Shown piece after piece: positions 1 through 64,000 of a stretch of DNA of 64,000 nt. The stretch comes from Rhizobium sp. TH2. GTDB lineage: Bacteria; Pseudomonadota; Alphaproteobacteria; Rhizobiales; Rhizobiaceae. The notes beneath the pieces are model-generated. The model saw nothing but the letters and a program-made list of their open reading frames with translations, made no database searches and was not told where the DNA came from. The stretch is from assembly GCF_024707525.1 (NCBI RefSeq), contig NZ_CP062232.1, positions 174,316-238,315 of the forward strand, in the 5' to 3' direction. Both the position numbers and the translations under genes were made by a program. Numbering within the stretch: position 1 is the stretch's first letter; every line of letters begins with the position of its first letter.

Positions 1-1020
1 GCGCTGACGCTCAATGCCCGCCTGCTGATCCTGGACGAGCCGACCGCCGCTCTGGGCGGCGAGGAAACCCAACTGCTGTTCCAGCAGATCGAGCGTCTCA
101 AGTCCGAAGGCGTCGGCATCATCTACATTTCTCACCGTCTTGAGGAGATCCGGCAGATTGCCGACCGCATCGTTGTCATGCGCGACGGCGCCAAGGTCCG
201 GGAGTTCGACACCGGCGACGTTCCCGTACGCACCATTGTCGAAGCGATGGTCGGACGCTCTCTTGAACGGATGTTCCCCACGATTCCATCGCCGTCGGAC
301 GAGGTGACGCTCGAAGTCAGAAACCTGGCCTCGCCGACCAACGCGTTTAGGAATATCAGCTTTTCGGTCCGGAAGGGCGAGGTCTTCGGGATAGCGGGCC
401 TCATGGGAGCCGGCCGCACGGAACTCGTGCGCGCCATTACCGGTGCAGATCCCATTTCCAGCGGCGAGGTCTTCCTGCGTGGCGAGGCGGTTACACCCCG
501 TTCGCCAATGGATTCGATCCGCAACGGCATCGTTCTCGTGCCGGAAGACCGCAAGCTTCAGGGCGTAATACTTGATCATTCGATTGCCGAGAATATCGCC
601 TACGCCAATCTCGCCGATATTGCCCCGAAGGGCTGGATTTCCTCTGGCCGCCTTCATCAGTTTGCCGACGAATACATCAGGAAGTTCGGCGTGAAGGGCC
701 GCGGCCGCCAGAATGCCGGAGAGCTCTCGGGCGGCAACCAGCAGAAGGTGGTGCTGGCCAAGTGGTTGGCGCGCAAGCCGCAGGTCGTCGTACTGGACGA
801 GCCGACGCGTGGCATTGACGTGGGGGCCCGCTCGTCGATCTACGATCTCATCATGGATTTGGCGCGTCAGGGGGTCTCGGTGATCGTGGTCAGTTCGGAT
901 CTCGAAGAGGTACTCGGGGTCTCAAGCCGTATCATGGTCATGTCGCAAGGCAAGCAGGCCGGCATCCTGAAGCGGGAAGATGCCAACGATGTCTCAATCA
1001 TGGAACTGGCGACCAGCTAA
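1..1020 (+). CDS. Sugar ABC transporter ATP-binding protein (RbsA/MglA type), 5' end outside window
   Basis: The reading frame is open from the first base, so the N-terminal part lies outside the window. What remains is the Walker B end of the first ABC domain (LLILDEPTAAL) and the whole second ABC domain. The second domain has the degenerate P-loop typical of RbsA-type second halves (GLMGAGRTE), the signature LSGGNQQK and Walker B VVVLDEPTRGIDVG. Such tandem ATPases energise carbohydrate uptake with a periplasmic binding protein and one permease, neither of which is visible here. An SDR dehydrogenase follows after 17 bases, probably in the same operon and acting on the imported sugar or polyol. 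The substrate cannot be read from the sequence. Confidence 0.93.
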   Translation, partial: ALTLNARLLILDEPTAALGGEETQLLFQQIERLKSEGVGIIYISHRLEEIRQIADRIVVMRDGAKVREFDTGDVPVRTIVEAMVGRSLERMFPTIPSPSDEVTLEVRNLASPTNAFRNISFSVRKGEVFGIAGLMGAGRTELVRAITGADPISSGEVFLRGEAVTPRSPMDSIRNGIVLVPEDRKLQGVILDHSIAENIAYANLADIAPKGWISSGRLHQFADEYIRKFGVKGRGRQNAGELSGGNQQKVVLAKWLARKPQVVVLDEPTRGIDVGARSSIYDLIMDLARQGVSVIVVSSDLEEVLGVSSRIMVMSQGKQAGILKREDANDVSIMELATS

Positions 1021-1037
1021 AGCAGGAGAATTTCATC

Positions 1038-1826
1038 GTGTCCGACATCGCTCTCAATGCGCCGAAACTATTCGATCTCTCCGGGAACGTCGCATTCGTG
1101 ACAGGTGCCGGCAGCGGCATCGGCCAAAGAATCGCCAAGGGGCTAGCGCAATGCGGGGCAGACGTTGCCCTTCTCGATCGCCGCACCGACGACGGATTGG
1201 CGCAGACGGCTGAATTCATCAGGAAGACCGGGCGTCGCAGCATTCAGATCGCCGCCGATGTGACCAGTGGCGGTGCCTTGAATGAGGCGGTTGCCCGTAC
1301 GGAGGCCGAGCTTGGTCCGCTGACACTTGCCCTCAACGCAGCCGGCATCGCCAACGCCAACCCGGCCGACGAGATGGAGGAAAGCCAGTTCCAGACGATG
1401 ATCGACGTCAACCTGAAGGGCGTTTTCCTCTCTTGCCAGGCGGAAGCGCGCGCGATGTTAAAGAACGGGCGCGGATCGATCGTCAATATCGCGTCAATGT
1501 CCGGAGTGATCGTCAACCGGGGTCTCAATCAATGCCACTACAACGCCTCGAAGGCCGGCGTCATCCACATGTCGAAGTCGATGGCAATGGAATGGGTCGG
1601 CCGTGGCATTCGCGTGAACACTATTAGCCCGGGTTACACGGCCACACCAATGAACACCCGGCCGGAAATGGTGCATCAGACAAAGCTGTTCGAGGAGCAG
1701 ACCCCTATGCAGCGCATGGCGACGGTGGATGAAATGGTCGGTCCCGCCGTTTTCCTGCTTTCGGGGGCAGCAAGCTTTGTCACTGGCGTGGACCTCCTGG
1801 TCGATGGCGGCTTCTGCTGCTGGTAA
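1038..1826 (+). CDS. SDR family NAD(P)-dependent oxidoreductase
   Basis: A 262-residue classical short-chain dehydrogenase. The cofactor motif TGAGSGIG is at residues 22-29, NAAG at 100-103, the catalytic serine is in the IASMSG stretch near 153-155, and the Y-x-x-x-K pair is Tyr168/Lys172 (YNASK). The length is normal for the family. The start is GTG at 1038, behind a GGAG ribosome site, 17 bases after the ABC ATPase. By context it probably oxidises or reduces the sugar or polyol imported by that transporter. Substrate specificity is not predictable by eye. Confidence 0.9.
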   Translation: MSDIALNAPKLFDLSGNVAFVTGAGSGIGQRIAKGLAQCGADVALLDRRTDDGLAQTAEFIRKTGRRSIQIAADVTSGGALNEAVARTEAELGPLTLALNAAGIANANPADEMEESQFQTMIDVNLKGVFLSCQAEARAMLKNGRGSIVNIASMSGVIVNRGLNQCHYNASKAGVIHMSKSMAMEWVGRGIRVNTISPGYTATPMNTRPEMVHQTKLFEEQTPMQRMATVDEMVGPAVFLLSGAASFVTGVDLLVDGGFCCW

Positions 1827-1877
1827 AATATCATGAGGCCTCTTGCATTCCTTTGCAGGAACTCTTTATTTAGACGT

Positions 1878-2015
1878 GTTCTCAGGGCGGGGTGAAAGTC
1901 CCCACCGGCGGTATCTGGAGAAATCCAGGAGCCCGCGAGCGCTTCCACTCACGTGGAGGGTCAGCAGACCCGGTGCGATGCCGGGGCCGACGGTCATAGT
2001 CCGGATGGAAGAGAA
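1878..2015 (+). promoter_or_regulatory. FMN riboswitch (RFN element)
   Basis: The region shows the conserved RFN blocks in order: AGGGCGGGGTGAAAGTCCCC followed by ACCGGCGGTA near the 5' side, GTCAGCAGACCCGGTG in the middle, and GGTCATAGTCCGGATG with GAAGAGAA at the 3' end. It lies about 120 bases upstream of ribB on the same strand, the standard position. FMN binding is expected to lower ribB expression. The boundaries are approximate. Confidence 0.95.
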
Positions 2016-2029
2016 CAACGTCTGCAAAA

Positions 2030-2065
2030 CCGCTCCTCATCGAGCGGGTGCGGGCTTGTTCGCCC
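2030..2065 (+). terminator. Possible riboswitch expression-platform hairpins
   Basis: Between the RFN aptamer and ribB a 6-bp stem can form (CCGCTC at 2030-2035 with GAGCGG at 2042-2047). It is followed by a second short stem (GGGC with GCCC, 2052-2065). No clear U tract follows, so control may act on translation or through Rho rather than by an intrinsic terminator. Confidence 0.4.
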
Positions 2066-2133
2066 AAGGGATGAATAGCGGCTGCGAAGTCGCGGTTTTA
2101 CGCCGATGTCGGCAACCCTTGAAAGGCTATGGA

Positions 2134-2769
2134 ATGAAAATCTCGAAAATTGAAGACGCAATCGCGGTGCTTGCGCGGGGCGGCATGATTGTGGCCGTGG
2201 ATGACGAAGACCGGGAGAACGAAGGCGACATCATCGTCGCCTCGGATGCGGTGACGTCGGAAACGATCGCCTTCATGATGAAGCACGCGCGCGGGCTGAT
2301 CTGCGTTGCGATGGAAGGAGGGCGTCTCGACGCGCTCGATATCCCCCTGATGGTTCCCCGGAACACCGAGCTCCACAAAACGGCATTCACCGTGTCCGTC
2401 GATTATCTTCCGGGAACGACGACCGGCATCTCGGCGGATGATCGGGCTGCGACCGTGCGAGCCTTGGTGGCTTCCGGTTCACGGCCGGCGGATTTCGCCA
2501 GACCGGGCCACATCTTTCCTCTGCGGGCACATCCCGAGGGTGTGCGCGGCCGGCCGGGCCATACGGAGGCGGCGGTGGATCTCGCGCGCCTCGCCGGGAA
2601 GTCTGCTTCAGGGGTAATTTGCGAGGTTGCCAATGACGATGGGACGATGGCGCGCCTTCCCGATCTGCTGGTGTTCGCTGAAACGCACCAGCTTCCGCTA
2701 ATCACCATCAAAGACCTGATCGCTTTCGTCGAGGGGCAGGTCGCGGTTGGCGCCGCGCAGGCTGCCTGA
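2134..2769 (+). CDS. ribB: 3,4-dihydroxy-2-butanone 4-phosphate synthase (RibB)
   Basis: A 211-residue protein that converts ribulose 5-phosphate to the four-carbon precursor of riboflavin. Visible family motifs are the acidic loop DDEDRENEGD (residues 23-32), HARGLICVAM (51-60), RPGHIFPL (123-130), RPGHTEA (about 140-146) and GVICE (160-164). No GTP cyclohydrolase II domain follows, so it is RibB alone rather than a RibBA fusion. The ATG at 2134 was chosen because it starts the conserved domain and has a GAAAGG ribosome site; the open frame upstream runs back through the riboswitch. It is controlled by the FMN riboswitch directly upstream. It is probably a second copy beside a chromosomal riboflavin pathway (inference). 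Confidence 0.95.
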   Translation: MKISKIEDAIAVLARGGMIVAVDDEDRENEGDIIVASDAVTSETIAFMMKHARGLICVAMEGGRLDALDIPLMVPRNTELHKTAFTVSVDYLPGTTTGISADDRAATVRALVASGSRPADFARPGHIFPLRAHPEGVRGRPGHTEAAVDLARLAGKSASGVICEVANDDGTMARLPDLLVFAETHQLPLITIKDLIAFVEGQVAVGAAQAA

Positions 2770-3114
2770 CCATTTCATTTTCGTTTTGGCAGGGATGCGC
2801 ACGTGAGCCTGCGTATCTCTGCAATCCGGGGCTGTTCGGCTAGGCGCGCAGATGGGCTGCCTTCTGCCAAGCCGGCTCCCTTGCATCCGTCGTAACATGC
2901 GGGTCCACAGTTCGAATCCCATCAAGCCATTTGAACGTTTATGCTGCTTTCACCCGCCGAACGGACATTCTGTCAGCATCGAAAGCTTTGGCTGCTTTGC
3001 GCCCCCATAGTGGTCATCGAGCCACCGGCCGCCGTTGCTTGCAAAACGGACATGACGCAGTGACAACGCGGTCTTAGTTGCGCCAAAAGCCGCCATTCCG
3101 CCCCATGCGGGTGA
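2770..3114. other. Intergenic spacer between convergent genes
   Basis: No convincing gene lies between the ends of ribB and the sulfite-oxidase-like gene. The only feature noticed is the tRNA-T-arm-like motif at 2901-2926. Confidence 0.6.
2901..2926 (+). repeat. T-arm-like junction motif, copy 1
   Basis: GGGTC, four bases, then GTTCGAATCCCATCAAG. It resembles the T loop and 3' side of a tRNA, but the flanking stem does not pair. It is one of about ten dispersed copies, all between gene modules. Confidence 0.5.
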
Positions 3115-4224
3115 TTAGATCACGAATTCCTCCTCGTACGTCTGAGGCTCCGGAACGACCGTAACCTCCACCGGAACGATCCAATTGGCCGCGTAGCTCT
3201 CGCAGTCGGAACGCTGGAGGTCGGGCTGCACGCACCCCGCCCCATCGATCGCGCGACATCGCAGTATACGTCGCCCCACTTCCTCAGGGGTCCAAATGTA
3301 CTCCCACAAGCGCCATGCATAGGGACGTTCTGTTTCGAGGAGCCTTCCCTCACGCCAGCCCCTGCCATCTCCGGTGCAGACCTGCACCTGCCGGATAGCA
3401 GCCTCGCCGCTCCAGCTGGCTCCGAATATCCGATACGGTTGGCCGACGATGAGACGCGCCCCCTGCACGGGACGCGCGATCTGCGCTTTGACCTCCATCT
3501 CCGCAAGGGGGACCAGCCTGGGTTCCCCGAAGCTGCGCTCCCAACGGAAATAGTCGCGCGCCTGCCAGTAGCCAAGGAACGGTTGCTCCACAACCGTGAT
3601 ATGCGTGATCCACTTGACCCAAGCCATCCCGAACCAGCCACCCACGACCGCGCGTAGCGGGTAGCCGTGATCGCGCGTCAACGGCTCGTCGTTCATCGAA
3701 TAGGCAAGGATCGTGCTGTCAGCGATGGCCTTCTCCAGCGGTAAACTGCGCGCAAAAGCGATGGGGCCGGGAGAAGCCGTTTTCTTGTTGGAGTCGACGA
3801 CGCCGCTGTCGGCGCCTGCGAGCAGAACCTCACATGCGGTTCGCTTAACGCCCGCCATTTCCAAAATCTCGCGCAGAAGAACACCTGTCCACGCGGCATT
3901 GCCGACGGCTCCGTTCTGCCACTGCAACCCCTCCTTCGCCGGCACATAGTAGACGCGCCCGTTCCCTGCACACTCGACGACGGCGGTGAACGTCGTGCTC
4001 CGCATCGCCTTGATGCTGTCGAGGTCAAGTTCGATCGGCCGCTCCACCGCCCCGCCAACGCGCAATCTCCAGTCTCGCGCATCGAGGTCCGGCGACGGGA
4101 AATGGTTTCGCACGAAGAACAGCTCGGTTGGGATCAGCCAATCGGAGAGCGACGCAAACGGAAACTCGATGTTCTGTGGGGATTTCTGTCGAACTATTAG
4201 ACTGGGTTGGTGTGGTGTCGGCAT
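3115..4224 (-). CDS. Sulfite oxidase family molybdopterin-dependent oxidoreductase
   Basis: A 369-residue protein with the molybdopterin-binding fold of sulfite oxidases. The motif VECAGNGR contains the molybdenum-ligating cysteine (Cys85), and the C-terminal half resembles the Mo-co dimerisation domain. There is no twin-arginine signal, no N-terminal haem b5 domain and no adjacent cytochrome c gene, so the electron acceptor and substrate are uncertain (sulfite or another sulfur compound). The ATG at 4224 was chosen because it has a GGGGAG ribosome site; the open frame extends upstream to 4383 but that part has no family similarity. The DUF938 gene lies about 210 bases upstream on the same strand. 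Confidence 0.85.
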   Translation of the reverse strand: MPTPHQPSLIVRQKSPQNIEFPFASLSDWLIPTELFFVRNHFPSPDLDARDWRLRVGGAVERPIELDLDSIKAMRSTTFTAVVECAGNGRVYYVPAKEGLQWQNGAVGNAAWTGVLLREILEMAGVKRTACEVLLAGADSGVVDSNKKTASPGPIAFARSLPLEKAIADSTILAYSMNDEPLTRDHGYPLRAVVGGWFGMAWVKWITHITVVEQPFLGYWQARDYFRWERSFGEPRLVPLAEMEVKAQIARPVQGARLIVGQPYRIFGASWSGEAAIRQVQVCTGDGRGWREGRLLETERPYAWRLWEYIWTPEEVGRRILRCRAIDGAGCVQPDLQRSDCESYAANWIVPVEVTVVPEPQTYEEEFVI

Positions 4225-4434
4225 CGTCCTCGTCTCCCCTTTCAAGAGCACGACGTCGGCTCTCGGTCGCGCGAATTCCGGTACGATCACACCGCCCCTC
4301 GCAGTGCGTCTGTCGCATTCCGCCTTCGGGCCGCATTCTAGCACATACCGCACATTCCTCGGATCGACCTCGAACGGCAGCAAAGCGCCCGAATGCTGCT
4401 ATTGGCCCACGTCTCTTTCGCGCCCGCTTGTCGT

Positions 4435-5106
4435 TCAGGCACTACCGCTGGAGAAGACCAGCAACATATTGTTGGTAGGCATCTCGATCGTCTCGCGGAG
4501 ATTAAGTCCAGCGGCCTCACCCACTTGTTCAAGATCAGCGATATCACGCACACCCCAGGATGGGTTGCGCTCCTTCAGAGCCGCGTCGAAAGCAGCGTTC
4601 GAGGGGGCGTTGTGCGCCCCGTCGCGCATGAATGGGCCGTAGAGAAAAAGAAGCCCACCAGCGTGAAGCAAACGGCCAGCTCCTGCGAACAATCCTAAGC
4701 TTGCCGCCCATGGCGCGATATGGATCATATTGATCGACACGATGGCGTCAAAATGCCCCGTTTGTTCGACGCCCCATTGTCCTGAGCACACATCAATATC
4801 CCGCGGTACCAGCACATTCTTCAGCCCTGTGAATTTGATCCAGCTAGACGTGCTGGTGCGGGCGTCGGCATCCGGATCGCTCGGCTGCCAGGTGAGGTTG
4901 GGCATTGCTCCCGCAAAACACACGGCGTGCTCGCCGGTACCGCATCCAATCTCCAGCACGGCGCCACGTGTTGGAAGGACACGTTTTAGGACAGCGAGGA
5001 TCGGGGCCGAATTTCGCGCAGCGGAAGGTGAGAACATGCGCTGGTCAGCGCTTATGTCGCGCTGTTCCAGCGCAACAGGCGAACGGTCCTTCTTCTCTGG
5101 GGGCAT
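4435..5106 (-). CDS. DUF938 family SAM-dependent methyltransferase-like protein
   Basis: A 223-residue protein with the SAM-binding motif VLEIGCGTGEHAV and the family-typical stretches SPSAARNSAPIL near the start, LTWQPSDPD and SINMIHIAPWAA. These identify the DUF938 family, whose substrate is unknown to me. The length is normal for the family. It is transcribed toward the sulfite-oxidase-like gene and could share a transcript with it, although the gap of about 210 bases is long. Confidence 0.88.
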   Translation of the reverse strand: MPPEKKDRSPVALEQRDISADQRMFSPSAARNSAPILAVLKRVLPTRGAVLEIGCGTGEHAVCFAGAMPNLTWQPSDPDADARTSTSSWIKFTGLKNVLVPRDIDVCSGQWGVEQTGHFDAIVSINMIHIAPWAASLGLFAGAGRLLHAGGLLFLYGPFMRDGAHNAPSNAAFDAALKERNPSWGVRDIADLEQVGEAAGLNLRETIEMPTNNMLLVFSSGSA

Positions 5107-5485
5107 TGGCCTTGAATCCCCTTTGGGCGATGTCTCCCACCTTATAGCTGAAATGATGGGACTGAAACCAAGGATTTCGGACTTACGAAGGGGGTCGTCG
5201 GCGCGTGCGTTCGCCCGAGGGCGACCGAACGTCCACTTCGCGTCAGATCACGCGCCCGCTAGGCTCAAGGTCTCCTTTCGAAAATCGGAGCCCGGAAGCC
5301 GACCGACGGCTTTGGCCCCGGAGCGGTCACTCCATTTGTGCCGCAGCGAGGTCAGCCTGGGACGAATTTTAGATAGGAGGCCTCTGTTGACAACAGGGTC
5401 GTTGGTTCGATTGCCGTTGAGTCGATGAGATAGAAACCACTTTTGCTTGGATCTCGCGTGCTGCGCTGGTGTTCCAACGACATGT
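5107..5485. other. Intergenic spacer upstream of the DUF938 gene
   Basis: No gene is supported in these 379 bases. It holds the junction motif at 5396-5421 and presumably the promoter of the leftward DUF938 gene. Confidence 0.55.
5396..5421 (+). repeat. T-arm-like junction motif, copy 2
   Basis: GGGTCGTTGGTTCGATTGCC followed by GTTGAG. The 5' half matches the other copies, while the 3' half has diverged from CCCATCAAG. Confidence 0.45.
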
Positions 5486-6283
5486 TCAGGCAGCCAGACC
5501 CTTCACGGCCCATGCTCGGGCTGCAAGAAGAATTTCGTCATCCGGACCTTTTGGAAGCTTCGCATGAAGCGCCTCCCGCAGTTGCCTGCGCGCTACTTCG
5601 CTGATCGACATGCAATATTTCGGAGCCGAGCCGGTACCACCCAGGAAAGGGGTCCAGTAGTCGTCGAAGTTTGCAAACTCCGTTGTGATATCGATCGCCT
5701 TGCACTCGACATTTCGTAGGCCGGCATCCGTGAACAGCTCAGACAGTGGGCCAGGTCGGCAAATTGGGGCCATTGTCCCGTCATCGAATTGAGCCGCTTC
5801 GGGGTCAAGCGCAGTAGCAACATCGAAGAAATAGCGCATCAACTGCATATGCCCTGCATAGTCCCACACATAAAGACCAACGACGCCGCCAGGACGAACA
5901 ACACGGGTCATCACCCGAATGGCGGCGGCCTTGTTGGGCAGGAAGTTGAGAACCAGTCCAGAGACCGCGCAGTCGACCGAGTGGTCAAATGCGGAAATTT
6001 CCTGTGCATCTGCCACTTCGAACTGAACTCGTGGATCTGTGATCCTGAAGCGGGCAGCTTCGATGAAGGGCAGAGCACTATCGACCGCGACAATCTCAGA
6101 CGGGTTGCAGCTGTCTAGGATGGCGGAGGTCAACACCCCGGTTCCGCAGCCGATATCGATCCAGGCTGCCCGATCAGGAGCCTTAAGCCAAGCCAGAAAT
6201 GTTGGGGCAACCTTGCGACTCCAACGACCCATGTATTGGTCATAGGAATTGGAGGCGCCCCAGAGATCTTGAGCATTCGACAT
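5486..6283 (-). CDS. Class I SAM-dependent methyltransferase
   Basis: A 265-residue methyltransferase. The N-terminal YDQYMGRWSRKVAP stretch is characteristic of a UbiE/Methyltransf_11-like group. Motif I is WIDIGCGTGVLT, the acidic motif II is EIVAVD, and the post-II segment reads FEVADAQEISAFDHSVD. The substrate is unknown. Its start overlaps, in the opposite direction, the start of a decayed HEAT-like fragment, so its native upstream region has probably been replaced. Confidence 0.87.
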   Translation of the reverse strand: MSNAQDLWGASNSYDQYMGRWSRKVAPTFLAWLKAPDRAAWIDIGCGTGVLTSAILDSCNPSEIVAVDSALPFIEAARFRITDPRVQFEVADAQEISAFDHSVDCAVSGLVLNFLPNKAAAIRVMTRVVRPGGVVGLYVWDYAGHMQLMRYFFDVATALDPEAAQFDDGTMAPICRPGPLSELFTDAGLRNVECKAIDITTEFANFDDYWTPFLGGTGSAPKYCMSISEVARRQLREALHAKLPKGPDDEILLAARAWAVKGLAA

Positions 6284-6800
6284 GACAAAGCCTTACCATC
6301 GGCATGCTTATGACGGAAGCGGCGGCCTAACATATCGCTCCAACGACGACGCGATTTTCTTTCTCGGGCGTCTAGTCTGGCAGGGCCAACTCGAATCGAG
6401 TGTTCCACTTCTGCTGCCAATCGCATGTGATTCCACCCGAGGGCTCTATGCGAGAATTGCCGCCATTCGTGCCGTCATGACGGTGGGCACTGATAATCAG
6501 AAGGCCGCTCAACTTGCAGGGATAGCCGAAGCTCCAGATCCCCTTGCCCGCCGATTGCTGGCCGAGATTATGGAGGATGCCGCACCTACAACTGAAAGCG
6601 TCAACTTCCTATTGCAGATGATGAACAATCTTGCCCCTTACGAGCGATATAAAGCCACGGGGCTAAAGCAAGAGTTACGCGCTTTCGTTGATCGTTTGCT
6701 GTTGTCCGAAGCGCCGTCACCGTTCACTCTCTACGGTCGCCTGCCGGAACTGGAGCAACAACCATCACAACCGATCTCTCTAAATTTCCCAAAGTTTCCA
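6282..6800 (+). pseudogene. Internal fragment of a large HEAT-repeat-like protein
   Basis: The frame encodes about 170 residues of protein-like sequence with alternating helical repeats (for example ARIAAIRAVMTVGT and RRLLAEIMEDA). The family-like composition then stops near 6800, just before a junction motif at 6822, and the rest of the open frame (to 7250) is antisense to fabF. The pattern looks like the helical-repeat part of a large regulatory NTPase, but no ATPase motif is present. I do not recognise the parent family with certainty. Neither end looks natural, so it is taken as a remnant. Confidence 0.5.
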
Positions 6801-6821
6801 GGTATTGGGGAATCGAGGGGA

Positions 6822-6847
6822 GGGTCGCTGGTTCGGTTCCTTTCAAG
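6822..6847 (+). repeat. T-arm-like junction motif, copy 3
   Basis: GGGTCGCTGGTTCGGTTCC followed by TTTCAAG. It lies between the decayed HEAT-like fragment and the end of fabF. Confidence 0.5.
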
Positions 6848-7010
6848 AGCCGTGGCATTGTGCGTGCTCGAACGCGGAAATAATTTCTGCATTGGCGCCC
6901 TCCAAAATCCACTGGGCTGCCTAACCTCGGGCCGATGGTTCGACTCCGCTCAAGGCGCTCCGCAAAGGGGATTTTGTCCGCGCCTTCCAAGAGACATGCT
7001 CGCAGTGCCA

Positions 7011-8279
7011 CTATCCCTTCCAGCGTCGGAACAGCGCGCTTGCATTGACCCCACCAAAGCCGAAACCATTGGATATTGCGTACTCCATTTCCAACGATCG
7101 GGCGTCATTGACCACGAAATCAATTCCGTCGCCCGCCGGATCGGGAGCATTCAAGTTCAGGGTCGGTGGCGCCATCTGATTCTGGAGCGCCAGGATCGTG
7201 AAGATGGCTTCAAGCCCGCCTGCAGCTCCCAGAAGGTGACCCGTCGCTGATTTCGTACCGCTGACTGCTATAGCGGAGTCCGAACCAAAAACACTCTTGA
7301 TAGCCCTGATTTCTCCGAGGTCACCAACTGGCGTGGACGTCGCGTGTGCGTTGAGATGGCGTACCTCACGGGGAGTGATTCCGGCTTGCGCGATCGCGAT
7401 CTCCATGGCGCGACGTGCACCGTTACCATCTTCGGGACCTGAGGTGACGTGATGCGCATCCGCGGTGGTGCCGTAACCGACAAGCTCGGCAAGCGGTTTG
7501 GCGCCTCGGGCAAGCGCATGGCTGAGCGCCTCGATAACAAGGATGCCAGCTCCTTCGCCCATGACGAAGCCATCACGCAACATGTCAAATGGGCGGGATG
7601 CCCGTCTGGGTGTTTCATTGAAGCCGGTGGAGAGAGATCGAGCCGCGGCAAAACCACCAAGACTGACGATGTTCATGCATGCTTCTGTTCCACCGCATAC
7701 CGCGATGTCGGCCTCATTTGACCGGATGAGCCGAGCCGCATCACCGATCGCTTGAACTCCCGCAGCACACGCTGTGACCGGTGCGCCGAGCGGACCTCTA
7801 AATCCATACCTGATCGAGACTTGTCCCGCTGCCAGATTGACCAGGAATGATGGCACCGTGAACGGTGAGAGTCGTCGCACACCGCGCTGATCAACCGTTC
7901 GCACGGCTTCAGTTATGGCGGGAAACCCACCGATACCTGATGCAATGATGGTCGCTGTTCGAAGCCGCTCCGTGTCTGAGACTGGCTTCCACTTCGCTTG
8001 AGCAAGCGCCTCTTCCGCCGCCGCCAGTGCGAAGAGAATAAATCGGTCTACCTTGCGCTGATCCTTAGGAGCAAAAACGGTATTTGGATCGAAGCCTCCT
8101 TCCGGGTCTTCCTCGAGCGTGGGAACCGTACCGCCGATCTTCGACGGCAGGTCTCCCACCACATCGTCCGGAAGCCGCCGAATGCCGGAATGACCCGAGA
8201 GCAACCGAGACCAAGAGGTTGGCACATTGGTTGCGAGGGGGCTGAGAGCTCCCATCCCTGTTACAACGATGCGACGCAT
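7011..8279 (-). CDS. fabF: Beta-ketoacyl-ACP synthase II (FabF/KAS II)
   Basis: A 422-residue condensing enzyme for fatty-acid chain elongation. The catalytic triad is visible: Cys171 in VTACAAG, His312 in NAHATSTPVGD and His348 in GTKSATGHLLGAAGG, with the conserved Lys343. The ATG at 8279 has a GGAG site and starts the conserved MRRIVVTGMG; the open frame extends 26 codons further upstream without similarity. It sits in a cluster with TetR, thiolase, thioesterase, oxidoreductase and desaturase genes, so it is likely a specialised second copy rather than the housekeeping enzyme. Confidence 0.94.
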   Translation of the reverse strand: MRRIVVTGMGALSPLATNVPTSWSRLLSGHSGIRRLPDDVVGDLPSKIGGTVPTLEEDPEGGFDPNTVFAPKDQRKVDRFILFALAAAEEALAQAKWKPVSDTERLRTATIIASGIGGFPAITEAVRTVDQRGVRRLSPFTVPSFLVNLAAGQVSIRYGFRGPLGAPVTACAAGVQAIGDAARLIRSNEADIAVCGGTEACMNIVSLGGFAAARSLSTGFNETPRRASRPFDMLRDGFVMGEGAGILVIEALSHALARGAKPLAELVGYGTTADAHHVTSGPEDGNGARRAMEIAIAQAGITPREVRHLNAHATSTPVGDLGEIRAIKSVFGSDSAIAVSGTKSATGHLLGAAGGLEAIFTILALQNQMAPPTLNLNAPDPAGDGIDFVVNDARSLEMEYAISNGFGFGGVNASALFRRWKG

Positions 8280-8458
8280 GCTTTCTCCAAATGTCATTTG
8301 ACTGGTCAGCCGTATGGCCGGAACGTGCTGGCGCCGGGCGCGGTCAGCGCTTGTCAAGTGTGTGCAGAACTGAGCGACCCGAACCCACGCGCGACGCGAT
8401 CACGACCGCGGTCGAAATTGAGATTACAGCGTTGGCTCTGCTTCCGGAGGCGCATCTC

Positions 8459-9046
8459 TCATGCTCCTGACTTAGCGTCCCCAATGCGCCTAACCTCATC
8501 GGCAGCCGCATCCAGGAAGCCTTGGGATAATGTTTCATCATTGACGAGACGAGAGAGCGTGACGGCGCCCACCATGAGGGATAGCATCGCCATGGCTTTG
8601 TTGCTGGGTTGCAAGCTCTTGGTCTCTTCCAAAAGTTCGTCCAAAACTTGGACATGCGCCCGGATTCCGTCCTCAAATGGGATTCTCACGTCCGCGCTTT
8701 GGCGAGCCGCATCAGATCCGAGCGCCACCAACGGACAACCCTCGCCCTTGTTCTCGCGATGTCCCGTTGACAGATAAAACGCAACGATCGCCGCGAGAGG
8801 ATCAGAGCTAGCGGCTGCGGCCGTTGACCATCTGCGGGTAGCATTTTCGATCGCGCGCCTTGCAGCCTGCGCCGCCAGATCGTCCTTGGACGCGAACTGC
8901 TTATAAAAGCCGCCTTGGGTAAGGCCGGCGCCTTTCATTAGATCCTTCAGACCAATCCCGTCGAAACCATGCTCGCGAAAAAGTCGGCTCGCAACATTGA
9001 TGACGGCTTCGCGATTTGCCTCCGCCTGTGTGCGGCTCACTCTCAT
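8459..9046 (-). CDS. TetR/AcrR family transcriptional regulator
   Basis: A 195-residue repressor with the N-terminal helix-turn-helix at about residues 12-50 (core FREHGFDGIGLKDLMKGAGLT divided over helices 2-3, then QGGFYKQFASKDDL). The C-terminal ligand domain resembles the group that controls thioesterase and quinone oxidoreductase genes. It is transcribed with fabF downstream and faces away from the thiolase. An imperfect dyad just upstream (9081-9098) could be its own operator. The ligand is unknown. Confidence 0.9.
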   Translation of the reverse strand: MRVSRTQAEANREAVINVASRLFREHGFDGIGLKDLMKGAGLTQGGFYKQFASKDDLAAQAARRAIENATRRWSTAAAASSDPLAAIVAFYLSTGHRENKGEGCPLVALGSDAARQSADVRIPFEDGIRAHVQVLDELLEETKSLQPSNKAMAMLSLMVGAVTLSRLVNDETLSQGFLDAAADEVRRIGDAKSGA

Positions 9047-9080
9047 TTCGGCCTCCGTTAGATTTTAGTCGCCATCTTTA

Positions 9081-9098
9081 ATTCAAATAGAGTTTGAT
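9081..9098. promoter_or_regulatory. Dyad upstream of the TetR gene, possible operator
   Basis: ATTCAAATAGAGTTTGAT contains the inverted pair TCAAA/TTTGA with a 5-base spacer, 35 bases before the TetR start. The assignment is by position and symmetry only. Confidence 0.35.
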
Positions 9099-9294
9099 TG
9101 CAATCTGTAGGATGTTGAGAGAGCAAGCCGAAAATCGGCCATACCGCGTTAGGCGGGCCCGTGGCCCTCGTCGTTGGGACGAGGAAGAGCGTGTAAGGCG
9201 CGGTCGTGATAGATGTCAGCGCAAAGAAATTCACGACCCGACATCAGCACTGTGCTGCCTGGACCGAATTCGTCGCGAGCCAAACCGGCTAACG

Positions 9295-9404
9295 GGAAAC
9301 CGCTCGATGCCCTCTTCCGCTACCTACATACGGTACCTATCCTTGAACAGAAACGGTTTGGTGACGACGGCGACAGTGAGTATTCCAGCCTTGCCGGTGA
9401 CACC
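9295..9404 (-). pseudogene. Short ftsZ remnant
   Basis: Read on the minus strand, the segment gives KAGILTVAVVTKPFLFK, then RYRM, a stop codon and VAEEGIERF. This matches the FtsZ signature in which LTVxVVTKPF is followed by a GxxRMxxAExGI block. Only about 35 codons survive, with an internal stop. It lies between the TetR promoter and the end of the broken thiolase. Confidence 0.55.
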
Positions 9405-9425
9405 ATGGGACGATCTGGCCCTTTC

Positions 9426-10618
9426 CTATTGCTGTCGCTCGACAGCAATGGCGGTCGCCTCTCCGCCACCGATGCAAAGCGAGGCTACGCCTCGTCTCAA
9501 GCCCTGTCTCGCCAGAGCGTGGAGGAGGGTAACGATCAGGCGGGCACCGGTCGCGCCTATCGGGTGTCCAAGTGCGCAAGCACCACCGTTCACGTTGAGG
9601 CGGTCGCGTGCTATGCCAAGATCCTTTGCCGCTGCCATCGCCACCACCGCGAACGCTTCATTGATTTCGAAGAGATCCACGTCTTCAACGGTCCAGCCCG
9701 CTTTACTGAGCAGTTTTCATATCGCGGGAATGGGAGCGGTCGTGTACCAGGCTGGCTCTTGGCTGTGGGTAGCATGCGCCTTGATTTCGGCGAGGATAGG
9801 CAGGTCATCGCGCTCGGCGATCGAACGGCGAGTCAAAACGAGCGCCGCAGCACCGTCCGCATTTGCGGATGCGCTGGCTGCGGTAATGGTGCCGTCGGCC
9901 CGAAACGCAGGCCGAAGAGTTGGGATTTTTTCGGGAGACACCTTCAAAGGATGCTCGTCGGTATCGACGATCTTTTCCCCCCCTTTACCGGAACTCTGAG
10001 AGGCGCAATTTCATCGACGAACGATTTATTCTCGATTGCGGTGCGGGCGCGGGTCAAGGATTCTATGGCATACGCATCCTGATCAGCCCTGGTAAACTGG
10101 TAGGCCGCCACGGCGGCTTCACCGAAGTCCCCCATGGCGCGGCCCGGTTCGTAGGCGTCCTCCAGGCCATCAAGCATCATGTGATCGAAGATGTGGTCGT
10201 GGCCGGCGCGATATCCCGAGCGGCCCTTTTTTAGAAGGTACGGCGCGTTCGACATTGATTCCATCCCGCCCGCGACAACCATATCAGCTGTGCCGGCGAG
10301 GATAAGATCGTGCCCCAGCATGGCGGCTTTCATCCCGGACCCGCAAACCTTGTTGATGGTCGTGGCACCGACTGCATCCGAGAGACCTGCTCCACGTGCT
10401 GCCTGCCGGGCGGGGGCTTGTCCTTGTCCCGCGGGAAGCACGCAGCCCATAATGACCTCATCCGGACCATCGAGTGCGAGGTTCGCGCGCTCCAGTGCGG
10501 CGCGGATCACATGCGCGCCGAGAGTCGTGGCCTGTACTGGCGCCAGATCGCCAAGGAAGCGACCGAGCGGCGTTCTGACGGCAGACACAATAACGATTGG
10601 GTCGTGATCCCTAGTCAT
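9426..10618 (-). pseudogene. Acetyl-CoA acetyltransferase (thiolase), broken by a frameshift and a stop
   Basis: The locus covers a full-length thiolase of about 397 codons. The N-terminal part has the nucleophile Cys92 in INKVCGSGMKAAM and the C-terminal part has [19 protein letters not shown] and CIGGGEA. The frame is lost at a run of seven G near 9976-9982 (minus strand), after which the protein resumes one frame over with EKIVDTDEHPLKVSPEKIP. A second lesion is an in-frame TGA at 9717-9719, between PIPAI and KLLSKAGW, where homologs usually have Arg. Both active-site regions survive in sequence. The homopolymer slip could be an assembly error, but the stop codon is a separate lesion. Confidence 0.85.
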
Positions 10619-10722
10619 GGATATTCCTTTCGAGCAGCCTGAAGGGGTGAGTTCGGGGGCAAGGCGTCACCAGGGCCGATGCACCTCTTGCTTCGAGACC
10701 TGGGTGAAGCACACAGGCAACA

Positions 10723-11250
10723 TTATGCGTCTCGTCGAGTGATCAAGCAGGTCGATGTGCCGTGGGCAAAGAGCTTGCCTTGCAGGCTCTCTATCCTTCC
10801 CTCCAACGTGATGAGCGTCCGTCCACGTGAAATAACATCGCCCGTGACGCGCAATTCGCCGCAGTCAGCAGAAATGGGCCGGACGAATTTCACAGCAGTC
10901 TCGTGAGATGGGCAAAGCTCCCCCAGAGCCAAGGTTGTGTGCGCTGCAAGCGCCATGGCAGTGTCGAGCATTGTCATGATCCATCCTCCATGCACCGTTT
11001 TCATCGTGTTGAGAAAACGATGCTCGGACACCGCACGCAGCTCTACCTTACCTACTTCGGGCGGTAGCAGGCTGAAGGGCAGCATCTCTGCCATCGGCGG
11101 CCGCGGCAGATTTCCGGCGGCAAGCATCGCAACAAACTCTAGACCGGTTGTGAGCCCAATCGACACTTGCCCGGGCTGCTCCCCAGTCGATCCTGGGCTG
11201 CCTGACATTAGTGAACTCCCACATTGGTCGTTCCGGTCTTCGGATTTCAT
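10723..11250 (-). CDS. PaaI-family hot-dog thioesterase
   Basis: A 175-residue single hot-dog protein. The motif FLNTMKTVHGGWIMTMLDTAM contains the conserved HGG and the catalytic acidic position, followed by the C-terminal strand pattern TGDVISRGRTLITLEG. Such enzymes hydrolyse acyl- or aryl-CoA thioesters. The ATG at 11250 has a GGAG site; the open frame upstream is not conserved. It is transcribed just upstream of the thiolase and probably belongs to the same TetR-controlled lipid cluster. Confidence 0.87.
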   Translation of the reverse strand: MKSEDRNDQCGSSLMSGSPGSTGEQPGQVSIGLTTGLEFVAMLAAGNLPRPPMAEMLPFSLLPPEVGKVELRAVSEHRFLNTMKTVHGGWIMTMLDTAMALAAHTTLALGELCPSHETAVKFVRPISADCGELRVTGDVISRGRTLITLEGRIESLQGKLFAHGTSTCLITRRDA

Positions 11251-11302
11251 CGAAGGTTTCTCCTGAGCCAAAAAAAGCCCTTGATTTTTTATATTGCAAA
11301 TG

Positions 11303-11325
11303 ACATCTAAGTTCAAGTTAGATGT
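11303..11325. promoter_or_regulatory. Perfect 8-bp inverted repeat, likely operator
   Basis: ACATCTAA, a 7-base spacer (GTTCAAG), then TTAGATGT. It lies 53 bases upstream of the thioesterase start, between leftward and rightward genes of the lipid cluster. Size and place fit a TetR-type operator. The binding protein is inferred, not shown. Confidence 0.5.
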
Positions 11326-11407
11326 TGAATACAATCTTACTGCGCTTGGAAGACGGCGTCTGCGTGCGTTCGCAACGAACAAAACGGTCAGGGAGCACTC
11401 AGAACGA

Positions 11408-11530
11408 AAAGTCGTCATCATAAGAGGCGCATCCTCCGGAATAGGCGAGGCCATCTCCGAGCAGTCAGCACATTGGGGGAGGCCCAGCGCACAATTCGAA
11501 CGAGAACGCTCAGCGTGGCTGCGTTGAGAT
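11408..11530 (+). pseudogene. N-terminal stub of an SDR dehydrogenase
   Basis: The stretch KVVIIRGASSGIGEAI is the Rossmann start of a short-chain dehydrogenase, with Arg replacing the usual Thr of TGASSGIG. Similarity ends within about 20 codons and the frame stops at 11527. The quinone oxidoreductase begins about 75 bases later. It is probably the remains of an SDR gene that once stood between the operator and the oxidoreductase. Confidence 0.55.
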
Positions 11531-11602
11531 CGTGAAACGGATGGTGCACCTCATGCAATCAGCAGAACCTGAAAGAAGAATACCAATGCACGAGAACAAG
11601 AC

Positions 11603-12604
11603 ATGAAAGCGTTCTTCATCGATCGCTACGGCAAGAACAGCGACGCACGGATCGGCGAGAGGCCGGACCCGCAGCTCAGGGACGACGACGTCCTGGTCCA
11701 GGTCCAGGCCGCCGGTCTAAATCCGCTCGATTCGAAGACCATGGATGGCGAGTACAAAACCATCTTGCCTTATCGCCTGCCGCTCGTTCTGGGCAATGAG
11801 GCGGCTGGCGTTGTCGTCCGGGTCGGCCACAAAGTGAAGCGGTTCAAGCCTGGCGACGAGGTCTACGCACGCCCGGACAAGGATCGCATCGGCACTTTCG
11901 CGGAACTGATCGCCATGAACGAAGGTGACGTTGCCATCAAGCCAAAAAATCTCAGCATGGAAGAAGCGGCGTCTATTCCCCTCGTCGGTTTAACCGCCTG
12001 GCAGGCACTGATCGAAAAAGCCAATCTCAAGAAAGGCCAGAAAGTTCTCATCCATGCCGGCTCCGGCGGCGTCGGAACATTTGCCATCCAGCTGGCGAAG
12101 CATATCGGCGCAACGGTCGCGACGACGACGAGCACCGCCAACCTCGACCTCGTCAGGAATCTCGGCGCTGATGTCGTCATCGATTACAAGAAGGAGAAGT
12201 TTGAGACGATCCTCAGCGATTATGATGTCGTACTGAACAGCCTCGGCAAGGACACGCTCGAAAAATCACTCCGCGTGCTGAAGCCCGGTGGCAAGCTGAT
12301 CTCGATCTCTGGTCCGCCTGATCCCGATGTCGCGAGGGAGTTGGGGTCAGGCTGGTTCGTGCGAACGGTCGTGCGCCTTTTGAGCTACGGAATCAGGAAG
12401 AAGGCAAGACGTCATGGCGTGAGCTATTCATTCCTGTTCATGCGCGCGCACGGCGATCAACTGCGCGAGATTACTGCGCTGATCGATTCCGGTGCCATAC
12501 GGCCCGTCGTCGACCGGACCTTCCCCTTTGCGGCGATCGAGGAGGCTCTTGCCTACCTGAATACGGGCCGCGCAAAAGGAAAGGTGGTCGTCACGGTGAG
12601 GTGA
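11603..12604 (+). CDS. NADP-dependent quinone oxidoreductase (zinc-free MDR family)
   Basis: A 333-residue medium-chain reductase. It has the N-terminal GroES-like fold (LGNEAAGVVVRVG, residues 64-76), the cofactor loop HAGSGGVGTFAIQLAK (151-166), and no structural or catalytic zinc cysteine clusters. The length is typical of plant-type quinone oxidoreductase homologs. It is probably driven from the region containing the dyad at 11303-11325, opposite to the thioesterase. The substrate is likely an alkenal or quinone (family knowledge), but this is not resolved. Confidence 0.88.
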   Translation: MKAFFIDRYGKNSDARIGERPDPQLRDDDVLVQVQAAGLNPLDSKTMDGEYKTILPYRLPLVLGNEAAGVVVRVGHKVKRFKPGDEVYARPDKDRIGTFAELIAMNEGDVAIKPKNLSMEEAASIPLVGLTAWQALIEKANLKKGQKVLIHAGSGGVGTFAIQLAKHIGATVATTTSTANLDLVRNLGADVVIDYKKEKFETILSDYDVVLNSLGKDTLEKSLRVLKPGGKLISISGPPDPDVARELGSGWFVRTVVRLLSYGIRKKARRHGVSYSFLFMRAHGDQLREITALIDSGAIRPVVDRTFPFAAIEEALAYLNTGRAKGKVVVTVR

Positions 12605-12904
12605 GTGGTGTTTATGTGAGAACCTCAAAACGGCCTATTGCGGCTGAAACGTACGCATGCAAGCGCCCTCGGACATCTGCCGCAATCGTCTAGGCACTGG
12701 CATCAGCATATCTGGTTTCGCGATCTGAGTCATAGCAGGGCACGATCGGATATCGGTCAAGTCTGAGTTCAAGCTGACGACCGCTTTTTGCGCAATCCTG
12801 CCGTCATGACATAGCGAGGTCGACAGTTCGATTCCCTTCATCCCTATTATCATCCGAACGGGAAAATTATTTCGATATCGCTGATCCTCAGTGTCCGGAA
12901 CATA
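12605..12904. other. Intergenic spacer between convergent genes
   Basis: No gene is supported. The spacer separates the 3' ends of the oxidoreductase and the desaturase and holds the junction motif at 12816-12841. Confidence 0.55.
12816..12841 (+). repeat. T-arm-like junction motif, copy 4
   Basis: GAGGTCGACAGTTCGATTCC followed by CTTCAT. The 5' part matches the other copies closely. Confidence 0.5.
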
Positions 12905-13936
12905 TCATTGTCGCCGCTGTGCTGCTTCTTTGAACGAAACGAGCCGAGCATTTCTTTCATCCCACAGCGTGAGCCTGACGCAGCGAAAGCTCTGCAACAG
13001 AGTAATCCGGCCGAGACCGGCCAGTTCTGGTTGATCGCGCAGCACTTCGGGCAACCGATAGAACGGCACGCGGCTCGACAGATGATGGACGTGGTGAATG
13101 CCGATATTCCCAGTGATCCATTTGAGCGGGAAGGGAAGGTCGTAATGCGATGCGCCGTGTAGCGCAGCCGTCTGGAACTGCCACTCCGGCTTCTTTGACC
13201 AGTGTGTTTCCTCGAACTGGTGCTGGACGTAAAATAGCCAGACGCCGGCCGCGGCGGCCATTAGAGTGATCGGCAGATGCACGGTCAGAAACGGCAGGAG
13301 CCCGGTGATCCAGATCATGACGCCGATCAGAGTCGCGACCGCTACATTTGTTGCTATCGTTGACGCCCACGGCAAGTAGCCCGATCGAAACATGCCGAAG
13401 GGCAACCGTTGTTTGATCAGAAACAGCCAAGCCGGTCCGACTCCGAACATGACGAGTGGATGCCGATAAAGGCGATAACCAAGGCGGCTCCAACGCGAGA
13501 GGGCTTCGTACTCGTCGATTGTGAGCGTGGTGATGTCGCCGACGCCGCGTTCGTCGAGATTTCCGGCGGACGCATGGTGCTCTGCATGCGCCCGGCGCCA
13601 ATAGTCATATGGCGTCAAGGTCAGCACGCCGATCGTTCGGCCAGTCCAGTCGTCGAGCCAGCGGTGTCCGAAGAAGGAGCCGTGGCCACAATCATGCTGG
13701 ATCATGAAAAGCCGCAGCAGGAACGCGGCGGCAGGCACTGTCAAAATCAGACCCCACCAGATTTCGTGCCAGACCGCCAATATGGCGAGCATCCATAACA
13801 CAACGAACGGAAGTGCGGTCACGGCGAGCTCGAGAGCGCTGCGGCCGGAATGGGGCTGTCGATATTTCGCGAGAACCTTCAGCCAGGGCTTTTCATCACT
13901 GCGGCTTGCATCATGAAGCCCGGACGTAGAAATCAT
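12905..13936 (-). CDS. Membrane fatty acid desaturase
   Basis: A 343-residue integral membrane di-iron desaturase. The three histidine boxes are HDCGH (81-85), HAEHH (117-121) and HHVHH near residue 290, with an extra QHQFEETHW segment seen in bacterial acyl-lipid desaturases. Hydrophobic spans occur near residues 38-80 and between boxes two and three. The ATG at 13936 follows a GGAG site; the upstream in-frame extension is not conserved. It likely introduces a double bond into membrane lipid acyl chains, and its position beside the FabF/thioesterase cluster fits a lipid-remodelling role. Confidence 0.9.
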   Translation of the reverse strand: MISTSGLHDASRSDEKPWLKVLAKYRQPHSGRSALELAVTALPFVVLWMLAILAVWHEIWWGLILTVPAAAFLLRLFMIQHDCGHGSFFGHRWLDDWTGRTIGVLTLTPYDYWRRAHAEHHASAGNLDERGVGDITTLTIDEYEALSRWSRLGYRLYRHPLVMFGVGPAWLFLIKQRLPFGMFRSGYLPWASTIATNVAVATLIGVMIWITGLLPFLTVHLPITLMAAAAGVWLFYVQHQFEETHWSKKPEWQFQTAALHGASHYDLPFPLKWITGNIGIHHVHHLSSRVPFYRLPEVLRDQPELAGLGRITLLQSFRCVRLTLWDERNARLVSFKEAAQRRQ

Positions 13937-14097
13937 CGATCTTCTTCTCCATTTGACCTGGGAATTGTAAGACATCGGAATGGGGAGCGTGCCGGCATTC
14001 CTCAGCAAAGATCGCGCGTCTGAGCGCGACATGAGACAAGATAGGCCCCGGGTGACCCCGGGACCTGTTGATTGTGCTTTGCAGCTGTCGGCAGAAA

Positions 14098-15756
<1,659 letters not shown>

Positions 15757-15785
15757 TCATTGGCTAGTACGGGTGAATTGAACGA

Positions 15786-16082
15786 TCAGGCGATGACGCC
15801 CATGATGTCGGATTCCTTCATGATCAGAAGATCTTCGCCCTTGAGCTTGACTTCAGTTCCGGACCATTTTCCGAACATAATCCGATCCCCAGCCTTGACG
15901 TCCAAGGCAACGAGCGAGCCCTTGTCGTCACGAACGCCAGAGCCGACAGCGACGACTTCGCCTTCCTGCGGCTTTTCCTTGGCGGTATCGGGAATGATGA
16001 TACCACCCTTGGTCTTGGCTTCGGCTTCGATGCGCCGGATGACGACACGATCGTGCAGTGGCCGGAAATTGATATCCGTCAT
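15786..16082 (-). CDS. groES: Co-chaperonin GroES
   Basis: A 98-residue co-chaperonin beginning [14 protein letters not shown], with the mobile-loop region [18 protein letters not shown] and the ending [13 protein letters not shown]. The ATG at 16082 starts the conserved protein; five upstream in-frame codons do not belong. It is the first gene of the groESL operon, 55 bases after a CIRCE operator. Confidence 0.98.
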
Positions 16083-16136
16083 TCTAAATATCCTCAATGA
16101 AAAGAGCTTATGGCCATCAGGGCCAATCTCACCGTG

Positions 16137-16163
16137 TTAGCACTCTCCTTGTCAGAGTGCTAG
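16137..16163. promoter_or_regulatory. CIRCE operator (HrcA binding site)
   Basis: TTAGCACTC, nine bases, GAGTGCTAG. It differs from the consensus TTAGCACTC-N9-GAGTGCTAA only in the last base. It lies immediately upstream of groES, so HrcA repression and heat induction of this groESL copy are expected. Confidence 0.95.
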
Positions 16164-16293
16164 CGATTTAAATTCTGAGCTGAGATTGCCGGTTCGTCTG
16201 CTGACTTTGTTCTAGTGAGTTAATTGAATCGGGTCGGCATGAATTCAAGCGTTTCTCGTCCGTCGATGACGGCGCTGACAATTGCCTTCTCCT

Positions 16294-17586
16294 TCAGCCG
16301 GCTGAGATAGCCATCACAGTCTCGATGTGCGAGGCCGTGGGCGACCCTATTCCAAGTCTTTCGAGGCCAAGTTTGATTTCCGGTGCGTCCATAAAAAGAT
16401 TCCATAGAAGTCCGGACCGGTGGTTCTCGATCATCGCGATGATCGGCCCCTGGTTTACAGCGAGATAGCTCTTCGAAATCCACCGTCCATTGGCCGCGAA
16501 CGCGTCGACAAAGCCGTAGCGGCCCCAGAGCCGGCCATCGGCAACTGCAAGATAATGCCTCAGCGCAGCTTCTGCTGCTTCCGGCAGATACGGAAAACTC
16601 GAGAGCGCCGCCGTCGGGGCAATAATGCCGAGGTCATTGTCCGGCGCGCTGGCCACATAGTTCGTTGGACCATGCGACGACGTCAGCCCCCAACACGCCG
16701 CGCCATAACCGGCATGCTCGTTCGGATTGTGCACGGCGTGCGCATGGTGGATTGAGGCATGGGCGACGTTCTGTTCCCAGTAGTCGCAATATCGGTCCCG
16801 CATCCAGCGCGGGTTGAGGCCGCAGAATGGGGAATGAGCCAGAAACAGCGGACCTCCGAACGGTCGGCCTACGGGTAGGATGTGGCCGTAATAGCTGTTG
16901 CCATTGCGCAAAGCTCCATTTCCTGCCCAGCCGTGATGGAACCCGCTGTCGTCAATTGCGTGTTGTTGCGCACCGGCCGCGAGAACGTAGGCAAGCAGAC
17001 CCTCGTTCCAACCCGTGATCGGAAGCGCCATCTTCCATTTGTGCTTTGGGCTCCAATGCCAGTACAGCGCCTCGCATGGGCCAGGCGTGTACCAATCCCA
17101 CTCGACGTCATCGACCAATTCCTGAATTTGTGTTCGTAGCAGACTCGCGTCGGAATCGTTGCCGTCGAAATATTGACGTGCGCAAATCAAGCCTTGCAAG
17201 AGGAGGGCGGTCTCGACCAGATCACCGCCATCGTCATGACGCGAGAAAGGCACGACATGTCCTGTTGCACCATTGATGAAATGCGGGAATGCGCCATGGA
17301 AACGCGGTACTTTTCCTAGAAAAGCGACCATCCCAAGCATCCGTTCTATCGCCTGCCGGCGGTCGATCCAGCCACGGCTGGCTGCGACAATGATCGCAAG
17401 GAACGAAAAGCCCGAGCCTCCAGTGGAAACGAGATCATTGCGTGCATCCCCCCAGGTCAACCGGCGATCGTAGGCAAGCCCACTGACGGGATGCGCACCC
17501 TCCCAGAAATAGGCAATCGTGGACCGCGGGACGCGGTCGAACAGTTGCTCAAGCGGACTTGAGCTGGCGGGGGGTGTCTTTTTCAT
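16294..17586 (-). CDS. Glucoamylase-like / GH144-type beta-1,2-glucanase family protein
   Basis: A 430-residue alpha/alpha-barrel-type protein matching the glycoamylase-like domain. Visible blocks are IAYFWEGAHPVSGLAYDR at the N-terminus, VSTGGSGFSFLAI, YWHWSPKHKWKMALPITGWNE, FCGLNPRWMRDRYCDYW and CWGLTSSHGPTNY. Members of this group include endo-beta-1,2-glucanases. A role on cyclic or linear beta-1,2-glucan would suit a rhizobium (inference). No obvious signal peptide is present, so it may be cytoplasmic. Confidence 0.8.
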   Translation of the reverse strand: MKKTPPASSSPLEQLFDRVPRSTIAYFWEGAHPVSGLAYDRRLTWGDARNDLVSTGGSGFSFLAIIVAASRGWIDRRQAIERMLGMVAFLGKVPRFHGAFPHFINGATGHVVPFSRHDDGGDLVETALLLQGLICARQYFDGNDSDASLLRTQIQELVDDVEWDWYTPGPCEALYWHWSPKHKWKMALPITGWNEGLLAYVLAAGAQQHAIDDSGFHHGWAGNGALRNGNSYYGHILPVGRPFGGPLFLAHSPFCGLNPRWMRDRYCDYWEQNVAHASIHHAHAVHNPNEHAGYGAACWGLTSSHGPTNYVASAPDNDLGIIAPTAALSSFPYLPEAAEAALRHYLAVADGRLWGRYGFVDAFAANGRWISKSYLAVNQGPIIAMIENHRSGLLWNLFMDAPEIKLGLERLGIGSPTASHIETVMAISAG

Positions 17587-17720
17587 ATGCTAAGAATCTC
17601 GGCACTTGCGTCCGCATTGTACCATGGCCGCGATACGATTTTGTTGTCGCAAGCCATTTGAAATAGAAGCCGCCTGCCTTCAGCGAGATTGGATGACCCA
17701 ATCGCCAGATTCGAACAAGG

Positions 17721-17746
17721 GGGTCGGCAGTTCGGATCCCATCACC
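17721..17746 (+). repeat. T-arm-like junction motif, copy 5
   Basis: GGGTCGGCAGTTCGGATCCC followed by ATCACC, between the glucanase-like gene and the DUF1801 gene. The 264-base spacer around it holds no gene. Confidence 0.5.
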
Positions 17747-17851
17747 CCGAATTCTAAATGAAAGTCTTCGAACCTGGACCCAAAAGCAGATCTATCCCTA
17801 CATCGCCGCGTCGCGAGGTAATTTGAGCTCGGAGATCGTGTCCCTGTGATA

Positions 17852-18286
17852 CTAACCCGCTTCAGCAACCGGGGCCGTGGACGATCCCCTCGGCCGCCGC
17901 ATAGGTCCGCCGGGTGTCTCTTCAAGCACGCCGAAATCTACCTCCGACAATTTGGTCACGTAGAGGCAGGCCTTGGAGCGTTTGTGCTTGCCGAGCTTCG
18001 CGAGTAGCGCCTCATATTCGGGGAATCCGCCGACATAGAACACGAGATTCGCTGACCGTGGCGAGAAGGCGACGCGGCACATATCGCCGCCATGGCCGCT
18101 GGCGCACTGATAGCGATAGATGCCGAGGCCGACAATCGAGGGACCCCACATCACCGCGTGCTCGCCAGTGACATGCTCCATCATCGCGCGCAGCACTTGG
18201 CCGTCGGCGCGGCGCACGCGATGCGTGACGCCGTTGAGGAAATCATCGACGCTGACGTCGGTCGGTGTCGTCTTGATCTCAGCCAT
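17852..18286 (-). CDS. DUF1801 domain-containing protein
   Basis: A 144-residue soluble protein with the DUF1801 pattern: a helical start, the central MMEHVTGEHAVMWGPSIVG and YRYQCASG, then MCRVAFSPRSANLVFYV and a C-terminal SKACLYVTKLSEVD. The ATG at 18286 has a GGGAGG ribosome site. The biochemical function of the family is not established to my knowledge. It lies downstream of the secreted lyase gene in the same direction, 41 bases away. Confidence 0.82.
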   Translation of the reverse strand: MAEIKTTPTDVSVDDFLNGVTHRVRRADGQVLRAMMEHVTGEHAVMWGPSIVGLGIYRYQCASGHGGDMCRVAFSPRSANLVFYVGGFPEYEALLAKLGKHKRSKACLYVTKLSEVDFGVLEETPGGPMRRPRGSSTAPVAEAG

Positions 18287-18327
18287 ACGCGCCTCCCTCA
18301 GCCATCGCAATGGAAGAAAGTAGCTCG

Positions 18328-19359
18328 CTAGGGCGCAAGCTTGCCCTCTGGGTCGACGTCCGATTTCCGTTCACTCCGAACATAGCTATCGAGTTTGGTC
18401 ACGGTATCAAATTCGGCAGGATCACGATAAGCGCCGAACTTGAAATACTGATTGACCTCGTCTGTATACGGCTTGAACCCGATCGTCCCCTCGATCTTGG
18501 CTATCTTCGTGCCGTTCGCCCAGATTTCGATAAGGCCTCGCTGATCGGGGATCAGTCGCATGTGGTAGACCATGGTGGTCCATTTGCCGAAAGGGTCGGG
18601 CAGCGGGGCGTACCGCGTCACTTCAAGGTTTTGCACGCAACCCGACAGTTGGGCGAGCGTACCGGGAAGATTGGCGTGAGCCGTCTCTTGCGCGTCATGC
18701 CCGACGGAGAGAACCTCTTCCTGAGCAAATTCCAAAACCCGAGGAACGCTTAGGAACCGGTGCGGAAAGCTGTCGCCGGGCTCTTTCGGGGCGGAGGCTT
18801 GCGTCGCAATGAAGACCCGGCACAACGTGTCGAGCTTATTGCGCGCGGGATCTTCGTTATCTTGCTCTAGCGTCACACTGAAGGCACGACCGTTGAAGCG
18901 TTGCGCCAGGATCGGCGCGTTTTGCGGCGAGCGATCCCGCTTCCACTGACCGATGACGAAACGGCCTGTGTCAAGCTTGATGCTGTCATCGACGAACATG
19001 TCGAAGCGGTACCAAATATCGGTTCCAAGCGGCGCTTCGACCTCATCCGTTTCCCATAGCTCCGATCTTTCGTCGCCATCCTTGGTATATTTGCCGTCCT
19101 CATCGGCACACCCGAGATGGACGAACCGCAGCGCAAACGCGCTGCTTTTAAGAAGCGGTCGGACGATCTGGGTGGCTGCCGTGCGCCGTGCGCCATCGGC
19201 CTTGCCGAAGGTAAAGTCATTTTCGTCGCGATTGCAGACATACCAGTGCTTCGCGGGGGTCTTTGAATCAAACTCGTCCTTGATCGTGGCCGAGCCTGCA
19301 ATCGCTGCTGCCGGTGAAAAGAGAGCGAGAAGTGTCGCTACCACAGAAAATAGCCGCAC
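18328..19359 (-). CDS. Secreted heparin-lyase-I-like polysaccharide lyase
   Basis: A 343-residue protein with a signal peptide (about residues 1-21, ending AAAIA) and a beta-jelly-roll composition seen in the heparin lyase I / PL20-like group. Supporting stretches are GDERSELWE, WYRFDMFVDD, GQWKRDRSPQNAP and the C-terminal GLIEIWANGTKIAKIEG. The exact polysaccharide is unknown. It begins with GTG behind GAGGAG, 12 bases after the end of the nuclease/phosphatase gene, so the two exported proteins are co-transcribed. Confidence 0.75.
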   Translation of the reverse strand: MRLFSVVATLLALFSPAAAIAGSATIKDEFDSKTPAKHWYVCNRDENDFTFGKADGARRTAATQIVRPLLKSSAFALRFVHLGCADEDGKYTKDGDERSELWETDEVEAPLGTDIWYRFDMFVDDSIKLDTGRFVIGQWKRDRSPQNAPILAQRFNGRAFSVTLEQDNEDPARNKLDTLCRVFIATQASAPKEPGDSFPHRFLSVPRVLEFAQEEVLSVGHDAQETAHANLPGTLAQLSGCVQNLEVTRYAPLPDPFGKWTTMVYHMRLIPDQRGLIEIWANGTKIAKIEGTIGFKPYTDEVNQYFKFGAYRDPAEFDTVTKLDSYVRSERKSDVDPEGKLAP

Positions 19360-19371
19360 CTGCCTATCTCC

Positions 19372-20469
19372 TCAATTCATGTTGATCTTCAGATTGCTCG
19401 GGCAATGGTCGGAAAGGCGCTTTTTGTCGTCGAGCGTGGGCGACGGCCAGGGGAATTGCGTCTCGGATTCCGCAGTCACCATGGCGGCGGTCTTCTTGCC
19501 GTAGATGAAGAATTCGATCGGCAGGATGTTGTATCCATCTGGGTTGGCAACGCTTGTGGGATTAGGTTGCCGGAACTCCCGCTAGCATATCGACATGTTC
19601 GCATAGGGCTGGCGGAATATCTCGATATCCGGCCGGCCTTCTCGGTCGATACCGTCGCGGTTGGCGCTGTAGCCTGTCATTCCTGTCCACGCTTCGTCGG
19701 GAATGGAGCCAGGCTGTGCGTCGAAGCGCCGGTTGAAGTCGCCGACAATCATCCAAGCATGGCCGGCCGTTTCGCGCGCCTCGATCCACTGGCGCAACGG
19801 GTACATTTGCTGGCCCAACGTGTCGCAGGCCTTGTCCTTTGGCCCTGCCGTCGCCGGGTCTGTGCTCCATAAGCTGAAATGCACGAAATCATCGAAGCAG
19901 CCGCTTTTGAGATGCACATCGAGGACGCGCAGTCGCTTGCCGCTCTGCGCTTCGACCGTGATATCGAGGCCCCAGCGCAGATTGCGAAGGACTCCATTAT
20001 CCTTGAATTTAACATCAAGGGGTTTGTAGTCGCTGATATCGACGAGCTTCAGCGGCGAGCCCGGCCGAAGGGCTACGCCGTGATACTGCACGCGCTCCGC
20101 CGTTGTCGGTTTCACTGCCGTCATGCCGGATTTGGTGCAGACCGGTGCTGCCGCTTGGCCTTCAGCTTCGGCAAACTGGCCGCTAATGCAATGCTGCCAG
20201 CCTTCCGCCACCGGAAAGACGGCATCGAGCGCGGCGGGGCTAGTCACTTCCTGCAAGAAGAGAATGTCGGCCGCGAGCATATCGCGCCAACGCTTCAAAT
20301 CCGCGTAGTCCGCATCCTTGCGGACATAATCGTCAGGGAAGACGGTCTTGGAATCGCCCGGATATATGAGTGTCTGGATATTCCAGTTCCCCAGCACCAC
20401 ATCCGCAGCCTGCGCTGAAAACGGCAAAACGATCGCCATGAATGCGATCGCGGCAATACTCTTTGCCAT
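19372..20469 (-). pseudogene. Secreted endonuclease/exonuclease/phosphatase family protein with in-frame amber stop
   Basis: The gene has a signal peptide (about residues 1-22, ending FSAQA) and EEP motifs: GNWNIQTL, FLQEV, VLDVHLKSG and IVGDFNRRFD. After residue 295 an in-frame TAG interrupts it (NMSIC, stop at 19582-19584). Beyond it the same frame continues with family-like sequence, including the final catalytic motif KRLSDHCP, and stops at 19372-19374. Terminated at the amber, the protein lacks its last catalytic His. The lesion is a single substitution with no frame change, so pseudogene, recent mutation or readthrough are all possible. The start at 20469 follows a GGAGGC-type site. Confidence 0.8.
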
Positions 20470-20599
20470 ACGAGCCTCCATCACAAGCAATTACCGCCGG
20501 CGCAACTTGTAACCACTTTTTGGCGCGCCGTACATTCGATTTTGATGACAATCTCGATTTGATTGCCGCGACTTCGCATATCCAACCCAATGCCGGTGT

Positions 20600-20770
20600 G
20601 TGGATAGTTGACCTGACCACTTGCGCCATCTCGCCCAGCAAACGGAAGACCTCCTCCGAACGAGGATTGTCGAACCTTCATGATGTCATCAGCGATGAAG
20701 GGCGCCGGCGGGCGCAGCGCTGCGAAATTCCTCGTACCCCTCGAGCCGAAGCGCAAGTCTCCGAGAAATA
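20600..20770 (-). pseudogene. Decayed copy of the yhaN 3' end
   Basis: The minus strand encodes FAALRPPAPFIADDIM, matching FAALRPPVPFVADDIM near the end of the intact YhaN at 28105-31578. The DNA matches over about 170 bases (compare 20605-20770 with 28165-28330), at roughly 80 percent by eye, with small deletions that break the frame. The adjoining spacer (20491-20599 and 20771-20871) has no other gene. Confidence 0.75.
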
Positions 20771-20871
20771 GGCGCGAATTTGATGACTTATTAAGATCGC
20801 AAATGGGTGGGGCCGTTACATTTGCCGGGCCTTTTGCCACCCATCCCTATGACTAAATCACTCGCAAACGA

Positions 20872-21249
20872 TCAGCGAGCGTCACAATGACAGTATTCTT
20901 CTATGGCTTCGTGGACGACATCTTGGGAGATTGGCTTGGCAACGAAGATCGCCGACGGTGGGAGGTCGCCGTCGACTGGGCGCGCGGCACCTGACGCGAC
21001 AACGACGCAAATGTGAGGCCAGCGGTTCGCGACCTCCCAAGCCAGTTGGCACCCGGTCATGTATCCGGGCGTCTCGATGTCGGTAACGACGAGTTTGAGA
21101 GAGGGGTAGTCAGTGAGAAATTTGAACGCATCCTCGACCGTTCTCGCCTCAATGACATCAAAGCCCTCTTCGGCTACCATATTAGCGGTGTCCATCCGAA
21201 TGAGCGGTTCGTCATCGACGACGAGGGCGATCGGCTGATTGTCGGTCAT
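20872..21249 (-). CDS. Single-domain response regulator
   Basis: A 125-residue CheY-like receiver with no output domain. It has the acidic pair Asp12/Asp13 (VVDDEP), phospho-acceptor Asp57 (VVTDIE) and conserved Lys105 (VAKPIS). Such stand-alone receivers in rhizobia often act in phosphorelays or inhibit other regulators (family knowledge). Its start overlaps the end of the broken YidB gene by four bases, suggesting translational coupling to it. Confidence 0.9.
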   Translation of the reverse strand: MTDNQPIALVVDDEPLIRMDTANMVAEEGFDVIEARTVEDAFKFLTDYPSLKLVVTDIETPGYMTGCQLAWEVANRWPHICVVVASGAARPVDGDLPPSAIFVAKPISQDVVHEAIEEYCHCDAR

Positions 21250-21797
21250 AAGACTATGCGACCGACACTTGGAACGGATGTCGGCGCTGCCGAGCGATCG
21301 GTCGTGCCGTTAAATTCGTCCTCGCTCGGCACCACGCCATCAGGTGTCAAATCATCCACGGCCTTCGGCAGTTCGCGCGACAAGCGGCTGAGGATTTCCT
21401 CTTTCGACAGCCCAGTCTTTGCCGTCAGCTCGCCGAGGACATCGTCACCAAGGGCCTGGGAAAGGTCAGGTTCGTCGATGGGTAGATTGGGTCCGGTCGT
21501 CACCCAGGAGTCCGCGCGGTCGCCGAGCCCATTTTGCTTGAACTGATCGAGAAGACCTCACAAGCCTCCGTTGAGTATGCCGCCCGGAGAGGACCCGCCA
21601 AAGATGTTTCCCAAGCCGCCCTTGGTCAGGCCGCCCAGAAGGTCGCCAAGACCTCCCTGGTTCTGCGCCACGGTTCCGTCAGGATTGGTTGATTGGCCGT
21701 TCTGCAGGCCGCGCAGCATTTCGGCGATCTTGTCACGGTTTTGATAACCCGCGACGGCGAGAACAGCGAGAAGGGCGGTAAGTGGACCACGGGACAT
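21246..21797 (-). pseudogene. YidB/DUF937 family protein with in-frame TGA
   Basis: The locus encodes a 183-codon YidB-like protein: an N-terminal LLAVLAVAGYQNRDKI, a glycine-rich linker (GGLGDLLGGLTKGGLG), then LLDQFKQNGLGDRADSWV, ALGDDVLGELTAKTGLS and LPKAVDDLTPDG. A TGA at 21558-21560 falls inside the family-typical LGGLLDQF position, where GGA (Gly) is expected. The frame is unchanged on both sides. The two halves could be made separately or the gene is inactive. Confidence 0.8.
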
Positions 21798-22009
21798 GAA
21801 TACTCTCCTTGGGCTTTTCGGATGATGCAGCAGGTAATGGCCTAACGGTTCGCAAGAATGTCAGTTCCCGTGCCATTGTTTGAACTTGCTGATCGCCCCA
21901 TTTTTTTGGGGAAGAGGTTGTGTCCGTGGGGATATTGACTTAGCGCCTAGAAATCGAGGTGAACCGCACCGGATTGGCCGGAGACCCCAACTCGTGAGAA
22001 GTAGGGTCT

Positions 22010-22330
22010 ATGACAAGCAAGACGACGAACAAATTCTCTCCTGAAGTCCGCGCCCGCGCCGTTCGAATGGTGGCGGAACATGAGGCAGAACATCCGTCGC
22101 GGTGGGCGGCGGTTGCCTCAATAGCGGCCAAGATCGGCTGCTCGGCACATACACTCAATGAGTGGGTGAAGAAGGCCGAGATCGACAGCGGCAAGGGGGC
22201 CGGTCTGCCGAGTGATGTCGCGGAGAAGATGAAAGCTCTGGAGCGGGAGAACCGCGAGCTGCGTCAGGCGAAGGAGATTTTGTCCAAAGCGTCGGCATAT
22301 TTTGCCCAGGCGGAGCTCGACCGCCACTGA
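22010..22330 (+). CDS. IS3-family transposase OrfA
   Basis: A 106-residue protein with the helix-turn-helix start [18 protein letters not shown] and a C-terminal leucine-zipper-like helix ([18 protein letters not shown]). This is the DNA-binding subunit of an IS3 transposase. Its stop overlaps the region where orfB begins (ATG at 22335). Confidence 0.93.
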
Positions 22331-22334
22331 AGCG

Positions 22335-23241
22335 ATGATTTCCTTCATCGACGAACACCGCCCGGTGCTCGGGGTCGAGCCGATCTGCAGGCTGCTGCCG
22401 ATTGCCCCGTCCACCTACTATGAAGTCGTTGCCAAGCGCACGGACGTGGACCGCCTGTCGGCCCGCGCCCGTCGGGATATGGCCATGAAGGTCGAGATAC
22501 GCCGGGTGTTCAACGAGAACTTCCAGGTCTACGGTGTGCGGAAAGTTTGGCGGCAGTTGCAGCGGGAAGGCTTTGAGGTTGCCCGCTGCACCGTTGCTCG
22601 GCTCATGAGGGCAATGGGGTCTTCAGGGCATCATTCGCGGCAAGCCAGTCAGGACTACCGTCTCGGACAAGGCCGCTCTATGCCCGCTCGACCGCGTGAA
22701 CCGCCACTTCAAGGCTCCCGCGCCGAACATGCTCTGGCTCTCCGATTTCACATATGTCGCGACCTGGCAGGGCTTCGTTTACGTGGCTTTCGTGATCGAT
22801 GCCTTCGCCCGCCGCATCGTGGGCTGGCGGGCAAGCCGGACGGCGCAAGCGGGTTTCGTCCTCGACGCTCTGGACCAGGCACTTCATGATCGGCGGCCCG
22901 TCCATCGCGGCGGGCTCATCCACCATTCCGACAGGGGCGTACAATACGTGTCGATCAAGTATTCCGAGCGGCTGGCGGAGGCAGGCATCGAGCCGTCGGT
23001 CGGCAGCGTTGGCGACTCCTATGACAACGCTCTCGCCGAAACGATCAACGGCCTTTACAAGGCCGAGGTCATCCATCGGCGAGGACCATGGCGCAACTTC
23101 GAAGCCGTGGAGTTCGCCACACTCGAATGGGTTGACTGGTTCAACAACCGACGTCTTCTGGAACCTATCGGAAACATTCCGCCAGCACAGGCCGAGGAAC
23201 GATACTACGCCATGCTGGACGCACCAGCCATGGCAGCATAA
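22335..23241 (+). pseudogene. IS3-family transposase OrfB, frameshifted
   Basis: The N-terminal part (FIDEHRPVLGVEPICRLLPIAPSTYYEV through VARCTVARLMRAMG, split in the usual helical domain) is in one frame. The integrase core continues in the next frame from about 22620: LWLSDFTYVATW with the first Asp, HHSDRGVQY with the second Asp, and DSYDNALAETINGLYKAE with the Glu of the DDE triad. One extra T after ATGGGG near 22621 accounts for the shift. The transposase is therefore probably inactive. Confidence 0.88.
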
Positions 23242-23339
23242 GTTAAACCAACCGGTCTCCGGTAAAGCCGGTGCGGTTCAAGGGCAGGTCGGCATCGTGC
23301 TTGCGAGGGGAATTCAATCGCTTCGAGTTAAACTTCCCC

Positions 23340-23690
23340 TATTCGAGCCGAAGGACTGATCTAAACGGCACGTTGAAGAGCCGGGTCCCAAGTTCATCCT
23401 CTACTTCGAACTCGTGCCCGTCGATCACTTCTCCCCGACGGACACGTTCTGCGGCAACGATCTTTTCGAGGGACGGCTTGGTATATTTCTGAACATGGGT
23501 CTGGCCCATCTTCAGGGTAAGCCCTTTGTTCATCGCGACACCAAGCGGTATTTTGTCGCCGAATCCCACATAGACACCAGGAATCGAAATCGTGCCTGCT
23601 TTCCTGCAGGACATAATCGCTTCCCGCTGTACCTGGACCAGATCCGAAGCCATGTAGGTCGCTGCCTTGACCCTTGTCGACGATGGCGTC
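23340..23690 (-). pseudogene. C-terminal fragment of a zinc-type alcohol/formaldehyde dehydrogenase
   Basis: The minus strand reads [20 protein letters not shown], then [22 protein letters not shown], split here for length. This matches the C-terminal half of glutathione-independent formaldehyde dehydrogenase-type enzymes. The N-terminal catalytic and zinc-binding part is absent, and the fragment runs into the promoter of the LacI gene on one side and the IS3 end on the other. Confidence 0.75.
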
Positions 23691-23774
23691 GACCGCACGG
23701 TGTCCCGATGCCTCGCGCCCGACGGCATCGACGCAGCTATACAACGAGGGGAAACTGGGATCAGCAGAGGCGAC

Positions 23775-24794
23775 ATGACGGCAAAGGCAAGGCCTAACCT
23801 GCGGAGGCTCGCGGACGAGCTCGGTCTGTCCGTCACGACCGTGTCGCGGGCGCTCAAGGATGGGCCGGAAGTTCATCCCGACACCATCAGTCGCGTTAAG
23901 ACAGCGGCGGAGGCGGCCGGATACGTGCCCAACCTGCACGGGCGGGCACTGCGTACGGGTTCGACCCGCAACCTGACCGCTATCCTGCCGATGGAGACGA
24001 GGGACTATCTATCCGACATCATCAAGCTTCCTCTGATGGAGGGTATGACAATGGCGGCGAGGCAGCTCGGCTACGCGCTGACCATCTTTTCGACCACGCC
24101 GGAGGAGAGTCCGCAAGAGAACCTCGATCAGGTTCTCCGTTCGGGCGCGGCCGATGGAGTTGTCATAACGCGTATGCTGGCGGCGGATCCGCGAATTCCT
24201 TATCTGCTGGAGCGAGGTGTTCCATTCATCGCATTCGGTCGCAGCAATCTCGACCGGGACTACGCCTATGTCGACATCGACAATGAACGTATCGCCTATG
24301 AAGCGACCTCTCTTCTGATCGAACGCGGGCACGCCCGCATCGCGCTGCAGTTGCTGGTCCGGGAGGATCAGTACAGCGCTATGCGCTTGGCGGGCTATCG
24401 CGGCGCGATCGAAGATCACGGGCTAACCCTCGACCCCGACCTGATTGGGCAAGAGGATTTTACCCTGGAGGCCAGCGAGCGCTGGATCGGGCGGCTGCTG
24501 GACAGCGCCGACCCACCGAGCGGGCTGGTCTGCGCCAACGAATTGGGGCTGCTGGGGGCGCTCAGCGCCTTGCGCAAGCATGGGCTTGCACCCGGCCGCG
24601 ACTTCAGCATTGCGACGCGCGACAACACCCGTATCGCGCGCTATCTCTCAACGCCGCTCGTGGCGCATTCAGTCGACATGGTCAGCGTCGGCCGCGCGCT
24701 GGTCGAGGGGCTCGTGCATCAGATCGAGCATCCGGACGACCCGCCGACGCAGAAAATATTCGCCGGCGAAATGTCGTTGATCGGCGACGAGTGA
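23775..24794 (+). CDS. LacI family transcriptional regulator
   Basis: A 339-residue LacI/GalR-type repressor. The N-terminal helix-turn-helix reads [19 protein letters not shown], followed by the hinge helix region [14 protein letters not shown] and a periplasmic-binding-like sensor domain ending [11 protein letters not shown]. The ATG at 23775 starts the HTH; the open frame upstream overlaps the dehydrogenase fragment. Its targets are not adjacent: the neighbours are the decayed dehydrogenase and a convergent ATPase gene. Confidence 0.9.
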
Positions 24795-24875
24795 TTACTG
24801 AGTTGGGTTCGAATCCGCTCACCAAATTCGGTTTCGCAGGCTCAATGTAGCTCCCGCTCAGCTTTCAGATATGAC

Positions 24876-24902
24876 GGGGCCAGGGGTTCCACTCCTATCA
24901 AG
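24876..24902 (+). repeat. T-arm-like junction motif, copy 6
   Basis: GGGGCCAGGGGTTCCACTCC followed by TATCAAG, preceded by ATGAC, as in the copies at 25248 and 33133. Confidence 0.5.
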
Positions 24903-25200
24903 GCCTTGCGGTGGGAAGATCACCATCGGTGATTTCGGTGACTACGAGATCGGTGACATAAGCTTGCCGTCACTAACAACCGTCAACGCGCAGGCGCGAC
25001 AGATCGGCGAGCGCAAAGCGCAATTGTCAAGCGTGTTTCGAGTTTGTTTGCCGGCCTTGACCATGTCTTGCGCAATGATGTGAGCGATTTCCGGGATGCA
25101 GCCAAGGCTGCTTTCCCCAATGCCGGATATTAACAACGGACCACATGGATACCGTTGAATTGTTGCAGGTGTGAGAAATTGATGTTGGGCAGAATTGCAG

Positions 25201-25226
25201 AGGTCGGCGGTTCGATTCCCATCAAG
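25201..25226 (+). repeat. T-arm-like junction motif, copy 7
   Basis: AGGTCGGCGGTTCGATTCCC followed by ATCAAG. This is the copy closest to the consensus. Confidence 0.55.
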
Positions 25227-25247
25227 ACCTTTGAATCGCATAATGAC

Positions 25248-25270
25248 GGGGCCACTGGTTCCATTCCCAG
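25248..25270 (+). repeat. T-arm-like junction motif, copy 8
   Basis: GGGGCCACTGGTTCCATTCC followed by CAG, preceded by ATGAC. It lies 21 bases after copy 7. Confidence 0.4.
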
Positions 25271-25278
25271 CACCGCAT

Positions 25279-27933
25279 TCATTTATTCGGCTTCATCTGT
25301 GGACGCGCTGCCTCTGCAGCGTCACTCTCAGTCTTGAGATCTGCAATCAAGGTTTCAATTTCAGCGATATGAGCGCCGAATTCCTCAGGGGCGGGAACTG
25401 GGACTGTGTCAGCCGCCGGATTGTCATGACTGTAGGTATTGGCCCGTGTCATGCCCTCGTGGAAGCGAATTGCTAACGCATCCGACAGACGAACGTAGCG
25501 CAGCAATTGGGTCTGTATCACGTCAGTCCCGCGCCGAACGATGTCTCGGAAGATGATTTCTTCCACCACCCGCTCATAAGTATCTCGCAGGCGCCCATAT
25601 AGGTTTTTTACTTTGTATTCGTAATCGGCTGGGCTCGTGGAATGAAGCTTACCGAGAGGAGCCGCATCGCTCTTAATGCGGCCGATGCGCTTTGCGACGT
25701 TCAAACCTTTCCATACCATACCGGCGGCATCGACCTTACCCGCCGCCGCTTTGTCGCTGAATAGCGCGATAGTGACCGGTTCGATCCCGACTTCGTCGGC
25801 CGCCCGGGAAAGCTCGTTGAAGAAGATAATATCGTGTGTGAACACGATGACTTGGCGCTTTGACGCCTCCTCGGCGATCCGATCCGCGACCCTCGCACTT
25901 CTGTCGCGATCTAGAGACGAGACCGGATCGTCGATCACAATTGGGCCCGATCCATCGGTCAAAGTGACTTCGGTCAGAAATCCCGCGAGCGCCAAGGCAC
26001 GCTGCTCCCCCTCGCTCAGGATATCTGAGGTGACCTTCGTCAGTTTTGTTTTCGGATCGATCTCGAATTCAGCTTTGGTCTGGCCACTCTTACGGGCCAG
26101 GCCGACATTGAGGTGCATAATATCAAACCGTGCGCGTTCGGAATCGAACTTCGTGACGACTGCAGTGGTCAGATGGGTATCCAGTAGCTCGTTTGCACGT
26201 TGCGTGATTCCACGCGTCTGAACGTCGGCAATCGCTTTCGCATAGGCATCGTCAATGACGAGTAGATTGCGCCGAGCGATCAGCTTCGCTTTATTCGCGG
26301 TAATCGTCTTCCGATCCTCGAGCTCTGCCTTCTCGGCGACAAGTTTGGCCCGCTCCTCGCCATTGCTTGCCTGGGTCAAACCATCCCTTTCGGCTTTCAA
26401 CTTAACCCCGAAACCCTTCACTTCCTCAGTCGGCACTGTAACTGGTTTGTCCGGCTCGCTTTCTTTGCCTTGCAGCCTGCTAAGAGCATCCGCCCGACGG
26501 GCGAGAGCGGCAATCTGGAAGACCGACAGGCTATCGGCGAGCGAACCGTCGCGCTTTCGCACTTGTTCGAGACGGTCTGGGAAGTCAGCTGCCCGAAGGC
26601 AGGCGAGTTCGTCAACTGCCTCAAGCGAATCTAGGACCGCTTGCTCGGCTGCCGTCGCGGCAGAATCGAGGGTGTCATCCATGTACTTCTGAAAACGTTG
26701 CATTCGAGCAGCACCCTCTGGAAGGAGGGGCTGCTGACACAGCACACATGACGCGCTTTCACCTTCCGATACTAAGACCGGAAACACCTGTCCGACATAT
26801 GCGTCTTTGATAGAATAGTCCCGAGCCGCCGCCCAAAGCGCTCGCCAAGCGTCGCTACCCACGGCCGACAGAGGTTCATCGGTAAATAATTCACCGGCTG
26901 CAACCGCAGCGGCCTGGCGAGCAGACACCGCCGTAGCCCGAAGTTTCGAAAGCTTGTCTAGGGCCCCGTCTGTGAATGCTGATCCGACAACCTCACACTC
27001 CGCCGCAAGACCATCCGCCCACTTTGACAAGGCGCTGACGTCCGCTGCGGCTGCAGCACCCGCGGACAACACAGCGGCGACCTCGTCAAGTCGCTCCTGA
27101 TTACCGGCGCCAAAGGCGGTGGCGGCGTCAATTTGCGTGTCGGTCGTCGACTTGGTGACTGCTTTATCGAAGCTTTGAGCCTTCGTATTTCGTTGCTCAG
27201 GAAAGGAGATGGCCGTGAGGCTAACCTTATTCCCCACCTCTTTTGCCCGCCCGTCGTCTAATTTCTCCTTCAGAGTAATGCAGACGGCGTTGAGGCGGTG
27301 GGGGAGCGCAAGTCCGAAGGGAAGATACCGGATCTGATTTCCACCGTCGACGTAAAGCTGTGCCGAGGCCGTGTCGAAAACTGAAACCTGCATCAATTGC
27401 GGCGAAGCAGGCGTGCCCGGCGACCAGGGAACAGCGATGTCGCCCGCGCCCCCATCGATCAGAATCTCGGCAGACTGTGGACCAGCGGTGCTCCCATAGA
27501 CGTCTGCGAGGACCTTCAATTTTGCAGGGTTTTCAATACGCGTTCGGCACGCCGTCCGTAGAATCCGGACAAAGCCGCTCTTCCCGCTTCCATTTCGGCC
27601 ATAGACAATCGTCAGCGCGTTCGGACAAAAAGCGAGGGAGGCATTTGAGACAAGCCGATTCACATTAGCGACATTCGCGATACCTTTCAGAATAATCGTT
27701 TGGTGTTCGCCGCCACCGAAGTGGTCTTTGGTGAATGGGATGGCATTTGGCGGGTCTGCCGTAAGGCTGAACCCGGCGGAAAATTTGACCATCGCCAACA
27801 GTTCACCGATATCAGTGTCGGTCAGCTCGTTGCTGATTGCTAGACGCCGTAGGGCGTCCCGCTTCCAGGACGAAAGCTTCCCTGACCATTCCAGAACATC
27901 GTCAATTGGCTCCGAAGTCATCATGCTTCCCAT
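25279..27933 (-). CDS. AAA_13-type ATPase with zinc-hook CxxC and HEPN-like motif (RloC/PrrC-like)
   Basis: An 884-residue SMC/RecF-like ATPase. Walker A is GRNGSGKS (residues 112-119), the signature is LSEGEQRALAL, and Walker B is VIDDPVSSLD. A central helical region contains CVLCQQPL (Cys396/Cys399), which resembles the zinc hook of Rad50 and RloC. The C-terminal domain has RANTYSH (Arg830 to His836), fitting the R-x4-6-H motif of HEPN ribonucleases, after a helical TYERVVEEIIFRD. RloC and PrrC are tRNA-cleaving antiphage proteins of this general architecture, so a role in phage defence is plausible but inferred. The start at 27933 lacks a strong ribosome site; an ATG at 27924 or 27921 is an alternative. 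Convergent with the LacI gene. Confidence 0.75.
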   Translation of the reverse strand: MGSMMTSEPIDDVLEWSGKLSSWKRDALRRLAISNELTDTDIGELLAMVKFSAGFSLTADPPNAIPFTKDHFGGGEHQTIILKGIANVANVNRLVSNASLAFCPNALTIVYGRNGSGKSGFVRILRTACRTRIENPAKLKVLADVYGSTAGPQSAEILIDGGAGDIAVPWSPGTPASPQLMQVSVFDTASAQLYVDGGNQIRYLPFGLALPHRLNAVCITLKEKLDDGRAKEVGNKVSLTAISFPEQRNTKAQSFDKAVTKSTTDTQIDAATAFGAGNQERLDEVAAVLSAGAAAAADVSALSKWADGLAAECEVVGSAFTDGALDKLSKLRATAVSARQAAAVAAGELFTDEPLSAVGSDAWRALWAAARDYSIKDAYVGQVFPVLVSEGESASCVLCQQPLLPEGAARMQRFQKYMDDTLDSAATAAEQAVLDSLEAVDELACLRAADFPDRLEQVRKRDGSLADSLSVFQIAALARRADALSRLQGKESEPDKPVTVPTEEVKGFGVKLKAERDGLTQASNGEERAKLVAEKAELEDRKTITANKAKLIARRNLLVIDDAYAKAIADVQTRGITQRANELLDTHLTTAVVTKFDSERARFDIMHLNVGLARKSGQTKAEFEIDPKTKLTKVTSDILSEGEQRALALAGFLTEVTLTDGSGPIVIDDPVSSLDRDRSARVADRIAEEASKRQVIVFTHDIIFFNELSRAADEVGIEPVTIALFSDKAAAGKVDAAGMVWKGLNVAKRIGRIKSDAAPLGKLHSTSPADYEYKVKNLYGRLRDTYERVVEEIIFRDIVRRGTDVIQTQLLRYVRLSDALAIRFHEGMTRANTYSHDNPAADTVPVPAPEEFGAHIAEIETLIADLKTESDAAEAARPQMKPNK

Positions 27934-28104
27934 AACAGAAGAATCTGCATCTTCACCTTGTGTTTGCAGGTTGTTTCCCGCAGATCAATATCCCAATCAT
28001 CCCCTTTGATTATTAGTTGTGCGCAGCGTTCTTATTTCGCTGTTCTGAGCAATAACAATGTGTGAGCAAGGCTATGTTCGGCGTTAGGGCTTGGCAGCTG
28101 CTGA

Positions 28105-31100
28105 TCACGGCAACCGATGGATGACCACATTGGGAACGACGCTTCGAGCAATCTCGCAAAGATGCCAATGATGCGTGAGGTAGATGACCTGGCCCACTTT
28201 GGCCATCTCGCCCAGCAATCGGAAGACCTCTTCAGAGCGAGGATTATCGAAGCTCTCCATGATGTCATCGGCGACGAAGGGTACCGGCGGGCGCAGCGCC
28301 GCGAATTCCTCGTACCCCGCGAGGCGAAGTGCGAGATAAAGCTGAAACTGCGTACCCGTCGACATAGCATCCGCGAGCTTCGAGCCGCCATCGCGAGATA
28401 GGCCGATGAGGATTTCCTTGTCCTTGTCTGGCTGCGTTGCCAAGCCTGAATAGCTGCCACCGGTGATCAGGCGGAAGGCCTCCGAGGCGCGGTTCATCAT
28501 CGAGCTGCGATGCTTCTCGCGATAGATATGCAGCGCCTGCTCGGCGGCGAGCGTGCCGGCTCTGAGGGTGAGGTGGCGCATAGCCAGTTCCTCGATTTCG
28601 AGAAAAATGGTCCGCCGTTTGGCTTCGATCCGTGCGACCGCGTCGTCTCCGCCCACTGCCTCGAGCTTTTGCCGCGCCAGTGACATCTCGGAATAGAGAA
28701 GCTTGGCATTCTCGGTGAGATCTTCTATGCGCGCGCCCAGCTCCATTGCATCCCGTTCGAGGGCATCGGCCTCAACAGCAGAGAGCCTCTCCTCCGCCTC
28801 TTCGAAGCCGGCCACCCGCAGCGCGTCGGCAATCTGGCCGCGAAGCGTGGCAACCCGCTCCTCCAGCCTGTCGCGTTCCTTCGCCTGACTTAGAAATGTC
28901 TCGACCGCAGCAAGTGTCTCCGCACCGAAATAGTTGGTCAGCTCATTCTTCCGGGCGTTGTGAACGACAAGCTCGTCCTCCAAACCCCGGCGCCTGTCCA
29001 ATTGCTTTTCCAGGTCTGCCTGCCGGTCGGCCCGAAGCTGGGCTGAACGCTTTGCGATCTCATGGCGCTCGGCCAGCGCATTGGCAGAGGCGAGTGCGTC
29101 CCCCACTGATTGCATATGGCCGCATTCGACAAGAAGGCTGGCTACCTCTGTCCGGAACTGCTCCCGGTCCCGCTCCATCGCGGCGATGCGTTGCGCCAGA
29201 TCCTGCCGCTCTTTCAGAATCGCGGGTAGCGTGCCGAGCGCGGTCAGTATCGCGCGGACGCCGGCAATCGAGCCGATCTTGTCGGCAAGCCAGGTTTGCG
29301 ATAGGGCGCCGGTCCATTCCCGATCCCAAGCCGCGACGGCATCCTCCGCCTCACGCTGGTCGCGCTCGCGTTCCGCCAAGTCGCGCGTGAGGTCCGCCAC
29401 CATCTTTTCATGCGCCTGCCATGCGGCCCGGTCGACCTTGCTCGCCGCAAGCACATCGCTCGCGACCCGCACGAGGCCATCGACTGGCAGCTGGTCTTCG
29501 ACATCGATTTCGGCCTCGGCCAGGCTGGTCGCGAGGGCCACGCCGTGGTTTGCCAATTCGGAGCGGAGCGAGCCCACCGCAGCTTCGGCCTGTTGCAGGT
29601 CGCGCCAGGCTGCTAGTGCCGCAGAACGTCTAACACTCCATGCCTCTAACGCGGCGACGCACTCGAGCGCGCCGCCCTCGGGTTCTAACGGTGCGGGCAA
29701 CAAGCCGCTGACCCGATCCGCGAGCGCGTCATGTTCGGCCCGCGCCTCGGCGAGCAATTCTCGCTGCCGTTCGATCTCGGCCTCCGTCGCGGCTTCCGTT
29801 TGCCTGAAGTGGCGCAGCTCCGCAAGTTCCTGTGCGCGCGACAGTCGGCTTGATGACAGATCATCGTCCTGTCGCATCCATGCCTCGAATGTCCGGGCGG
29901 TGGCGGCATCGAGGGTTGCGGCATGTGCCTGCCACGCCGCGTCACGCTCGGCGCGAAGCCTCCCGGCTTCGGCATCGTCGATCGGGCCGCCGGCGACGAC
30001 GACCGCGATCCGTGCCTTGACAAGTGCCTGCTCCGTGCCGAGATCCCTCAGCCGGGCCTCGTGATCCGATACCCGCTTGCCGACAGCATTTGCCTGGTTC
30101 CGCCATGTCTCGATCTGGCGTGGTTCGGCCGAAGCTATCAGACGTAAGGCTCCGGCGTCGCCGGTCCAAGGTGCGAGCTCCGCGAACCGGCTCTCTTGGT
30201 CTCGGTTCTTCTGTGTCAGAGTGCGCTCTTCCACGGCAAGACGCATCGCGAGGTCCGAACCGGTCAGGCGGTTAAGTGCCGTCCCAATGCGGGCGAGATG
30301 TGCCGGATCGGAAATCCCTGCCGTATCCCGATCTGCTGCCTCTTTGTCCAGCCTCTCGAGACTTTCACGGATCCGCACGAGCTCGCGCCGGGCCGCGACT
30401 CGTTCCGCTTCAATGCCCGAGCGCCGTTCGATCAGGTCGCGAATGATGCCGATCAAAGAGGCCGGCAGCAACAGCATCTCCGGCGCCGCATGGTCCGCCT
30501 GTTCCAGGTCCGTGAGCAGGCGGGAGAGAATGCCTTCCTGCTCAGCCAGAGCCAGCTTGCGCTTCGGCAAGTCGCCTTCGGCCGCAAGAAACCGCACACG
30601 CCCCTGGTCGAGCCCATCCATGTGCGTGGCAATCGACAGCATCTTCTCATCTATCGCGATCGCCTCGATCTCGTCGGCAAGTTGCTGCGTCGAGCGGTTG
30701 GCGGACTCGAGAAGCGCCTGCAATCGTGTCTCGTCGCGCAAGAGCTGCGGCAGCAGCGCGAACCATTCAGCCGGCGGCCGCGGCGGGTCGCCCATCTCGG
30801 CCGCTTCGGCTCGTAGGCGAGCGAGCTCGAGAGCCAGGGGAAGGGCGCTCAGGAGGCGGCTCAGTTCTTGATGGCGGGTCTTGGCTTCGGCCAGTTCCCG
30901 CGCCGTTGCACCATAGGCGGCATCGGCCTGTTCATGGGTGAGCTTCAGCGTCGAATAAGCGGACGCCAGCGTATCGATGGCATTGCGTTCCGCTCTCAGG
31001 CTTTCCAGCGTGCGTTTGAGTTCGGCGAGCTTCGTGTTCGATGAACGCTTCTTATAGATCGTACCAGCTTCGTCGGCGGCTGCCGCCAATGACCGGCTCA

Positions 31101-31578
31101 GTCCCGCAAGACCCGAACTTGCGGAAAACAAAAGTTCGCCGAGCTCGCCCTTGCTCTGGATGATGGCATTGCCGCCTTCCTTCAGCGACTGGTCGTCGAG
31201 CGAGAACATGGTGCGATAGGCCTCGCGGCCGATGCCGCCGAGCGCGCCTGCCAGCAGCGCCTCGTTCACGGATTGCCCCCGGTCGTCGACGAGGCTGCCG
31301 GCCCTGAGCTTGAGCCTGGCCAACTCGTGTTCCTCGCCATCGAATTCGAGCCGCGCGCCGACTTTCATGGTGTTGTAAGGATGGAGAAAATTGTAATTGC
31401 TGACCTGACCGATATCGTAGAGCAGATCGAGATAGGCGGCGAAGGCTGTCGACTTTCCGGCCTCATTCAGACCGTAGACGATATGCAGGTCCGGCGTGCC
31501 GGGCCGTGGCACGCCGAAATCGATCGAATGATCGGTGAATTTGCCATAGCGCACGAGGTCGAGTCTACTGAGACGCAT
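28105..31578 (-). CDS. yhaN: YhaN family AAA ATPase (SbcC/Rad50-like)
   Basis: A 1157-residue SMC-like ATPase. Walker A is GLNEAGKST (residues 36-44), very long coiled coils follow, and the C-terminal half-site has SGLATQPDKD, STGTQFQLYLALRLA (signature-like) and VPFVADDIMESFD (Walker B). The end, THHWHLCEIAR, is typical of YhaN. Its ATG overlaps the stop of yhaO by one base (TGATG), so the two are translated together as an SbcCD-like ATPase/nuclease pair acting on DNA ends. A decayed copy of its 3' end is at 20600-20770. Confidence 0.9.
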   Translation of the reverse strand: MRLSRLDLVRYGKFTDHSIDFGVPRPGTPDLHIVYGLNEAGKSTAFAAYLDLLYDIGQVSNYNFLHPYNTMKVGARLEFDGEEHELARLKLRAGSLVDDRGQSVNEALLAGALGGIGREAYRTMFSLDDQSLKEGGNAIIQSKGELGELLFSASSGLAGLSRSLAAAADEAGTIYKKRSSNTKLAELKRTLESLRAERNAIDTLASAYSTLKLTHEQADAAYGATARELAEAKTRHQELSRLLSALPLALELARLRAEAAEMGDPPRPPAEWFALLPQLLRDETRLQALLESANRSTQQLADEIEAIAIDEKMLSIATHMDGLDQGRVRFLAAEGDLPKRKLALAEQEGILSRLLTDLEQADHAAPEMLLLPASLIGIIRDLIERRSGIEAERVAARRELVRIRESLERLDKEAADRDTAGISDPAHLARIGTALNRLTGSDLAMRLAVEERTLTQKNRDQESRFAELAPWTGDAGALRLIASAEPRQIETWRNQANAVGKRVSDHEARLRDLGTEQALVKARIAVVVAGGPIDDAEAGRLRAERDAAWQAHAATLDAATARTFEAWMRQDDDLSSSRLSRAQELAELRHFRQTEAATEAEIERQRELLAEARAEHDALADRVSGLLPAPLEPEGGALECVAALEAWSVRRSAALAAWRDLQQAEAAVGSLRSELANHGVALATSLAEAEIDVEDQLPVDGLVRVASDVLAASKVDRAAWQAHEKMVADLTRDLAERERDQREAEDAVAAWDREWTGALSQTWLADKIGSIAGVRAILTALGTLPAILKERQDLAQRIAAMERDREQFRTEVASLLVECGHMQSVGDALASANALAERHEIAKRSAQLRADRQADLEKQLDRRRGLEDELVVHNARKNELTNYFGAETLAAVETFLSQAKERDRLEERVATLRGQIADALRVAGFEEAEERLSAVEADALERDAMELGARIEDLTENAKLLYSEMSLARQKLEAVGGDDAVARIEAKRRTIFLEIEELAMRHLTLRAGTLAAEQALHIYREKHRSSMMNRASEAFRLITGGSYSGLATQPDKDKEILIGLSRDGGSKLADAMSTGTQFQLYLALRLAGYEEFAALRPPVPFVADDIMESFDNPRSEEVFRLLGEMAKVGQVIYLTHHWHLCEIARSVVPNVVIHRLP

Positions 31579-32849
31579 CAGCTCTCGCCTCGATCGGTGG
31601 TCGCTTTCATCCGGGCGGTGATGTCTTCAGTGCCATCGGCGAGAAGTCCGTCAATGAAGCGCTCGAAACCGGCCTCGTCCTGCCCTGCGAATTGCCGACT
31701 TTCGGGCGGCAGGTCGGCCAGCAGATCTCGCACGATTTCCCTGATGTCATCGCGGAAACCGCTGCGTGTGATCACCTCGTCCCGCATCAGGGCGCCGAGT
31801 TCGATGACCGGGTCGGCTGCCGATGTCTCGACGCTGGTCACCGGCGGCCGGATGTCGAGCTCCAGCTTCTCGATCCAGGTTCGGCCGATCCGGTCGCCGC
31901 GCTGCTCGGCCTCGGTCTGCATGAGGTCGATGTCGCGCCGCAGCTGCCAGGCGAGCGTCGTCCGGCCTTGCAGCCGGAGACGGGCGACGAGATGCGGGGA
32001 GGCGGTCCTTTCACGTTGCCCACTGAGTCCGGACTCGATCGCTAAGGCAGCATCGCGCCATTCACTGACGCCAGTGAGGTCGATATCGACGCGTTCGAAC
32101 TGTGCCACGCTGGTCAGCCGCTCCTCGACGGTAATCGTCCTGTCGTCGGCTATGGTGACGAGTGACACTGTCTTGGCACCGGCCTCGTTGATGTCGCGGC
32201 CCTGCGGCATGCCGGGCATGATGACTGTGGCGGTTCCGGCATGCTGGCTTCGCTGATGGATATGGCCCAGCGCCCAGTAATGGAAACCAGACGCATGAAG
32301 GTCGAGTACATTGCAGGGCGCATAGACGTCGTGTCCCGCCGATCCGGCCAGACTCGTATGCATCACGCCGATATTGATTGCGCCGGACACCGCCGGTTTG
32401 AATTTTGAGAGAAGTGATTCTGGCGCATGTGGCTTGGCGAAACTCAGACCATGGATTGCGACAGGCAGGCTGCCCTTCATGATCTCGACCACCTCGGCAT
32501 GGCCGCCGAAGATCTTCACCGTTTCCGGCATCACGAGTTCCCTGGCGATTTTCGACATCGCATCGTGGTTGCCGCGGATCTTGTAGACGTGAATCCCGGC
32601 CCGGTGCAGCCGTTCTAGCTGGCTCGCGAGGAACCGCGCTGTCTTCATCGAGGTCTGGTCCCCGTCGTAGAGGTCGCCGGCGACGAACAGTGCATCGACC
32701 TGCTCGTCGAGGCAGAGGTCGACGATCGAAATTAGTGCCTGGCGCGTGGCATCGCCGACGAGGTCGGCAAGCTCAGGGTTTCGCAACGCCAACGAACGAA
32801 GAGGGGAGTCGAGATGAAGATCAGCGGTGTGGACGAAACGGAATGGCAT
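31578..32849 (-). CDS. yhaO: YhaO family DNA repair exonuclease (SbcD/Mre11-like)
   Basis: A 423-residue metallophosphoesterase nuclease. The metal-binding motifs are in order: HTADLHLDS near the start, VAGDLYDG, IRGNHDAM, GVMHTSL and WALGHIHQ. The C-terminal part is a cap and coiled-coil-binding region. It is the first gene of a two-gene operon with yhaN, which supplies the ATPase. The start ATG at 32849 opens directly on the conserved MPFRFVHTADLH. Confidence 0.92.
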   Translation of the reverse strand: MPFRFVHTADLHLDSPLRSLALRNPELADLVGDATRQALISIVDLCLDEQVDALFVAGDLYDGDQTSMKTARFLASQLERLHRAGIHVYKIRGNHDAMSKIARELVMPETVKIFGGHAEVVEIMKGSLPVAIHGLSFAKPHAPESLLSKFKPAVSGAINIGVMHTSLAGSAGHDVYAPCNVLDLHASGFHYWALGHIHQRSQHAGTATVIMPGMPQGRDINEAGAKTVSLVTIADDRTITVEERLTSVAQFERVDIDLTGVSEWRDAALAIESGLSGQRERTASPHLVARLRLQGRTTLAWQLRRDIDLMQTEAEQRGDRIGRTWIEKLELDIRPPVTSVETSAADPVIELGALMRDEVITRSGFRDDIREIVRDLLADLPPESRQFAGQDEAGFERFIDGLLADGTEDITARMKATTDRGES

Positions 32850-33191
32850 TCTAATCCACTGGCACCCGGGTAAGAGGCCCGGCGAAATCGCCGGTGACGG
32901 AACTCAGTCAATCATACTTGAGGGCGGCAAGTCGGCGCCAGTGAATTCGATTGCTCGAGGTGTTGGTCAACATAAGTTTGCTCGTCTCGTTGGCCTTACC
33001 ACCCGGCGAGCAGCATCGGGTGTTGGTGGATGGAGTGTCTGTTAAGCACCGACACGGCTCGATGAACTTCCCACCATTCCAATGGTCATTTGCGCACTTG
33101 CTGAGACTGGTGGTGATGTTCTGGCAAATGACGGGGTCTGGGGTTCTGCTCTCATCAAGACCGATGGAGTTGGAACGCCAAGTTCTGACGG
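32850..33191. other. Intergenic spacer upstream of yhaO
   Basis: No gene is supported in these 342 bases. It contains the presumed yhaO promoter and the junction motif at 33133-33159, and it separates the yhaO-yhaN module from the amide operon. Confidence 0.55.
33133..33159 (+). repeat. T-arm-like junction motif, copy 9
   Basis: GGGGTCTGGGGTTCTGCTCT followed by CATCAAG. It is closest to copies 6 and 8. Confidence 0.45.
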
Positions 33192-33791
33192 TTATACGCC
33201 GCTTGACGCCACCACTGCGGCGGCCACCGATGCGATCGTCGCATTCGAGCTCTGCGCCTTGTCCCGGAGGCGGCGATAGGCCTCGTCCTCGGTGATGTCG
33301 CGCGTGTCGCACAGGATGGCGACGGCCTTTTCGATGACGCGGCGGGACTTCAGTGTTTCATCCAGCGTCCGGATGCGTTGCTTGAGGCGGTTTTCATGGT
33401 TGGCAAGCCCGATCGCGGTCGTCAGTGCCGCCAATATGCCGAAGATGCGAATGGGCTTTGAGATCACGCCATGCGCGTTCATGCGCTGCAATTCACCGAG
33501 GATTTCAGGTGTTTCGAAAGCAATGATGGCGATGCGAGCGATCGCATGGGCGCTCGACATCCATGACAGCGACCGGTCGCCCTGATTCCGGTTGAGAAGG
33601 AAGAGAACGATGTCGATATTGTCGGGAAGGACGTCCGGTGGAGGCCAGCGGCATTCGACCGTGCATCCAACACGCTTCAGATGCGCCAGCAGGATCTCAC
33701 GCTCGGAGTCTTCGGGGTGGATGACGAGCATATGCACGCGGCGCAATTGCCGCAGCAGGCTTCCATCATCCACTTGAAGGTTCTCTGTCAT
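33192..33791 (-). CDS. amiR: AmiR-like ANTAR-domain antitermination regulator
   Basis: A 199-residue protein with a pseudo-receiver domain (VIHPEDSEREILLAHLKRVG, lacking a normal phospho-acceptor context), a coiled-coil linker and a C-terminal ANTAR RNA-binding domain (RRVIEKAVAILCDTRDITED, then EAYRRLRDKA). In Pseudomonas, AmiR antiterminates the amidase operon and is held inactive by AmiC until an amide binds. Here it is the last gene of the uptake/amidase operon and overlaps the AmiC gene by four bases. Confidence 0.88.
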   Translation of the reverse strand: MTENLQVDDGSLLRQLRRVHMLVIHPEDSEREILLAHLKRVGCTVECRWPPPDVLPDNIDIVLFLLNRNQGDRSLSWMSSAHAIARIAIIAFETPEILGELQRMNAHGVISKPIRIFGILAALTTAIGLANHENRLKQRIRTLDETLKSRRVIEKAVAILCDTRDITEDEAYRRLRDKAQSSNATIASVAAAVVASSGV

Positions 33792-34921
33792 ACCGAAACA
33801 CGCTGGCCAATCGATCGGTCATAGGCAATAAGATAGGGATCGGCCCTCACCATATTGGGGCTACGCCAGACGACTTCGAACTCGCCGTTCTCGTTCGACA
33901 GGCCCACCGATGGCCGCAACATGAAATGGTTCGTATCCGCGTCCAACACCGTGTCGCCACCCGGACCTTTGAACACGATTTCAGGGAGCGCTGCAAGAAC
34001 GGCTTGGCTGTCCGTGGTTCCCAGTCGCGCCACGGCTTGTGCGTAGATATGCAGTTGCGTGTAGCAGACTTCCGAATAGACACCAGGGCAGGATTGGTCC
34101 CCGAAACGCCTGGCGAATGCCGCGCGGAATCGCCTGTTATCACTAAGGTCGAGCGCGCCGAAATAAGGCAGGACAGAGAGATGGCCCTTACGCGCGGCGG
34201 CAGGCATCCTGGCAAGCTCGGATTCCGTGGTTGTGAGCGACGCAATGGGTGGCATTCCCGTGCCGTCAAATTGCGAATGGCATTCGTAGAGCCGCACGCT
34301 TTCGTCTCCGACCGTCGTAGAGATGATGGCATCGACACCCTGATCCCTGACCAATTGCAGGAAAGGGGTGAATTCTCCCGGCTGGGTGCCGAATTCGAAA
34401 TATTTCGGCCCGACGATCCTGCCGCCGCTATCGGCGACGAATTCCATCACGATGCGGTTGATCTCGCGGGCGTAGAGCGTGTCCGAGCCGATCAGCGCGA
34501 TGTTCTTGCCATGGTTCCCGAACACATATTCGAGAAGCGGAACGATGACCTGGTTGGGCACCGCGCCGCCATAGATCACATTGGGGGAATATTCGAAGCC
34601 TTCGTAAACCGACGGATAGAAGAGGATACCGTTGAACCGTTCGACGACCGGCAGAACCGCCTTGCGGCTGGTCGACAGGCAGCAGCCGAAGATGGCATCG
34701 ACACCGTGTTTCAGCAGCAGTTCTGTCGCCAGTTGCGCGTAGCGCTGGTCGCTTCCGGCCGGATCGAGAATGACCGGCTCGATCATTCGCCCGCCGGCGC
34801 CACCCGCCGAATTGATCTCGTCGCAGGCAAGAAGAATACCCTGGAGATGGGCGGTCTCGCTGACCGCCATCGGACCGCTTTGCGAGAACAGAACGCCTAC
34901 CTTTATTGTTTCCATCGCCAT
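33788..34921 (-). CDS. amiC: AmiC-like amide-sensing negative regulator (periplasmic-binding fold)
   Basis: A 377-residue periplasmic-binding-type protein without a signal peptide. It starts METIKVGVLFSQSGPMAVSE and contains GCCLSTSRKAVLPVVERF and FYPSVYEGFEYSPNVIYGG, which are AmiC/FmdD/UrtA-family landmarks. The absence of a leader and the adjacent ANTAR gene favour a cytoplasmic AmiC-type sensor over a transporter subunit. The ATG at 34921 lies four bases after the amidase stop; a second ATG at 34915 is also possible. Confidence 0.87.
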   Translation of the reverse strand: MAMETIKVGVLFSQSGPMAVSETAHLQGILLACDEINSAGGAGGRMIEPVILDPAGSDQRYAQLATELLLKHGVDAIFGCCLSTSRKAVLPVVERFNGILFYPSVYEGFEYSPNVIYGGAVPNQVIVPLLEYVFGNHGKNIALIGSDTLYAREINRIVMEFVADSGGRIVGPKYFEFGTQPGEFTPFLQLVRDQGVDAIISTTVGDESVRLYECHSQFDGTGMPPIASLTTTESELARMPAAARKGHLSVLPYFGALDLSDNRRFRAAFARRFGDQSCPGVYSEVCYTQLHIYAQAVARLGTTDSQAVLAALPEIVFKGPGGDTVLDADTNHFMLRPSVGLSNENGEFEVVWRSPNMVRADPYLIAYDRSIGQRVSV

Positions 34922-34925
34922 GACC

Positions 34926-36287
34926 CTAGACATTTCGCTTGAGTTTCTTGTCGATCCATTCCGCCACCGCAAGCAGGGCCTCATCTTCACCCGGCCTGCC
35001 CATCAACATCATGCCAACCGGCATCAGGCCGGGCTCACGCGGCATTGGAATGGAGATGCAGGGAAAGCCTGCAAGGTTTCCGATCCAGCAGAACCAGGTC
35101 ATGCTGTCTTGTGTCGTGACCCTGCGGCCGGAGAATTCCTGCCATTCCTCGTCCTCGCGCGGTGCCACGATGGGCAGGGTCGGGAGCACGAGCGCATCCC
35201 AATCTCCAAGGCCCCTTGTCAGTGTTTCGACAAGATGGCTCCGAATGCGCTGGGCCTTGATCAAGTCTAGGCCGCTCAGCATCCCTCCCGCAACAAGATG
35301 CGCCTGGGTGACAGTGGAATATGCGCTCATGTCGGCGTTGCTGCGCTGGACATGATATGCCGACGCCTCGCAGTGAAGGATGGCCTCCCATGCGGCGAAA
35401 TAGCTGTCCATATGATCGAGCGTGCTTTCGCGGACCGACGCATCGGATGCATCGAGGGCTGCTCGCAATGTGCCATCTACCTCGTTGGAGCGTTCCAGTC
35501 CCGGGCCAACGAGATGGATCAACCTGGGCCTGCCGGAGGAGCGCGCCTCCTGGAAGGGCTTCGCGCCATCCGTGGCCGGATCGCGCGCATCCTGGCCGAA
35601 GAAATAGGGCAGGATCAGCGAGATGTCCTCGAGCGATGCCGTCATGGGTCCCGGTGCGTCCAGCGACCAGCTCAACGGCAGCACGCCGTGGCGCGATGCA
35701 CGGCCATAGCTCGGTTTGAAACCGTAGATCCCGCAGGCTGCCGAGGGAATTCGAACGGAGCCGCCGGTATCGCTGCCGAGCGCCGCCGACACGATTCCAG
35801 CCGCCACTGCCGCGCCTGAACCACCGCTGCTGCCGCCGGTGATGCGGTTTCTGTCGTGCGGATTGCGCGTCGCGCCGAAGCTCGATGTGCTGTTTGTCGC
35901 GCCATAGGCCCATTCGTGCATGTTGGTTTTGCCCAGCACCACTGCGCCGGCCCGCCGGAGATTGGCGACTACCGTCGCGTCCTCTCCCGACGGTTCGAAT
36001 GGCAGCGCGTTCGAGCAGGCGGTGGTCGGATAATCGATCGTCAGATAATTGTCCTTGACCGCGATCGGGATACCGTCAATCGGGCTGAGCCGTCGCCCCA
36101 GTCGCCGCCGTTGGTCCGCCGCCCTGGCCTGTCGCATGACAATTGGCTCATCGACTGCGACGAAGGCGTTCAGGTCCGAAAACGCTTTCGCGCGGCCAAG
36201 CGCAGCTTCGGCCAGGGAGGAGGCTGTCCGGCTGCCATCGGCCAAGGCGGCGATCTGGGAAGACATGGAATCATGCGCAATGGTCAT
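34926..36287 (-). CDS. Amidase signature family hydrolase
   Basis: A 453-residue amidase. The Ser-cisSer-Lys triad context is visible: the lysine in IAVKDN, then [14 protein letters not shown], with the serine nucleophile in [15 protein letters not shown]. The length is normal. It is co-transcribed with an amide/urea-type ABC transporter upstream and the AmiC/AmiR sensor downstream, so the imported compound is probably hydrolysed by this enzyme. Its start overlaps a 46-codon gene by four bases (ATGA). The exact substrate is unknown. Confidence 0.9.
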
Positions 36288-36424
36288 GAGCGATCCTCGG
36301 CAACGAAGCCATGGGCCGGTTCCGGCAATTGCAGCGTGAATTTCCTCAGGCCGCCGCGAATGCGCTTCAGGGTGGCTTCAATCATCTTCAATTGGTCGTC
36401 AGTGAGTTCGTTCTGATGTGTCAT
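36284..36424 (-). CDS. Small protein coupled to the amidase gene
   Basis: A 46-codon reading frame: start MTHQNELTDDQLKMIEATLK, end FVAEDRS. Its stop overlaps the amidase start (ATGA), and its start lies one base after the LivF stop. Tight packing in the operon argues that it is translated. Amidases of the AtzE type have a small partner (AtzG), and this protein has a similar place and size. That is a positional analogy only, as I see no clear sequence match. Confidence 0.55.
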   Translation of the reverse strand: MTHQNELTDDQLKMIEATLKRIRGGLRKFTLQLPEPAHGFVAEDRS

Positions 36425-36425
36425 C

Positions 36426-37124
36426 TCAGACTCCCAGCAATTCCTGTTGCAGTTGGCGGTTGGCGCGGAAACTCTCTCGATCGGTCTCCAGGCGGATCGC
36501 GCCCTTCTCCATCACGTAGAGGCGCTCGGCGATCGACAGACAGAAGTCGAGGTCCTGTTCGGCGACCAGGATGGCGATGTTGCGCTCCTTGTTGATGCGT
36601 TTGAGAATCCCCGAAATATCGTCGATGATCGAGGGCTGGACGCCCTCGGTGGGTTCGTCCAGCAGCAGGATTCGCGGCTGGATCGCCAATGCGCGGGCAA
36701 GAGCGAGGATTTGCTGCTGTCCGCCCGAGAGGCCACCGGCGAGATCGTCAGCCTTCTGCCTGAGGATCGGGAAATCCTCCATGGCCTCGGCAACCGCCCG
36801 CTTTCCATTGTGGCCGTTGGCCTCGGCGGCGACCGCGATGTTCTCGATGACGGTCATGCGCGGGAAAACATAGCGTCCTTGCGGGACATAACCGATGCCG
36901 AGGCGAGCGCGCCTGGCCGGCGAGGCTGGCGCGATGGCGCCATCGATCTCGACCTGTCCCTGCATGGCAGGCAGCAGCCCAGTGGCGAGGCGCATCAGCG
37001 TCGATTTGCCTACCCCGTTGCGGCCGAGCAGGCCGACAACTTCGCCGGCACCCACCGTGAGCGACACATCGCGGACGATTGTGGTCTTGCCGTAGCCGCT
37101 CGTTGCGTTGACGATGCTAAACAT
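36426..37124 (-). CDS. ABC transporter ATP-binding protein, LivF/UrtE type
   Basis: A 232-residue ABC ATPase. Walker A is GRNGVGKST, the Q loop is in GYVPQGRYVFP, the signature is LSGGQQQILALARAL, and Walker B is ILLLDEPTEG. The segment LDEPTEGVQPSIIDDI is typical of LivF/UrtE. It overlaps the end of the upstream permease-ATPase fusion by eight bases and completes the five-component uptake system. Confidence 0.92.
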   Translation of the reverse strand: MFSIVNATSGYGKTTIVRDVSLTVGAGEVVGLLGRNGVGKSTLMRLATGLLPAMQGQVEIDGAIAPASPARRARLGIGYVPQGRYVFPRMTVIENIAVAAEANGHNGKRAVAEAMEDFPILRQKADDLAGGLSGGQQQILALARALAIQPRILLLDEPTEGVQPSIIDDISGILKRINKERNIAILVAEQDLDFCLSIAERLYVMEKGAIRLETDRESFRANRQLQQELLGV

Positions 37125-38934
37125 GCTGGCGTCTCCCGAGATAGATATCGAGGACGCGCTCGTTGGCTCTCAGCGTATCGATGTCGCCCTCGGCGAAGAC
37201 TTCGCCCTGATGGAGCACGGTGACATGGCCATCAAGTGTGCGGACAAAATCCATGTCGTGCTCCACCACGACTACGGTCGTGTGCCGCGCAAGCGTGCGG
37301 ACCAGGACGGAGAGTTCGCGGGTTTCCTCGTTGGTCATGCCTGCCGCAGGCTCGTCGAGAAAGACGATGCGGGGTGCGAGGCAGAGCACCATGCCGATAT
37401 CGAGCCATTGCTGCTGGCCGTGCGACAGGGCCGATGCCTCGACATCCGCCTGTTCCGGAAGCCCGAGCATCGCCATGATCTTGCCGCTCACTTCGTCTGC
37501 AACTTTGGGATCGCGGGTCCGCGCATAGGCGGCGATCCAGAGGTTGTCCCGGACCGTAAGGGCGCCGAAGACCTGCGGTTTCTGGTTCTTGACACCCATG
37601 CCGTCGCGGACGCGGGCAAAGATCGCCTTCTTCGTCACGTCGCCGCCGCCGAGTTCGATCCGGCCGGCGTCGGGTCCGTAGATGCCGACGCAGGTCTTGA
37701 GGAAGGAACTCTTGCCGGCGCCGTTCGGTCCGATCAGCGAGTAGGGGCGACCGGGTTTGAAGCTTCGGCTGACGCGGTTGACAGGGATCACGCCGCCGAA
37801 GCGCTTCAGTAGCTCGGTGGTGACGAGGTGCTTGGCGGGACCGGCACTGCGCGCGGCATCTTCAAGAATCCCATCCAGCACTTTCTCGTCGATCACCACA
37901 GGCTTGCAGTTCTTGGCTGCGTCATTGGGATCGGGAAGCGAGCGCTTCCAGAGACCGCCGACCGAGCCGACCAGTCCGTTCTGCAGGAACAGCACCAGGA
38001 CGATCAGCACACCGCCGAGGATGAGAGTCGTCTGGCCGCTGACAGCGCCGCCGCCCAGCCAGTAGGACAGGCCACCGATCGCGAGAGCCCCGACAAAGGC
38101 ACCGGCCAATGTGCCGAGCCCGCCGACAAGCACGTAGATCGGCACCAGAAGCGCCTCCTGCACGGAGAAGATCGACGGGCTCAGGTAGTTGGACCAGGCG
38201 GCGAACAGTGCGCCGGCCACACCGGCGATCGCGCCGGCATAGGCGAAGTTCGCGAGCTGATATTTGCGGACATCATAGCCGAGAAGTTCGGTCTTCTGGG
38301 CGTCGATGCGGATGCAGTCGATCACCTTGCCGAACGTGCCCTGCATCAACCAGCGGGTCAGGAAATAGAGCAAGGCTGAAACGACGATCACCAGAACGAG
38401 CGCCTGCGCGGGTCCGAGTGGCTCGGCGGCGGGATCGAGAGCAAGGACGTAGCCGGGAATGTTCGACAGCCCGTTGTCGCCGCCGATTTCCGCCTCGCCG
38501 ACCTTGATCTTCAGGGATTGCGAGAGCGACCAGAGCAGCAGGGTCAGCGTATAGGTGAGGATCGTACTTTGAAGCGGCCCCATCCTGGCGAAGAACATGA
38601 TACCGCCAAGCACTGCCGCGACCGCCGCGCCGAAGATGGCGCCACCGAGCAAGGCCCAAAGGACCGAGCCACCAATGACCGGCAGGAGATTGATGGCAAC
38701 GACGCTGCCGAAATATCCGCCAAGGCCGAAGAAGGCTGTCTGGCCGAGGCTGAGCAATCCACCTCGGCCCCAGACGATGTCGAGGCTCAGGCCCAGCAAT
38801 CCGAAGATCACCCAGGATGTCGCGACATAGGCCAGGTAAGGATCGATGAATCCGGCGGAGCCGAGACCCAGAATGGCCGCTGTGCCCGGGAAGACGAGGC
38901 CGGCATGCTTGTAGAGAAAATGTGAGATGTTCAT
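37117..38934 (-). CDS. Fused ABC permease (LivM/UrtC) and ATP-binding protein (LivG/UrtD)
   Basis: A 605-residue fusion. The first 350 residues are a LivM/UrtC-type permease with about eight to ten membrane spans (SLDIVWGRGGLLSLGQTAFF is the family landmark). The second part is an ABC ATPase with Walker A IGPNGAGKSS, the UrtD-type signature LSHGQQQWLDIGM and Walker B IVFLDEPAAGM. The ATG at 38934 was chosen because it starts the permease; the frame stays open upstream only as an antisense shadow of the LivH gene. The signature motif points to a urea or short-chain amide system rather than an amino acid one. Confidence 0.9.
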   Translation of the reverse strand: MNISHFLYKHAGLVFPGTAAILGLGSAGFIDPYLAYVATSWVIFGLLGLSLDIVWGRGGLLSLGQTAFFGLGGYFGSVVAINLLPVIGGSVLWALLGGAIFGAAVAAVLGGIMFFARMGPLQSTILTYTLTLLLWSLSQSLKIKVGEAEIGGDNGLSNIPGYVLALDPAAEPLGPAQALVLVIVVSALLYFLTRWLMQGTFGKVIDCIRIDAQKTELLGYDVRKYQLANFAYAGAIAGVAGALFAAWSNYLSPSIFSVQEALLVPIYVLVGGLGTLAGAFVGALAIGGLSYWLGGGAVSGQTTLILGGVLIVLVLFLQNGLVGSVGGLWKRSLPDPNDAAKNCKPVVIDEKVLDGILEDAARSAGPAKHLVTTELLKRFGGVIPVNRVSRSFKPGRPYSLIGPNGAGKSSFLKTCVGIYGPDAGRIELGGGDVTKKAIFARVRDGMGVKNQKPQVFGALTVRDNLWIAAYARTRDPKVADEVSGKIMAMLGLPEQADVEASALSHGQQQWLDIGMVLCLAPRIVFLDEPAAGMTNEETRELSVLVRTLARHTTVVVVEHDMDFVRTLDGHVTVLHQGEVFAEGDIDTLRANERVLDIYLGRRQHV

Positions 38935-38945
38935 CTGTCCGGTCC

Positions 38946-39812
38946 TCACATCTTCTGTCGCCAATTGGCGGAAATGCCTGACGGAAACAGCCAGAGGATC
39001 AAGGCCGTGACGAGGAAGAAGAAGACGTCGCCGGCGACAGATGTCAGGAAGCTTGCGGTCACCGATGTACCGCCGCCGAGGCCGAGTGCGGCGATGACGC
39101 TGCCCGTGAGTGTGACCGGCCCGGCGACGACTACCGTTAGAAAAGCCTTGATGACGAAGGCAAAACCCATGGATGGCGTGGCGGGCACGATGGGCAGCAG
39201 CACTGCGCCGGCAAAGCCCGCGAGGCCGCAGCCGATCGCAAAGGTGACCGTGTTGACCCGCTTCGCCTCGATGCCGATTGCGAGCGCCATTTCGGGTTGC
39301 TGGATGGATGCGCGTGCCTTCCGGCCATAGGCTGTTCTCGTCATCAGGAGGTAGACAAAAATGGTCATCGCGGCGGCCACCACGATCATCAGCAGCGGAT
39401 AGACCGCCAGGCTGTAGCGACCGATGTGCACGTTGTAATGCGGCATGCCGATGCCTGGCGTTACCGTGCCGAAGATGAGAACCGCGAGCTGATAGAACAC
39501 CATGCTCAGGCCCCAGGTCGCGAGCATCGTATCGAAGAGCCGGCCATAGAGCCGGCTGATGATCAGCACTTCTACAAGCGCGCCGATCGCCATCGTCACC
39601 GCAACCGCAATGGGGATGGACAGGATGTAGGGCACGCCAGCTTGCGTTGCGGACAGGGCTGCATAGGCGCCGATCATCAGGAACTCGCCATGTGCAAGGT
39701 TGATGACGCCCATAAGCCCGAAAACGACGGCAAGTCCGATCGTCGCGATCAGCAGGATCGATGCGCTCGAGAGCGACGACAGCAGGACGGTCGCCAGGTA
39801 GTCGACTTCCAT
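38946..39812 (-). CDS. ABC transporter permease, LivH/UrtB type
   Basis: A 288-residue membrane permease. The landmark GLMGVINLAHGEFLMIGAY is near the N-terminus, there are about eight hydrophobic spans, and a C-terminal GSVIAALGLGG segment follows. The ATG at 39812 (MEVDYLA) is preferred to the upstream in-frame start. It pairs with the permease domain of the downstream fusion protein. Confidence 0.92.
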   Translation of the reverse strand: MEVDYLATVLLSSLSSASILLIATIGLAVVFGLMGVINLAHGEFLMIGAYAALSATQAGVPYILSIPIAVAVTMAIGALVEVLIISRLYGRLFDTMLATWGLSMVFYQLAVLIFGTVTPGIGMPHYNVHIGRYSLAVYPLLMIVVAAAMTIFVYLLMTRTAYGRKARASIQQPEMALAIGIEAKRVNTVTFAIGCGLAGFAGAVLLPIVPATPSMGFAFVIKAFLTVVVAGPVTLTGSVIAALGLGGGTSVTASFLTSVAGDVFFFLVTALILWLFPSGISANWRQKM

Positions 39813-39856
39813 TGGAACCTCCGGAATGGCGCGCCCGGATCGGGCGCGCATCGGCA

Positions 39857-41065
39857 TTATTCGGCTTCAGGCGTGAAATGCTTGGCGAGCGTGGGGTTCG
39901 CCACGAGGTCGCACTTGTCGTTCTCATAGAGCGGAGGCGTTTCCTCGAACGTATCGACGATCTTGAAGCTGTGCTTGTCGTCGCCCTCGGCAATATAGAT
40001 GTTCTGCCTGAGGTGATGCGATCCGGGTTCGAGCACGACCTTGCCATTGGGCGCGTCGAACGTCAGGCCGCTTTCGAGCGCGGCGATGACTGCTGCCGAT
40101 TCCGCCGAACCTGCCTTCTTGACCGCTTCGGCCCAGAGATGGACGGCGTTCCAGACATCGACTGCCTCGGAAACGATCGGCGTGTCGGAGCCGTATTTTG
40201 CCTGCCAGGCCTTGACGAACGCGGCATTGGCTGGGTTCTCGACAACCTGGAAATAGCCCTGGCTGGCGATCAGGCCCTTGCCGGCATCCGGCGAGACGAC
40301 GACCTGCTGATTGCCCGAGCCGTAGTTGGTCGAGACGACGCCGATGCTGTCCTTGAGACCTGCGGCGGCGAATTGTTCGAGGAAGCCAGTCTGATTAGCA
40401 CCGACAGGAAGGGCGACGACGAAGTTCGGCTTGGCGGCCTGGATCTTCTGGATGGTTGGCGAATAGTCGGTCACCGTCAGCGCCAGGAAATCCTCGCCGA
40501 CGACTTCGGCGCCCATGGATTCCGCATATTCATGGACCCAGTGCGCGGAGATGGTGCCGAAATTGTAGTCAGGCGCCATGATGTAGATCTTGTTGCCGTA
40601 TTTCTTGACGGCCCAGTCGATCAGGACGGAGAGCTGCTGCGAGGCCGACGGGCCGGTGACGAAGGTCTGCTTGTCGCAGGCGCCGCCTTCATAGAGCGAG
40701 GCGTAGAAATAAGGCACATTCGCCTTGCGCACGATCGGCCGGATTGCTTCGCGCGACGAACTGGTCAGGCCCGCAAACAGCGCATCGATCTTGTCGCTCA
40801 TCAGGGCCGTGTTGGCGTACTGGATGTATTTGCTTTGCTCGGATTGGGCATCGTAGGACACGACCGAGATCGGGGCACCCAGCAGGCCGCCCTTGGCGTT
40901 GATGTCCTCGACCGCGAGATTCAGCGCATTGTTCTGCTGAATTCCGTAAATGTTGAGGCCGCCGGTGAGATCGAAGATCGCGCCGATCTTGGTTTCGGCC
41001 AATGCCGTGCCCGCGAGAAGCGCGGACAAGCTTGCCACGGATAAAGAGAGAAGTTGTTTTTTCAT
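39857..41065 (-). CDS. ABC transporter substrate-binding protein, UrtA/FmdD-like
   Basis: A 402-residue periplasmic-binding protein with a signal peptide (MKKQLLSLSVASLSALLAG, cleaved after about residue 23). The mature part starts ETKIGAIFDLTGGLNIYG. Stretches such as GLTSSSREAIRPIVRKANVP and FYASLYEGG match the urea/amide binding-protein group rather than LivJ. It is the first gene of the operon and follows a leader of about 150 bases with a long inverted repeat. Confidence 0.9.
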   Translation of the reverse strand: MKKQLLSLSVASLSALLAGTALAETKIGAIFDLTGGLNIYGIQQNNALNLAVEDINAKGGLLGAPISVVSYDAQSEQSKYIQYANTALMSDKIDALFAGLTSSSREAIRPIVRKANVPYFYASLYEGGACDKQTFVTGPSASQQLSVLIDWAVKKYGNKIYIMAPDYNFGTISAHWVHEYAESMGAEVVGEDFLALTVTDYSPTIQKIQAAKPNFVVALPVGANQTGFLEQFAAAGLKDSIGVVSTNYGSGNQQVVVSPDAGKGLIASQGYFQVVENPANAAFVKAWQAKYGSDTPIVSEAVDVWNAVHLWAEAVKKAGSAESAAVIAALESGLTFDAPNGKVVLEPGSHHLRQNIYIAEGDDKHSFKIVDTFEETPPLYENDKCDLVANPTLAKHFTPEAE

Positions 41066-41096
41066 GTCGTGTTCCCCTTCGCTTGTGCGAGTAGGG

Positions 41097-41147
41097 CAGA
41101 ACACCAATAGACATAAAAAAAGCGCCGTTATCCGAACCGGTGTTCTG
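41097..41147 (-). promoter_or_regulatory. Leader inverted repeat upstream of the amide operon
   Basis: A perfect 9-bp inverted repeat (CAGAACACC at 41097-41105, GGTGTTCTG at 41139-41147) encloses 33 bases including a run of seven A (seven U in the leftward transcript, 41115-41121). It lies between a possible promoter and the first gene of an operon that encodes its own ANTAR antiterminator. A role in antitermination is therefore plausible, but no convincing terminator stem directly before the U run was found. Confidence 0.45.
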
Positions 41148-41189
41148 ACTACGTCGCCTAGGTTTTCGTGCGCCTCATCGCGCAGCCTT

Positions 41190-41218
41190 GATCATGTACA
41201 AAAAGGAGGCCGTGTCAA
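41190..41218 (-). promoter_or_regulatory. Possible promoter of the amide operon
   Basis: On the minus strand TTGACA (complement of 41213-41218) is followed after 17 bases by ATGATC, with TACATG as an alternative -10. The -35 is a perfect match; the -10 is weak. Confidence 0.4.
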
Positions 41219-41290
41219 GGGGCAACTTTCAAGCTTGCTGAGGGCGCGTCGAAAGCGCTCGCGCGGCTCGCATCCATGCCGTTAATCAGT

Positions 41291-41316
41291 GGGTCTACGG
41301 TTCGATTCCGATCAAG
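41291..41316 (+). repeat. T-arm-like junction motif, copy 10
   Basis: GGGTCTACGGTTCGATTCCG followed by ATCAAG. It lies in the 410-base divergent spacer (41066-41475) between the amide operon and the sugar operon. Confidence 0.5.
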
Positions 41317-41465
41317 AAAAAAAGAAAATCATAATCATATGCCGAGAGGCGGCTTTCCGGCCTTTGCTAACCTGTTGGTTGCCCATTATGGCCTCGGTTC
41401 TTGCTCTACCCTTCGCCGATTTTGTGCGGTGCATCACATTTTGCGCTTTACAAGCCGATTCCAAT

Positions 41466-41491
41466 CTGTGAAGTAGTGCACAACTTCACAG
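41466..41491. promoter_or_regulatory. 26-bp near-perfect palindrome at the start of the sugar operon
   Basis: CTGTGAAGT, then AGTGCACA, then ACTTCACAG. All but one of the 13 base pairs of the dyad match, with GTGCAC at the centre. It overlaps the probable translation start of the first gene. Its position suggests an operator for the RpiR-type regulator encoded in the operon. Confidence 0.65.
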
Positions 41492-42495
41492 ACTGGAACG
41501 ATACCTTGAACCCGACACGTTTTGCCACCCGGCTGAATTCATTCGCCTCCGCTTCCCACATCGAATGGCCAGGTCAGTCTTCGAAGCCCTCCATCATGCA
41601 AATGGCAGAGCGCGCCGCCCGGGTGAAGGGGCTCACCGATCTCGACTTGAATTATCCCGATCATGTGCGCGAAAATCCGGCGGAACTGGCTCGAAAGCTC
41701 GGCGATATCGGCCTTTCTGTCAACGGCTTCGCCATGCGCTACTATACCAACCCCGCCTTCAAGCTCGGCGCTTTCACCCATCCGGATGAAACCGTCCGCC
41801 GGGAAGCGATCGACCTGACGAAGAAGGGTATCGACGCGGCCCGTGAGGCAGGTTGCAGTCTGATGACCATCTGGCTCGGCCAGGATGGTTTCGACTACGC
41901 TTTCCAAGCGGACTACGCGAAAATGTGGCAACACGAAATCGATGGAATCCGTGAAGTTTGCTCTCATGACCCGGATTGCCTGATCTCGATCGAATACAAG
42001 CCGAACGAGCCCCGCTCCTATAGCCTGATGCCGGATGCGGCCACGACGCTGCTCGCCATCAAGGAGGTCGGTGCCGACAATCTCGGCGTCACGCTCGACT
42101 TCGCCCATGTCCTTTATGCCGACGAACAACCGGCTTTCGCTGCCGCCTTGATCGCCCGCCACAGCCGCGTGCTGGGTGTCCACCTCAACGATGGCTACGC
42201 CAAGCGCGACGACGGGCTGATGGTCGGCGCGGTGCACACGCTCCAGACGATCGAGCTACTCCGGCAGATACGCCGCGACGGCTATGACGGCGCGATCTAT
42301 TTCGACACATTCCCAGATATGACCGGGCTCGATCCGGTTCACGAATGCGAGGTGAACATCAAGACCGTCCAGCGGATGTTGAAGGTCGTCGACCGCCTCG
42401 AGCAGGACAATCGCCTTGCAAGCGCGATTGACCGACAGGACGCCGTATCCACGCAGGCCATCGTTCAGGAGTTGATGTTCGGCGCGGAGCAATAG
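41476..42495 (+). CDS. Sugar phosphate isomerase/epimerase family TIM-barrel protein
   Basis: A protein of about 339 residues with the xylose-isomerase-like TIM barrel. It has IEYKPNEPRSYSL with the metal-binding Glu, LGVTLDFAHVLYADE with Asp/His, and VLGVHLNDGYAKRDDG, which fit divalent-metal sugar epimerases. The start is uncertain: GTG at 41476 keeps the family-like TDWNDTLNPTRFATRLNSF, but no clear ribosome site is seen and the palindromic operator overlaps it. It is the first gene of the seven-gene sugar operon and presumably acts on the imported compound. Confidence 0.85.
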   Translation: MHNFTDWNDTLNPTRFATRLNSFASASHIEWPGQSSKPSIMQMAERAARVKGLTDLDLNYPDHVRENPAELARKLGDIGLSVNGFAMRYYTNPAFKLGAFTHPDETVRREAIDLTKKGIDAAREAGCSLMTIWLGQDGFDYAFQADYAKMWQHEIDGIREVCSHDPDCLISIEYKPNEPRSYSLMPDAATTLLAIKEVGADNLGVTLDFAHVLYADEQPAFAAALIARHSRVLGVHLNDGYAKRDDGLMVGAVHTLQTIELLRQIRRDGYDGAIYFDTFPDMTGLDPVHECEVNIKTVQRMLKVVDRLEQDNRLASAIDRQDAVSTQAIVQELMFGAEQ

Positions 42496-42521
42496 ACCCC
42501 AAAACCCTCCGGGAGGAAAAT

Positions 42522-43562
42522 ATGAAGAGATTTTTTGCTGCGGCTCTCGCCGCAACCCTTTGTGCTGGCATCGCCACAGCCCAGGACCTCAAGCCGCTCA
42601 ATTCCGATTCCGAGCCGGACCGCATGGATTGGTCCGATCTCGAAGCCAAGCTCGGCGCGCTGCCGAAGCTGCCGGATGGCCTCAAGGTCGGCGGCGTGTC
42701 CAAAACGCTCACCAATGAATACTGGCGCTCGCTAGGCGAGGGCTATCAGAAGTTCGCCGACAAGGTCGGCGTGACTGTGGCCTATCAGGCGGCCCAGAGC
42801 GAGGGCGACCAGCTCGGCCAGTTGACGATCGCCGAGGGCATGGTGACCCAGGGCTACAACGTCCTTCTTGTCTCCCCGCAGACCGACGCAAATCTCCAGC
42901 CGGTCATCGAACAGGCGAAGGCTGCCAATGTCCCTGTCGTCAACGTCAACGATGCGGTGATCCCCCAATCCGAACACTATGTCGGTAACGTCCAGCGCGA
43001 CAACGGCGTGCGGGTCGCCAAGTGGTTCATCGAAAACCGTCCTGATGGCGGCAAGGTCGCGATCATCGAAGGTCAAGCCGGTGTCTATGCAGCCGTCCAG
43101 CGCACCGATGGCTTCAAGACCACGATCGAGGAAGGCGGCAAGTTCACCGTCGTCGCCAGCGTGCCGGGTAACTGGGATCGCCAGATGTCCTATGACGCCG
43201 CGACCAACATCCTTCAGCAGCATCCGGGCCTCGTCGGCTTCTATTGCAACAATGACGGCATGGCACTCGGCGTCGTCGAGGCGGTAAAGGCCGCGGGACT
43301 GAAAGACAAGGTCGTCGTCTTCGGCACCGACGGCATCTCCGACGCTTACAAGTCCATCGAGGCCGGCGAACTCACGGGCACGGTCGACAGCTTCCCGGTC
43401 CTGACGGGCGAGGTTGCGATGGAAGTCGCGCTGCGGCTCGTCTCCGGCCAGAAGCTGCCGCGCGTGGTCGCAACCCCGCAGGCCCTCATCACCAAGGACA
43501 ACATCAAGGACTACCAGGGCGATGACGTCCGCTCGGTTCTGATGAAGGCTGCGGGAAAGTAA
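42522..43562 (+). CDS. Sugar ABC transporter substrate-binding protein (RbsB-like)
   Basis: A 346-residue periplasmic protein with a signal peptide (about residues 1-20, ending GIATA). It has the peripla_BP_4 pattern: VGGVSKTLTNEYWRSLGEG, NVLLVSPQTDANLQPVI, GFYCNNDGMALGVVEAV and VVFGTDGISDAYKSIEAG. A strong GGGAGG ribosome site precedes the ATG. It is followed by a GC-rich intercistronic hairpin, which usually lets the binding protein be made in excess over the membrane parts. Confidence 0.93.
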   Translation: MKRFFAAALAATLCAGIATAQDLKPLNSDSEPDRMDWSDLEAKLGALPKLPDGLKVGGVSKTLTNEYWRSLGEGYQKFADKVGVTVAYQAAQSEGDQLGQLTIAEGMVTQGYNVLLVSPQTDANLQPVIEQAKAANVPVVNVNDAVIPQSEHYVGNVQRDNGVRVAKWFIENRPDGGKVAIIEGQAGVYAAVQRTDGFKTTIEEGGKFTVVASVPGNWDRQMSYDAATNILQQHPGLVGFYCNNDGMALGVVEAVKAAGLKDKVVVFGTDGISDAYKSIEAGELTGTVDSFPVLTGEVAMEVALRLVSGQKLPRVVATPQALITKDNIKDYQGDDVRSVLMKAAGK

Positions 43563-43577
43563 ACCGCCTCCCAAGCA

Positions 43578-43602
43578 GGACGGCCGGCCCCGCCGGCCGT
43601 CC
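43578..43602 (+). other. Intercistronic GC-rich hairpin
   Basis: GGACGGCCGGC, a 3-base loop, GCCGGCCGTCC: a perfect 11-bp stem between the binding protein and ATPase genes. No U tract follows, so it is more likely an mRNA-stabilising or attenuating hairpin than a full terminator. Confidence 0.7.
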
Positions 43603-43625
43603 ACACTCTCAAAGGTTGGACTTTC

Positions 43626-45137
43626 ATGGCTACTTCCAGACTGGCGTTCGAAGGCATCTCCAAGGTTTTCCCGGGCGTCAGGGCATTGTCCGACGTTTCG
43701 TTCAACGTCGCGCCGGGCGAAATCCACGCTCTCCTTGGTGAAAATGGCGCGGGAAAGTCGACCCTGCTGCGCATACTCTCAGGCGTCTTTCGCCCTACCG
43801 AAGGGCAAGTGAAGGTCGACGGGATTGCCCACGACTTCAGCAAACCGGAAAGCGCCCGGCAGTCTGGGATCGCCATGATCCACCAGGAACTTCAGCAGGT
43901 GCCGCATCTCAGCGTGGCTCAGAACATGTTCCTCGGTCATTCCCTGACCCGGTTCGGAGGCATGATCGTCAATCGCCGGGAACAGGAACGGCGCGCCGCC
44001 GAGGCGCTTGCGATGATCGATCCGACCATCGATCCGTCGGTACCCATCTCGACCTTGAAGGTCGCCCAACGGCAGGTCGTCGAGATTGCCCGAGCCCTTC
44101 TCGACAAGGCGAAGATCATCGCCATGGACGAGCCGACGTCGAGCCTGACCCCGAGCGAATTCGAACGGCTCGCCGAAATCATCGAGCGGCTGGCCGCGAG
44201 CGGTGTCTCGATCATCTACGTGTCACACAAGATGGACGAGGTCTTCCGGGTCTGTCAGCGGGCCACGGTCATGCGCGACGGAAAGGTCGTTGGTGTCGGG
44301 GTCGATCTGAAGAAGACCTCATCCGAAGACGTCATCGCCATGATGGTCGGCCGCGAGTTGCTGACCGAGGTACACCACTCCCACATGACCGAGACCGTGA
44401 GTGTCGAGGTCCGCAACATTTCGACCCACCGCGTCCGCGATATATCGTTCGATCTCCACAAAGGCGAGGTCCTCGGTGTCGCAGGACTTGTCGGCTCGGG
44501 CCGCACCGAACTCCTGCGCGCGCTTTCCGGCGCTGACAAAATGATGAGCGGTACAGTCAAGGTCGACGGGAAGGTTTTGACGCTCTCCAACCCCCGCGCG
44601 GCCATCGCCGCCGGCATTGGTCTGCTTCCCGAGGAGCGCAAGCGCGAAGGCATCATTCCCGGCCGGTCCGTCAGTATCAACATGGCGCTGCCCTCGATGA
44701 ACCGCTTCTCGAAGGGTGGCATCATCAATCACCGCAAGCTCAAGCGGACAGCGGAAGACCTTCTCAAGCGCGTCAACCTCAGGCCCTTCCAACTGGACCG
44801 GCAGATCAGGCTGTTCAGCGGTGGTAACCAGCAGAAGGCGATCATTGCGCGCTGGCTGGCGGCCGGTTCGCGCATCCTGCTGTTCGACGAACCGACGCGC
44901 GGCATCGATGTCGGCGCGAAATCCGAAATCTATCACTTGATCGAGGATCTCGCCCGCGAGGGACATTCGGTAGTCGTCGTCTCCTCCGAACTCCCCGAAG
45001 TGATGCGGGTCTCGGATCGTGTGCTTGTCATGCGTGACGGCGCCGTTGTCGCCGAACTTGGCCGCGAACAACTCTCCGAAGAAATCATCGTCTCCCACGC
45101 CGTTGGGAAGGCCGACAGCCGCCGTGGCGCGGCATGA
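43626..45137 (+). CDS. Sugar ABC transporter ATP-binding protein (RbsA-like)
   Basis: A 503-residue tandem ABC ATPase. The first domain has Walker A GENGAGKST, a signature region STLKVAQRQVVEIARAL and Walker B IIAMDEPTSSL. The second has the degenerate loop GLVGSGRTE, signature FSGGNQQKAIIARWL and Walker B LLFDEPTRGIDVG. This is the usual arrangement for ribose/galactose-type systems. Its stop overlaps the permease start by four bases. Confidence 0.95.
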   Translation: MATSRLAFEGISKVFPGVRALSDVSFNVAPGEIHALLGENGAGKSTLLRILSGVFRPTEGQVKVDGIAHDFSKPESARQSGIAMIHQELQQVPHLSVAQNMFLGHSLTRFGGMIVNRREQERRAAEALAMIDPTIDPSVPISTLKVAQRQVVEIARALLDKAKIIAMDEPTSSLTPSEFERLAEIIERLAASGVSIIYVSHKMDEVFRVCQRATVMRDGKVVGVGVDLKKTSSEDVIAMMVGRELLTEVHHSHMTETVSVEVRNISTHRVRDISFDLHKGEVLGVAGLVGSGRTELLRALSGADKMMSGTVKVDGKVLTLSNPRAAIAAGIGLLPEERKREGIIPGRSVSINMALPSMNRFSKGGIINHRKLKRTAEDLLKRVNLRPFQLDRQIRLFSGGNQQKAIIARWLAAGSRILLFDEPTRGIDVGAKSEIYHLIEDLAREGHSVVVVSSELPEVMRVSDRVLVMRDGAVVAELGREQLSEEIIVSHAVGKADSRRGAA

Positions 45138-46129
45138 CCGACAGGAACACATCCATGACTGACACGACCCAGAATGCCGCGGTGCTTTCGTCCAAGCTGT
45201 TCGGATCGTTCTCGGTACGAGATGCGGGCACCTTGATCGGATTGATCGCCATCGTCGTCATCTTCGGATTGCTGGCACCCGACTTCCTCTCCCAGAGGAA
45301 TCTGCTCAACATCCTGCAGCAATCGAGCATCAACGCCTGCCTGGCGCTCGGCATGACGCTGGTCATCATATCAGGTGGCATCGACCTCTCTGTCGGCCCG
45401 ACCGCCGCGATATCAGCGGTAATCACGGCGACGATGCTTGTCGTCGGCGTCCCCGTTCCACTCGCCATCCTCGCAGGTCTCGCGATCGGAGCCATCTGCG
45501 GGCTCGTCAACGGCGTGCTCGTGGCCTATGCAGGTCTTCAACCCTTCATCGTCACACTGGGTACGCTCAGCACCTATCGCGCCATCGCGTTGATCTATAC
45601 GGGCGGTAACCCAGTGCTAGGGATCCCGCCAGGTTTCCGGTCGCTGTTCAATGGGTCTCTTCTCGGCCTTCCCATTTCGGTCGTCATGGTCGCCGTGGTC
45701 GCTCTTCTGGCTTGGGTCCTTCTCAAGAAGACTCCGCTCGGCGAATATCTCCTGGCGGTCGGCGGCAATGAAGAAGCCGCCTATGTCGCCGGCGTTCCGA
45801 TCGCCATCACCAAGATCACCGCCTATGTCATCTCCGGTGTCCTGGCGGCTCTCGCTTCGATGATCCTGATCGGCCGGCTCGGTGCTGCCGAACCCATCCT
45901 CGGCAATCTCTGGGAACTCGACGCGATCGCGGCTGCCGCGATCGGCGGTGCCTCCCTCATGGGTGGCAAGGGTAGCATCATCGGCACGATCCTCGGCGCG
46001 ATCATCCTCGGCGCGATGCGCAACGGACTGACGCTGATGAACGTGCAGGCCTTCTATCAACTTCTGGCCACTGGTCTTATTATCCTTGTCGCGATGATGA
46101 TCGATCGCGTCACAAGGGGACAAGGATGA
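45134..46129 (+). CDS. Sugar ABC transporter permease (RbsC-like)
   Basis: A 331-residue membrane permease with about eight to ten spans. Landmarks are NACLALGMTLVIISGGIDLS, QPFIVTLGTLSTYRAIA and AIGGASLMGGKGSIIGTILG, as in RbsC. It overlaps the ATPase gene upstream and the RpiR gene downstream by four bases each, so translation is coupled. Confidence 0.94.
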   Translation: MTDRNTSMTDTTQNAAVLSSKLFGSFSVRDAGTLIGLIAIVVIFGLLAPDFLSQRNLLNILQQSSINACLALGMTLVIISGGIDLSVGPTAAISAVITATMLVVGVPVPLAILAGLAIGAICGLVNGVLVAYAGLQPFIVTLGTLSTYRAIALIYTGGNPVLGIPPGFRSLFNGSLLGLPISVVMVAVVALLAWVLLKKTPLGEYLLAVGGNEEAAYVAGVPIAITKITAYVISGVLAALASMILIGRLGAAEPILGNLWELDAIAAAAIGGASLMGGKGSIIGTILGAIILGAMRNGLTLMNVQAFYQLLATGLIILVAMMIDRVTRGQG

Positions 46130-46998
46130 ATTCTGCAAATGATCCCAAGGCGGTGGGCCCGCGCATCCGGATGATGATGCCGCAGCTCACGCCTTTGGAA
46201 GCGCGTGTCGTGGAGACTGTGTTCGGGCTGAGAGATTTCTCGGAGGGCACCGCCCTCAAGGACCTGGCGGCGGAAGCCGGCGTGTCCGAGGCCATGGTGG
46301 TCAAGATCACCAAGAAGCTCGGCTTCAGCGGCTTCAGGGACTTCCGGTCGGCGGTCTCCAGCTACAACAGGCTGCCTTCGGCCGAGATGCATCAGGAACT
46401 GTCGGCTGAAGACAGTTCGAGGGAGATCATCCAGAAGGTCTTCCGGACGTCGATTAATGCGCTTGAGGAAACGCTGGCGATCCTGGATGTCGATGGCTTC
46501 GACCGCGCCGCCGACATGCTCGCCAAGGCTGGACAACGTGACTTTTACGGGGTTGGCGGCTCGGCGCAGATCGCGCGCGACGTCGCCCACAAGTTCCTGA
46601 GGATCGGTGTACGGGCCAATGTTCAGGACGACTCGCACATGATGCTGATGTCTGCATCGTTGCTGGGACCGGATGATATCGCGATCGGCTTCTCCCATTC
46701 GGGGAACACGACCGCTGTGATCGACGCCATCCAGCTTGCGCGGAAGTCGGGCGCGCGGACGATCGCCATCACCAACTATGGCGGATCACCGCTCGCGCAG
46801 ATTGCCGACGTCGTCCTGTGTTCGACGGCACAAGGCTCGCCGTTGATGGGCGAGAACGCCGCGGCCCGGATCGCACAACTCAACATTCTCGACGCGCTCT
46901 TCATGGCCGTCGCGCAACGAAACTACCAGGCGGCGGAGAGAAATCTCGAAAAGACGATGTCCGCCGTGACATCCAAACGCAAGGACAGGTTTCCATGA
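46126..46998 (+). CDS. MurR/RpiR family transcriptional regulator
   Basis: A 290-residue regulator with an N-terminal RpiR helix-turn-helix (LKDLAAEAGVSEAMVVKITK, then KLGFSGFRDFR) and a C-terminal SIS domain (GVGGSAQIARDVAHKFLRIG, GFSHSGNTTAVIDAIQLA) that binds a phosphosugar. It is encoded inside the operon with four-base overlaps on both sides, so it likely controls its own operon, perhaps through the 26-bp palindrome at 41466-41491 (inference). Confidence 0.93.
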   Translation: MNSANDPKAVGPRIRMMMPQLTPLEARVVETVFGLRDFSEGTALKDLAAEAGVSEAMVVKITKKLGFSGFRDFRSAVSSYNRLPSAEMHQELSAEDSSREIIQKVFRTSINALEETLAILDVDGFDRAADMLAKAGQRDFYGVGGSAQIARDVAHKFLRIGVRANVQDDSHMMLMSASLLGPDDIAIGFSHSGNTTAVIDAIQLARKSGARTIAITNYGGSPLAQIADVVLCSTAQGSPLMGENAAARIAQLNILDALFMAVAQRNYQAAERNLEKTMSAVTSKRKDRFP

Positions 46999-47879
46999 AT
47001 TCCGTATCGCCCTCAGTCATCGTCTTCGGCAGCCTGCACTACGACATCATGGTGCATGGCCCGGCACGTCCCCGGAAGGGTGAGACTGTGACAGGGGACA
47101 GCTGGCACCCCAAATGCGGCGGCAAGGGCGGCAACCAGGCGGTGTCGGCGGCGAAAACGGGGATGGCCACGTCGATGGTCGGCGCGGTCGCCGATGACGA
47201 TTTCGGCCGTGCCCTCACCGACAACCTCGGGCAAAACAAGGTCGACCATCGCTTCGTCAAGAAAGTCAGTGGTGTTGGTAGCGGCATGAGTGTCGCGATC
47301 TTCGACAGTGAAGGCGACTATGGTGCAGTAATCGTCTCAGGCAGCAACCTGAGGCTTGGCCAGGCTGATGTGGAGGCTGCTTCCGAAGCGTTCGTCAACG
47401 GAGCGGTGTTGGTCCTGCAAAATGAAGTGCCTGATCACGCCAACGTCTCCGCAGCCAGGGCGATGAAGGCTGTCGGAGGAAAAGTGGTTCTCAACGCCGC
47501 GCCCGCGCGGCCACTCTCCGACGATCTTGAACAGTTGGTCGATGTCCTGGTCGTCAACGCCATCGAGGCCGAGCAATTGGCCGAGCTTCCGGTTGTCGAC
47601 ACGCTCGAGGGCGCTGCGAACGCAGCGAAATTGCTGGCAACGACATTCCCGATCGTGGTCGTAACGGTGGGCGGGGACGGCGTCGCCTGCGCGACGCGCG
47701 ACGGCGACGCGTTCTCGATCGAGGCGGTGAAGGTGGAACTCGTCAGCACGCATGGAGCTGGCGATGAGTTCACGGGCGTCCTCGCCTCGGAGCTCTCTCG
47801 GGGCCGTGCAATCCGCGCCGCCATTGAGTCCGCAAACCGTGCCGCGGCGGTTCTGGTGAGCACACCGCGCGCAAGCTGA
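46995..47879 (+). CDS. PfkB/ribokinase family carbohydrate kinase
   Basis: A 294-residue ribokinase-like enzyme. It has the N-terminal GGKGGNQAVSAAKTG substrate loop, VVNAIEAEQL in the middle and the ATP/anion-hole motif STHGAGDEFTGVLASEL, whose Asp is the catalytic base. The last motif has DEFTG instead of the usual DTFTG. The ATG at 46995 overlaps the RpiR stop. It presumably phosphorylates the imported sugar or its epimerised form, giving the effector sensed by the RpiR protein. Confidence 0.92.
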   Translation: MNSVSPSVIVFGSLHYDIMVHGPARPRKGETVTGDSWHPKCGGKGGNQAVSAAKTGMATSMVGAVADDDFGRALTDNLGQNKVDHRFVKKVSGVGSGMSVAIFDSEGDYGAVIVSGSNLRLGQADVEAASEAFVNGAVLVLQNEVPDHANVSAARAMKAVGGKVVLNAAPARPLSDDLEQLVDVLVVNAIEAEQLAELPVVDTLEGAANAAKLLATTFPIVVVTVGGDGVACATRDGDAFSIEAVKVELVSTHGAGDEFTGVLASELSRGRAIRAAIESANRAAAVLVSTPRAS

Positions 47880-47931
47880 ATTCTTCTCGGCAACAAATGC
47901 TTCGAGCCAGGAAATTTTGGGGGAGTGTCGA

Positions 47932-48372
47932 ATGCTGATTGGTATCGATCCGCTTATTCACGCAGAACTGATCTATGCCCTTATGCTGATGGGTCACGGC
48001 GACGAGCTGGTGATCTGCGACATCAATCATCCGGCCCAGACAATCGCCAAACACACGACCTATGGCAAGCTCATCGACGTATCCGGATGCGGCATTCCCC
48101 GAGCCCTGGAAGCCATCCTGGCGCTGTTCCCGCTGGACACATTCGTCGAGGCGCCGGTGAAGCGGATGAAGGTGGTCGACGATCCCGACAAGCAGATGCC
48201 GATCTTCGACGCCGTTCAAAGCGTCGTCGATTTCGAGCACGGCAGTCCCGTGTCCATCGAACCATTGGAACGCTTCGCATTCTACGATGCCGCCAAGAAG
48301 TCGTTCGCCATCATCAGGACGTCGGACCCTGGACCATATGGCTGCTTCATTCTCAAGAAGGGCGTCGTTTGA
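47932..48372 (+). CDS. RbsD/FucU family sugar mutarotase
   Basis: A 146-residue protein with the FucU pattern: the catalytic His in MGHGDELVICDINHP, the segment GKLIDVSGCGIPRALEAIL and the C-terminal FAIIRTSDPGPYGCFILKKG. It interconverts alpha and beta anomers of pyranoses. It is the last gene of the sugar operon, 52 bases after the kinase, with a GGGGGAG ribosome site. Confidence 0.93.
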   Translation: MLIGIDPLIHAELIYALMLMGHGDELVICDINHPAQTIAKHTTYGKLIDVSGCGIPRALEAILALFPLDTFVEAPVKRMKVVDDPDKQMPIFDAVQSVVDFEHGSPVSIEPLERFAFYDAAKKSFAIIRTSDPGPYGCFILKKGVV

Positions 48373-48475
48373 CAGGTCGAGCCCTGTCGCTAAGGCTTGC
48401 ACAGCATTGGCGCGCATCAGCTTGTCACGCATCGTGGACAGCCCAGAACTATCGGCTCTCAGGCTGAAAACAGGC

Positions 48476-49355
48476 GTGGATGGCGCGTCTGCTGGCCGTT
48501 CAGGTTTCGTTTCACCGGGGGCTACCTTCGACACGCGTTTCGTCGCACCCCATGAGCGGATCGATTACTGGGAGCAGCAATGTTCCGAAAAGGTAGTCGG
48601 GCTGCGATGTTCCTGTCTTTCGGCAAGCGGGCTCGAAAGGCGAGATATCATTATTTCGACTTCGGCCGAATCAAGATGATCGACATTGCCGGTGGCGAGC
48701 ATCTCATCGAGCGGACACCTTTCCTGCTGCGCCAGCACGAAAAGGATAGTGCCTTTCTGACCATGATTGTTTCCGAGCACTGCGCGACAGGTGATGTTCG
48801 AGATATCGGGAGAAGATTTTCGAGCGCGGTTCGGAAACTGGAGCCTGCGGGGAGACGATCCATTTCGCCGGCGCGTCTAACCCGGCGCGGATCGTTCCTA
48901 CGGCGTTGCAGAACGTGTTCCGGACGGCCCAGGCGGCCAGTTGGGAGACACAAAATCTCAATGCGACGATCGAAAGCCAGTTCTGGGATGTCATGGATGC
49001 CGCGCATTCCCTCGTCAATGGCAGCACGCTTTCAACTTACCATGCCCAGATGCTGCAACGCGTCCGCAGGCATATCGCCGAGAATCTCGGCGATCCCGAC
49101 CTCTGTCCCTCCGCGATAGCCGATGCGACGGGTATCGGCCTGCGGCAACTGAACCGACTGTTCCAGGCCGAACCGCTCTCGCTCATGGAGCATATTCAGA
49201 GCAAACGCCTGGAGGGGGCCCGGCTGGACCTTCTACGGCGCAACCAATTCGGCGACAGCGTTTCTGAAATATCCTATCGGTGGGGCTTCAAGAGCCTGTC
49301 GCATTTTTCCCGTAAGTTCCGCGGACGGTTCGGGGTGAGCCCCTCGCAGTTTTGA
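48476..49355 (+). pseudogene. AraC family regulator, multiply frameshifted
   Basis: AraC-type sequence is spread over three frames. The N-terminal part is FDTRFVAPHERIDYWEQQ, then a second frame gives YFDFGRIKMIDIAGGEHLIE and EKDSAFLTMIV, then fragments of QVMFEISGEDFRARFGNW, and a final frame gives the HTH part RVRRHIAENLGDPDLCPSAI to YRWGFKSLSHFSRKFRGRFG. An internal deletion of several tens of codons also seems present. It is probably the former regulator of a neighbouring catabolic operon. Confidence 0.8.
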
Positions 49356-49489
49356 AGATGATTATGAGAGTCCTGGATCGCCTGCGGTGAATTGAGTGGG
49401 ACGATTCTTGATAGGCCAAGTTCCGACAGCAAAGACCCGTCGTGTTGGAAATTTCAAGTCTGAGCTGATCTCATTTTACCCAGTCGTCA

Positions 49490-49590
49490 TGGATGGTAGC
49501 ACAACGGATTTCGTATGTTATCTTGCGATAATATATGACCAATTCCGACTCTAAAGGTCACAGGTTCGAACCCTGTCAAAAAGGGTAGGT
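49490..49590 (+). other. tRNA-like 3' fragment
   Basis: ACAGGTTCGAACCCTGT at about 49560-49576 forms a perfect 5-bp T stem with a canonical TTCGAAC loop, preceded by an anticodon-arm-like CCGACTCTAAAGGTC. The upstream half does not fold into a normal D arm and acceptor stem by eye. It is either a degraded tRNA gene or an attachment-site duplicate of a tRNA 3' end. The surrounding spacer 49356-49680 holds no gene. Confidence 0.45.
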
Positions 49591-49680
49591 GCGGAATATC
49601 AATAGCCCGGCTGCTGCTAACGCCGCCGGACAGAACCCCAGCTCGCTCTACCCGTGTCATCGACCGTGCGGGCACAGTGG

Positions 49681-49928
49681 TCAATGCCACTGCGTGAAAG
49701 GGAAGGCCTCGGCATTCACGGGCTTGCTATACAAATAGCCTTGCGCATGTTCGCATCGTAAAAGTTTAAGCAATTGAGCCTCCTCCTTAGTCTCAACGCC
49801 TTCCGCGACCACCTTCAAGTCGAGTCCATGGGCCAGTTGGATAATATTGTTCACCAACGTCATGTAATGGATCTCTGTCATCATTTTCTTCACAAAGGAC
49901 CGGTCGATCTTCAGTACATGCGCCGATG
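49681..49928 (-). pseudogene. C-terminal fragment of an EAL-domain protein
   Basis: The minus strand encodes VLKIDRSFVKKM, NNIIQLAHGLDLKVVAEGVE, LLKLLRCEHAQGYLYSKPV and a normal end. This is the last third of an EAL cyclic-di-GMP phosphodiesterase. The catalytic EAL motif and everything upstream are missing. The break at about 49928 directly abuts a fragment of a DJ-1-like gene on the other strand. Confidence 0.8.
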
Positions 49929-50378
49929 CAGGACCTGGTTCAGGATCGATCGCTCGGACAGATACTGCGCGCATTTCATGACGCCAGCCGACCGACGGGC
50001 ATTATTTGCCATGGCCCAGTGGCGCTTTTGTCCACGCTACCCGACCCCCACGCTTATCGTCTCGCGCTCGGTGCGAACGACGGCACTCAGCTGCAATCGC
50101 TCAGCCAAGGTTGGCCTTATGCCGGTTATCGTCTGACAGCGTTCTCTGCCGCTGAGGAAAAGCAGGTCGAAGGTGATGTGCAACTGGGCGGCTATGTCGT
50201 GTTCTACCCTGATGAGGCGCTGGCCTCGGCGGGGGCAATTGTGCAGAACGCGTCGGCACCCTGGACCAGCAACGTCGTGGTCGATCGCGAACTGATCACC
50301 GGCCAACAACCGATGTCCGACGCGGCGTTCGGCACAGCCTTTGTCCAGGCCTTGAACACGCAGATCGCCCAGAAGTAA
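49926..50378 (+). pseudogene. DJ-1/PfpI family protein lacking its N-terminus
   Basis: The plus strand encodes the C-terminal two thirds of a type 1 glutamine-amidotransferase-like protein: GQILRAFHDASRPTGIICHG with the nucleophile-elbow Cys, then SQGWPYAGYRLTAFSAAEEK and APWTSNVVVDRELITGQ. The N-terminal Rossmann start is missing, and the frame begins at the junction with the EAL fragment. Expression is doubtful. Confidence 0.75.
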
Positions 50379-50579
50379 TAGCGCGGCGGGCAAAGATCCG
50401 GCGGCTACCGCGAAGATCGTTGCCTGCCCGCGTCCGCGTTGGCCAGTCGTTATGCTCGGGACTCCCGAAATGACGATACGAAACCACTTATGCGGGAAAG
50501 TCCATAATTAGTCTTACGCCGCACACGTTTCTCGCCGGCAGCTGCTCGCGAGCACGCGGTCGCGTAGAAGGTAACCAGC

Positions 50580-51650
50580 TTAGCCTATGCCCATGGCGCG
50601 AGGACCAAACGACATTTCCACAGGCGCACCATCCAATTCTTCGATCAGGATATCAGCCCTGTCTGCGACATGACGAAACCTGTGGAGCTCAAAATAGGGA
50701 TCATGCCGTAAAGTGTCTACCGCTGACAGCACGACGTCCGTGCCATTCGGGTTCGTCCAAATCTGGGTGGATCGCACGGCGCGATCGATTTCCAAGAGCG
50801 CTGACTGATGGGCTGGTGTCAATCCGGCGGCGAATTTGACGGCGGCAGTCGAAAGTTTCCAGCTAAGGAGACGCGATACTTCTTCGCCCCACATTCCAAA
50901 TCGACGGTAGATAAAGTTGACGCTAAAGGTCCCCGGATCGTTGTCCATCCAGACGATCTTGAAATCCCGTCTGAGCCTTGTGCCTTCAAAATATCGCCGG
51001 AGCCATGCCGCCATCGGCTTCACGGCATCGACTTCTCGAAGACTGTAGACCGCATAGGTTTCGTGCGAGCACCAATCTCGATCCACGAAGAGGCTGCAAC
51101 AGGACCGATAGTCCTCGAGAGCGAGTTCGACGAACGGCTCGTCGCATGGCCGAAACAGGCGTCCGTCGATTAGAACCGGGGGCTTTAGGTAATCCTGCCA
51201 GTTGTCGGCCTGGGCCTTAGCGAGAGCCTCGTCGATATCTCTCAATCTCATTCGTCGCAGATTCGAGAGGGGCTTGCCTGGCAAACTGTTCCATTTTTCA
51301 GAGAGGCTCTCTAAACTCTCTCCCAGAGATTCAAACACTTCTCGGAACATGGTGTGGACGCTGCCGTCCAGAAACAGGTTCGACGCAGCATGGCGTTCGA
51401 AGGGGACGCTGCGCGCATTCAAATCGGCGCCCGCGATCTCCAGAAGGAACTGATTTTCCAGCTTCCGTACCTCAAGGGGCTGTTGTTCCCCGGTTAAAAC
51501 TAAGCGTGCCACAAGGCGCGTGTCGTCTTTGTCGGCTTCATAGCAGACGAGTGAATCCTCGAAATGGCCCACCATAACCTTCCGCTCGTTGGCAGCCGGC
51601 GGGACGGCGATCGTCGCGACAGGGATTTGAACGCGCAAGGTGAGTGCCAT
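50580..51650 (-). CDS. Unknown protein, second gene of an unknown pair
   Basis: A 356-residue soluble protein I do not recognise. The N-terminal quarter is beta-rich (LRVQIPVATIAVPP and VCYEADKDDTRLVARLVL), the middle is helical (FREVFESLGESLESLSEKW), and a segment RLFRPCDEPF through YAVYSLREVDAVKPM resembles part of the upstream gene product. It starts two bases after the stop of that gene, so both are one transcription unit. No catalytic motif, membrane span or signal peptide was seen. Confidence 0.75.
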   Translation of the reverse strand: MALTLRVQIPVATIAVPPAANERKVMVGHFEDSLVCYEADKDDTRLVARLVLTGEQQPLEVRKLENQFLLEIAGADLNARSVPFERHAASNLFLDGSVHTMFREVFESLGESLESLSEKWNSLPGKPLSNLRRMRLRDIDEALAKAQADNWQDYLKPPVLIDGRLFRPCDEPFVELALEDYRSCCSLFVDRDWCSHETYAVYSLREVDAVKPMAAWLRRYFEGTRLRRDFKIVWMDNDPGTFSVNFIYRRFGMWGEEVSRLLSWKLSTAAVKFAAGLTPAHQSALLEIDRAVRSTQIWTNPNGTDVVLSAVDTLRHDPYFELHRFRHVADRADILIEELDGAPVEMSFGPRAMGIG

Positions 51651-51652
51651 GT

Positions 51653-52675
51653 TTACGCCTGCTCCGCAGATTTAAGTTGCTCTCTCAGGGCGTCCGTCAC
51701 CACATCGAACTGTCGCCACGAAGCAATAAGGGATGTCAGGCCAGATCCAATCTCACCTGATAGAAAGGCGCGCACCGACGGCCCCACATACTCGGGATCC
51801 AGGAACCCGTCATCCAGCCCTTGAAGGGAAGTTGCGCACATCCTGAGCCATGCCTTGTCCTTGTCGTCAAACGAGGCGAGGGTGCCGGCAGCCCCGCGCT
51901 TCTCAGCCAACAAGTGCTGGTCGTAGTTGTCTGCGAATTCTCGAAGAAAAGCAGCCTGCTGATATTTGACGTCCGGAGGCCCGAACGACGTTCGATCGAG
52001 CATATCGAGTTCAAACTCCACCGGGTTGTGAACCTCTTTGATGCCTAGCCGATCAATGAGGTCCTGCGCCCGATCCCAGTCCCGGAGTGAGTAGACCATG
52101 ACCGTGTCCTCGAAGGTGAACTCCACATCGATGATTTCGGCAACGGGCGTCGGGTTCGAGCGCCTGACGATCGCGACCGGCTCCGGCACCGCCTCATAGA
52201 TTTCACCGGCGATGATGCGGTGGTTCGCCATGTGGAGATCGATGACCTCGTTCTGAAGGCTTAAAGACGGATCGTTGTCCTGAAGCTTCTTGTCCCGCTT
52301 CGAAGGCTTTGGAAGACGCCAGCGGGGTGTAGGATCGACTGGCTGTTCGTCGTTCAGGTCGCTATGAATTCCGCCGAGTTCGAGACACAGATCGCGAAAA
52401 TCAAAGAGGTCCTCCCTCCACATTCTGGAGATCGTCAGGTTGAGATTGTCCAGCGGATCTGAGATTCGACGCCAGAACATGCCGGTGGCATGCTCGCGCC
52501 GGATGAAATGCTCAAACTCATCGTCCGTCCACGAAACCGCAAGCGGTGCGTCGGCGTCACTGAGGACCTCCATTTCCACGCACCTCGTGTTCGTAGTGAG
52601 GTGGCCGACCACGGCTTTGGCTTGATTGTCGAACAAGCTTTTGAAGATTGGAGTAGGCAGCTGAATGCTAGGCAT
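51653..52675 (-). CDS. Unknown protein, first gene of an unknown pair
   Basis: A protein of about 340 residues that I do not recognise. It starts MPSIQLPTPIFKSLFDN (ATG at 52675; a TTG at 52699 is an alternative). The first 90 residues look globular, a charged linker (PKPSKRDKKLQDN) follows, and the central GEIYEAVPEPV through VMVYSLRDWDRAQDLI shares a pattern with the downstream gene product, suggesting distant paralogs. It is not flanked by transport or metabolic genes, and the low-GC upstream region (52740-52900) suggests a transferred cassette. Confidence 0.72.
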   Translation of the reverse strand: MPSIQLPTPIFKSLFDNQAKAVVGHLTTNTRCVEMEVLSDADAPLAVSWTDDEFEHFIRREHATGMFWRRISDPLDNLNLTISRMWREDLFDFRDLCLELGGIHSDLNDEQPVDPTPRWRLPKPSKRDKKLQDNDPSLSLQNEVIDLHMANHRIIAGEIYEAVPEPVAIVRRSNPTPVAEIIDVEFTFEDTVMVYSLRDWDRAQDLIDRLGIKEVHNPVEFELDMLDRTSFGPPDVKYQQAAFLREFADNYDQHLLAEKRGAAGTLASFDDKDKAWLRMCATSLQGLDDGFLDPEYVGPSVRAFLSGEIGSGLTSLIASWRQFDVVTDALREQLKSAEQA

Positions 52676-53017
52676 GATTTCGAATCCGGAACGCGTCAAC
52701 CATCAGAGGTATTCCTCACCTCTTCACTCAGCTAACCGCCAAATTGTAGAATTCAAGTTTAAAGCCAAAATAATTTTCAGAAATCTTCAAAGCGAGATGT
52801 CCAATATGAAAGAATGGTGATTTCCATCAATACTTGACCAAATCTTCGATAGTATTTGAATCAAATTCAATGTTCGATCGGGCAATCACTGGGTCGGCCG
52901 ACTTCCGCCGCCCGTCGAACACCTCGCCATCATTCATCAAGCTTATGAATCGGTCGAGTGGGTTCGATTCAAAACTGCAATTGGACCCGGGCAGCTTGTC
53001 TTGAGATAGTCCGTCTC

Positions 53018-53311
53018 ATGAAACATCTGCCGCAAATCGTCGAACTCGAACGCCGCGACCCACGTCGAAACATGTGTCGCTTCTACCGGCTAGAACTGGA
53101 GCGCGATCTATTGGGCGCGGTTCTCGCGCTCCGGAGTTGGGGCCGTATCGGGACTTGTGGCCAGACGAAGGTCCTCGCATTCTCCACCGACGGCGAGGCA
53201 CAGGCGGAGTTGCTTCGATGGGAGAGACAGAAACGCCGGCGTGGCTATGTCGATCGCCGGCCGTACAGCCTGCGGTTCGATGCTCAGAACGCGGAAATTA
53301 TTTCCGCGTAG
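53018..53311 (+). CDS. Stand-alone WGR domain protein
   Basis: A 97-residue protein consisting of one WGR domain: NMCRFYRLELERDLLGAVLA, then LRSWGRIGTCGQTKV with the signature WGR, and a C-terminal basic helix (RWERQKRRRGYVDRRP). In eukaryotic PARPs this fold contacts DNA ends; small bacterial versions are common on rhizobial replicons. The ATG at 53018 is chosen because the upstream codons are not conserved; the ribosome site is weak. Confidence 0.8.
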   Translation: MKHLPQIVELERRDPRRNMCRFYRLELERDLLGAVLALRSWGRIGTCGQTKVLAFSTDGEAQAELLRWERQKRRRGYVDRRPYSLRFDAQNAEIISA

Positions 53312-53929
53312 CAAGCTAGTGACCTTTGGCGCCCTCACTGGACTGCGGCCGGAATCTACGGGCGTCAAAGATGGATGCAGAGGTTGCCGATCCGATCGAA
53401 GCGTCCTCGCCCGACCGCAGCACCATCTCGGCGTAAGACCGCGCCGCATCCTTGGCCTTCTCCAGGCTCTGGGAACTCCTGGAGGGCTCACCGCGCAGAA
53501 CCTGCAACTGCCCTCGCTTTCGACGCAATGTAACGCCATCATTTCGCGCCCTCTGTTGAGCCACTGGATGCTCCTTTGTTCGGAGATATGCAGTAAATGC
53601 CCAGCGGAGCCTGAGATAAGACAAAGGTCGTTTGATCGCCGAAGAGGAAGAGCGAGCGGAAAGCATCTCTTCATACTCTCCCTTGGCTTGAGTAAGCTCG
53701 CGCCGACCTTGCGGTCAAATTTCACGAGATCGGAAGCAATTATCGGAAATTTCGCACGAAATCTTTCCTAACTATCTATTCTTGAAAACGTTTTTCTATG
53801 GCGTAGATCGGAAAAATCCGCAATGCGGGCTGAGGCAAGATCGGAAGCGATGATCGGAAATTTCATTGAAAGAATCGCATTAACCGACTATGTTTAAAAA
53901 TCTTTTTTGGACTTTGAGATCGGAAATTT
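53312..53929. other. Spacer between WGR and Fic genes with a doubtful leftward reading frame
   Basis: A leftward 116-codon frame (53316-53666, ends FRPQSSEGAKGH) is open, but it has no recognised motif and no clear ribosome site, so it is not called as a gene. The part next to the Fic gene (53728-53933) carries GATCGGAA-type direct repeats. Confidence 0.5.
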
Positions 53930-53933
53930 ATGG
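53728..53933 (+). repeat. GATCGGAA direct repeats upstream of the Fic gene
   Basis: Two 26-bp copies start at 53728 and 53839 (GATCGGAAGC, six bases differing at three positions, ATCGGAAATTTC). A third, shorter copy GATCGGAAATTT at 53918 runs into the Fic start codon, and GATCGGAAAAA occurs at about 53808. The spacing of the first two is 111 bases. They may bind a regulator of the Fic gene. Confidence 0.65.
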
Positions 53934-55159
53934 AAGAAGTGCCTACACGCATAGAGCCTTGCTTCTTTGAGGATAGCATCCCACAATCCCTTGCCGACCT
54001 TGTGGTTGACATTCGAGAGGCGGCGTCAGGATTGGGGCTTGGGTTGAACGATGACGCGGCGATGGAATTGGCCGACATGGTTCGGGTCATGAACTGCTAT
54101 TACTCAAATCTGATCGAAGGACACAACACCAGGCCAAAGGATATCGAGAACGCCTTGGCGGGCGCAGAACTCGAAGACGCTACGCGCCCGCTTGCGTTGG
54201 AAGCGAAGGCACACGTCATCGTCCAGCGCGAGATCGATGGACTGCATTTGGCTAGGGAGCTACCTGTTCCGACGGACGTTGACTTTATCTCGTGGGTCCA
54301 CCGGAGGTTCTACGAGGAGATGCCGGATGAATTCAAAATCCTGGAGCACCCCGGCGGATATACCATCCCGATCATCCCGGGAGAATTCAGGACCGACAAC
54401 GGCCAAGATGTCGTGGTCGGCCGACATCATCCGCCTTCATCAACCCGCGTCGCCGCATTCATGGATCATTTCTCATGGAGATACAGGCAGGCACGTTCCG
54501 GAGCCACCAATAGGATAATCGCGATCGCGGCGGCTCATCATCGGTTAAATTACATTCACCCCTTTCCCGACGGGAACGGCCGGGTCAGCCGCCTGATGTC
54601 ACACGCGATGGCGTTGGACGCGGGCATTGGAGGAAAGGGTTTGTGGTCGATTTCCCGTGGACTCGCACGCGGCCGGGAGGACAAAGGCGAATATAAGAGA
54701 ATGATGGATTATGCGGACCAGCCGCGCATGGGAGACCGTGATGGCAGAGGAAACCTGTCTGCCAAGGCGCTGACCGATTACTGTGAGTGGTTTCTGGAGG
54801 TGGCGCTTGATCAGATCAGGTTCTCTTCTGCTCTATTCGCTTTGAATACTCTGGAAAGCCGCTACCGAAAACTCGTGACAGATGTGATCGACGATAAGCG
54901 CGCCCCGGACGTAGTTTCCGCTGTGTTGCGGCACGGCGAAATGGAGCGTGGAGAAATCAATCTGGTGACCAAAACGAGTGACCGTACGGCGCGCAAAACG
55001 GTGCAAGACCTTGTGCACGCGGGCTTTCTCAAGTCGAGATCGGCGAAAACTCCCGTCCGCATCGCATTCCCGCTCGACTACCGGGAGAGGCTATTCCCAA
55101 ACCTTTTTGCTGATGCCGAATTCGAGGTTCCACCCCCTCGGTCCCGCAGGATGCGATAG
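53930..55159 (+). CDS. Fic domain protein (putative AMP-transferase) with built-in inhibitory motif
   Basis: A 409-residue Fic protein. The catalytic motif is HPFPDGNGRVSR (residues 210-221), with the invariant His210. An N-terminal helix carries SNLIEG (Ser59 to Gly64), fitting the (S/T)xxxE(G/N) inhibitory motif, so it is a class II, self-inhibited Fic enzyme. The C-terminal part (about residues 300-380) looks like a winged helix (MERGEINLVTKTSDRTARKT), as in many Fic proteins with DNA-binding tails. Such proteins AMPylate target proteins. The direct repeats before it may serve autoregulation. Confidence 0.9.
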   Translation: MEEVPTRIEPCFFEDSIPQSLADLVVDIREAASGLGLGLNDDAAMELADMVRVMNCYYSNLIEGHNTRPKDIENALAGAELEDATRPLALEAKAHVIVQREIDGLHLARELPVPTDVDFISWVHRRFYEEMPDEFKILEHPGGYTIPIIPGEFRTDNGQDVVVGRHHPPSSTRVAAFMDHFSWRYRQARSGATNRIIAIAAAHHRLNYIHPFPDGNGRVSRLMSHAMALDAGIGGKGLWSISRGLARGREDKGEYKRMMDYADQPRMGDRDGRGNLSAKALTDYCEWFLEVALDQIRFSSALFALNTLESRYRKLVTDVIDDKRAPDVVSAVLRHGEMERGEINLVTKTSDRTARKTVQDLVHAGFLKSRSAKTPVRIAFPLDYRERLFPNLFADAEFEVPPPRSRRMR

Positions 55160-55218
55160 CGGCGGCAGCGGTTACGGCATTTCCGGGATCGTGACCTGGC
55201 ATCGACACCGGCAGTTCC

Positions 55219-55274
55219 GCGTCAACTAATCGACGCACCGTTACGAGATTAGGATTGCATCAATTAGTTGACGC
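55219..55274. repeat. Perfect 12-bp inverted repeat after the Fic gene
   Basis: GCGTCAACTAAT (55219-55230) and ATTAGTTGACGC (55263-55274), separated by 32 bases. No U tract follows either arm, so it is not a standard terminator. A recombination or protein-binding site is possible. The rest of the spacer (55160-55569) shows no gene. Confidence 0.6.
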
Positions 55275-55569
55275 AGAAGCCTGTGGCATTTGCTACATAA
55301 TTCCGCATTTGTTCGCCTTCGGGGTCTTTCCCGTTCTGCTGAGGTCTTGCTGAGCCGCCATTGATGGGCGGGAAAATGCGATTCATAAGACGAAAGATCT
55401 GATTCCAGTGCAAACGCCGTTATAAGGAGTAATGGGGGGAGATAGCGGGTAATTGATAACGCCGTTTGCAACGGCTTTGGTTCGGAAGACGGTGAAAGGT
55501 CCAGACATCGAGCAACGAACCAGGGGTGGCGGACATCCATGGGCGGCGTCGATGAGATCGAGCATCGAC

Positions 55570-55914
55570 CTAGAAGTTGAGGTCCTCGGGTGGCTGATTG
55601 CGCTTCAGATGTCTCTTGATCCGAAACGGCGGCGTATCCGTACGGTACTCGACATAGAGCCGCTCGATCTCGTCGCCACAGGCCTGCGCATCGAAGCCTT
55701 GAGCCACCAAGAGATCGGTCAGCTCATCCCGCGCATCACTTAGCCATTCTCGCGCCTCCGGGTCCCTGCGCCAGGCGTTGCTGATCATCCACCAGAGGGT
55801 CATACGCGCGACGTCGTCGCGGCTTGGCTTGGCGGCCTCCCGGTCCTTGTCCCGCTGCTCCTTCTGACGTTCCGCTTGCTCGGCCAGTCGCTGCTCCTGA
55901 GATTTTCTGCCCAT
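55570..55914 (-). CDS. Small hypothetical protein
   Basis: A 114-residue charged protein beginning MGRKSQEQRLAEQAERQKEQ (a helical, possibly coiled-coil N-terminus) followed by a compact domain ARMTLWWMISNAWRRDPEAR, then EWLSDARDELTDLLVAQGFD. I do not recognise it. The ATG at 55914 has a GGAG ribosome site, and codon use looks like real coding sequence. It stands alone between the Fic gene and a repeat-containing spacer. Confidence 0.6.
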   Translation of the reverse strand: MGRKSQEQRLAEQAERQKEQRDKDREAAKPSRDDVARMTLWWMISNAWRRDPEAREWLSDARDELTDLLVAQGFDAQACGDEIERLYVEYRTDTPPFRIKRHLKRNQPPEDLNF

Positions 55915-56031
55915 CCCTACTCCTGTCATCGTTTGCAGTCATGTCACGACAGCTGACCAAACCGCGAAGCGCAAACGTCGTTATCTAATGAATCGCCATT
56001 CGTCTTGTAGGTAACTCGAATCCAATGTCAG

Positions 56032-56106
56032 GAATCGCGGTTTCCCAGTTCAAAATCGGATCATGGTAAATTGACTTGAGGTGCAAGCAAATCGACGTGA
56101 CCTGCC
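56032..56106 (+). repeat. 75-bp imperfect direct repeat, copy A
   Basis: It begins GAATCGCG, has the nearly identical core ATCATGGTAAATTGACTTG, then GCAAATC, and ends CTGCC. It pairs with copy B 333 bases downstream. Confidence 0.7.
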
Positions 56107-56364
56107 CGTACGCCGGGCAAACCTTGGGTCCTGCATGGCATTCACCCCAGCGAACGCGTTGACTTCGCAGCCGGCTGAAAGCCATTGGCATGGCACTCCG
56201 GCAGGGTTGCGTCCGCTCAGCGTGATCCATCATCGGCGGGTGATTTCAAGTTGGCTCTCGCGCCTCCCAAATCTAGCCCAACAGGCTCTGGGTGGCCGCC
56301 TTCCCCGCCGTGGCCAAGACCAAGAATCGCGAATTCGCAGCAGGTAACGCCGAAGCCGGGCTAT

Positions 56365-56439
56365 GAATCGCGTCTCTGAAACCATGAATCGTATCATGGT
56401 AAATTGACTTGCATTGTCGGCAAATCAGGGCGCCTTGCC
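56365..56439 (+). repeat. 75-bp imperfect direct repeat, copy B
   Basis: It has the same landmarks as copy A at the same spacing: GAATCGCG, ATCATGGTAAATTGACTTG, GCAAATC and TTGCC. It lies just downstream of the metalloprotease gene end. Confidence 0.7.
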
Positions 56440-56518
56440 AGCACATCCTCTCGATGTAAGCCGATTTGCCGCCACATCGAGACAAGGTGCAGGCACCCTG
56501 CCCTGACTTGCTCATAAA

Positions 56519-57271
56519 CTATCTGTCTGACGCGGAATTTTCGATCTCCCGCCGGACCTCGTCTCCGCCGATGATGGTGCGCTCGACGAGGAGGCCAGCC
56601 AACCGCGACAGCAAGGTCAGATGCCGACGAAGCTCGGCCTCGACCTCCTTTGCCGCGCGCGTCAACCGCGCATCGACCCGTCGTGCCAGCAATGGCTGAT
56701 AGAGCAGTGCCTCGCCGGGGTTTGCGGGCGGCCGATAGACGAGCGGCATGTCTTCTCCGAGTCCGCAAGCAGTTTCAAGCTCGACCGCGAGCCGAGTCGC
56801 GCGTCCGAGATCGCTTTCCTCCACGCCGCCGGAGCCGATCATCGTGCTGCCGATGACCAGTTGCTCGGCCGCGCGGCCCGCAAGCAGGCAGGAGATCATT
56901 CCCATGATCCCGACCTCGTCCTGGACCCGCTCGGTGTGCATCGTCACGCGCGTCCGACCCCCAGTTTCGCCACCGATCTGCACGCTCTCGACTTGTCCAA
57001 TGCCGAACAGTTCGTAGGCTAGCGCATGACCGATCTCGTGGATGGCAATCGGCAACATGAGCTGGGCAGGAGGTGCTGGTCGGACTCCACGCAAGGCCTC
57101 CGCCAGGTTGTCCCAAGTCATCGGCTCCCTTCCGCGGCGGCAACGCCCCCGGACCTCCCTGACGAGCCGCTCGATATCGGCCCCGGTCAGACCGTCGGCG
57201 AGCAGCGCCAGCGCTGAGAGATCGTCGTCGCGAGCTTGTCCGCGACCATTATGGTGTTGTCCGATGGTCAT
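56519..57271 (-). CDS. FtsH-like M41 metalloprotease module (C-terminal part of a split AAA+ protease)
   Basis: A 250-residue product. Residues 18-45 (LSALALLADGLTGADIERLV) are the lid end of an AAA+ module. The peptidase follows with the zinc site HEIGH (His78, Glu79, His82) and the third ligand Asp in GVEESDLGRATRLA, as in FtsH. No membrane segment is present. It overlaps the upstream ATPase frame by four bases (ATGA), but because the lid sits here and the ATPase core sits upstream, the two are probably one protein joined by a -1 shift at an AAAAAG run (57287-57291), either lost by deletion or bridged by frameshifting. Confidence 0.82.
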   Translation of the reverse strand: MTIGQHHNGRGQARDDDLSALALLADGLTGADIERLVREVRGRCRRGREPMTWDNLAEALRGVRPAPPAQLMLPIAIHEIGHALAYELFGIGQVESVQIGGETGGRTRVTMHTERVQDEVGIMGMISCLLAGRAAEQLVIGSTMIGSGGVEESDLGRATRLAVELETACGLGEDMPLVYRPPANPGEALLYQPLLARRVDARLTRAAKEVEAELRRHLTLLSRLAGLLVERTIIGGDEVRREIENSASDR

Positions 57272-58167
57272 GCCTGTGGCCCCTGCTTTTTGTGGTGGAC
57301 TGGCTTGGCTCCTGCCATGGCGGCGGGTGTGATCTTGGCCCAGGCCGCGTTCTCCTCCGTCGCGCCCGCTGACGTTGCAGGACGGGTCGCGAGAACGGTC
57401 GTGACATCGCTGCCAAGATGGTGCCTCAAGATGCCGGTCAACGCCTCCCGGTCCGGCGGTGGAATGACGATGTGACGCTCGAGACGTCCTGAGCGCAGCA
57501 GCGCAGGATCGATCTTTTCCGGCGAGTTCGTCGCCGCGACAATGATCACGCCGTCCGTCTTCGAAGCGCCGTCGAGGAGCTCCAGCATGCGGTTGACGAT
57601 CGAGTTCCAATAGTCCCCAAAATCTCGCGATGAGCTCGATCGACGACCGATGTTGTCGGCTTCATCGATGAACAGAACGCAAGGGGCAGCTGCTTTTGCC
57701 GCCTCGAATGTGCCTGCCATCGAACTGAGCACATCGCCAAGATAGCTGGACTCCAGCCATCGGCCTACGGAGGTGGCAAGCAAGGGAAGTTGAAGGGTAT
57801 TGCAGAGCGCCCTCGCGAAGGTCGTTTTCCCAGTTCCGGGGGGACCGGACAACAGTAGCCTGGTGCTCATGTCCGACCACGCAACATCACCCTTCGACCA
57901 AAGCGGCAGATCGGTACGGAGGTCTAATGCCCAGTCTTTCGCCAGGCCATAGCCGGAAAGAGTCTCAACGCGAAGGACGGCAACATCAGATGCCGATGTA
58001 CCCTCCCCTTCTCTCGCCGCAACGGTTTCGATGCGCTCGAAGCTTGGACCCGCAGCCTTCTTGCCCCCGCCAGTCTTTGACTTGGATTTCGTCTCGCCGG
58101 CCTTGTCCTCTTCGTCCTGCTTCTCCTCGCGCTTTAGCTGGCCGAGTGTTTGCAACACGGCAAGCAT
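57268..58167 (-). CDS. AAA+ ATPase module of the split FtsH-like protease
   Basis: A 299-codon frame with Walker A LSGPPGTGKTT (about residues 106-116), pore-region SSYLGDV, Walker B VLFIDEADNIGRR (164-176), sensor AATNSPEKIDP and arginine fingers in LRSGRLERHI (225-233). The first 60 residues are a charged linker. The upstream in-frame sequence continues the preceding protein after a one-base shift near 58185 (TRP to GRTTPQMLAVLQTL), so this ATG may be internal to a single large gene. It acts as the unfoldase for the M41 module. Confidence 0.82.
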   Translation of the reverse strand: MLAVLQTLGQLKREEKQDEEDKAGETKSKSKTGGGKKAAGPSFERIETVAAREGEGTSASDVAVLRVETLSGYGLAKDWALDLRTDLPLWSKGDVAWSDMSTRLLLSGPPGTGKTTFARALCNTLQLPLLATSVGRWLESSYLGDVLSSMAGTFEAAKAAAPCVLFIDEADNIGRRSSSSRDFGDYWNSIVNRMLELLDGASKTDGVIIVAATNSPEKIDPALLRSGRLERHIVIPPPDREALTGILRHHLGSDVTTVLATRPATSAGATEENAAWAKITPAAMAGAKPVHHKKQGPQA

Positions 58168-59174
58168 CTGAGGCGTGGTCCTGCCGGGCGGGTCAGGTCA
58201 TCGAGACCAACTCTCGCAAGATTGATAGCGGACGACTTGATGACCTCCCAGGCATCCGAAGGCTGAACTCCGCAGCAGAGGTCCATAAGCTCGATCAGCA
58301 CGGCGTCGTCGATGCCCGAGCCACGGATGACGAGATCGGTGCCGGCCGCCATCGGATGTAGTTCGGCGTCGGTTTCATCGATGATCACCGTAGGGAGCCT
58401 TGGCGACATGGCTGCAAGCGTAAGCGACTTAGAAATGAAGGACGCAGACTTCTCCGCCATCTCCGTTCCCGAGAATGTCGCGACGGAAAATTTGTGACGC
58501 CGTGAACTGCGCAGCGTTCCCTCGGGCAAGAACGACGTGAACCCTTCGATAGTGTTGATTTTCATGGGCAGGATTTTTCCACGCTCAAGTTGACGATCGA
58601 AATGTCGCTCGAATCTTGCCAGGGGAATTTTGACGACCATGAACGGGTTCGGTTGGCGCAGGACTGCGAGCAGCAGCTCGAGCCGCGGGATGGATTCGCC
58701 GACCGCACGGGCCAGCAACAATGCCAACGCCGCGTCGGCGACTGCGGGACGCGGCGCGAATTCCCTGATGAGTCTAAGGATGTCGAGATCGTCAGCGATC
58801 ATGCCCTGCTCGGCGAGACGCTGACTGTCGCCGGGGGTTACGCTTGGCCCCTCCCCTGCCCTGTCGGACTCCGTATGAACCGAGCGCACTGTGTAGGGAT
58901 CGATCCTGTCGGAAGGCACGACCAGCGCCGTGTTGCAGCCATGAGCACGAAGATGCCGGGCAACGATTGCGCGGTCCCGGCTGGGAGCGCCTGTCATGAG
59001 TTCGCGCGCCTTCGCGGTGGCCCGCCAAACGACACCTGAGTTTTCTTCTCCGTCGATGATGAATCTGCTCTCGAGCAGTCCCGCTTCCTCGGCCATGTCG
59101 TAAACTTCGGCGATGGCCTGACGACGCAGCCGATTGAGCAGGTAGCGCGAAATGCGATCGGTGATCGTGCCCAT
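58134..59174 (-). CDS. N-terminal module of the split AAA+/M41 protein, unknown domain
   Basis: A 346-codon frame beginning MGTITDRISRYLLNRLRRQA. It has a mixed alpha/beta region (HLRAHGCNTALVVPSDRIDP), a helical middle (LDILRLIREFAPRPAVADAA) and RLPTVIIDETDAELHPM. I do not recognise the domain; no P loop is present. The last 20 codons look out of frame, and a -1 shift restores continuity with the ATPase. Read through both shifts, the full protein would be about 880 residues. It starts one base after the preceding gene's stop. Confidence 0.75.
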   Translation of the reverse strand: MGTITDRISRYLLNRLRRQAIAEVYDMAEEAGLLESRFIIDGEENSGVVWRATAKARELMTGAPSRDRAIVARHLRAHGCNTALVVPSDRIDPYTVRSVHTESDRAGEGPSVTPGDSQRLAEQGMIADDLDILRLIREFAPRPAVADAALALLLARAVGESIPRLELLLAVLRQPNPFMVVKIPLARFERHFDRQLERGKILPMKINTIEGFTSFLPEGTLRSSRRHKFSVATFSGTEMAEKSASFISKSLTLAAMSPRLPTVIIDETDAELHPMAAGTDLVIRGSGIDDAVLIELMDLCCGVQPSDAWEVIKSSAINLARVGLDDLTRPAGPRLRCLPCCKHSAS

Positions 59175-59175
59175 C

Positions 59176-59622
59176 TTATTCCCCTCCCCCGGCATCGCCG
59201 ACGGCATCGGCTTCGCTCGTGAGGCCGGCGTGCAGCTCGACGTCACGCGCGGTCGACTCGGGCAAGGCGTGGCCGTCCAGCCAGCGGTCAAACATTTCGG
59301 CGGCGGGATCGCCTGCGGCAACGTGACGGTCGAGCAGACCCAGGACGAGCTTTGGAACAGCTTTGCGGCTTTTGCCGCGCCGATTGATCCACCTGAGCGC
59401 CGTCCCGATGACCCAGGCGGTGTCCGGCAGTGCCGAGAGCGGCGCCGGTGGGCGCGTGGCACAGATCGCGATCGCAAGTGCGACGCTGTCGTCCGTCGAT
59501 GGCGTCAGCAGTCGTCCCGTTGTGCTCGGTGCAGGATTGGGGATTGCGCTCGCCGGATCGGTCGGAGCTGATCGGGGATCGCTCCGGAGGCGATCAAGGG
59601 GAAAGGAAATGATGTCAGCCAT
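59176..59622 (-). CDS. Hypothetical protein of the AAA+/M41 locus
   Basis: A 148-residue protein, start MADIISFPLDRLRSDPRSAP, with a Pro/Ser-rich first 45 residues and a helical second part (AWVIGTALRWINRRGKSRKA, VPKLVLGLLDRHVAAGDPAA). I do not recognise it. The ATG at 59622 has a GAGAGG ribosome site. Its stop is one base before the start of the protease N-terminal module (TAAGATG), so the two are translationally coupled and likely function together. Confidence 0.7.
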   Translation of the reverse strand: MADIISFPLDRLRSDPRSAPTDPASAIPNPAPSTTGRLLTPSTDDSVALAIAICATRPPAPLSALPDTAWVIGTALRWINRRGKSRKAVPKLVLGLLDRHVAAGDPAAEMFDRWLDGHALPESTARDVELHAGLTSEADAVGDAGGGE

Positions 59623-59711
59623 TGGAACCTCTCTCGGCCAGCGCAAATCGCCGGCACAGTTCAGTTGTCGGATTGATGGGATCAGGGTGGTACGCGTCGA
59701 CGCGGTCCTCG

Positions 59712-60629
59712 TCAGTGGACGGGCGGCCTCGGCGCGATGCCGATCGCAGGTGTGCATGATTGGGCTTGCGGGTCTGTAATAGTCCCACCGCAGCCCTCTT
59801 CGCCGTCGTTGCCGGAACGCTGGCGACGGTCCCGTGGGTCGAGGTAATCGGAGCGCTCGCTAGCACTGCGCGACGCGATGCGCGTCGCCACGACCCGATC
59901 GAGCGCCTGTTCGAGGTTTGCTTCCACCCGCGTCGCGAAGGCAGACCGCAACCGATCAATCATTGCCGCGGCACCCGTGACGCCGACCAGATGATCGAGC
60001 GCGTCGAAGGCCCAGACGCCATGGTCGTAGTCGGTCCGCCGACCTGATGCTTCGAGAATAACGACACGCACCTCCCTGACCGAGAGCCGCTTGTGTTCTC
60101 GCCAAAGGATGTCCGCCGTGACCAAGGCTGCCGCCAGCATTCGCTGACGCAGCTCGACGATGCGGGCAGCCTCGAACGAGGCGAGGCTCCGCTTGACGTC
60201 GACGAGGTAGGCGATCTGCTTCTCGAGGTCGACGAGAATGATATCGACGGTATAGGTCCTGCGCGTCCGCTCGTTGGCCTCCATAGCGATATGGCTATAG
60301 AGGGCTGGGTCATTTTGCTCGATAAGTTCAAGCGCGGCGTCGCGGATCGGCAACCTAATCTGGGTCAGAATTTTCAGCGCCGGATTGCTCGCTGCAATGA
60401 CGGCGATCGCCTTCTCCAGCAATCGCCCCTCGGCGACCGCCTTGGCGTTTGCAAGGCTGGCAAGCCCGGCCGTGCCGGTGGACAGCATCTCGACGAATGT
60501 CTCGATCGACAGAGTTCGGGCGATCTCGTCGTTCAGCAGAACGCAAAGCGCTTGGTCGAGAGGGGTGCTGGTGAGCTTCGCTTCAGAAACGGCGCTTGGC
60601 CGATCGTCAGCTGAGAATGGTGGCTTCAT
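59712..60629 (-). CDS. Putative PD-(D/E)XK-like protein of the AAA+/M41 locus
   Basis: A 305-residue protein. The central part reads YTVDIILVDLEKQIAYLVDVKRS: Asp129, then Asp144-x-Lys146 on the next strand, with a Glu at about 120. This is the layout of PD-(D/E)XK nuclease cores. A following helix (EAARIVELRQRMLAAALVTA) fits the fold. The nuclease assignment is by motif only. The ATG at 60629 has a GGAG site. It is the first long gene after a LexA-box promoter at 60985-61038, with a leader of about 350 bases between. Confidence 0.7.
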   Translation of the reverse strand: MKPPFSADDRPSAVSEAKLTSTPLDQALCVLLNDEIARTLSIETFVEMLSTGTAGLASLANAKAVAEGRLLEKAIAVIAASNPALKILTQIRLPIRDAALELIEQNDPALYSHIAMEANERTRRTYTVDIILVDLEKQIAYLVDVKRSLASFEAARIVELRQRMLAAALVTADILWREHKRLSVREVRVVILEASGRRTDYDHGVWAFDALDHLVGVTGAAAMIDRLRSAFATRVEANLEQALDRVVATRIASRSASERSDYLDPRDRRQRSGNDGEEGCGGTITDPQAQSCTPAIGIAPRPPVH

Positions 60630-60984
60630 GGATTTTCTCCTGTCGGCAATGACGGACAGGCTGCGATCGGCGTCGGACGCGGATTGAGTTCCGCGCAGCG
60701 CGACGATCAACGTTCATGGCAAGAGTGCACTCGCACTCGCGCCAAAGGCAGCCAATCGATCGGTGGGATGCTTAGACGTCAGCGAGATCGCCAGGGCGAT
60801 CGGCGTTGGCGAATTCGACGGGAGATGTGGAGAAGAGAGCTTCCAGGGGGGAAGCGAAGCAGCTAGTGCTGTCCATAGCCTGTGGTCCTTTGCGAGAAGG
60901 ATTGCGGGTCAGGCCCTCGTCCGTGTTACCAGCACAGGCGGGGGCCGCGAATACGAGTAGGAAACATCCCTTGCTCGCATTCCT

Positions 60985-61014
60985 GGTATAGGGGGCTCGC
61001 GCCCGATCTGGCAA
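60985..61014 (-). promoter_or_regulatory. Promoter of the AAA+/M41 locus
   Basis: On the minus strand TTGCCA (complement of 61009-61014) is followed after 18 bases by TATACC (complement of 60985-60990). It is placed directly after the LexA box. Confidence 0.55.
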
Positions 61015-61023
61015 GCACAAAAA

Positions 61024-61038
61024 GAACGTTCCAGGAAC
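61024..61038 (-). promoter_or_regulatory. LexA (SOS) box, alphaproteobacterial type
   Basis: GAAC, seven bases, GAAC on the plus strand, equal to GTTC-N7-GTTC on the minus strand, the known LexA site of Alphaproteobacteria. It lies nine bases upstream of the -35 element of the promoter for the nuclease-like and protease genes. Confidence 0.75.
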
Positions 61039-61187
61039 GGCGCTGCGTTCATGGTTAACGCCCGACGCGGGAATAATGCTGCGTGACATGACGTGACAGT
61101 GCTTTTAAGCCGATCGCCACTCCATGCATGGGCAACAAAAAACGGCCCCGCGGAGCGGAGCTGTCATCTCAGAAATCGCCGATCGGA

Positions 61188-62336
61188 TCAGAGTTTCGCG
61201 GTCAGAAACGCGGGAACCTTCACGCGCGGCGGAGTGATCGCGGCGAGTGGCGGAGCCTCGACCTCGATGCGCATCGGCTCCTTTTCGAAGTCGCCTTCGA
61301 CGACAGGAACGTCGATTGGCTCATCAGCGTCGCGTGCTTGGAAGATTGCGGCGGCACGCTCCTCGGGATCGGGCTGTTCAGCTGATGCCGGTTCGACCGT
61401 ATCGATGTCGATTGCTGGCTCAGCTTCAACGGCCGGCCCCACATTCGGCTGGTCCCCTGCTGCCTCTGCAACGACGGTCGTATCGACAACGATCTCATCG
61501 GTCGGGGTAGAGTTCTTGCCGTGGACAACAAACTCCAGGGTTGGCACGACCGTGTGGGTCAGCCAAGCCTCAAGCTCTGCCTTGGACGGCCAGCGCGTTT
61601 CGGTGCTCATCTGGTCGAGGAGCGCCTGGGCCCTGCCCCAGCCGGTCCGTGCTGCGATCGCATTGTTCGGCCCTTCCAGAGGGGCAGCGATGGAGCGGAC
61701 CAGACGGTGGGATTCGCGGCTGTCTGAAACCAGCCGTGCCGTCAGGTCACCCTTGTTGAGCCGCTTGCCCTCACCCGCTGAACGCAACGCCTCGGCGACC
61801 ACGCCCAGCATCGCCTTGCCAAGCCTGACCAGCTCGGCGGCGTCCGCCGTGAGCTTGGCGGCGGCGGCGCGGCGCATCCCGGCAATCCCACCTTGGTCGA
61901 GCGCGGCGGGTTTCTGCTTGGGCTTGATGCCCAGCGCATCGTCGACCAGACGGCGGACCGTTGCGACCGCGAGGCGTTCACCGCGGCCATGGGCCTCGAG
62001 CACGACTTCGACGATTGCCCGCGGCCCACGTGCCAAAACATAGAGAGCAGTCGGACCGATATCCGCGTCTACCAGCGACTGCCGGTCGTCCATCAGATGT
62101 CGCGCAACCGACATGTAGTTCCATGCGGTCCGGACCGCGAGCCCGATGCGCTTGAGGAACTTGGCCCAGGCCTTTTCCGGAACACTTTCCTGGAGCGGGA
62201 TGAGGGCCGCCCCGATCGCAAAGATGTTGTCGCCATTCTTGCGGATCAACTTCCGCACTGCGTCCAACCGGGCGATCTGCTCATCAGTCGGTTCGAACGG
62301 TGTCGGCTTGATGCGCGGCTCTCGTACCAACTTCAC
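61188..62336 (-). CDS. DUF3102-like protein, main part
   Basis: A frame of 382 codons. After a basic start (KLVREPRIKPTPFEPTDEQI) comes GAALIPLQESVPEKAWAKFL and GLAVRTAWNYMSVARHLM, a helical pattern similar to DUF3102-type plasmid and phage proteins. A long helical middle and an acidic, Pro/Val-rich tail follow. The apparent GTG start at 62336 overlaps the upstream short frame (GTGA). More likely both are one protein, because upstream codons in this frame (GTSKKSKATAKAEPKV) continue the Lys-rich linker of the preceding frame after a -1 shift at AAAAAG. Confidence 0.65.
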   Translation of the reverse strand: MKLVREPRIKPTPFEPTDEQIARLDAVRKLIRKNGDNIFAIGAALIPLQESVPEKAWAKFLKRIGLAVRTAWNYMSVARHLMDDRQSLVDADIGPTALYVLARGPRAIVEVVLEAHGRGERLAVATVRRLVDDALGIKPKQKPAALDQGGIAGMRRAAAAKLTADAAELVRLGKAMLGVVAEALRSAGEGKRLNKGDLTARLVSDSRESHRLVRSIAAPLEGPNNAIAARTGWGRAQALLDQMSTETRWPSKAELEAWLTHTVVPTLEFVVHGKNSTPTDEIVVDTTVVAEAAGDQPNVGPAVEAEPAIDIDTVEPASAEQPDPEERAAAIFQARDADEPIDVPVVEGDFEKEPMRIEVEAPPLAAITPPRVKVPAFLTAKL

Positions 62337-62536
62337 CTTGGGCTCAGCCTTGGCCGTGGCTTTGCTTTTCTTGCTGGTGCCTTTTTCTTCGTCTTGGGTG
62401 TGGCCTTACCCTTCAACGGGCGCGTTCCCTTTGACTGCTTGACCTGCTCGGTCTCTACAGTCTCCTCAACCTGGGCGGCCGTGCGCCTGATGGCGGCGGC
62501 TTCGGTGGAAAGGATGGATTGGATGAGTTCAGTCAT
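62333..62536 (-). CDS. N-terminal part of the DUF3102-like protein
   Basis: A 67-codon frame beginning MTELIQSILSTEAAAIRRTA and ending in a Lys/Pro-rich tail. The start has a GGAG site. It is read as the true N-terminus of the next gene: a -1 shift at the A5 run (62382-62386) joins them into one protein of about 445 residues. An operator-like palindrome lies 31 bases upstream of the start. Confidence 0.6.
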   Translation of the reverse strand: MTELIQSILSTEAAAIRRTAAQVEETVETEQVKQSKGTRPLKGKATPKTKKKAPARKAKPRPRLSPR

Positions 62537-62566
62537 GGTATTCTCCTTGAGAGGTGATGTGAAAGT

Positions 62567-62590
62567 GTGATGCAGTATGAAGTGCATCAC
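62567..62590. promoter_or_regulatory. Perfect 8-bp inverted repeat before the DUF3102-like gene
   Basis: GTGATGCA, eight bases, TGCATCAC. The position just upstream of the gene start suggests an operator, possibly autoregulatory. The AT-rich spacer further upstream (62591-62945) shows no gene. Confidence 0.55.
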
Positions 62591-63194
62591 TGCAAGCATT
62601 ATCGCCAAAAATTAAGATGAGCACAAATCCAGTTGAAAATGCGCCGACGAAAATAGATGTAAAACGTCTAGCAAGCGCCAAATTATCCAATAAACATCCT
62701 TGTAAGTATTTGATTTCTACCTGTTGAAAACTTTTTAAAAATGTTATAAACTTGACATTATTGCATTTTCGCGCTTTGTTGCTATGGCGAGCGGTGCTGC
62801 AGCACCAGATGCGATCACGGACGGCCAAGTGCGGCATCCGCTTGACGGCCCTTCAAAGACTGCACGACGTGGCCCACCTAAGCTTCCATCCTCAATGACT
62901 AAAGCGCCCTCTCCTGCCCTCCCGCCCGCACCACGGTTCAAGAGATCACTGGGCGGAGCTTGCGCGCGAGCTATTCGCTCGGCCGCCGCCTGCACTCCGC
63001 CTCGCGGGAATGCTTGAGGTGATGCAGCACCAGCGCCAATCAGACTTTGCGTCTCGTGTCCTCTTGTCGCCCATGTTTGCCCAGTTGGGCCTTGACGGCT
63101 CTCTGGGGCTTATCGAGCTGGTTGATGCGCTTCTGAATGCTTTGTCTCCGATGGCCAAGGGACGAGGACCGATATCGGGGCAATATTCGCGACT

Positions 63195-63290
63195 TGGCCG
63201 GCTCGTGCTACGGACGGAGAGCTCGGTTCCCGTGAGGTCATGGCCGTCGAAATGGAGAAGATCGAACGCGAAGAGCACTGACTCCGTTGA
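63195..63290 (-). pseudogene. Short fragment of an ATP-dependent DNA ligase (LigD type)
   Basis: The minus strand encodes VLFAFDLLHFDGHDLTG followed by TELSVR, matching the FAFDLLHLDG motif of LigD-type ligases. Only about 30 codons are recognisable. It abuts the imuA fragment on the other strand. Confidence 0.5.
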
Positions 63291-63294
63291 TGAG

Positions 63295-63645
63295 CGCTTG
63301 CCGCCCGGTCGTGTGATCTATGTCGAGGCCGGCGATGAAAGGGCGTTGCCCGCCTGTATGGAGGAGGGGCTGCGGTCTGGCGCTGTCGTCGGCGAAGTCG
63401 CGCGGTTGCCAATGGCGATATCACGACGGCTTCAACTGGCTGCGGAGAGTTCCGGCACCACAGGCATTGTGATCCGGCGCTGGCGCCGTGGGCCCGAAGC
63501 GTCCGACTTCGGCCAGCCGACGGCTTCGGTCACGCGATGGCTGCTCGAACTTATTCGCTGTCGTGCCGGCGAAAGTGCAGATTTTGAAGTGGAAGCTCCC
63601 GATGCCAAGGGTCGTATCGCTCTACCTGCCGACATGGCCTACTGA
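63295..63645 (+). pseudogene. imuA: imuA fragment, N-terminus missing
   Basis: The plus strand reads GRVIYVEAGDERALPACMEE, GAVVGEVARLPMAISRRLQL, AESSGTTGIVIRRWRRG and ends FEVEAPDAKGRIALPADMAY. This is the C-terminal two thirds of ImuA, an accessory factor of the SOS mutagenesis cassette imuA-imuB-dnaE2. A stretch of about 15 codons seems missing after SVTRW. The N-terminal part is replaced by ligase-derived sequence. Confidence 0.8.
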
Positions 63646-63811
63646 TTGCCTCAGACGAATATTGGGCGACGCTACGCCTCCGCCTGACGCGCCATTCGTT
63701 CTTGTCGCGCGACAGAAGAACCGTCGCGTCGTTAACTTCGGGAGGGCTGTTGTTCGTCTCTATTGTCTCAATAGGGCGCTGGAGCAGCTTTTCGGCCATC
63801 GGTGGGCCTAG
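63602..63811 (+). pseudogene. imuB: imuB fragment, N-terminal only
   Basis: It starts MPRVVSLYLPTWPTDCLRRI, the typical N-terminus of the Y-family-like protein ImuB, overlapping the imuA end as in intact cassettes. Similarity stops after about 48 codons (near 63746) and the frame ends at 63811. No dnaE2 is visible in the remaining 189 bases, which contain nothing recognisable. Confidence 0.75.
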
Positions 63812-64000
63812 TCAACCCACTTAGCCTCGCAAACCGCCCTCCCCTCCTCAGAAAACGGCTTGGTAACCGATTTTCAGAAGCGATCATCAAAGGTTAAAAG
63901 CCGTTAACTAAAAACTCGTTGCTCAGGAGCGGGAATCGGATAATAGTACCAGTTCAAAAGTGATTTTCGCCTTAAACTGATACTGGAAACAAATCTCTCC

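Follow-up and report, generated by a model that had tools for sequence, protein, structure and literature searches.

In integrons, the crossover takes place near one end of the recombination site, and most of the site lies within one cassette. RIME and REP repeats are palindromic, and IS91 inserts beside CAAG/GAAC tetranucleotides. Alphaproteobacteria are reported to be entirely without integrons (PMC9668308). The dif modules of Acinetobacter carry toxin-antitoxin genes, and their paired pdif sites stand in inverse orientation, with arms for XerC and XerD (PMC10132070). Rhizobial and agrobacterial plasmids are strikingly mosaic and carry symbiosis, catabolic, and defense genes. We analyzed a 64,000-nucleotide stretch of Rhizobium sp. 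TH2, here called the window, and a 29-base motif that recurs in it very probably serves, judging from sequence comparisons, as the recombination site in a system of mobile gene cassettes that operates on Rhizobiaceae plasmids.

The site has the consensus GGGYCGNNGGTTCGAWTCCCWTCAAGRCS, which resembles part of a tRNA, and the sites are intergenic with a single orientation per replicon. A preliminary description of the window listed ten copies on the plus strand. All ten are present, four of them with starts shifted by one base (12817, 24877, 25249, and 33134), and an eleventh plus-strand copy at 6929 was absent from that list (Table 1). Two weaker relatives had been named at 24801 and 52951. Both score below 10 bits with the outside profile described below, but 24801 may be a fragment of a site because its duplicate at C2:30873 scores 16.6 bits with an own-trained profile. 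A stretch of the window is 88% identical to C2:29816-30975 over 1163 bp, and the similarity stops inside the 24877 site. The copy at 49555, singled out as more tRNA-like, is the sole one of the 12 window copies in which all five T-stem positions pair. We class it as a borderline site (14.5 bits), possibly a tRNA remnant because its T stem pairs fully.

Table 1. Cassette sites and putative cassettes in the window
Feature	Position	Strand	Score (bits)	Context
Cassette site	2901..2929	+	29.2 (outside profile)	Between ribB (DHBP synthase) and Mo-cofactor oxidoreductase
Cassette site	5396..5424	+	19.9	Between Mo oxidoreductase module and methyltransferase gene
Cassette site	6822..6850	+	35.4	
Cassette site	6929..6957	+	35.1	107 bp past 6822 site
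Putative cassette	6958..12816			Ketoacyl synthase, TetR regulator, thioesterase, zinc alcohol dehydrogenase; movement not seen
Cassette site	12817..12845	+	15.8	Between zinc alcohol dehydrogenase and fatty-acid desaturase
Putative cassette	12846..17720			Fatty-acid desaturase, GroEL/GroES pair (about 14100-16080), glucoamylase-like; movement not seen
Cassette site	17721..17749	+	22.9	Adjoins glucoamylase-like gene
Cassette site	24877..24905	+	29.9	After LacI-type regulator
Cassette site	25201..25229	+	41.6	Top score of window
Cassette site	25249..25277	+	14.3	48 bp past 25201 site
Putative cassette	25278..33133			AAA protein, AAA_27 protein, metallophosphatase; movement not seen
Cassette site	33134..33162	+	27.5	Between AAA/metallophosphatase pair and AmiR-amidase operon
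Putative cassette	33163..41290			AmiR, periplasmic binding proteins, amidase; movement not seen
Cassette site	41291..41319	+	33.9	Between amide operon and sugar ABC operon
Borderline site	49555..49583	+	14.5	T stem fully paired

The outside profile was trained on 90 sites from other genomes, with a mild circularity in that these sites were originally found via a model from Rhizobium sp. TH2 sites. In the window it gave 12 plus-strand and no minus-strand matches at ≥12 bits and 9 and none at ≥16 bits, and five simulated windows pooled gave one match and none at these thresholds, which rules out a chance origin. At ≥12 bits, the rest of C2 had nine plus-strand and no minus-strand matches, C3 had none and four, and C4 had two and none. 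On the chromosome, C1, the first 199 kb gave one minus-strand match and no plus-strand match, with none at ≥14 bits. Plasmid sites number 27, all within the training set, and there is one chromosomal match besides. The claim that the copies lie between genes held: with a crude gene caller that covers 78% of C2 but only 52 to 59% of C3 and C4, 28 of the 30 matches of at least 16 bits on C2 to C4 touch no called gene. The two that touch genes are the only two that oppose the strand of their replicon. By these intergenic counts and the nearly empty simulated sequence, the motif is not equally frequent inside operons or in shuffled sequence.

Among the matches listed for other genomes, all 18 contigs with at least two sites keep them on a single strand (39 sites), in a count that leaves out the Rhizobium sp. 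TH2 matches and the tRNA-like matches (model positions 3 to 26 or 2 to 27). Site orientation does not track gene direction and stays the same along C2 from 31 to 216 kb. Both this behavior and an exchange point that spans only four bases in the close set of sites described below argue against a rival origin in which short repeats that serve some other purpose, such as segregation or transcription signaling, recombine by homologous or illegitimate means, and we consider that origin very unlikely.

The preliminary description also stated that the T stem does not pair in most copies and that they are not tRNA genes, and our results agree. Positions 5 to 7 pair with positions 21 to 19 at chance level in 96 sites, no T-stem covariation is seen in them, and ARAGORN reports no tRNA in the window or on C2 to C4. 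A tRNA gene or pseudogene with a cloverleaf was rejected, as ARAGORN finds none and, within the window, the T stem pairs fully only in the borderline copy. A reading of the sites as inactive relics, either of decayed tRNA genes or of old attachment sites in tRNAs, would be consistent with their T-loop-like core, with a genuine tRNA-His gene that fits the site pattern with two mismatches, and with a tRNA-like sequence that precedes one cassette-end site (L063). However, neither T-stem covariation nor a tRNA in the window or on C2 to C4 is there to support it, and exchanges between ∼99% identical sequences contradict it, barring assembly artifacts, so that we find it extremely improbable. The sites are alike across the family and were used recently, because cassettes that are 99.3 to 99.5% identical sit in different settings, and this does not fit decayed attachment sites as proposed earlier. 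The T-arm likeness may mean that the sites descend from tRNA-type attachment sites or are recognized in the same way.

Several Agrobacterium and Rhizobium strains have plasmids with a toxin-like cassette that is bounded by two sites, and its surroundings differ among them. Genome G003 and pTiAB2/73 have 3765 bp in common at 91% identity, with sites at both ends. The cassette, with ends at 1149-4906 and sites at 1150-1174 and 4882-4906, is 99.5% identical in A. tumefaciens NZ_CP039899 and NZ_CP039890, and it recurs with ends within 2 bp at 90.0 to 92.7% identity in NZ_CP133675, NZ_CP048586, NZ_CP092894, CP018001, and NZ_CP039925. In 57 listed records (60 of 851 were listed, and three whole-query matches were left out), 46 of 114 alignment ends lie ≤10 bp from one of four sites, versus 2.3% expected. 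When distinct end positions are counted in these records, 18 of 40 lie ≤10 bp from a site and 22 of 40 lie elsewhere; relatives among the compared records are not independent, so these counts overstate significance. A 0.9-kb VapC cassette has a 99.3% match in NZ_CP109970, with both ends at its sites. The moved cassettes range from 0.9 to 3.7 kb, hold one to three genes, and end at sites.

We divided 75 loci carrying the large gene of the toxin-like cassette into 45 rhizobial and 30 other loci from record titles. All 39 sites of at least 20 bits in the rhizobial loci have one orientation, and neither the non-rhizobial loci nor the reversed sequence contains any at this threshold. At ≥16 bits, 51 of 51 sites in the rhizobial loci have the same orientation, and the other groups have two, one per strand. 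An empty site with both flanks the same was not found among the records listed, 40 out of 60. Taken as sequence comparisons, these results indicate that cassettes move as units between directly oriented sites. The GroEL, sugar, and AAA modules of the window match other plasmids, and none ends at both sites among the 25 matches listed for each. Homology of the sugar ABC operon to another plasmid starts at 41375, ∼55 bp past the 41291 site, and this operon is present in R. anhuiense without a site there. We infer that the longer, operon-sized intervals of the window are also cassettes.

Among all pairs of 99 sites, counting those with one clear common flank, 15 share the left flank only and 14 share the right flank only. 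In the four pairs that share both flanks, the two sites lie no more than 110 bp apart. The breakpoint from all pairs lies at about positions 16 to 22, and a close set narrows it to 21 to 24. This set consists of 8 left-sharing and 11 right-sharing sites from close relatives of the cassette, plus L142 and L210; it leaves out the upstream sites of L216 and L268, which lie at other distances, and the sites of more distant loci. The 8 left-sharing sites are identical at positions 0 to 24 except for 7, 18, and 19, and the 11 right-sharing sites are identical at 21 to 25, nearly so further on, and differ at 20. The flanks held in common on either side confine the crossover to four bases, TCAA.

The earlier interpretation is supported in part. 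Its option of a new dispersed repeat from which mosaic replicons are assembled is borne out, with modules exchanged at the sites and the crossover placed in TCAA, and its option of decayed attachment sites finds no support. A recombination hot spot, its remaining option, is correct but says too little, because those exchanges that could be mapped are precise. A single-strand (HUH, IS91-like) transposase could also be thought to move the cassettes, given the exchange point TCAAG and the one-sided conservation of the site. We regard this as unlikely, since full sites at both cassette ends would need a pre-existing site as the target, and no transposase so named is annotated in the inspected stretches of pTiAB2/73.

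Our preferred model is a site-specific cassette system in which one end of each cassette would bear the long part of the site, GGGYCGNNGGTTCGAWTCCCW, and the opposite end the short part, GRCS, with TCAA as the join. A site-specific recombinase would exchange two sites within TCAA, so that whole cassettes could enter, leave, or change order and arrays of sites in direct repeat would accumulate. The exchange is presumably enzymatic, with a circular intermediate as in integrons, and the enzyme would be a tyrosine recombinase that often acts in trans.

The best candidate for this enzyme is a 390-aa plasmid tyrosine recombinase encoded near repABC, and one tentative version of the model joins it with the sites as an integron-like platform of integrase plus array. 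One intact copy is present on each of C2, C3, and C4 (89 to 92% identity) and none on C1, and in pTiAB2/73 it is the only full-length PF00589 match. In 19 out of 21 replicons or contigs, the recombinase points against the listed sites: on C2, C3, and C4 (3 of 3), on W06, W08, W09 (judged by its stronger site), W12, and W14 but not W16, and on 11 of 12 draft contigs, with G288:C11 the exception. This count leaves out W11, with one weak site per strand, and W17, with one weak agreeing site. Where the recombinase and the nearest repC stand in the opposite of their usual relative orientation (C3, W06, and W09), the sites follow the recombinase and not repC. However, the orientation link could stem from shared backbone ancestry. 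The recombinase is missing in 12 of 35 site-bearing genomes, chosen from the listed matches, and nine of its 17 carrier plasmids lack sites at the cutoff used, three of them (W13, W02, and W04) without a clear diverged array. In 15 of 17 annotated loci its neighbors are toxin-antitoxin genes, a setting that would suit a recombinase for plasmid maintenance, and by eye there was nothing site-like in the 330 bp upstream of it in 18 plasmids or in its flanks on C2 to C4. It lies 4.7 kb from the sites on C3, versus about 20 kb on C2 and about 27 kb on C4. This recombinase and one other have weak NCBIfam matches, at the XerA/C/D level.

In another version, which we see as a real possibility though short of probable, the enzyme is XerC/XerD or some other tyrosine recombinase whose gene lies in another part of the genome, and it acts on the plasmid sites in trans. 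No PF00589 match was found on several site-bearing contigs (G089:C2, G266:C27, G305:C35, G123:C4, G317:C28, and G077:C11), all 11 genomes searched carry PF00589 genes on other contigs, and the Acinetobacter dif modules offer a precedent (PMC10132070). Against XerC/XerD, the XerD arm TTATGTTAAAT is missing from the consensus of 96 sites, which excludes dif/pdif arms (XerC and XerD, 11 bp each, with a 6-bp spacer). The sites are also direct and not inverted as in dif modules; inverted pairs were rejected, as 18 of 18 contigs among the matches listed and 39 of 39 sites keep one strand. A second recombinase (C2:16272-17414), with relatives in 714 PLSDB records at E ≤ 1e-40, was set aside, its sole link to the sites being one remnant in L124, about 0.6 kb from a site.

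We recognized no description of the site in the literature searched, which was mostly open access, and literal site strings match no paper there. Like RIME and REP repeats, the sites are short, intergenic, and dispersed; unlike those palindromic repeats, they show no excess folding and keep one strand per replicon, and inspection by eye for palindromic arms gave nothing convincing. A tRNA T-loop-like core is shared with tRNA-targeting islands and tycheposons, in which such fragments mark cargo borders. In contrast to those islands, C2 to C4 have no tRNA gene and several site-bearing contigs have no PF00589 match; a tRNA-targeted island with its own integrase at the end was rejected on six such contigs. 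As in Acinetobacter pdif modules, plasmid-borne toxin-antitoxin and other modules are joined at short sites.

The likeness to integrons and CALINs extends to direct-repeat sites, cassettes that behave as units, toxin-antitoxin and defense cargo, and arrays without an integrase gene, and that to integrons also to a crossover close to the site end with most of the site on one cassette. The attC hairpin has no counterpart in the 29-bp rhizobial site: a mean fold z of 0.07 on either strand (99 sites, 36 nt each) shows no fold excess and rules out a hairpin or attC-like single-strand site, and GTTRRRY/RYYYAAC boxes are not enriched (50 in 32,175 nt around the 99 sites versus 57.1 in shuffled sequence). 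A further difference from integrons lies in cassette content, with one to three genes and at most 3.7 kb in the moved cassettes and whole operons in the intervals elsewhere. A precise joining site would supply a mechanism for plasmid mosaicism. If our reading is true, cassette borders can be read straight from sequence and gene flow can be counted, and it bears on the reported lack of integrons in Alphaproteobacteria (PMC9668308). We think it probable that these plasmids carry a third kind of mobile cassette array, with sites unrelated to those of integrons or dif modules, an integron equivalent of Rhizobiaceae plasmids that moves modules up to whole operons (toxin-antitoxin, defense, and metabolic) via a so far unrecognized in-trans recombinase and accounts for the mosaic rhizobial and agrobacterial plasmids.

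The window spans C2:174316-238315 in a genome that its relatives place in the Rhizobiaceae and that has four contigs, C1 (5.88 Mb), C2 (238,315 bp), C3 (223,174 bp) and C4 (98,262 bp), of which C2, C3 and C4 each begin with a repC-bearing operon on the plus strand. A first profile of 25 columns was built from the ten copies of the preliminary description, and its own training set is among its matches. At 16 bits or more it gave 22 forward and 0 reverse matches on C2, 0 and 4 on C3, 2 and 0 on C4, and none on either strand in the part of C1 covered, its first 199 kb; in simulated sequences there were no matches at all. Since this profile holds its own training set, we repeated the test with a second profile made from 90 sites of other genomes. 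The window had 12 plus-strand and 0 minus-strand matches at 12 bits or more (9 and 0 at 16 bits or more), against 1 match at 12 bits or more and 0 at 16 bits or more in five simulated windows. These results show that the copies are real and that all lie on the plus strand, as had been described. When 27 plasmid sites were modelled with Infernal, a search of the genome recovered those 27 and one more match (E ≤ 0.013), C1:1559062.

The preliminary description also placed the copies between genes, and this held more widely. On C2-C4, 28 of 30 matches at 16 bits or more did not overlap a called gene, the calls coming from a simple purpose-made caller that under-calls C3 and C4, and the two overlapping matches are the only two that oppose their replicon's strand. 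On annotated plasmids, 17 sites were checked by eye against the gene tables and all fell between the genes listed there: 11 belong to pTiAB2/73, five to four Rhizobium plasmids and the last to an Agrobacterium plasmid. The check leaves out one site of the recombinase-bearing plasmid W12, and the gene table of PLSDB has gaps. A family scan found a match at E ≤ 0.01 in 159 of 297 genomes, tRNA genes included, and a tRNA-His gene was confirmed in one extracted locus, L062. Among the non-tRNA-like matches listed, all 18 contigs with at least two sites carried them on one strand (39 sites). A search of 24 genomes from the same order but outside the family for GGTCNNNGGTTCGATTCCCATCAAG, with as many as 2 mismatches allowed, gave 0 matches.

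The T-loop-like core is real, yet ARAGORN finds no tRNA on C2, C3 or C4. The T stem had been described as unpaired in most copies, and over 96 sites the pairing rates were about those expected (0.24 for positions 7-19, 0.23 expected; 0.29 for positions 6-20, 0.34 expected). A tRNA gene as the identity of the site is therefore ruled out.

Comparison of plasmids suggested that the DNA between sites is exchanged as a cassette. In pTiAB2/73, consecutive sites bracket RelBE, then genes for three proteins (a DNA-binding protein, a PIN protein and a large one), and then HipAB. The PIN module is common to pTiAB2/73 and a same-genus relative, G003, over 3765 bp at 91% identity, with sites at both ends. 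When the four-site region was compared with PLSDB, the PIN module ended at 1149 and 4906 in two A. tumefaciens records at 99.5% (sites 1150-1174 and 4882-4906), and in five further records at 90.0-92.7% the ends were within 2 bp of these positions. The HipAB module began at 4875-4881 in at least 15 Agrobacterium records and one Rhizobium record among the matches listed; its far end was at the next site (6790-6791) in three records and about 90-130 bp short of it in the rest. Over the 57 records among the matches listed, 46 of 114 alignment ends fell within 10 bp of one of the four sites (2.3% expected), as did 18 of 40 distinct end positions; the remaining 22 were off the sites, 8 of them inside the large gene or at its end. 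In pAtCFBP5877a, a VapC cassette flanked by its own sites comes after the PIN cassette. Its match to NZ_CP109970, at 99.3%, starts and stops at the sites; two further places in NZ_CP109970 match as well. In A. fabrum pAt2, a site lies about 220 bp downstream of a CBASS operon. By these alignments, the modules appear to move as units between sites.

The 786-residue large protein of the PIN cassette has relatives at 75 genome loci. At 20 bits or more, 28 of the 45 rhizobial loci had sites, and 39 of 39 sites had the same orientation to the gene; the 30 non-rhizobial loci (Devosia, Azospirillum, sphingomonads, Brevundimonas and others) had 0, as did the reversed locus sequences. At 16 bits or more, 51 of 51 rhizobial sites shared one orientation, and the other groups had 2, one per strand. 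In nine loci the site was 88-90 bp downstream of the end of the gene match. At the PIN cassette end in two extracted loci, L123 and L142, a GCGGTTCTTCGGAACGC-type hairpin sequence overlaps the site start, with a tRNA-like sequence upstream of it.

Eight sites with the cassette as left flank are alike at positions 0-24, except 7, 18 and 19, and scatter after that. Eleven sites with the cassette as right flank scatter up to position 20, are alike at 21-25 and nearly alike beyond. Left-flank agreement to 24 and right-flank agreement from 21 therefore confine the exchange to TCAA, positions 21-24. A broader comparison, of 15 pairs that share the left flank and 14 that share the right, fits an exchange towards the 3' side of the motif. 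The site is one-sided: about 21 bases ahead of the exchange point are fairly conserved, against about four behind it.

A candidate enzyme is a 390-aa tyrosine recombinase (PF00589), whose nearest solved structures are Cre and Tre, a derivative of Cre (E about 1e-6). Its gene is present on each of C2, C3 and C4, with none on C1, and in 19 of the 21 replicons or contigs compared it runs opposite to the sites listed. On C3 and the plasmids W06 and W09, the orientation of the recombinase to the nearest repC is reversed from the usual, and the sites follow the recombinase. No sites were found on 9 of 17 plasmids with the recombinase, and it was missing from 12 of 35 site-bearing genomes. Contigs with sites and no PF00589 match include G089:C2, G266:C27, G305:C35 and G123:C4 (drafts except G089). 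A recombinase acting in trans on the sites is possible by analogy, because integron clusters without an integrase are common and can be served in trans, as one account describes (PMC9668308).

The cassette borders were established by alignment on cassettes of relatives, not on the window's own. Support from the window itself consists of the sites, with their strand and location, and of a single duplication of 1163 bp, 88% identical to C2:29816-30975, which ends inside site 24877. R. anhuiense has no site beside the sugar operon; homology to the operon after 41291 starts at 41375. The ALIL pseudoknot suggests a frameshifting IS3-type transposase gene, and the direct repeats are probably paralogous gene segments.

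Features in the window and elsewhere in the genome and extracted loci
Feature	Location	Strand	Remarks
FMN riboswitch	window 1874-2020	+	115.6 bits; precedes ribB-like gene
Palindrome GCGGAAATAATTTCCGC or near copy	window about 6850; C2 about 109435		directly after some sites
Glucoamylase-like gene (PF10091)	window 16294-17586		relatives C2:4626-5801 and C4:4565-5739 (84% to C4)
Direct repeats	window 20617-20757 / 28194-28335		87-88%; spacing nearly constant, 7577-7579 bp
ALIL pseudoknot	window 22294-22409	+	
Chromosomal site match (loci L139 and L054)	C1:1559062-1559084	-	only one on chromosome at E ≤ 0.013; ends ATGCCT / AGGCAT could pair as acceptor stem; ARAGORN calls no tRNA
Broken second copy of 390-aa recombinase	C3:72266-73211	+	
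GCGGTTCTTCGGAACGC-type hairpin sequence	L123 about 5590; L142 about 6575		

Among the papers listed by our literature searches, there was no description of this site system. It works as an integron or a dif module does. Unlike those of integrons, the tested sites have no hairpin and no core boxes; unlike those of dif modules, the sites have no Xer arms and are direct rather than inverted. We place the system among site-specific cassette arrays, a known kind.
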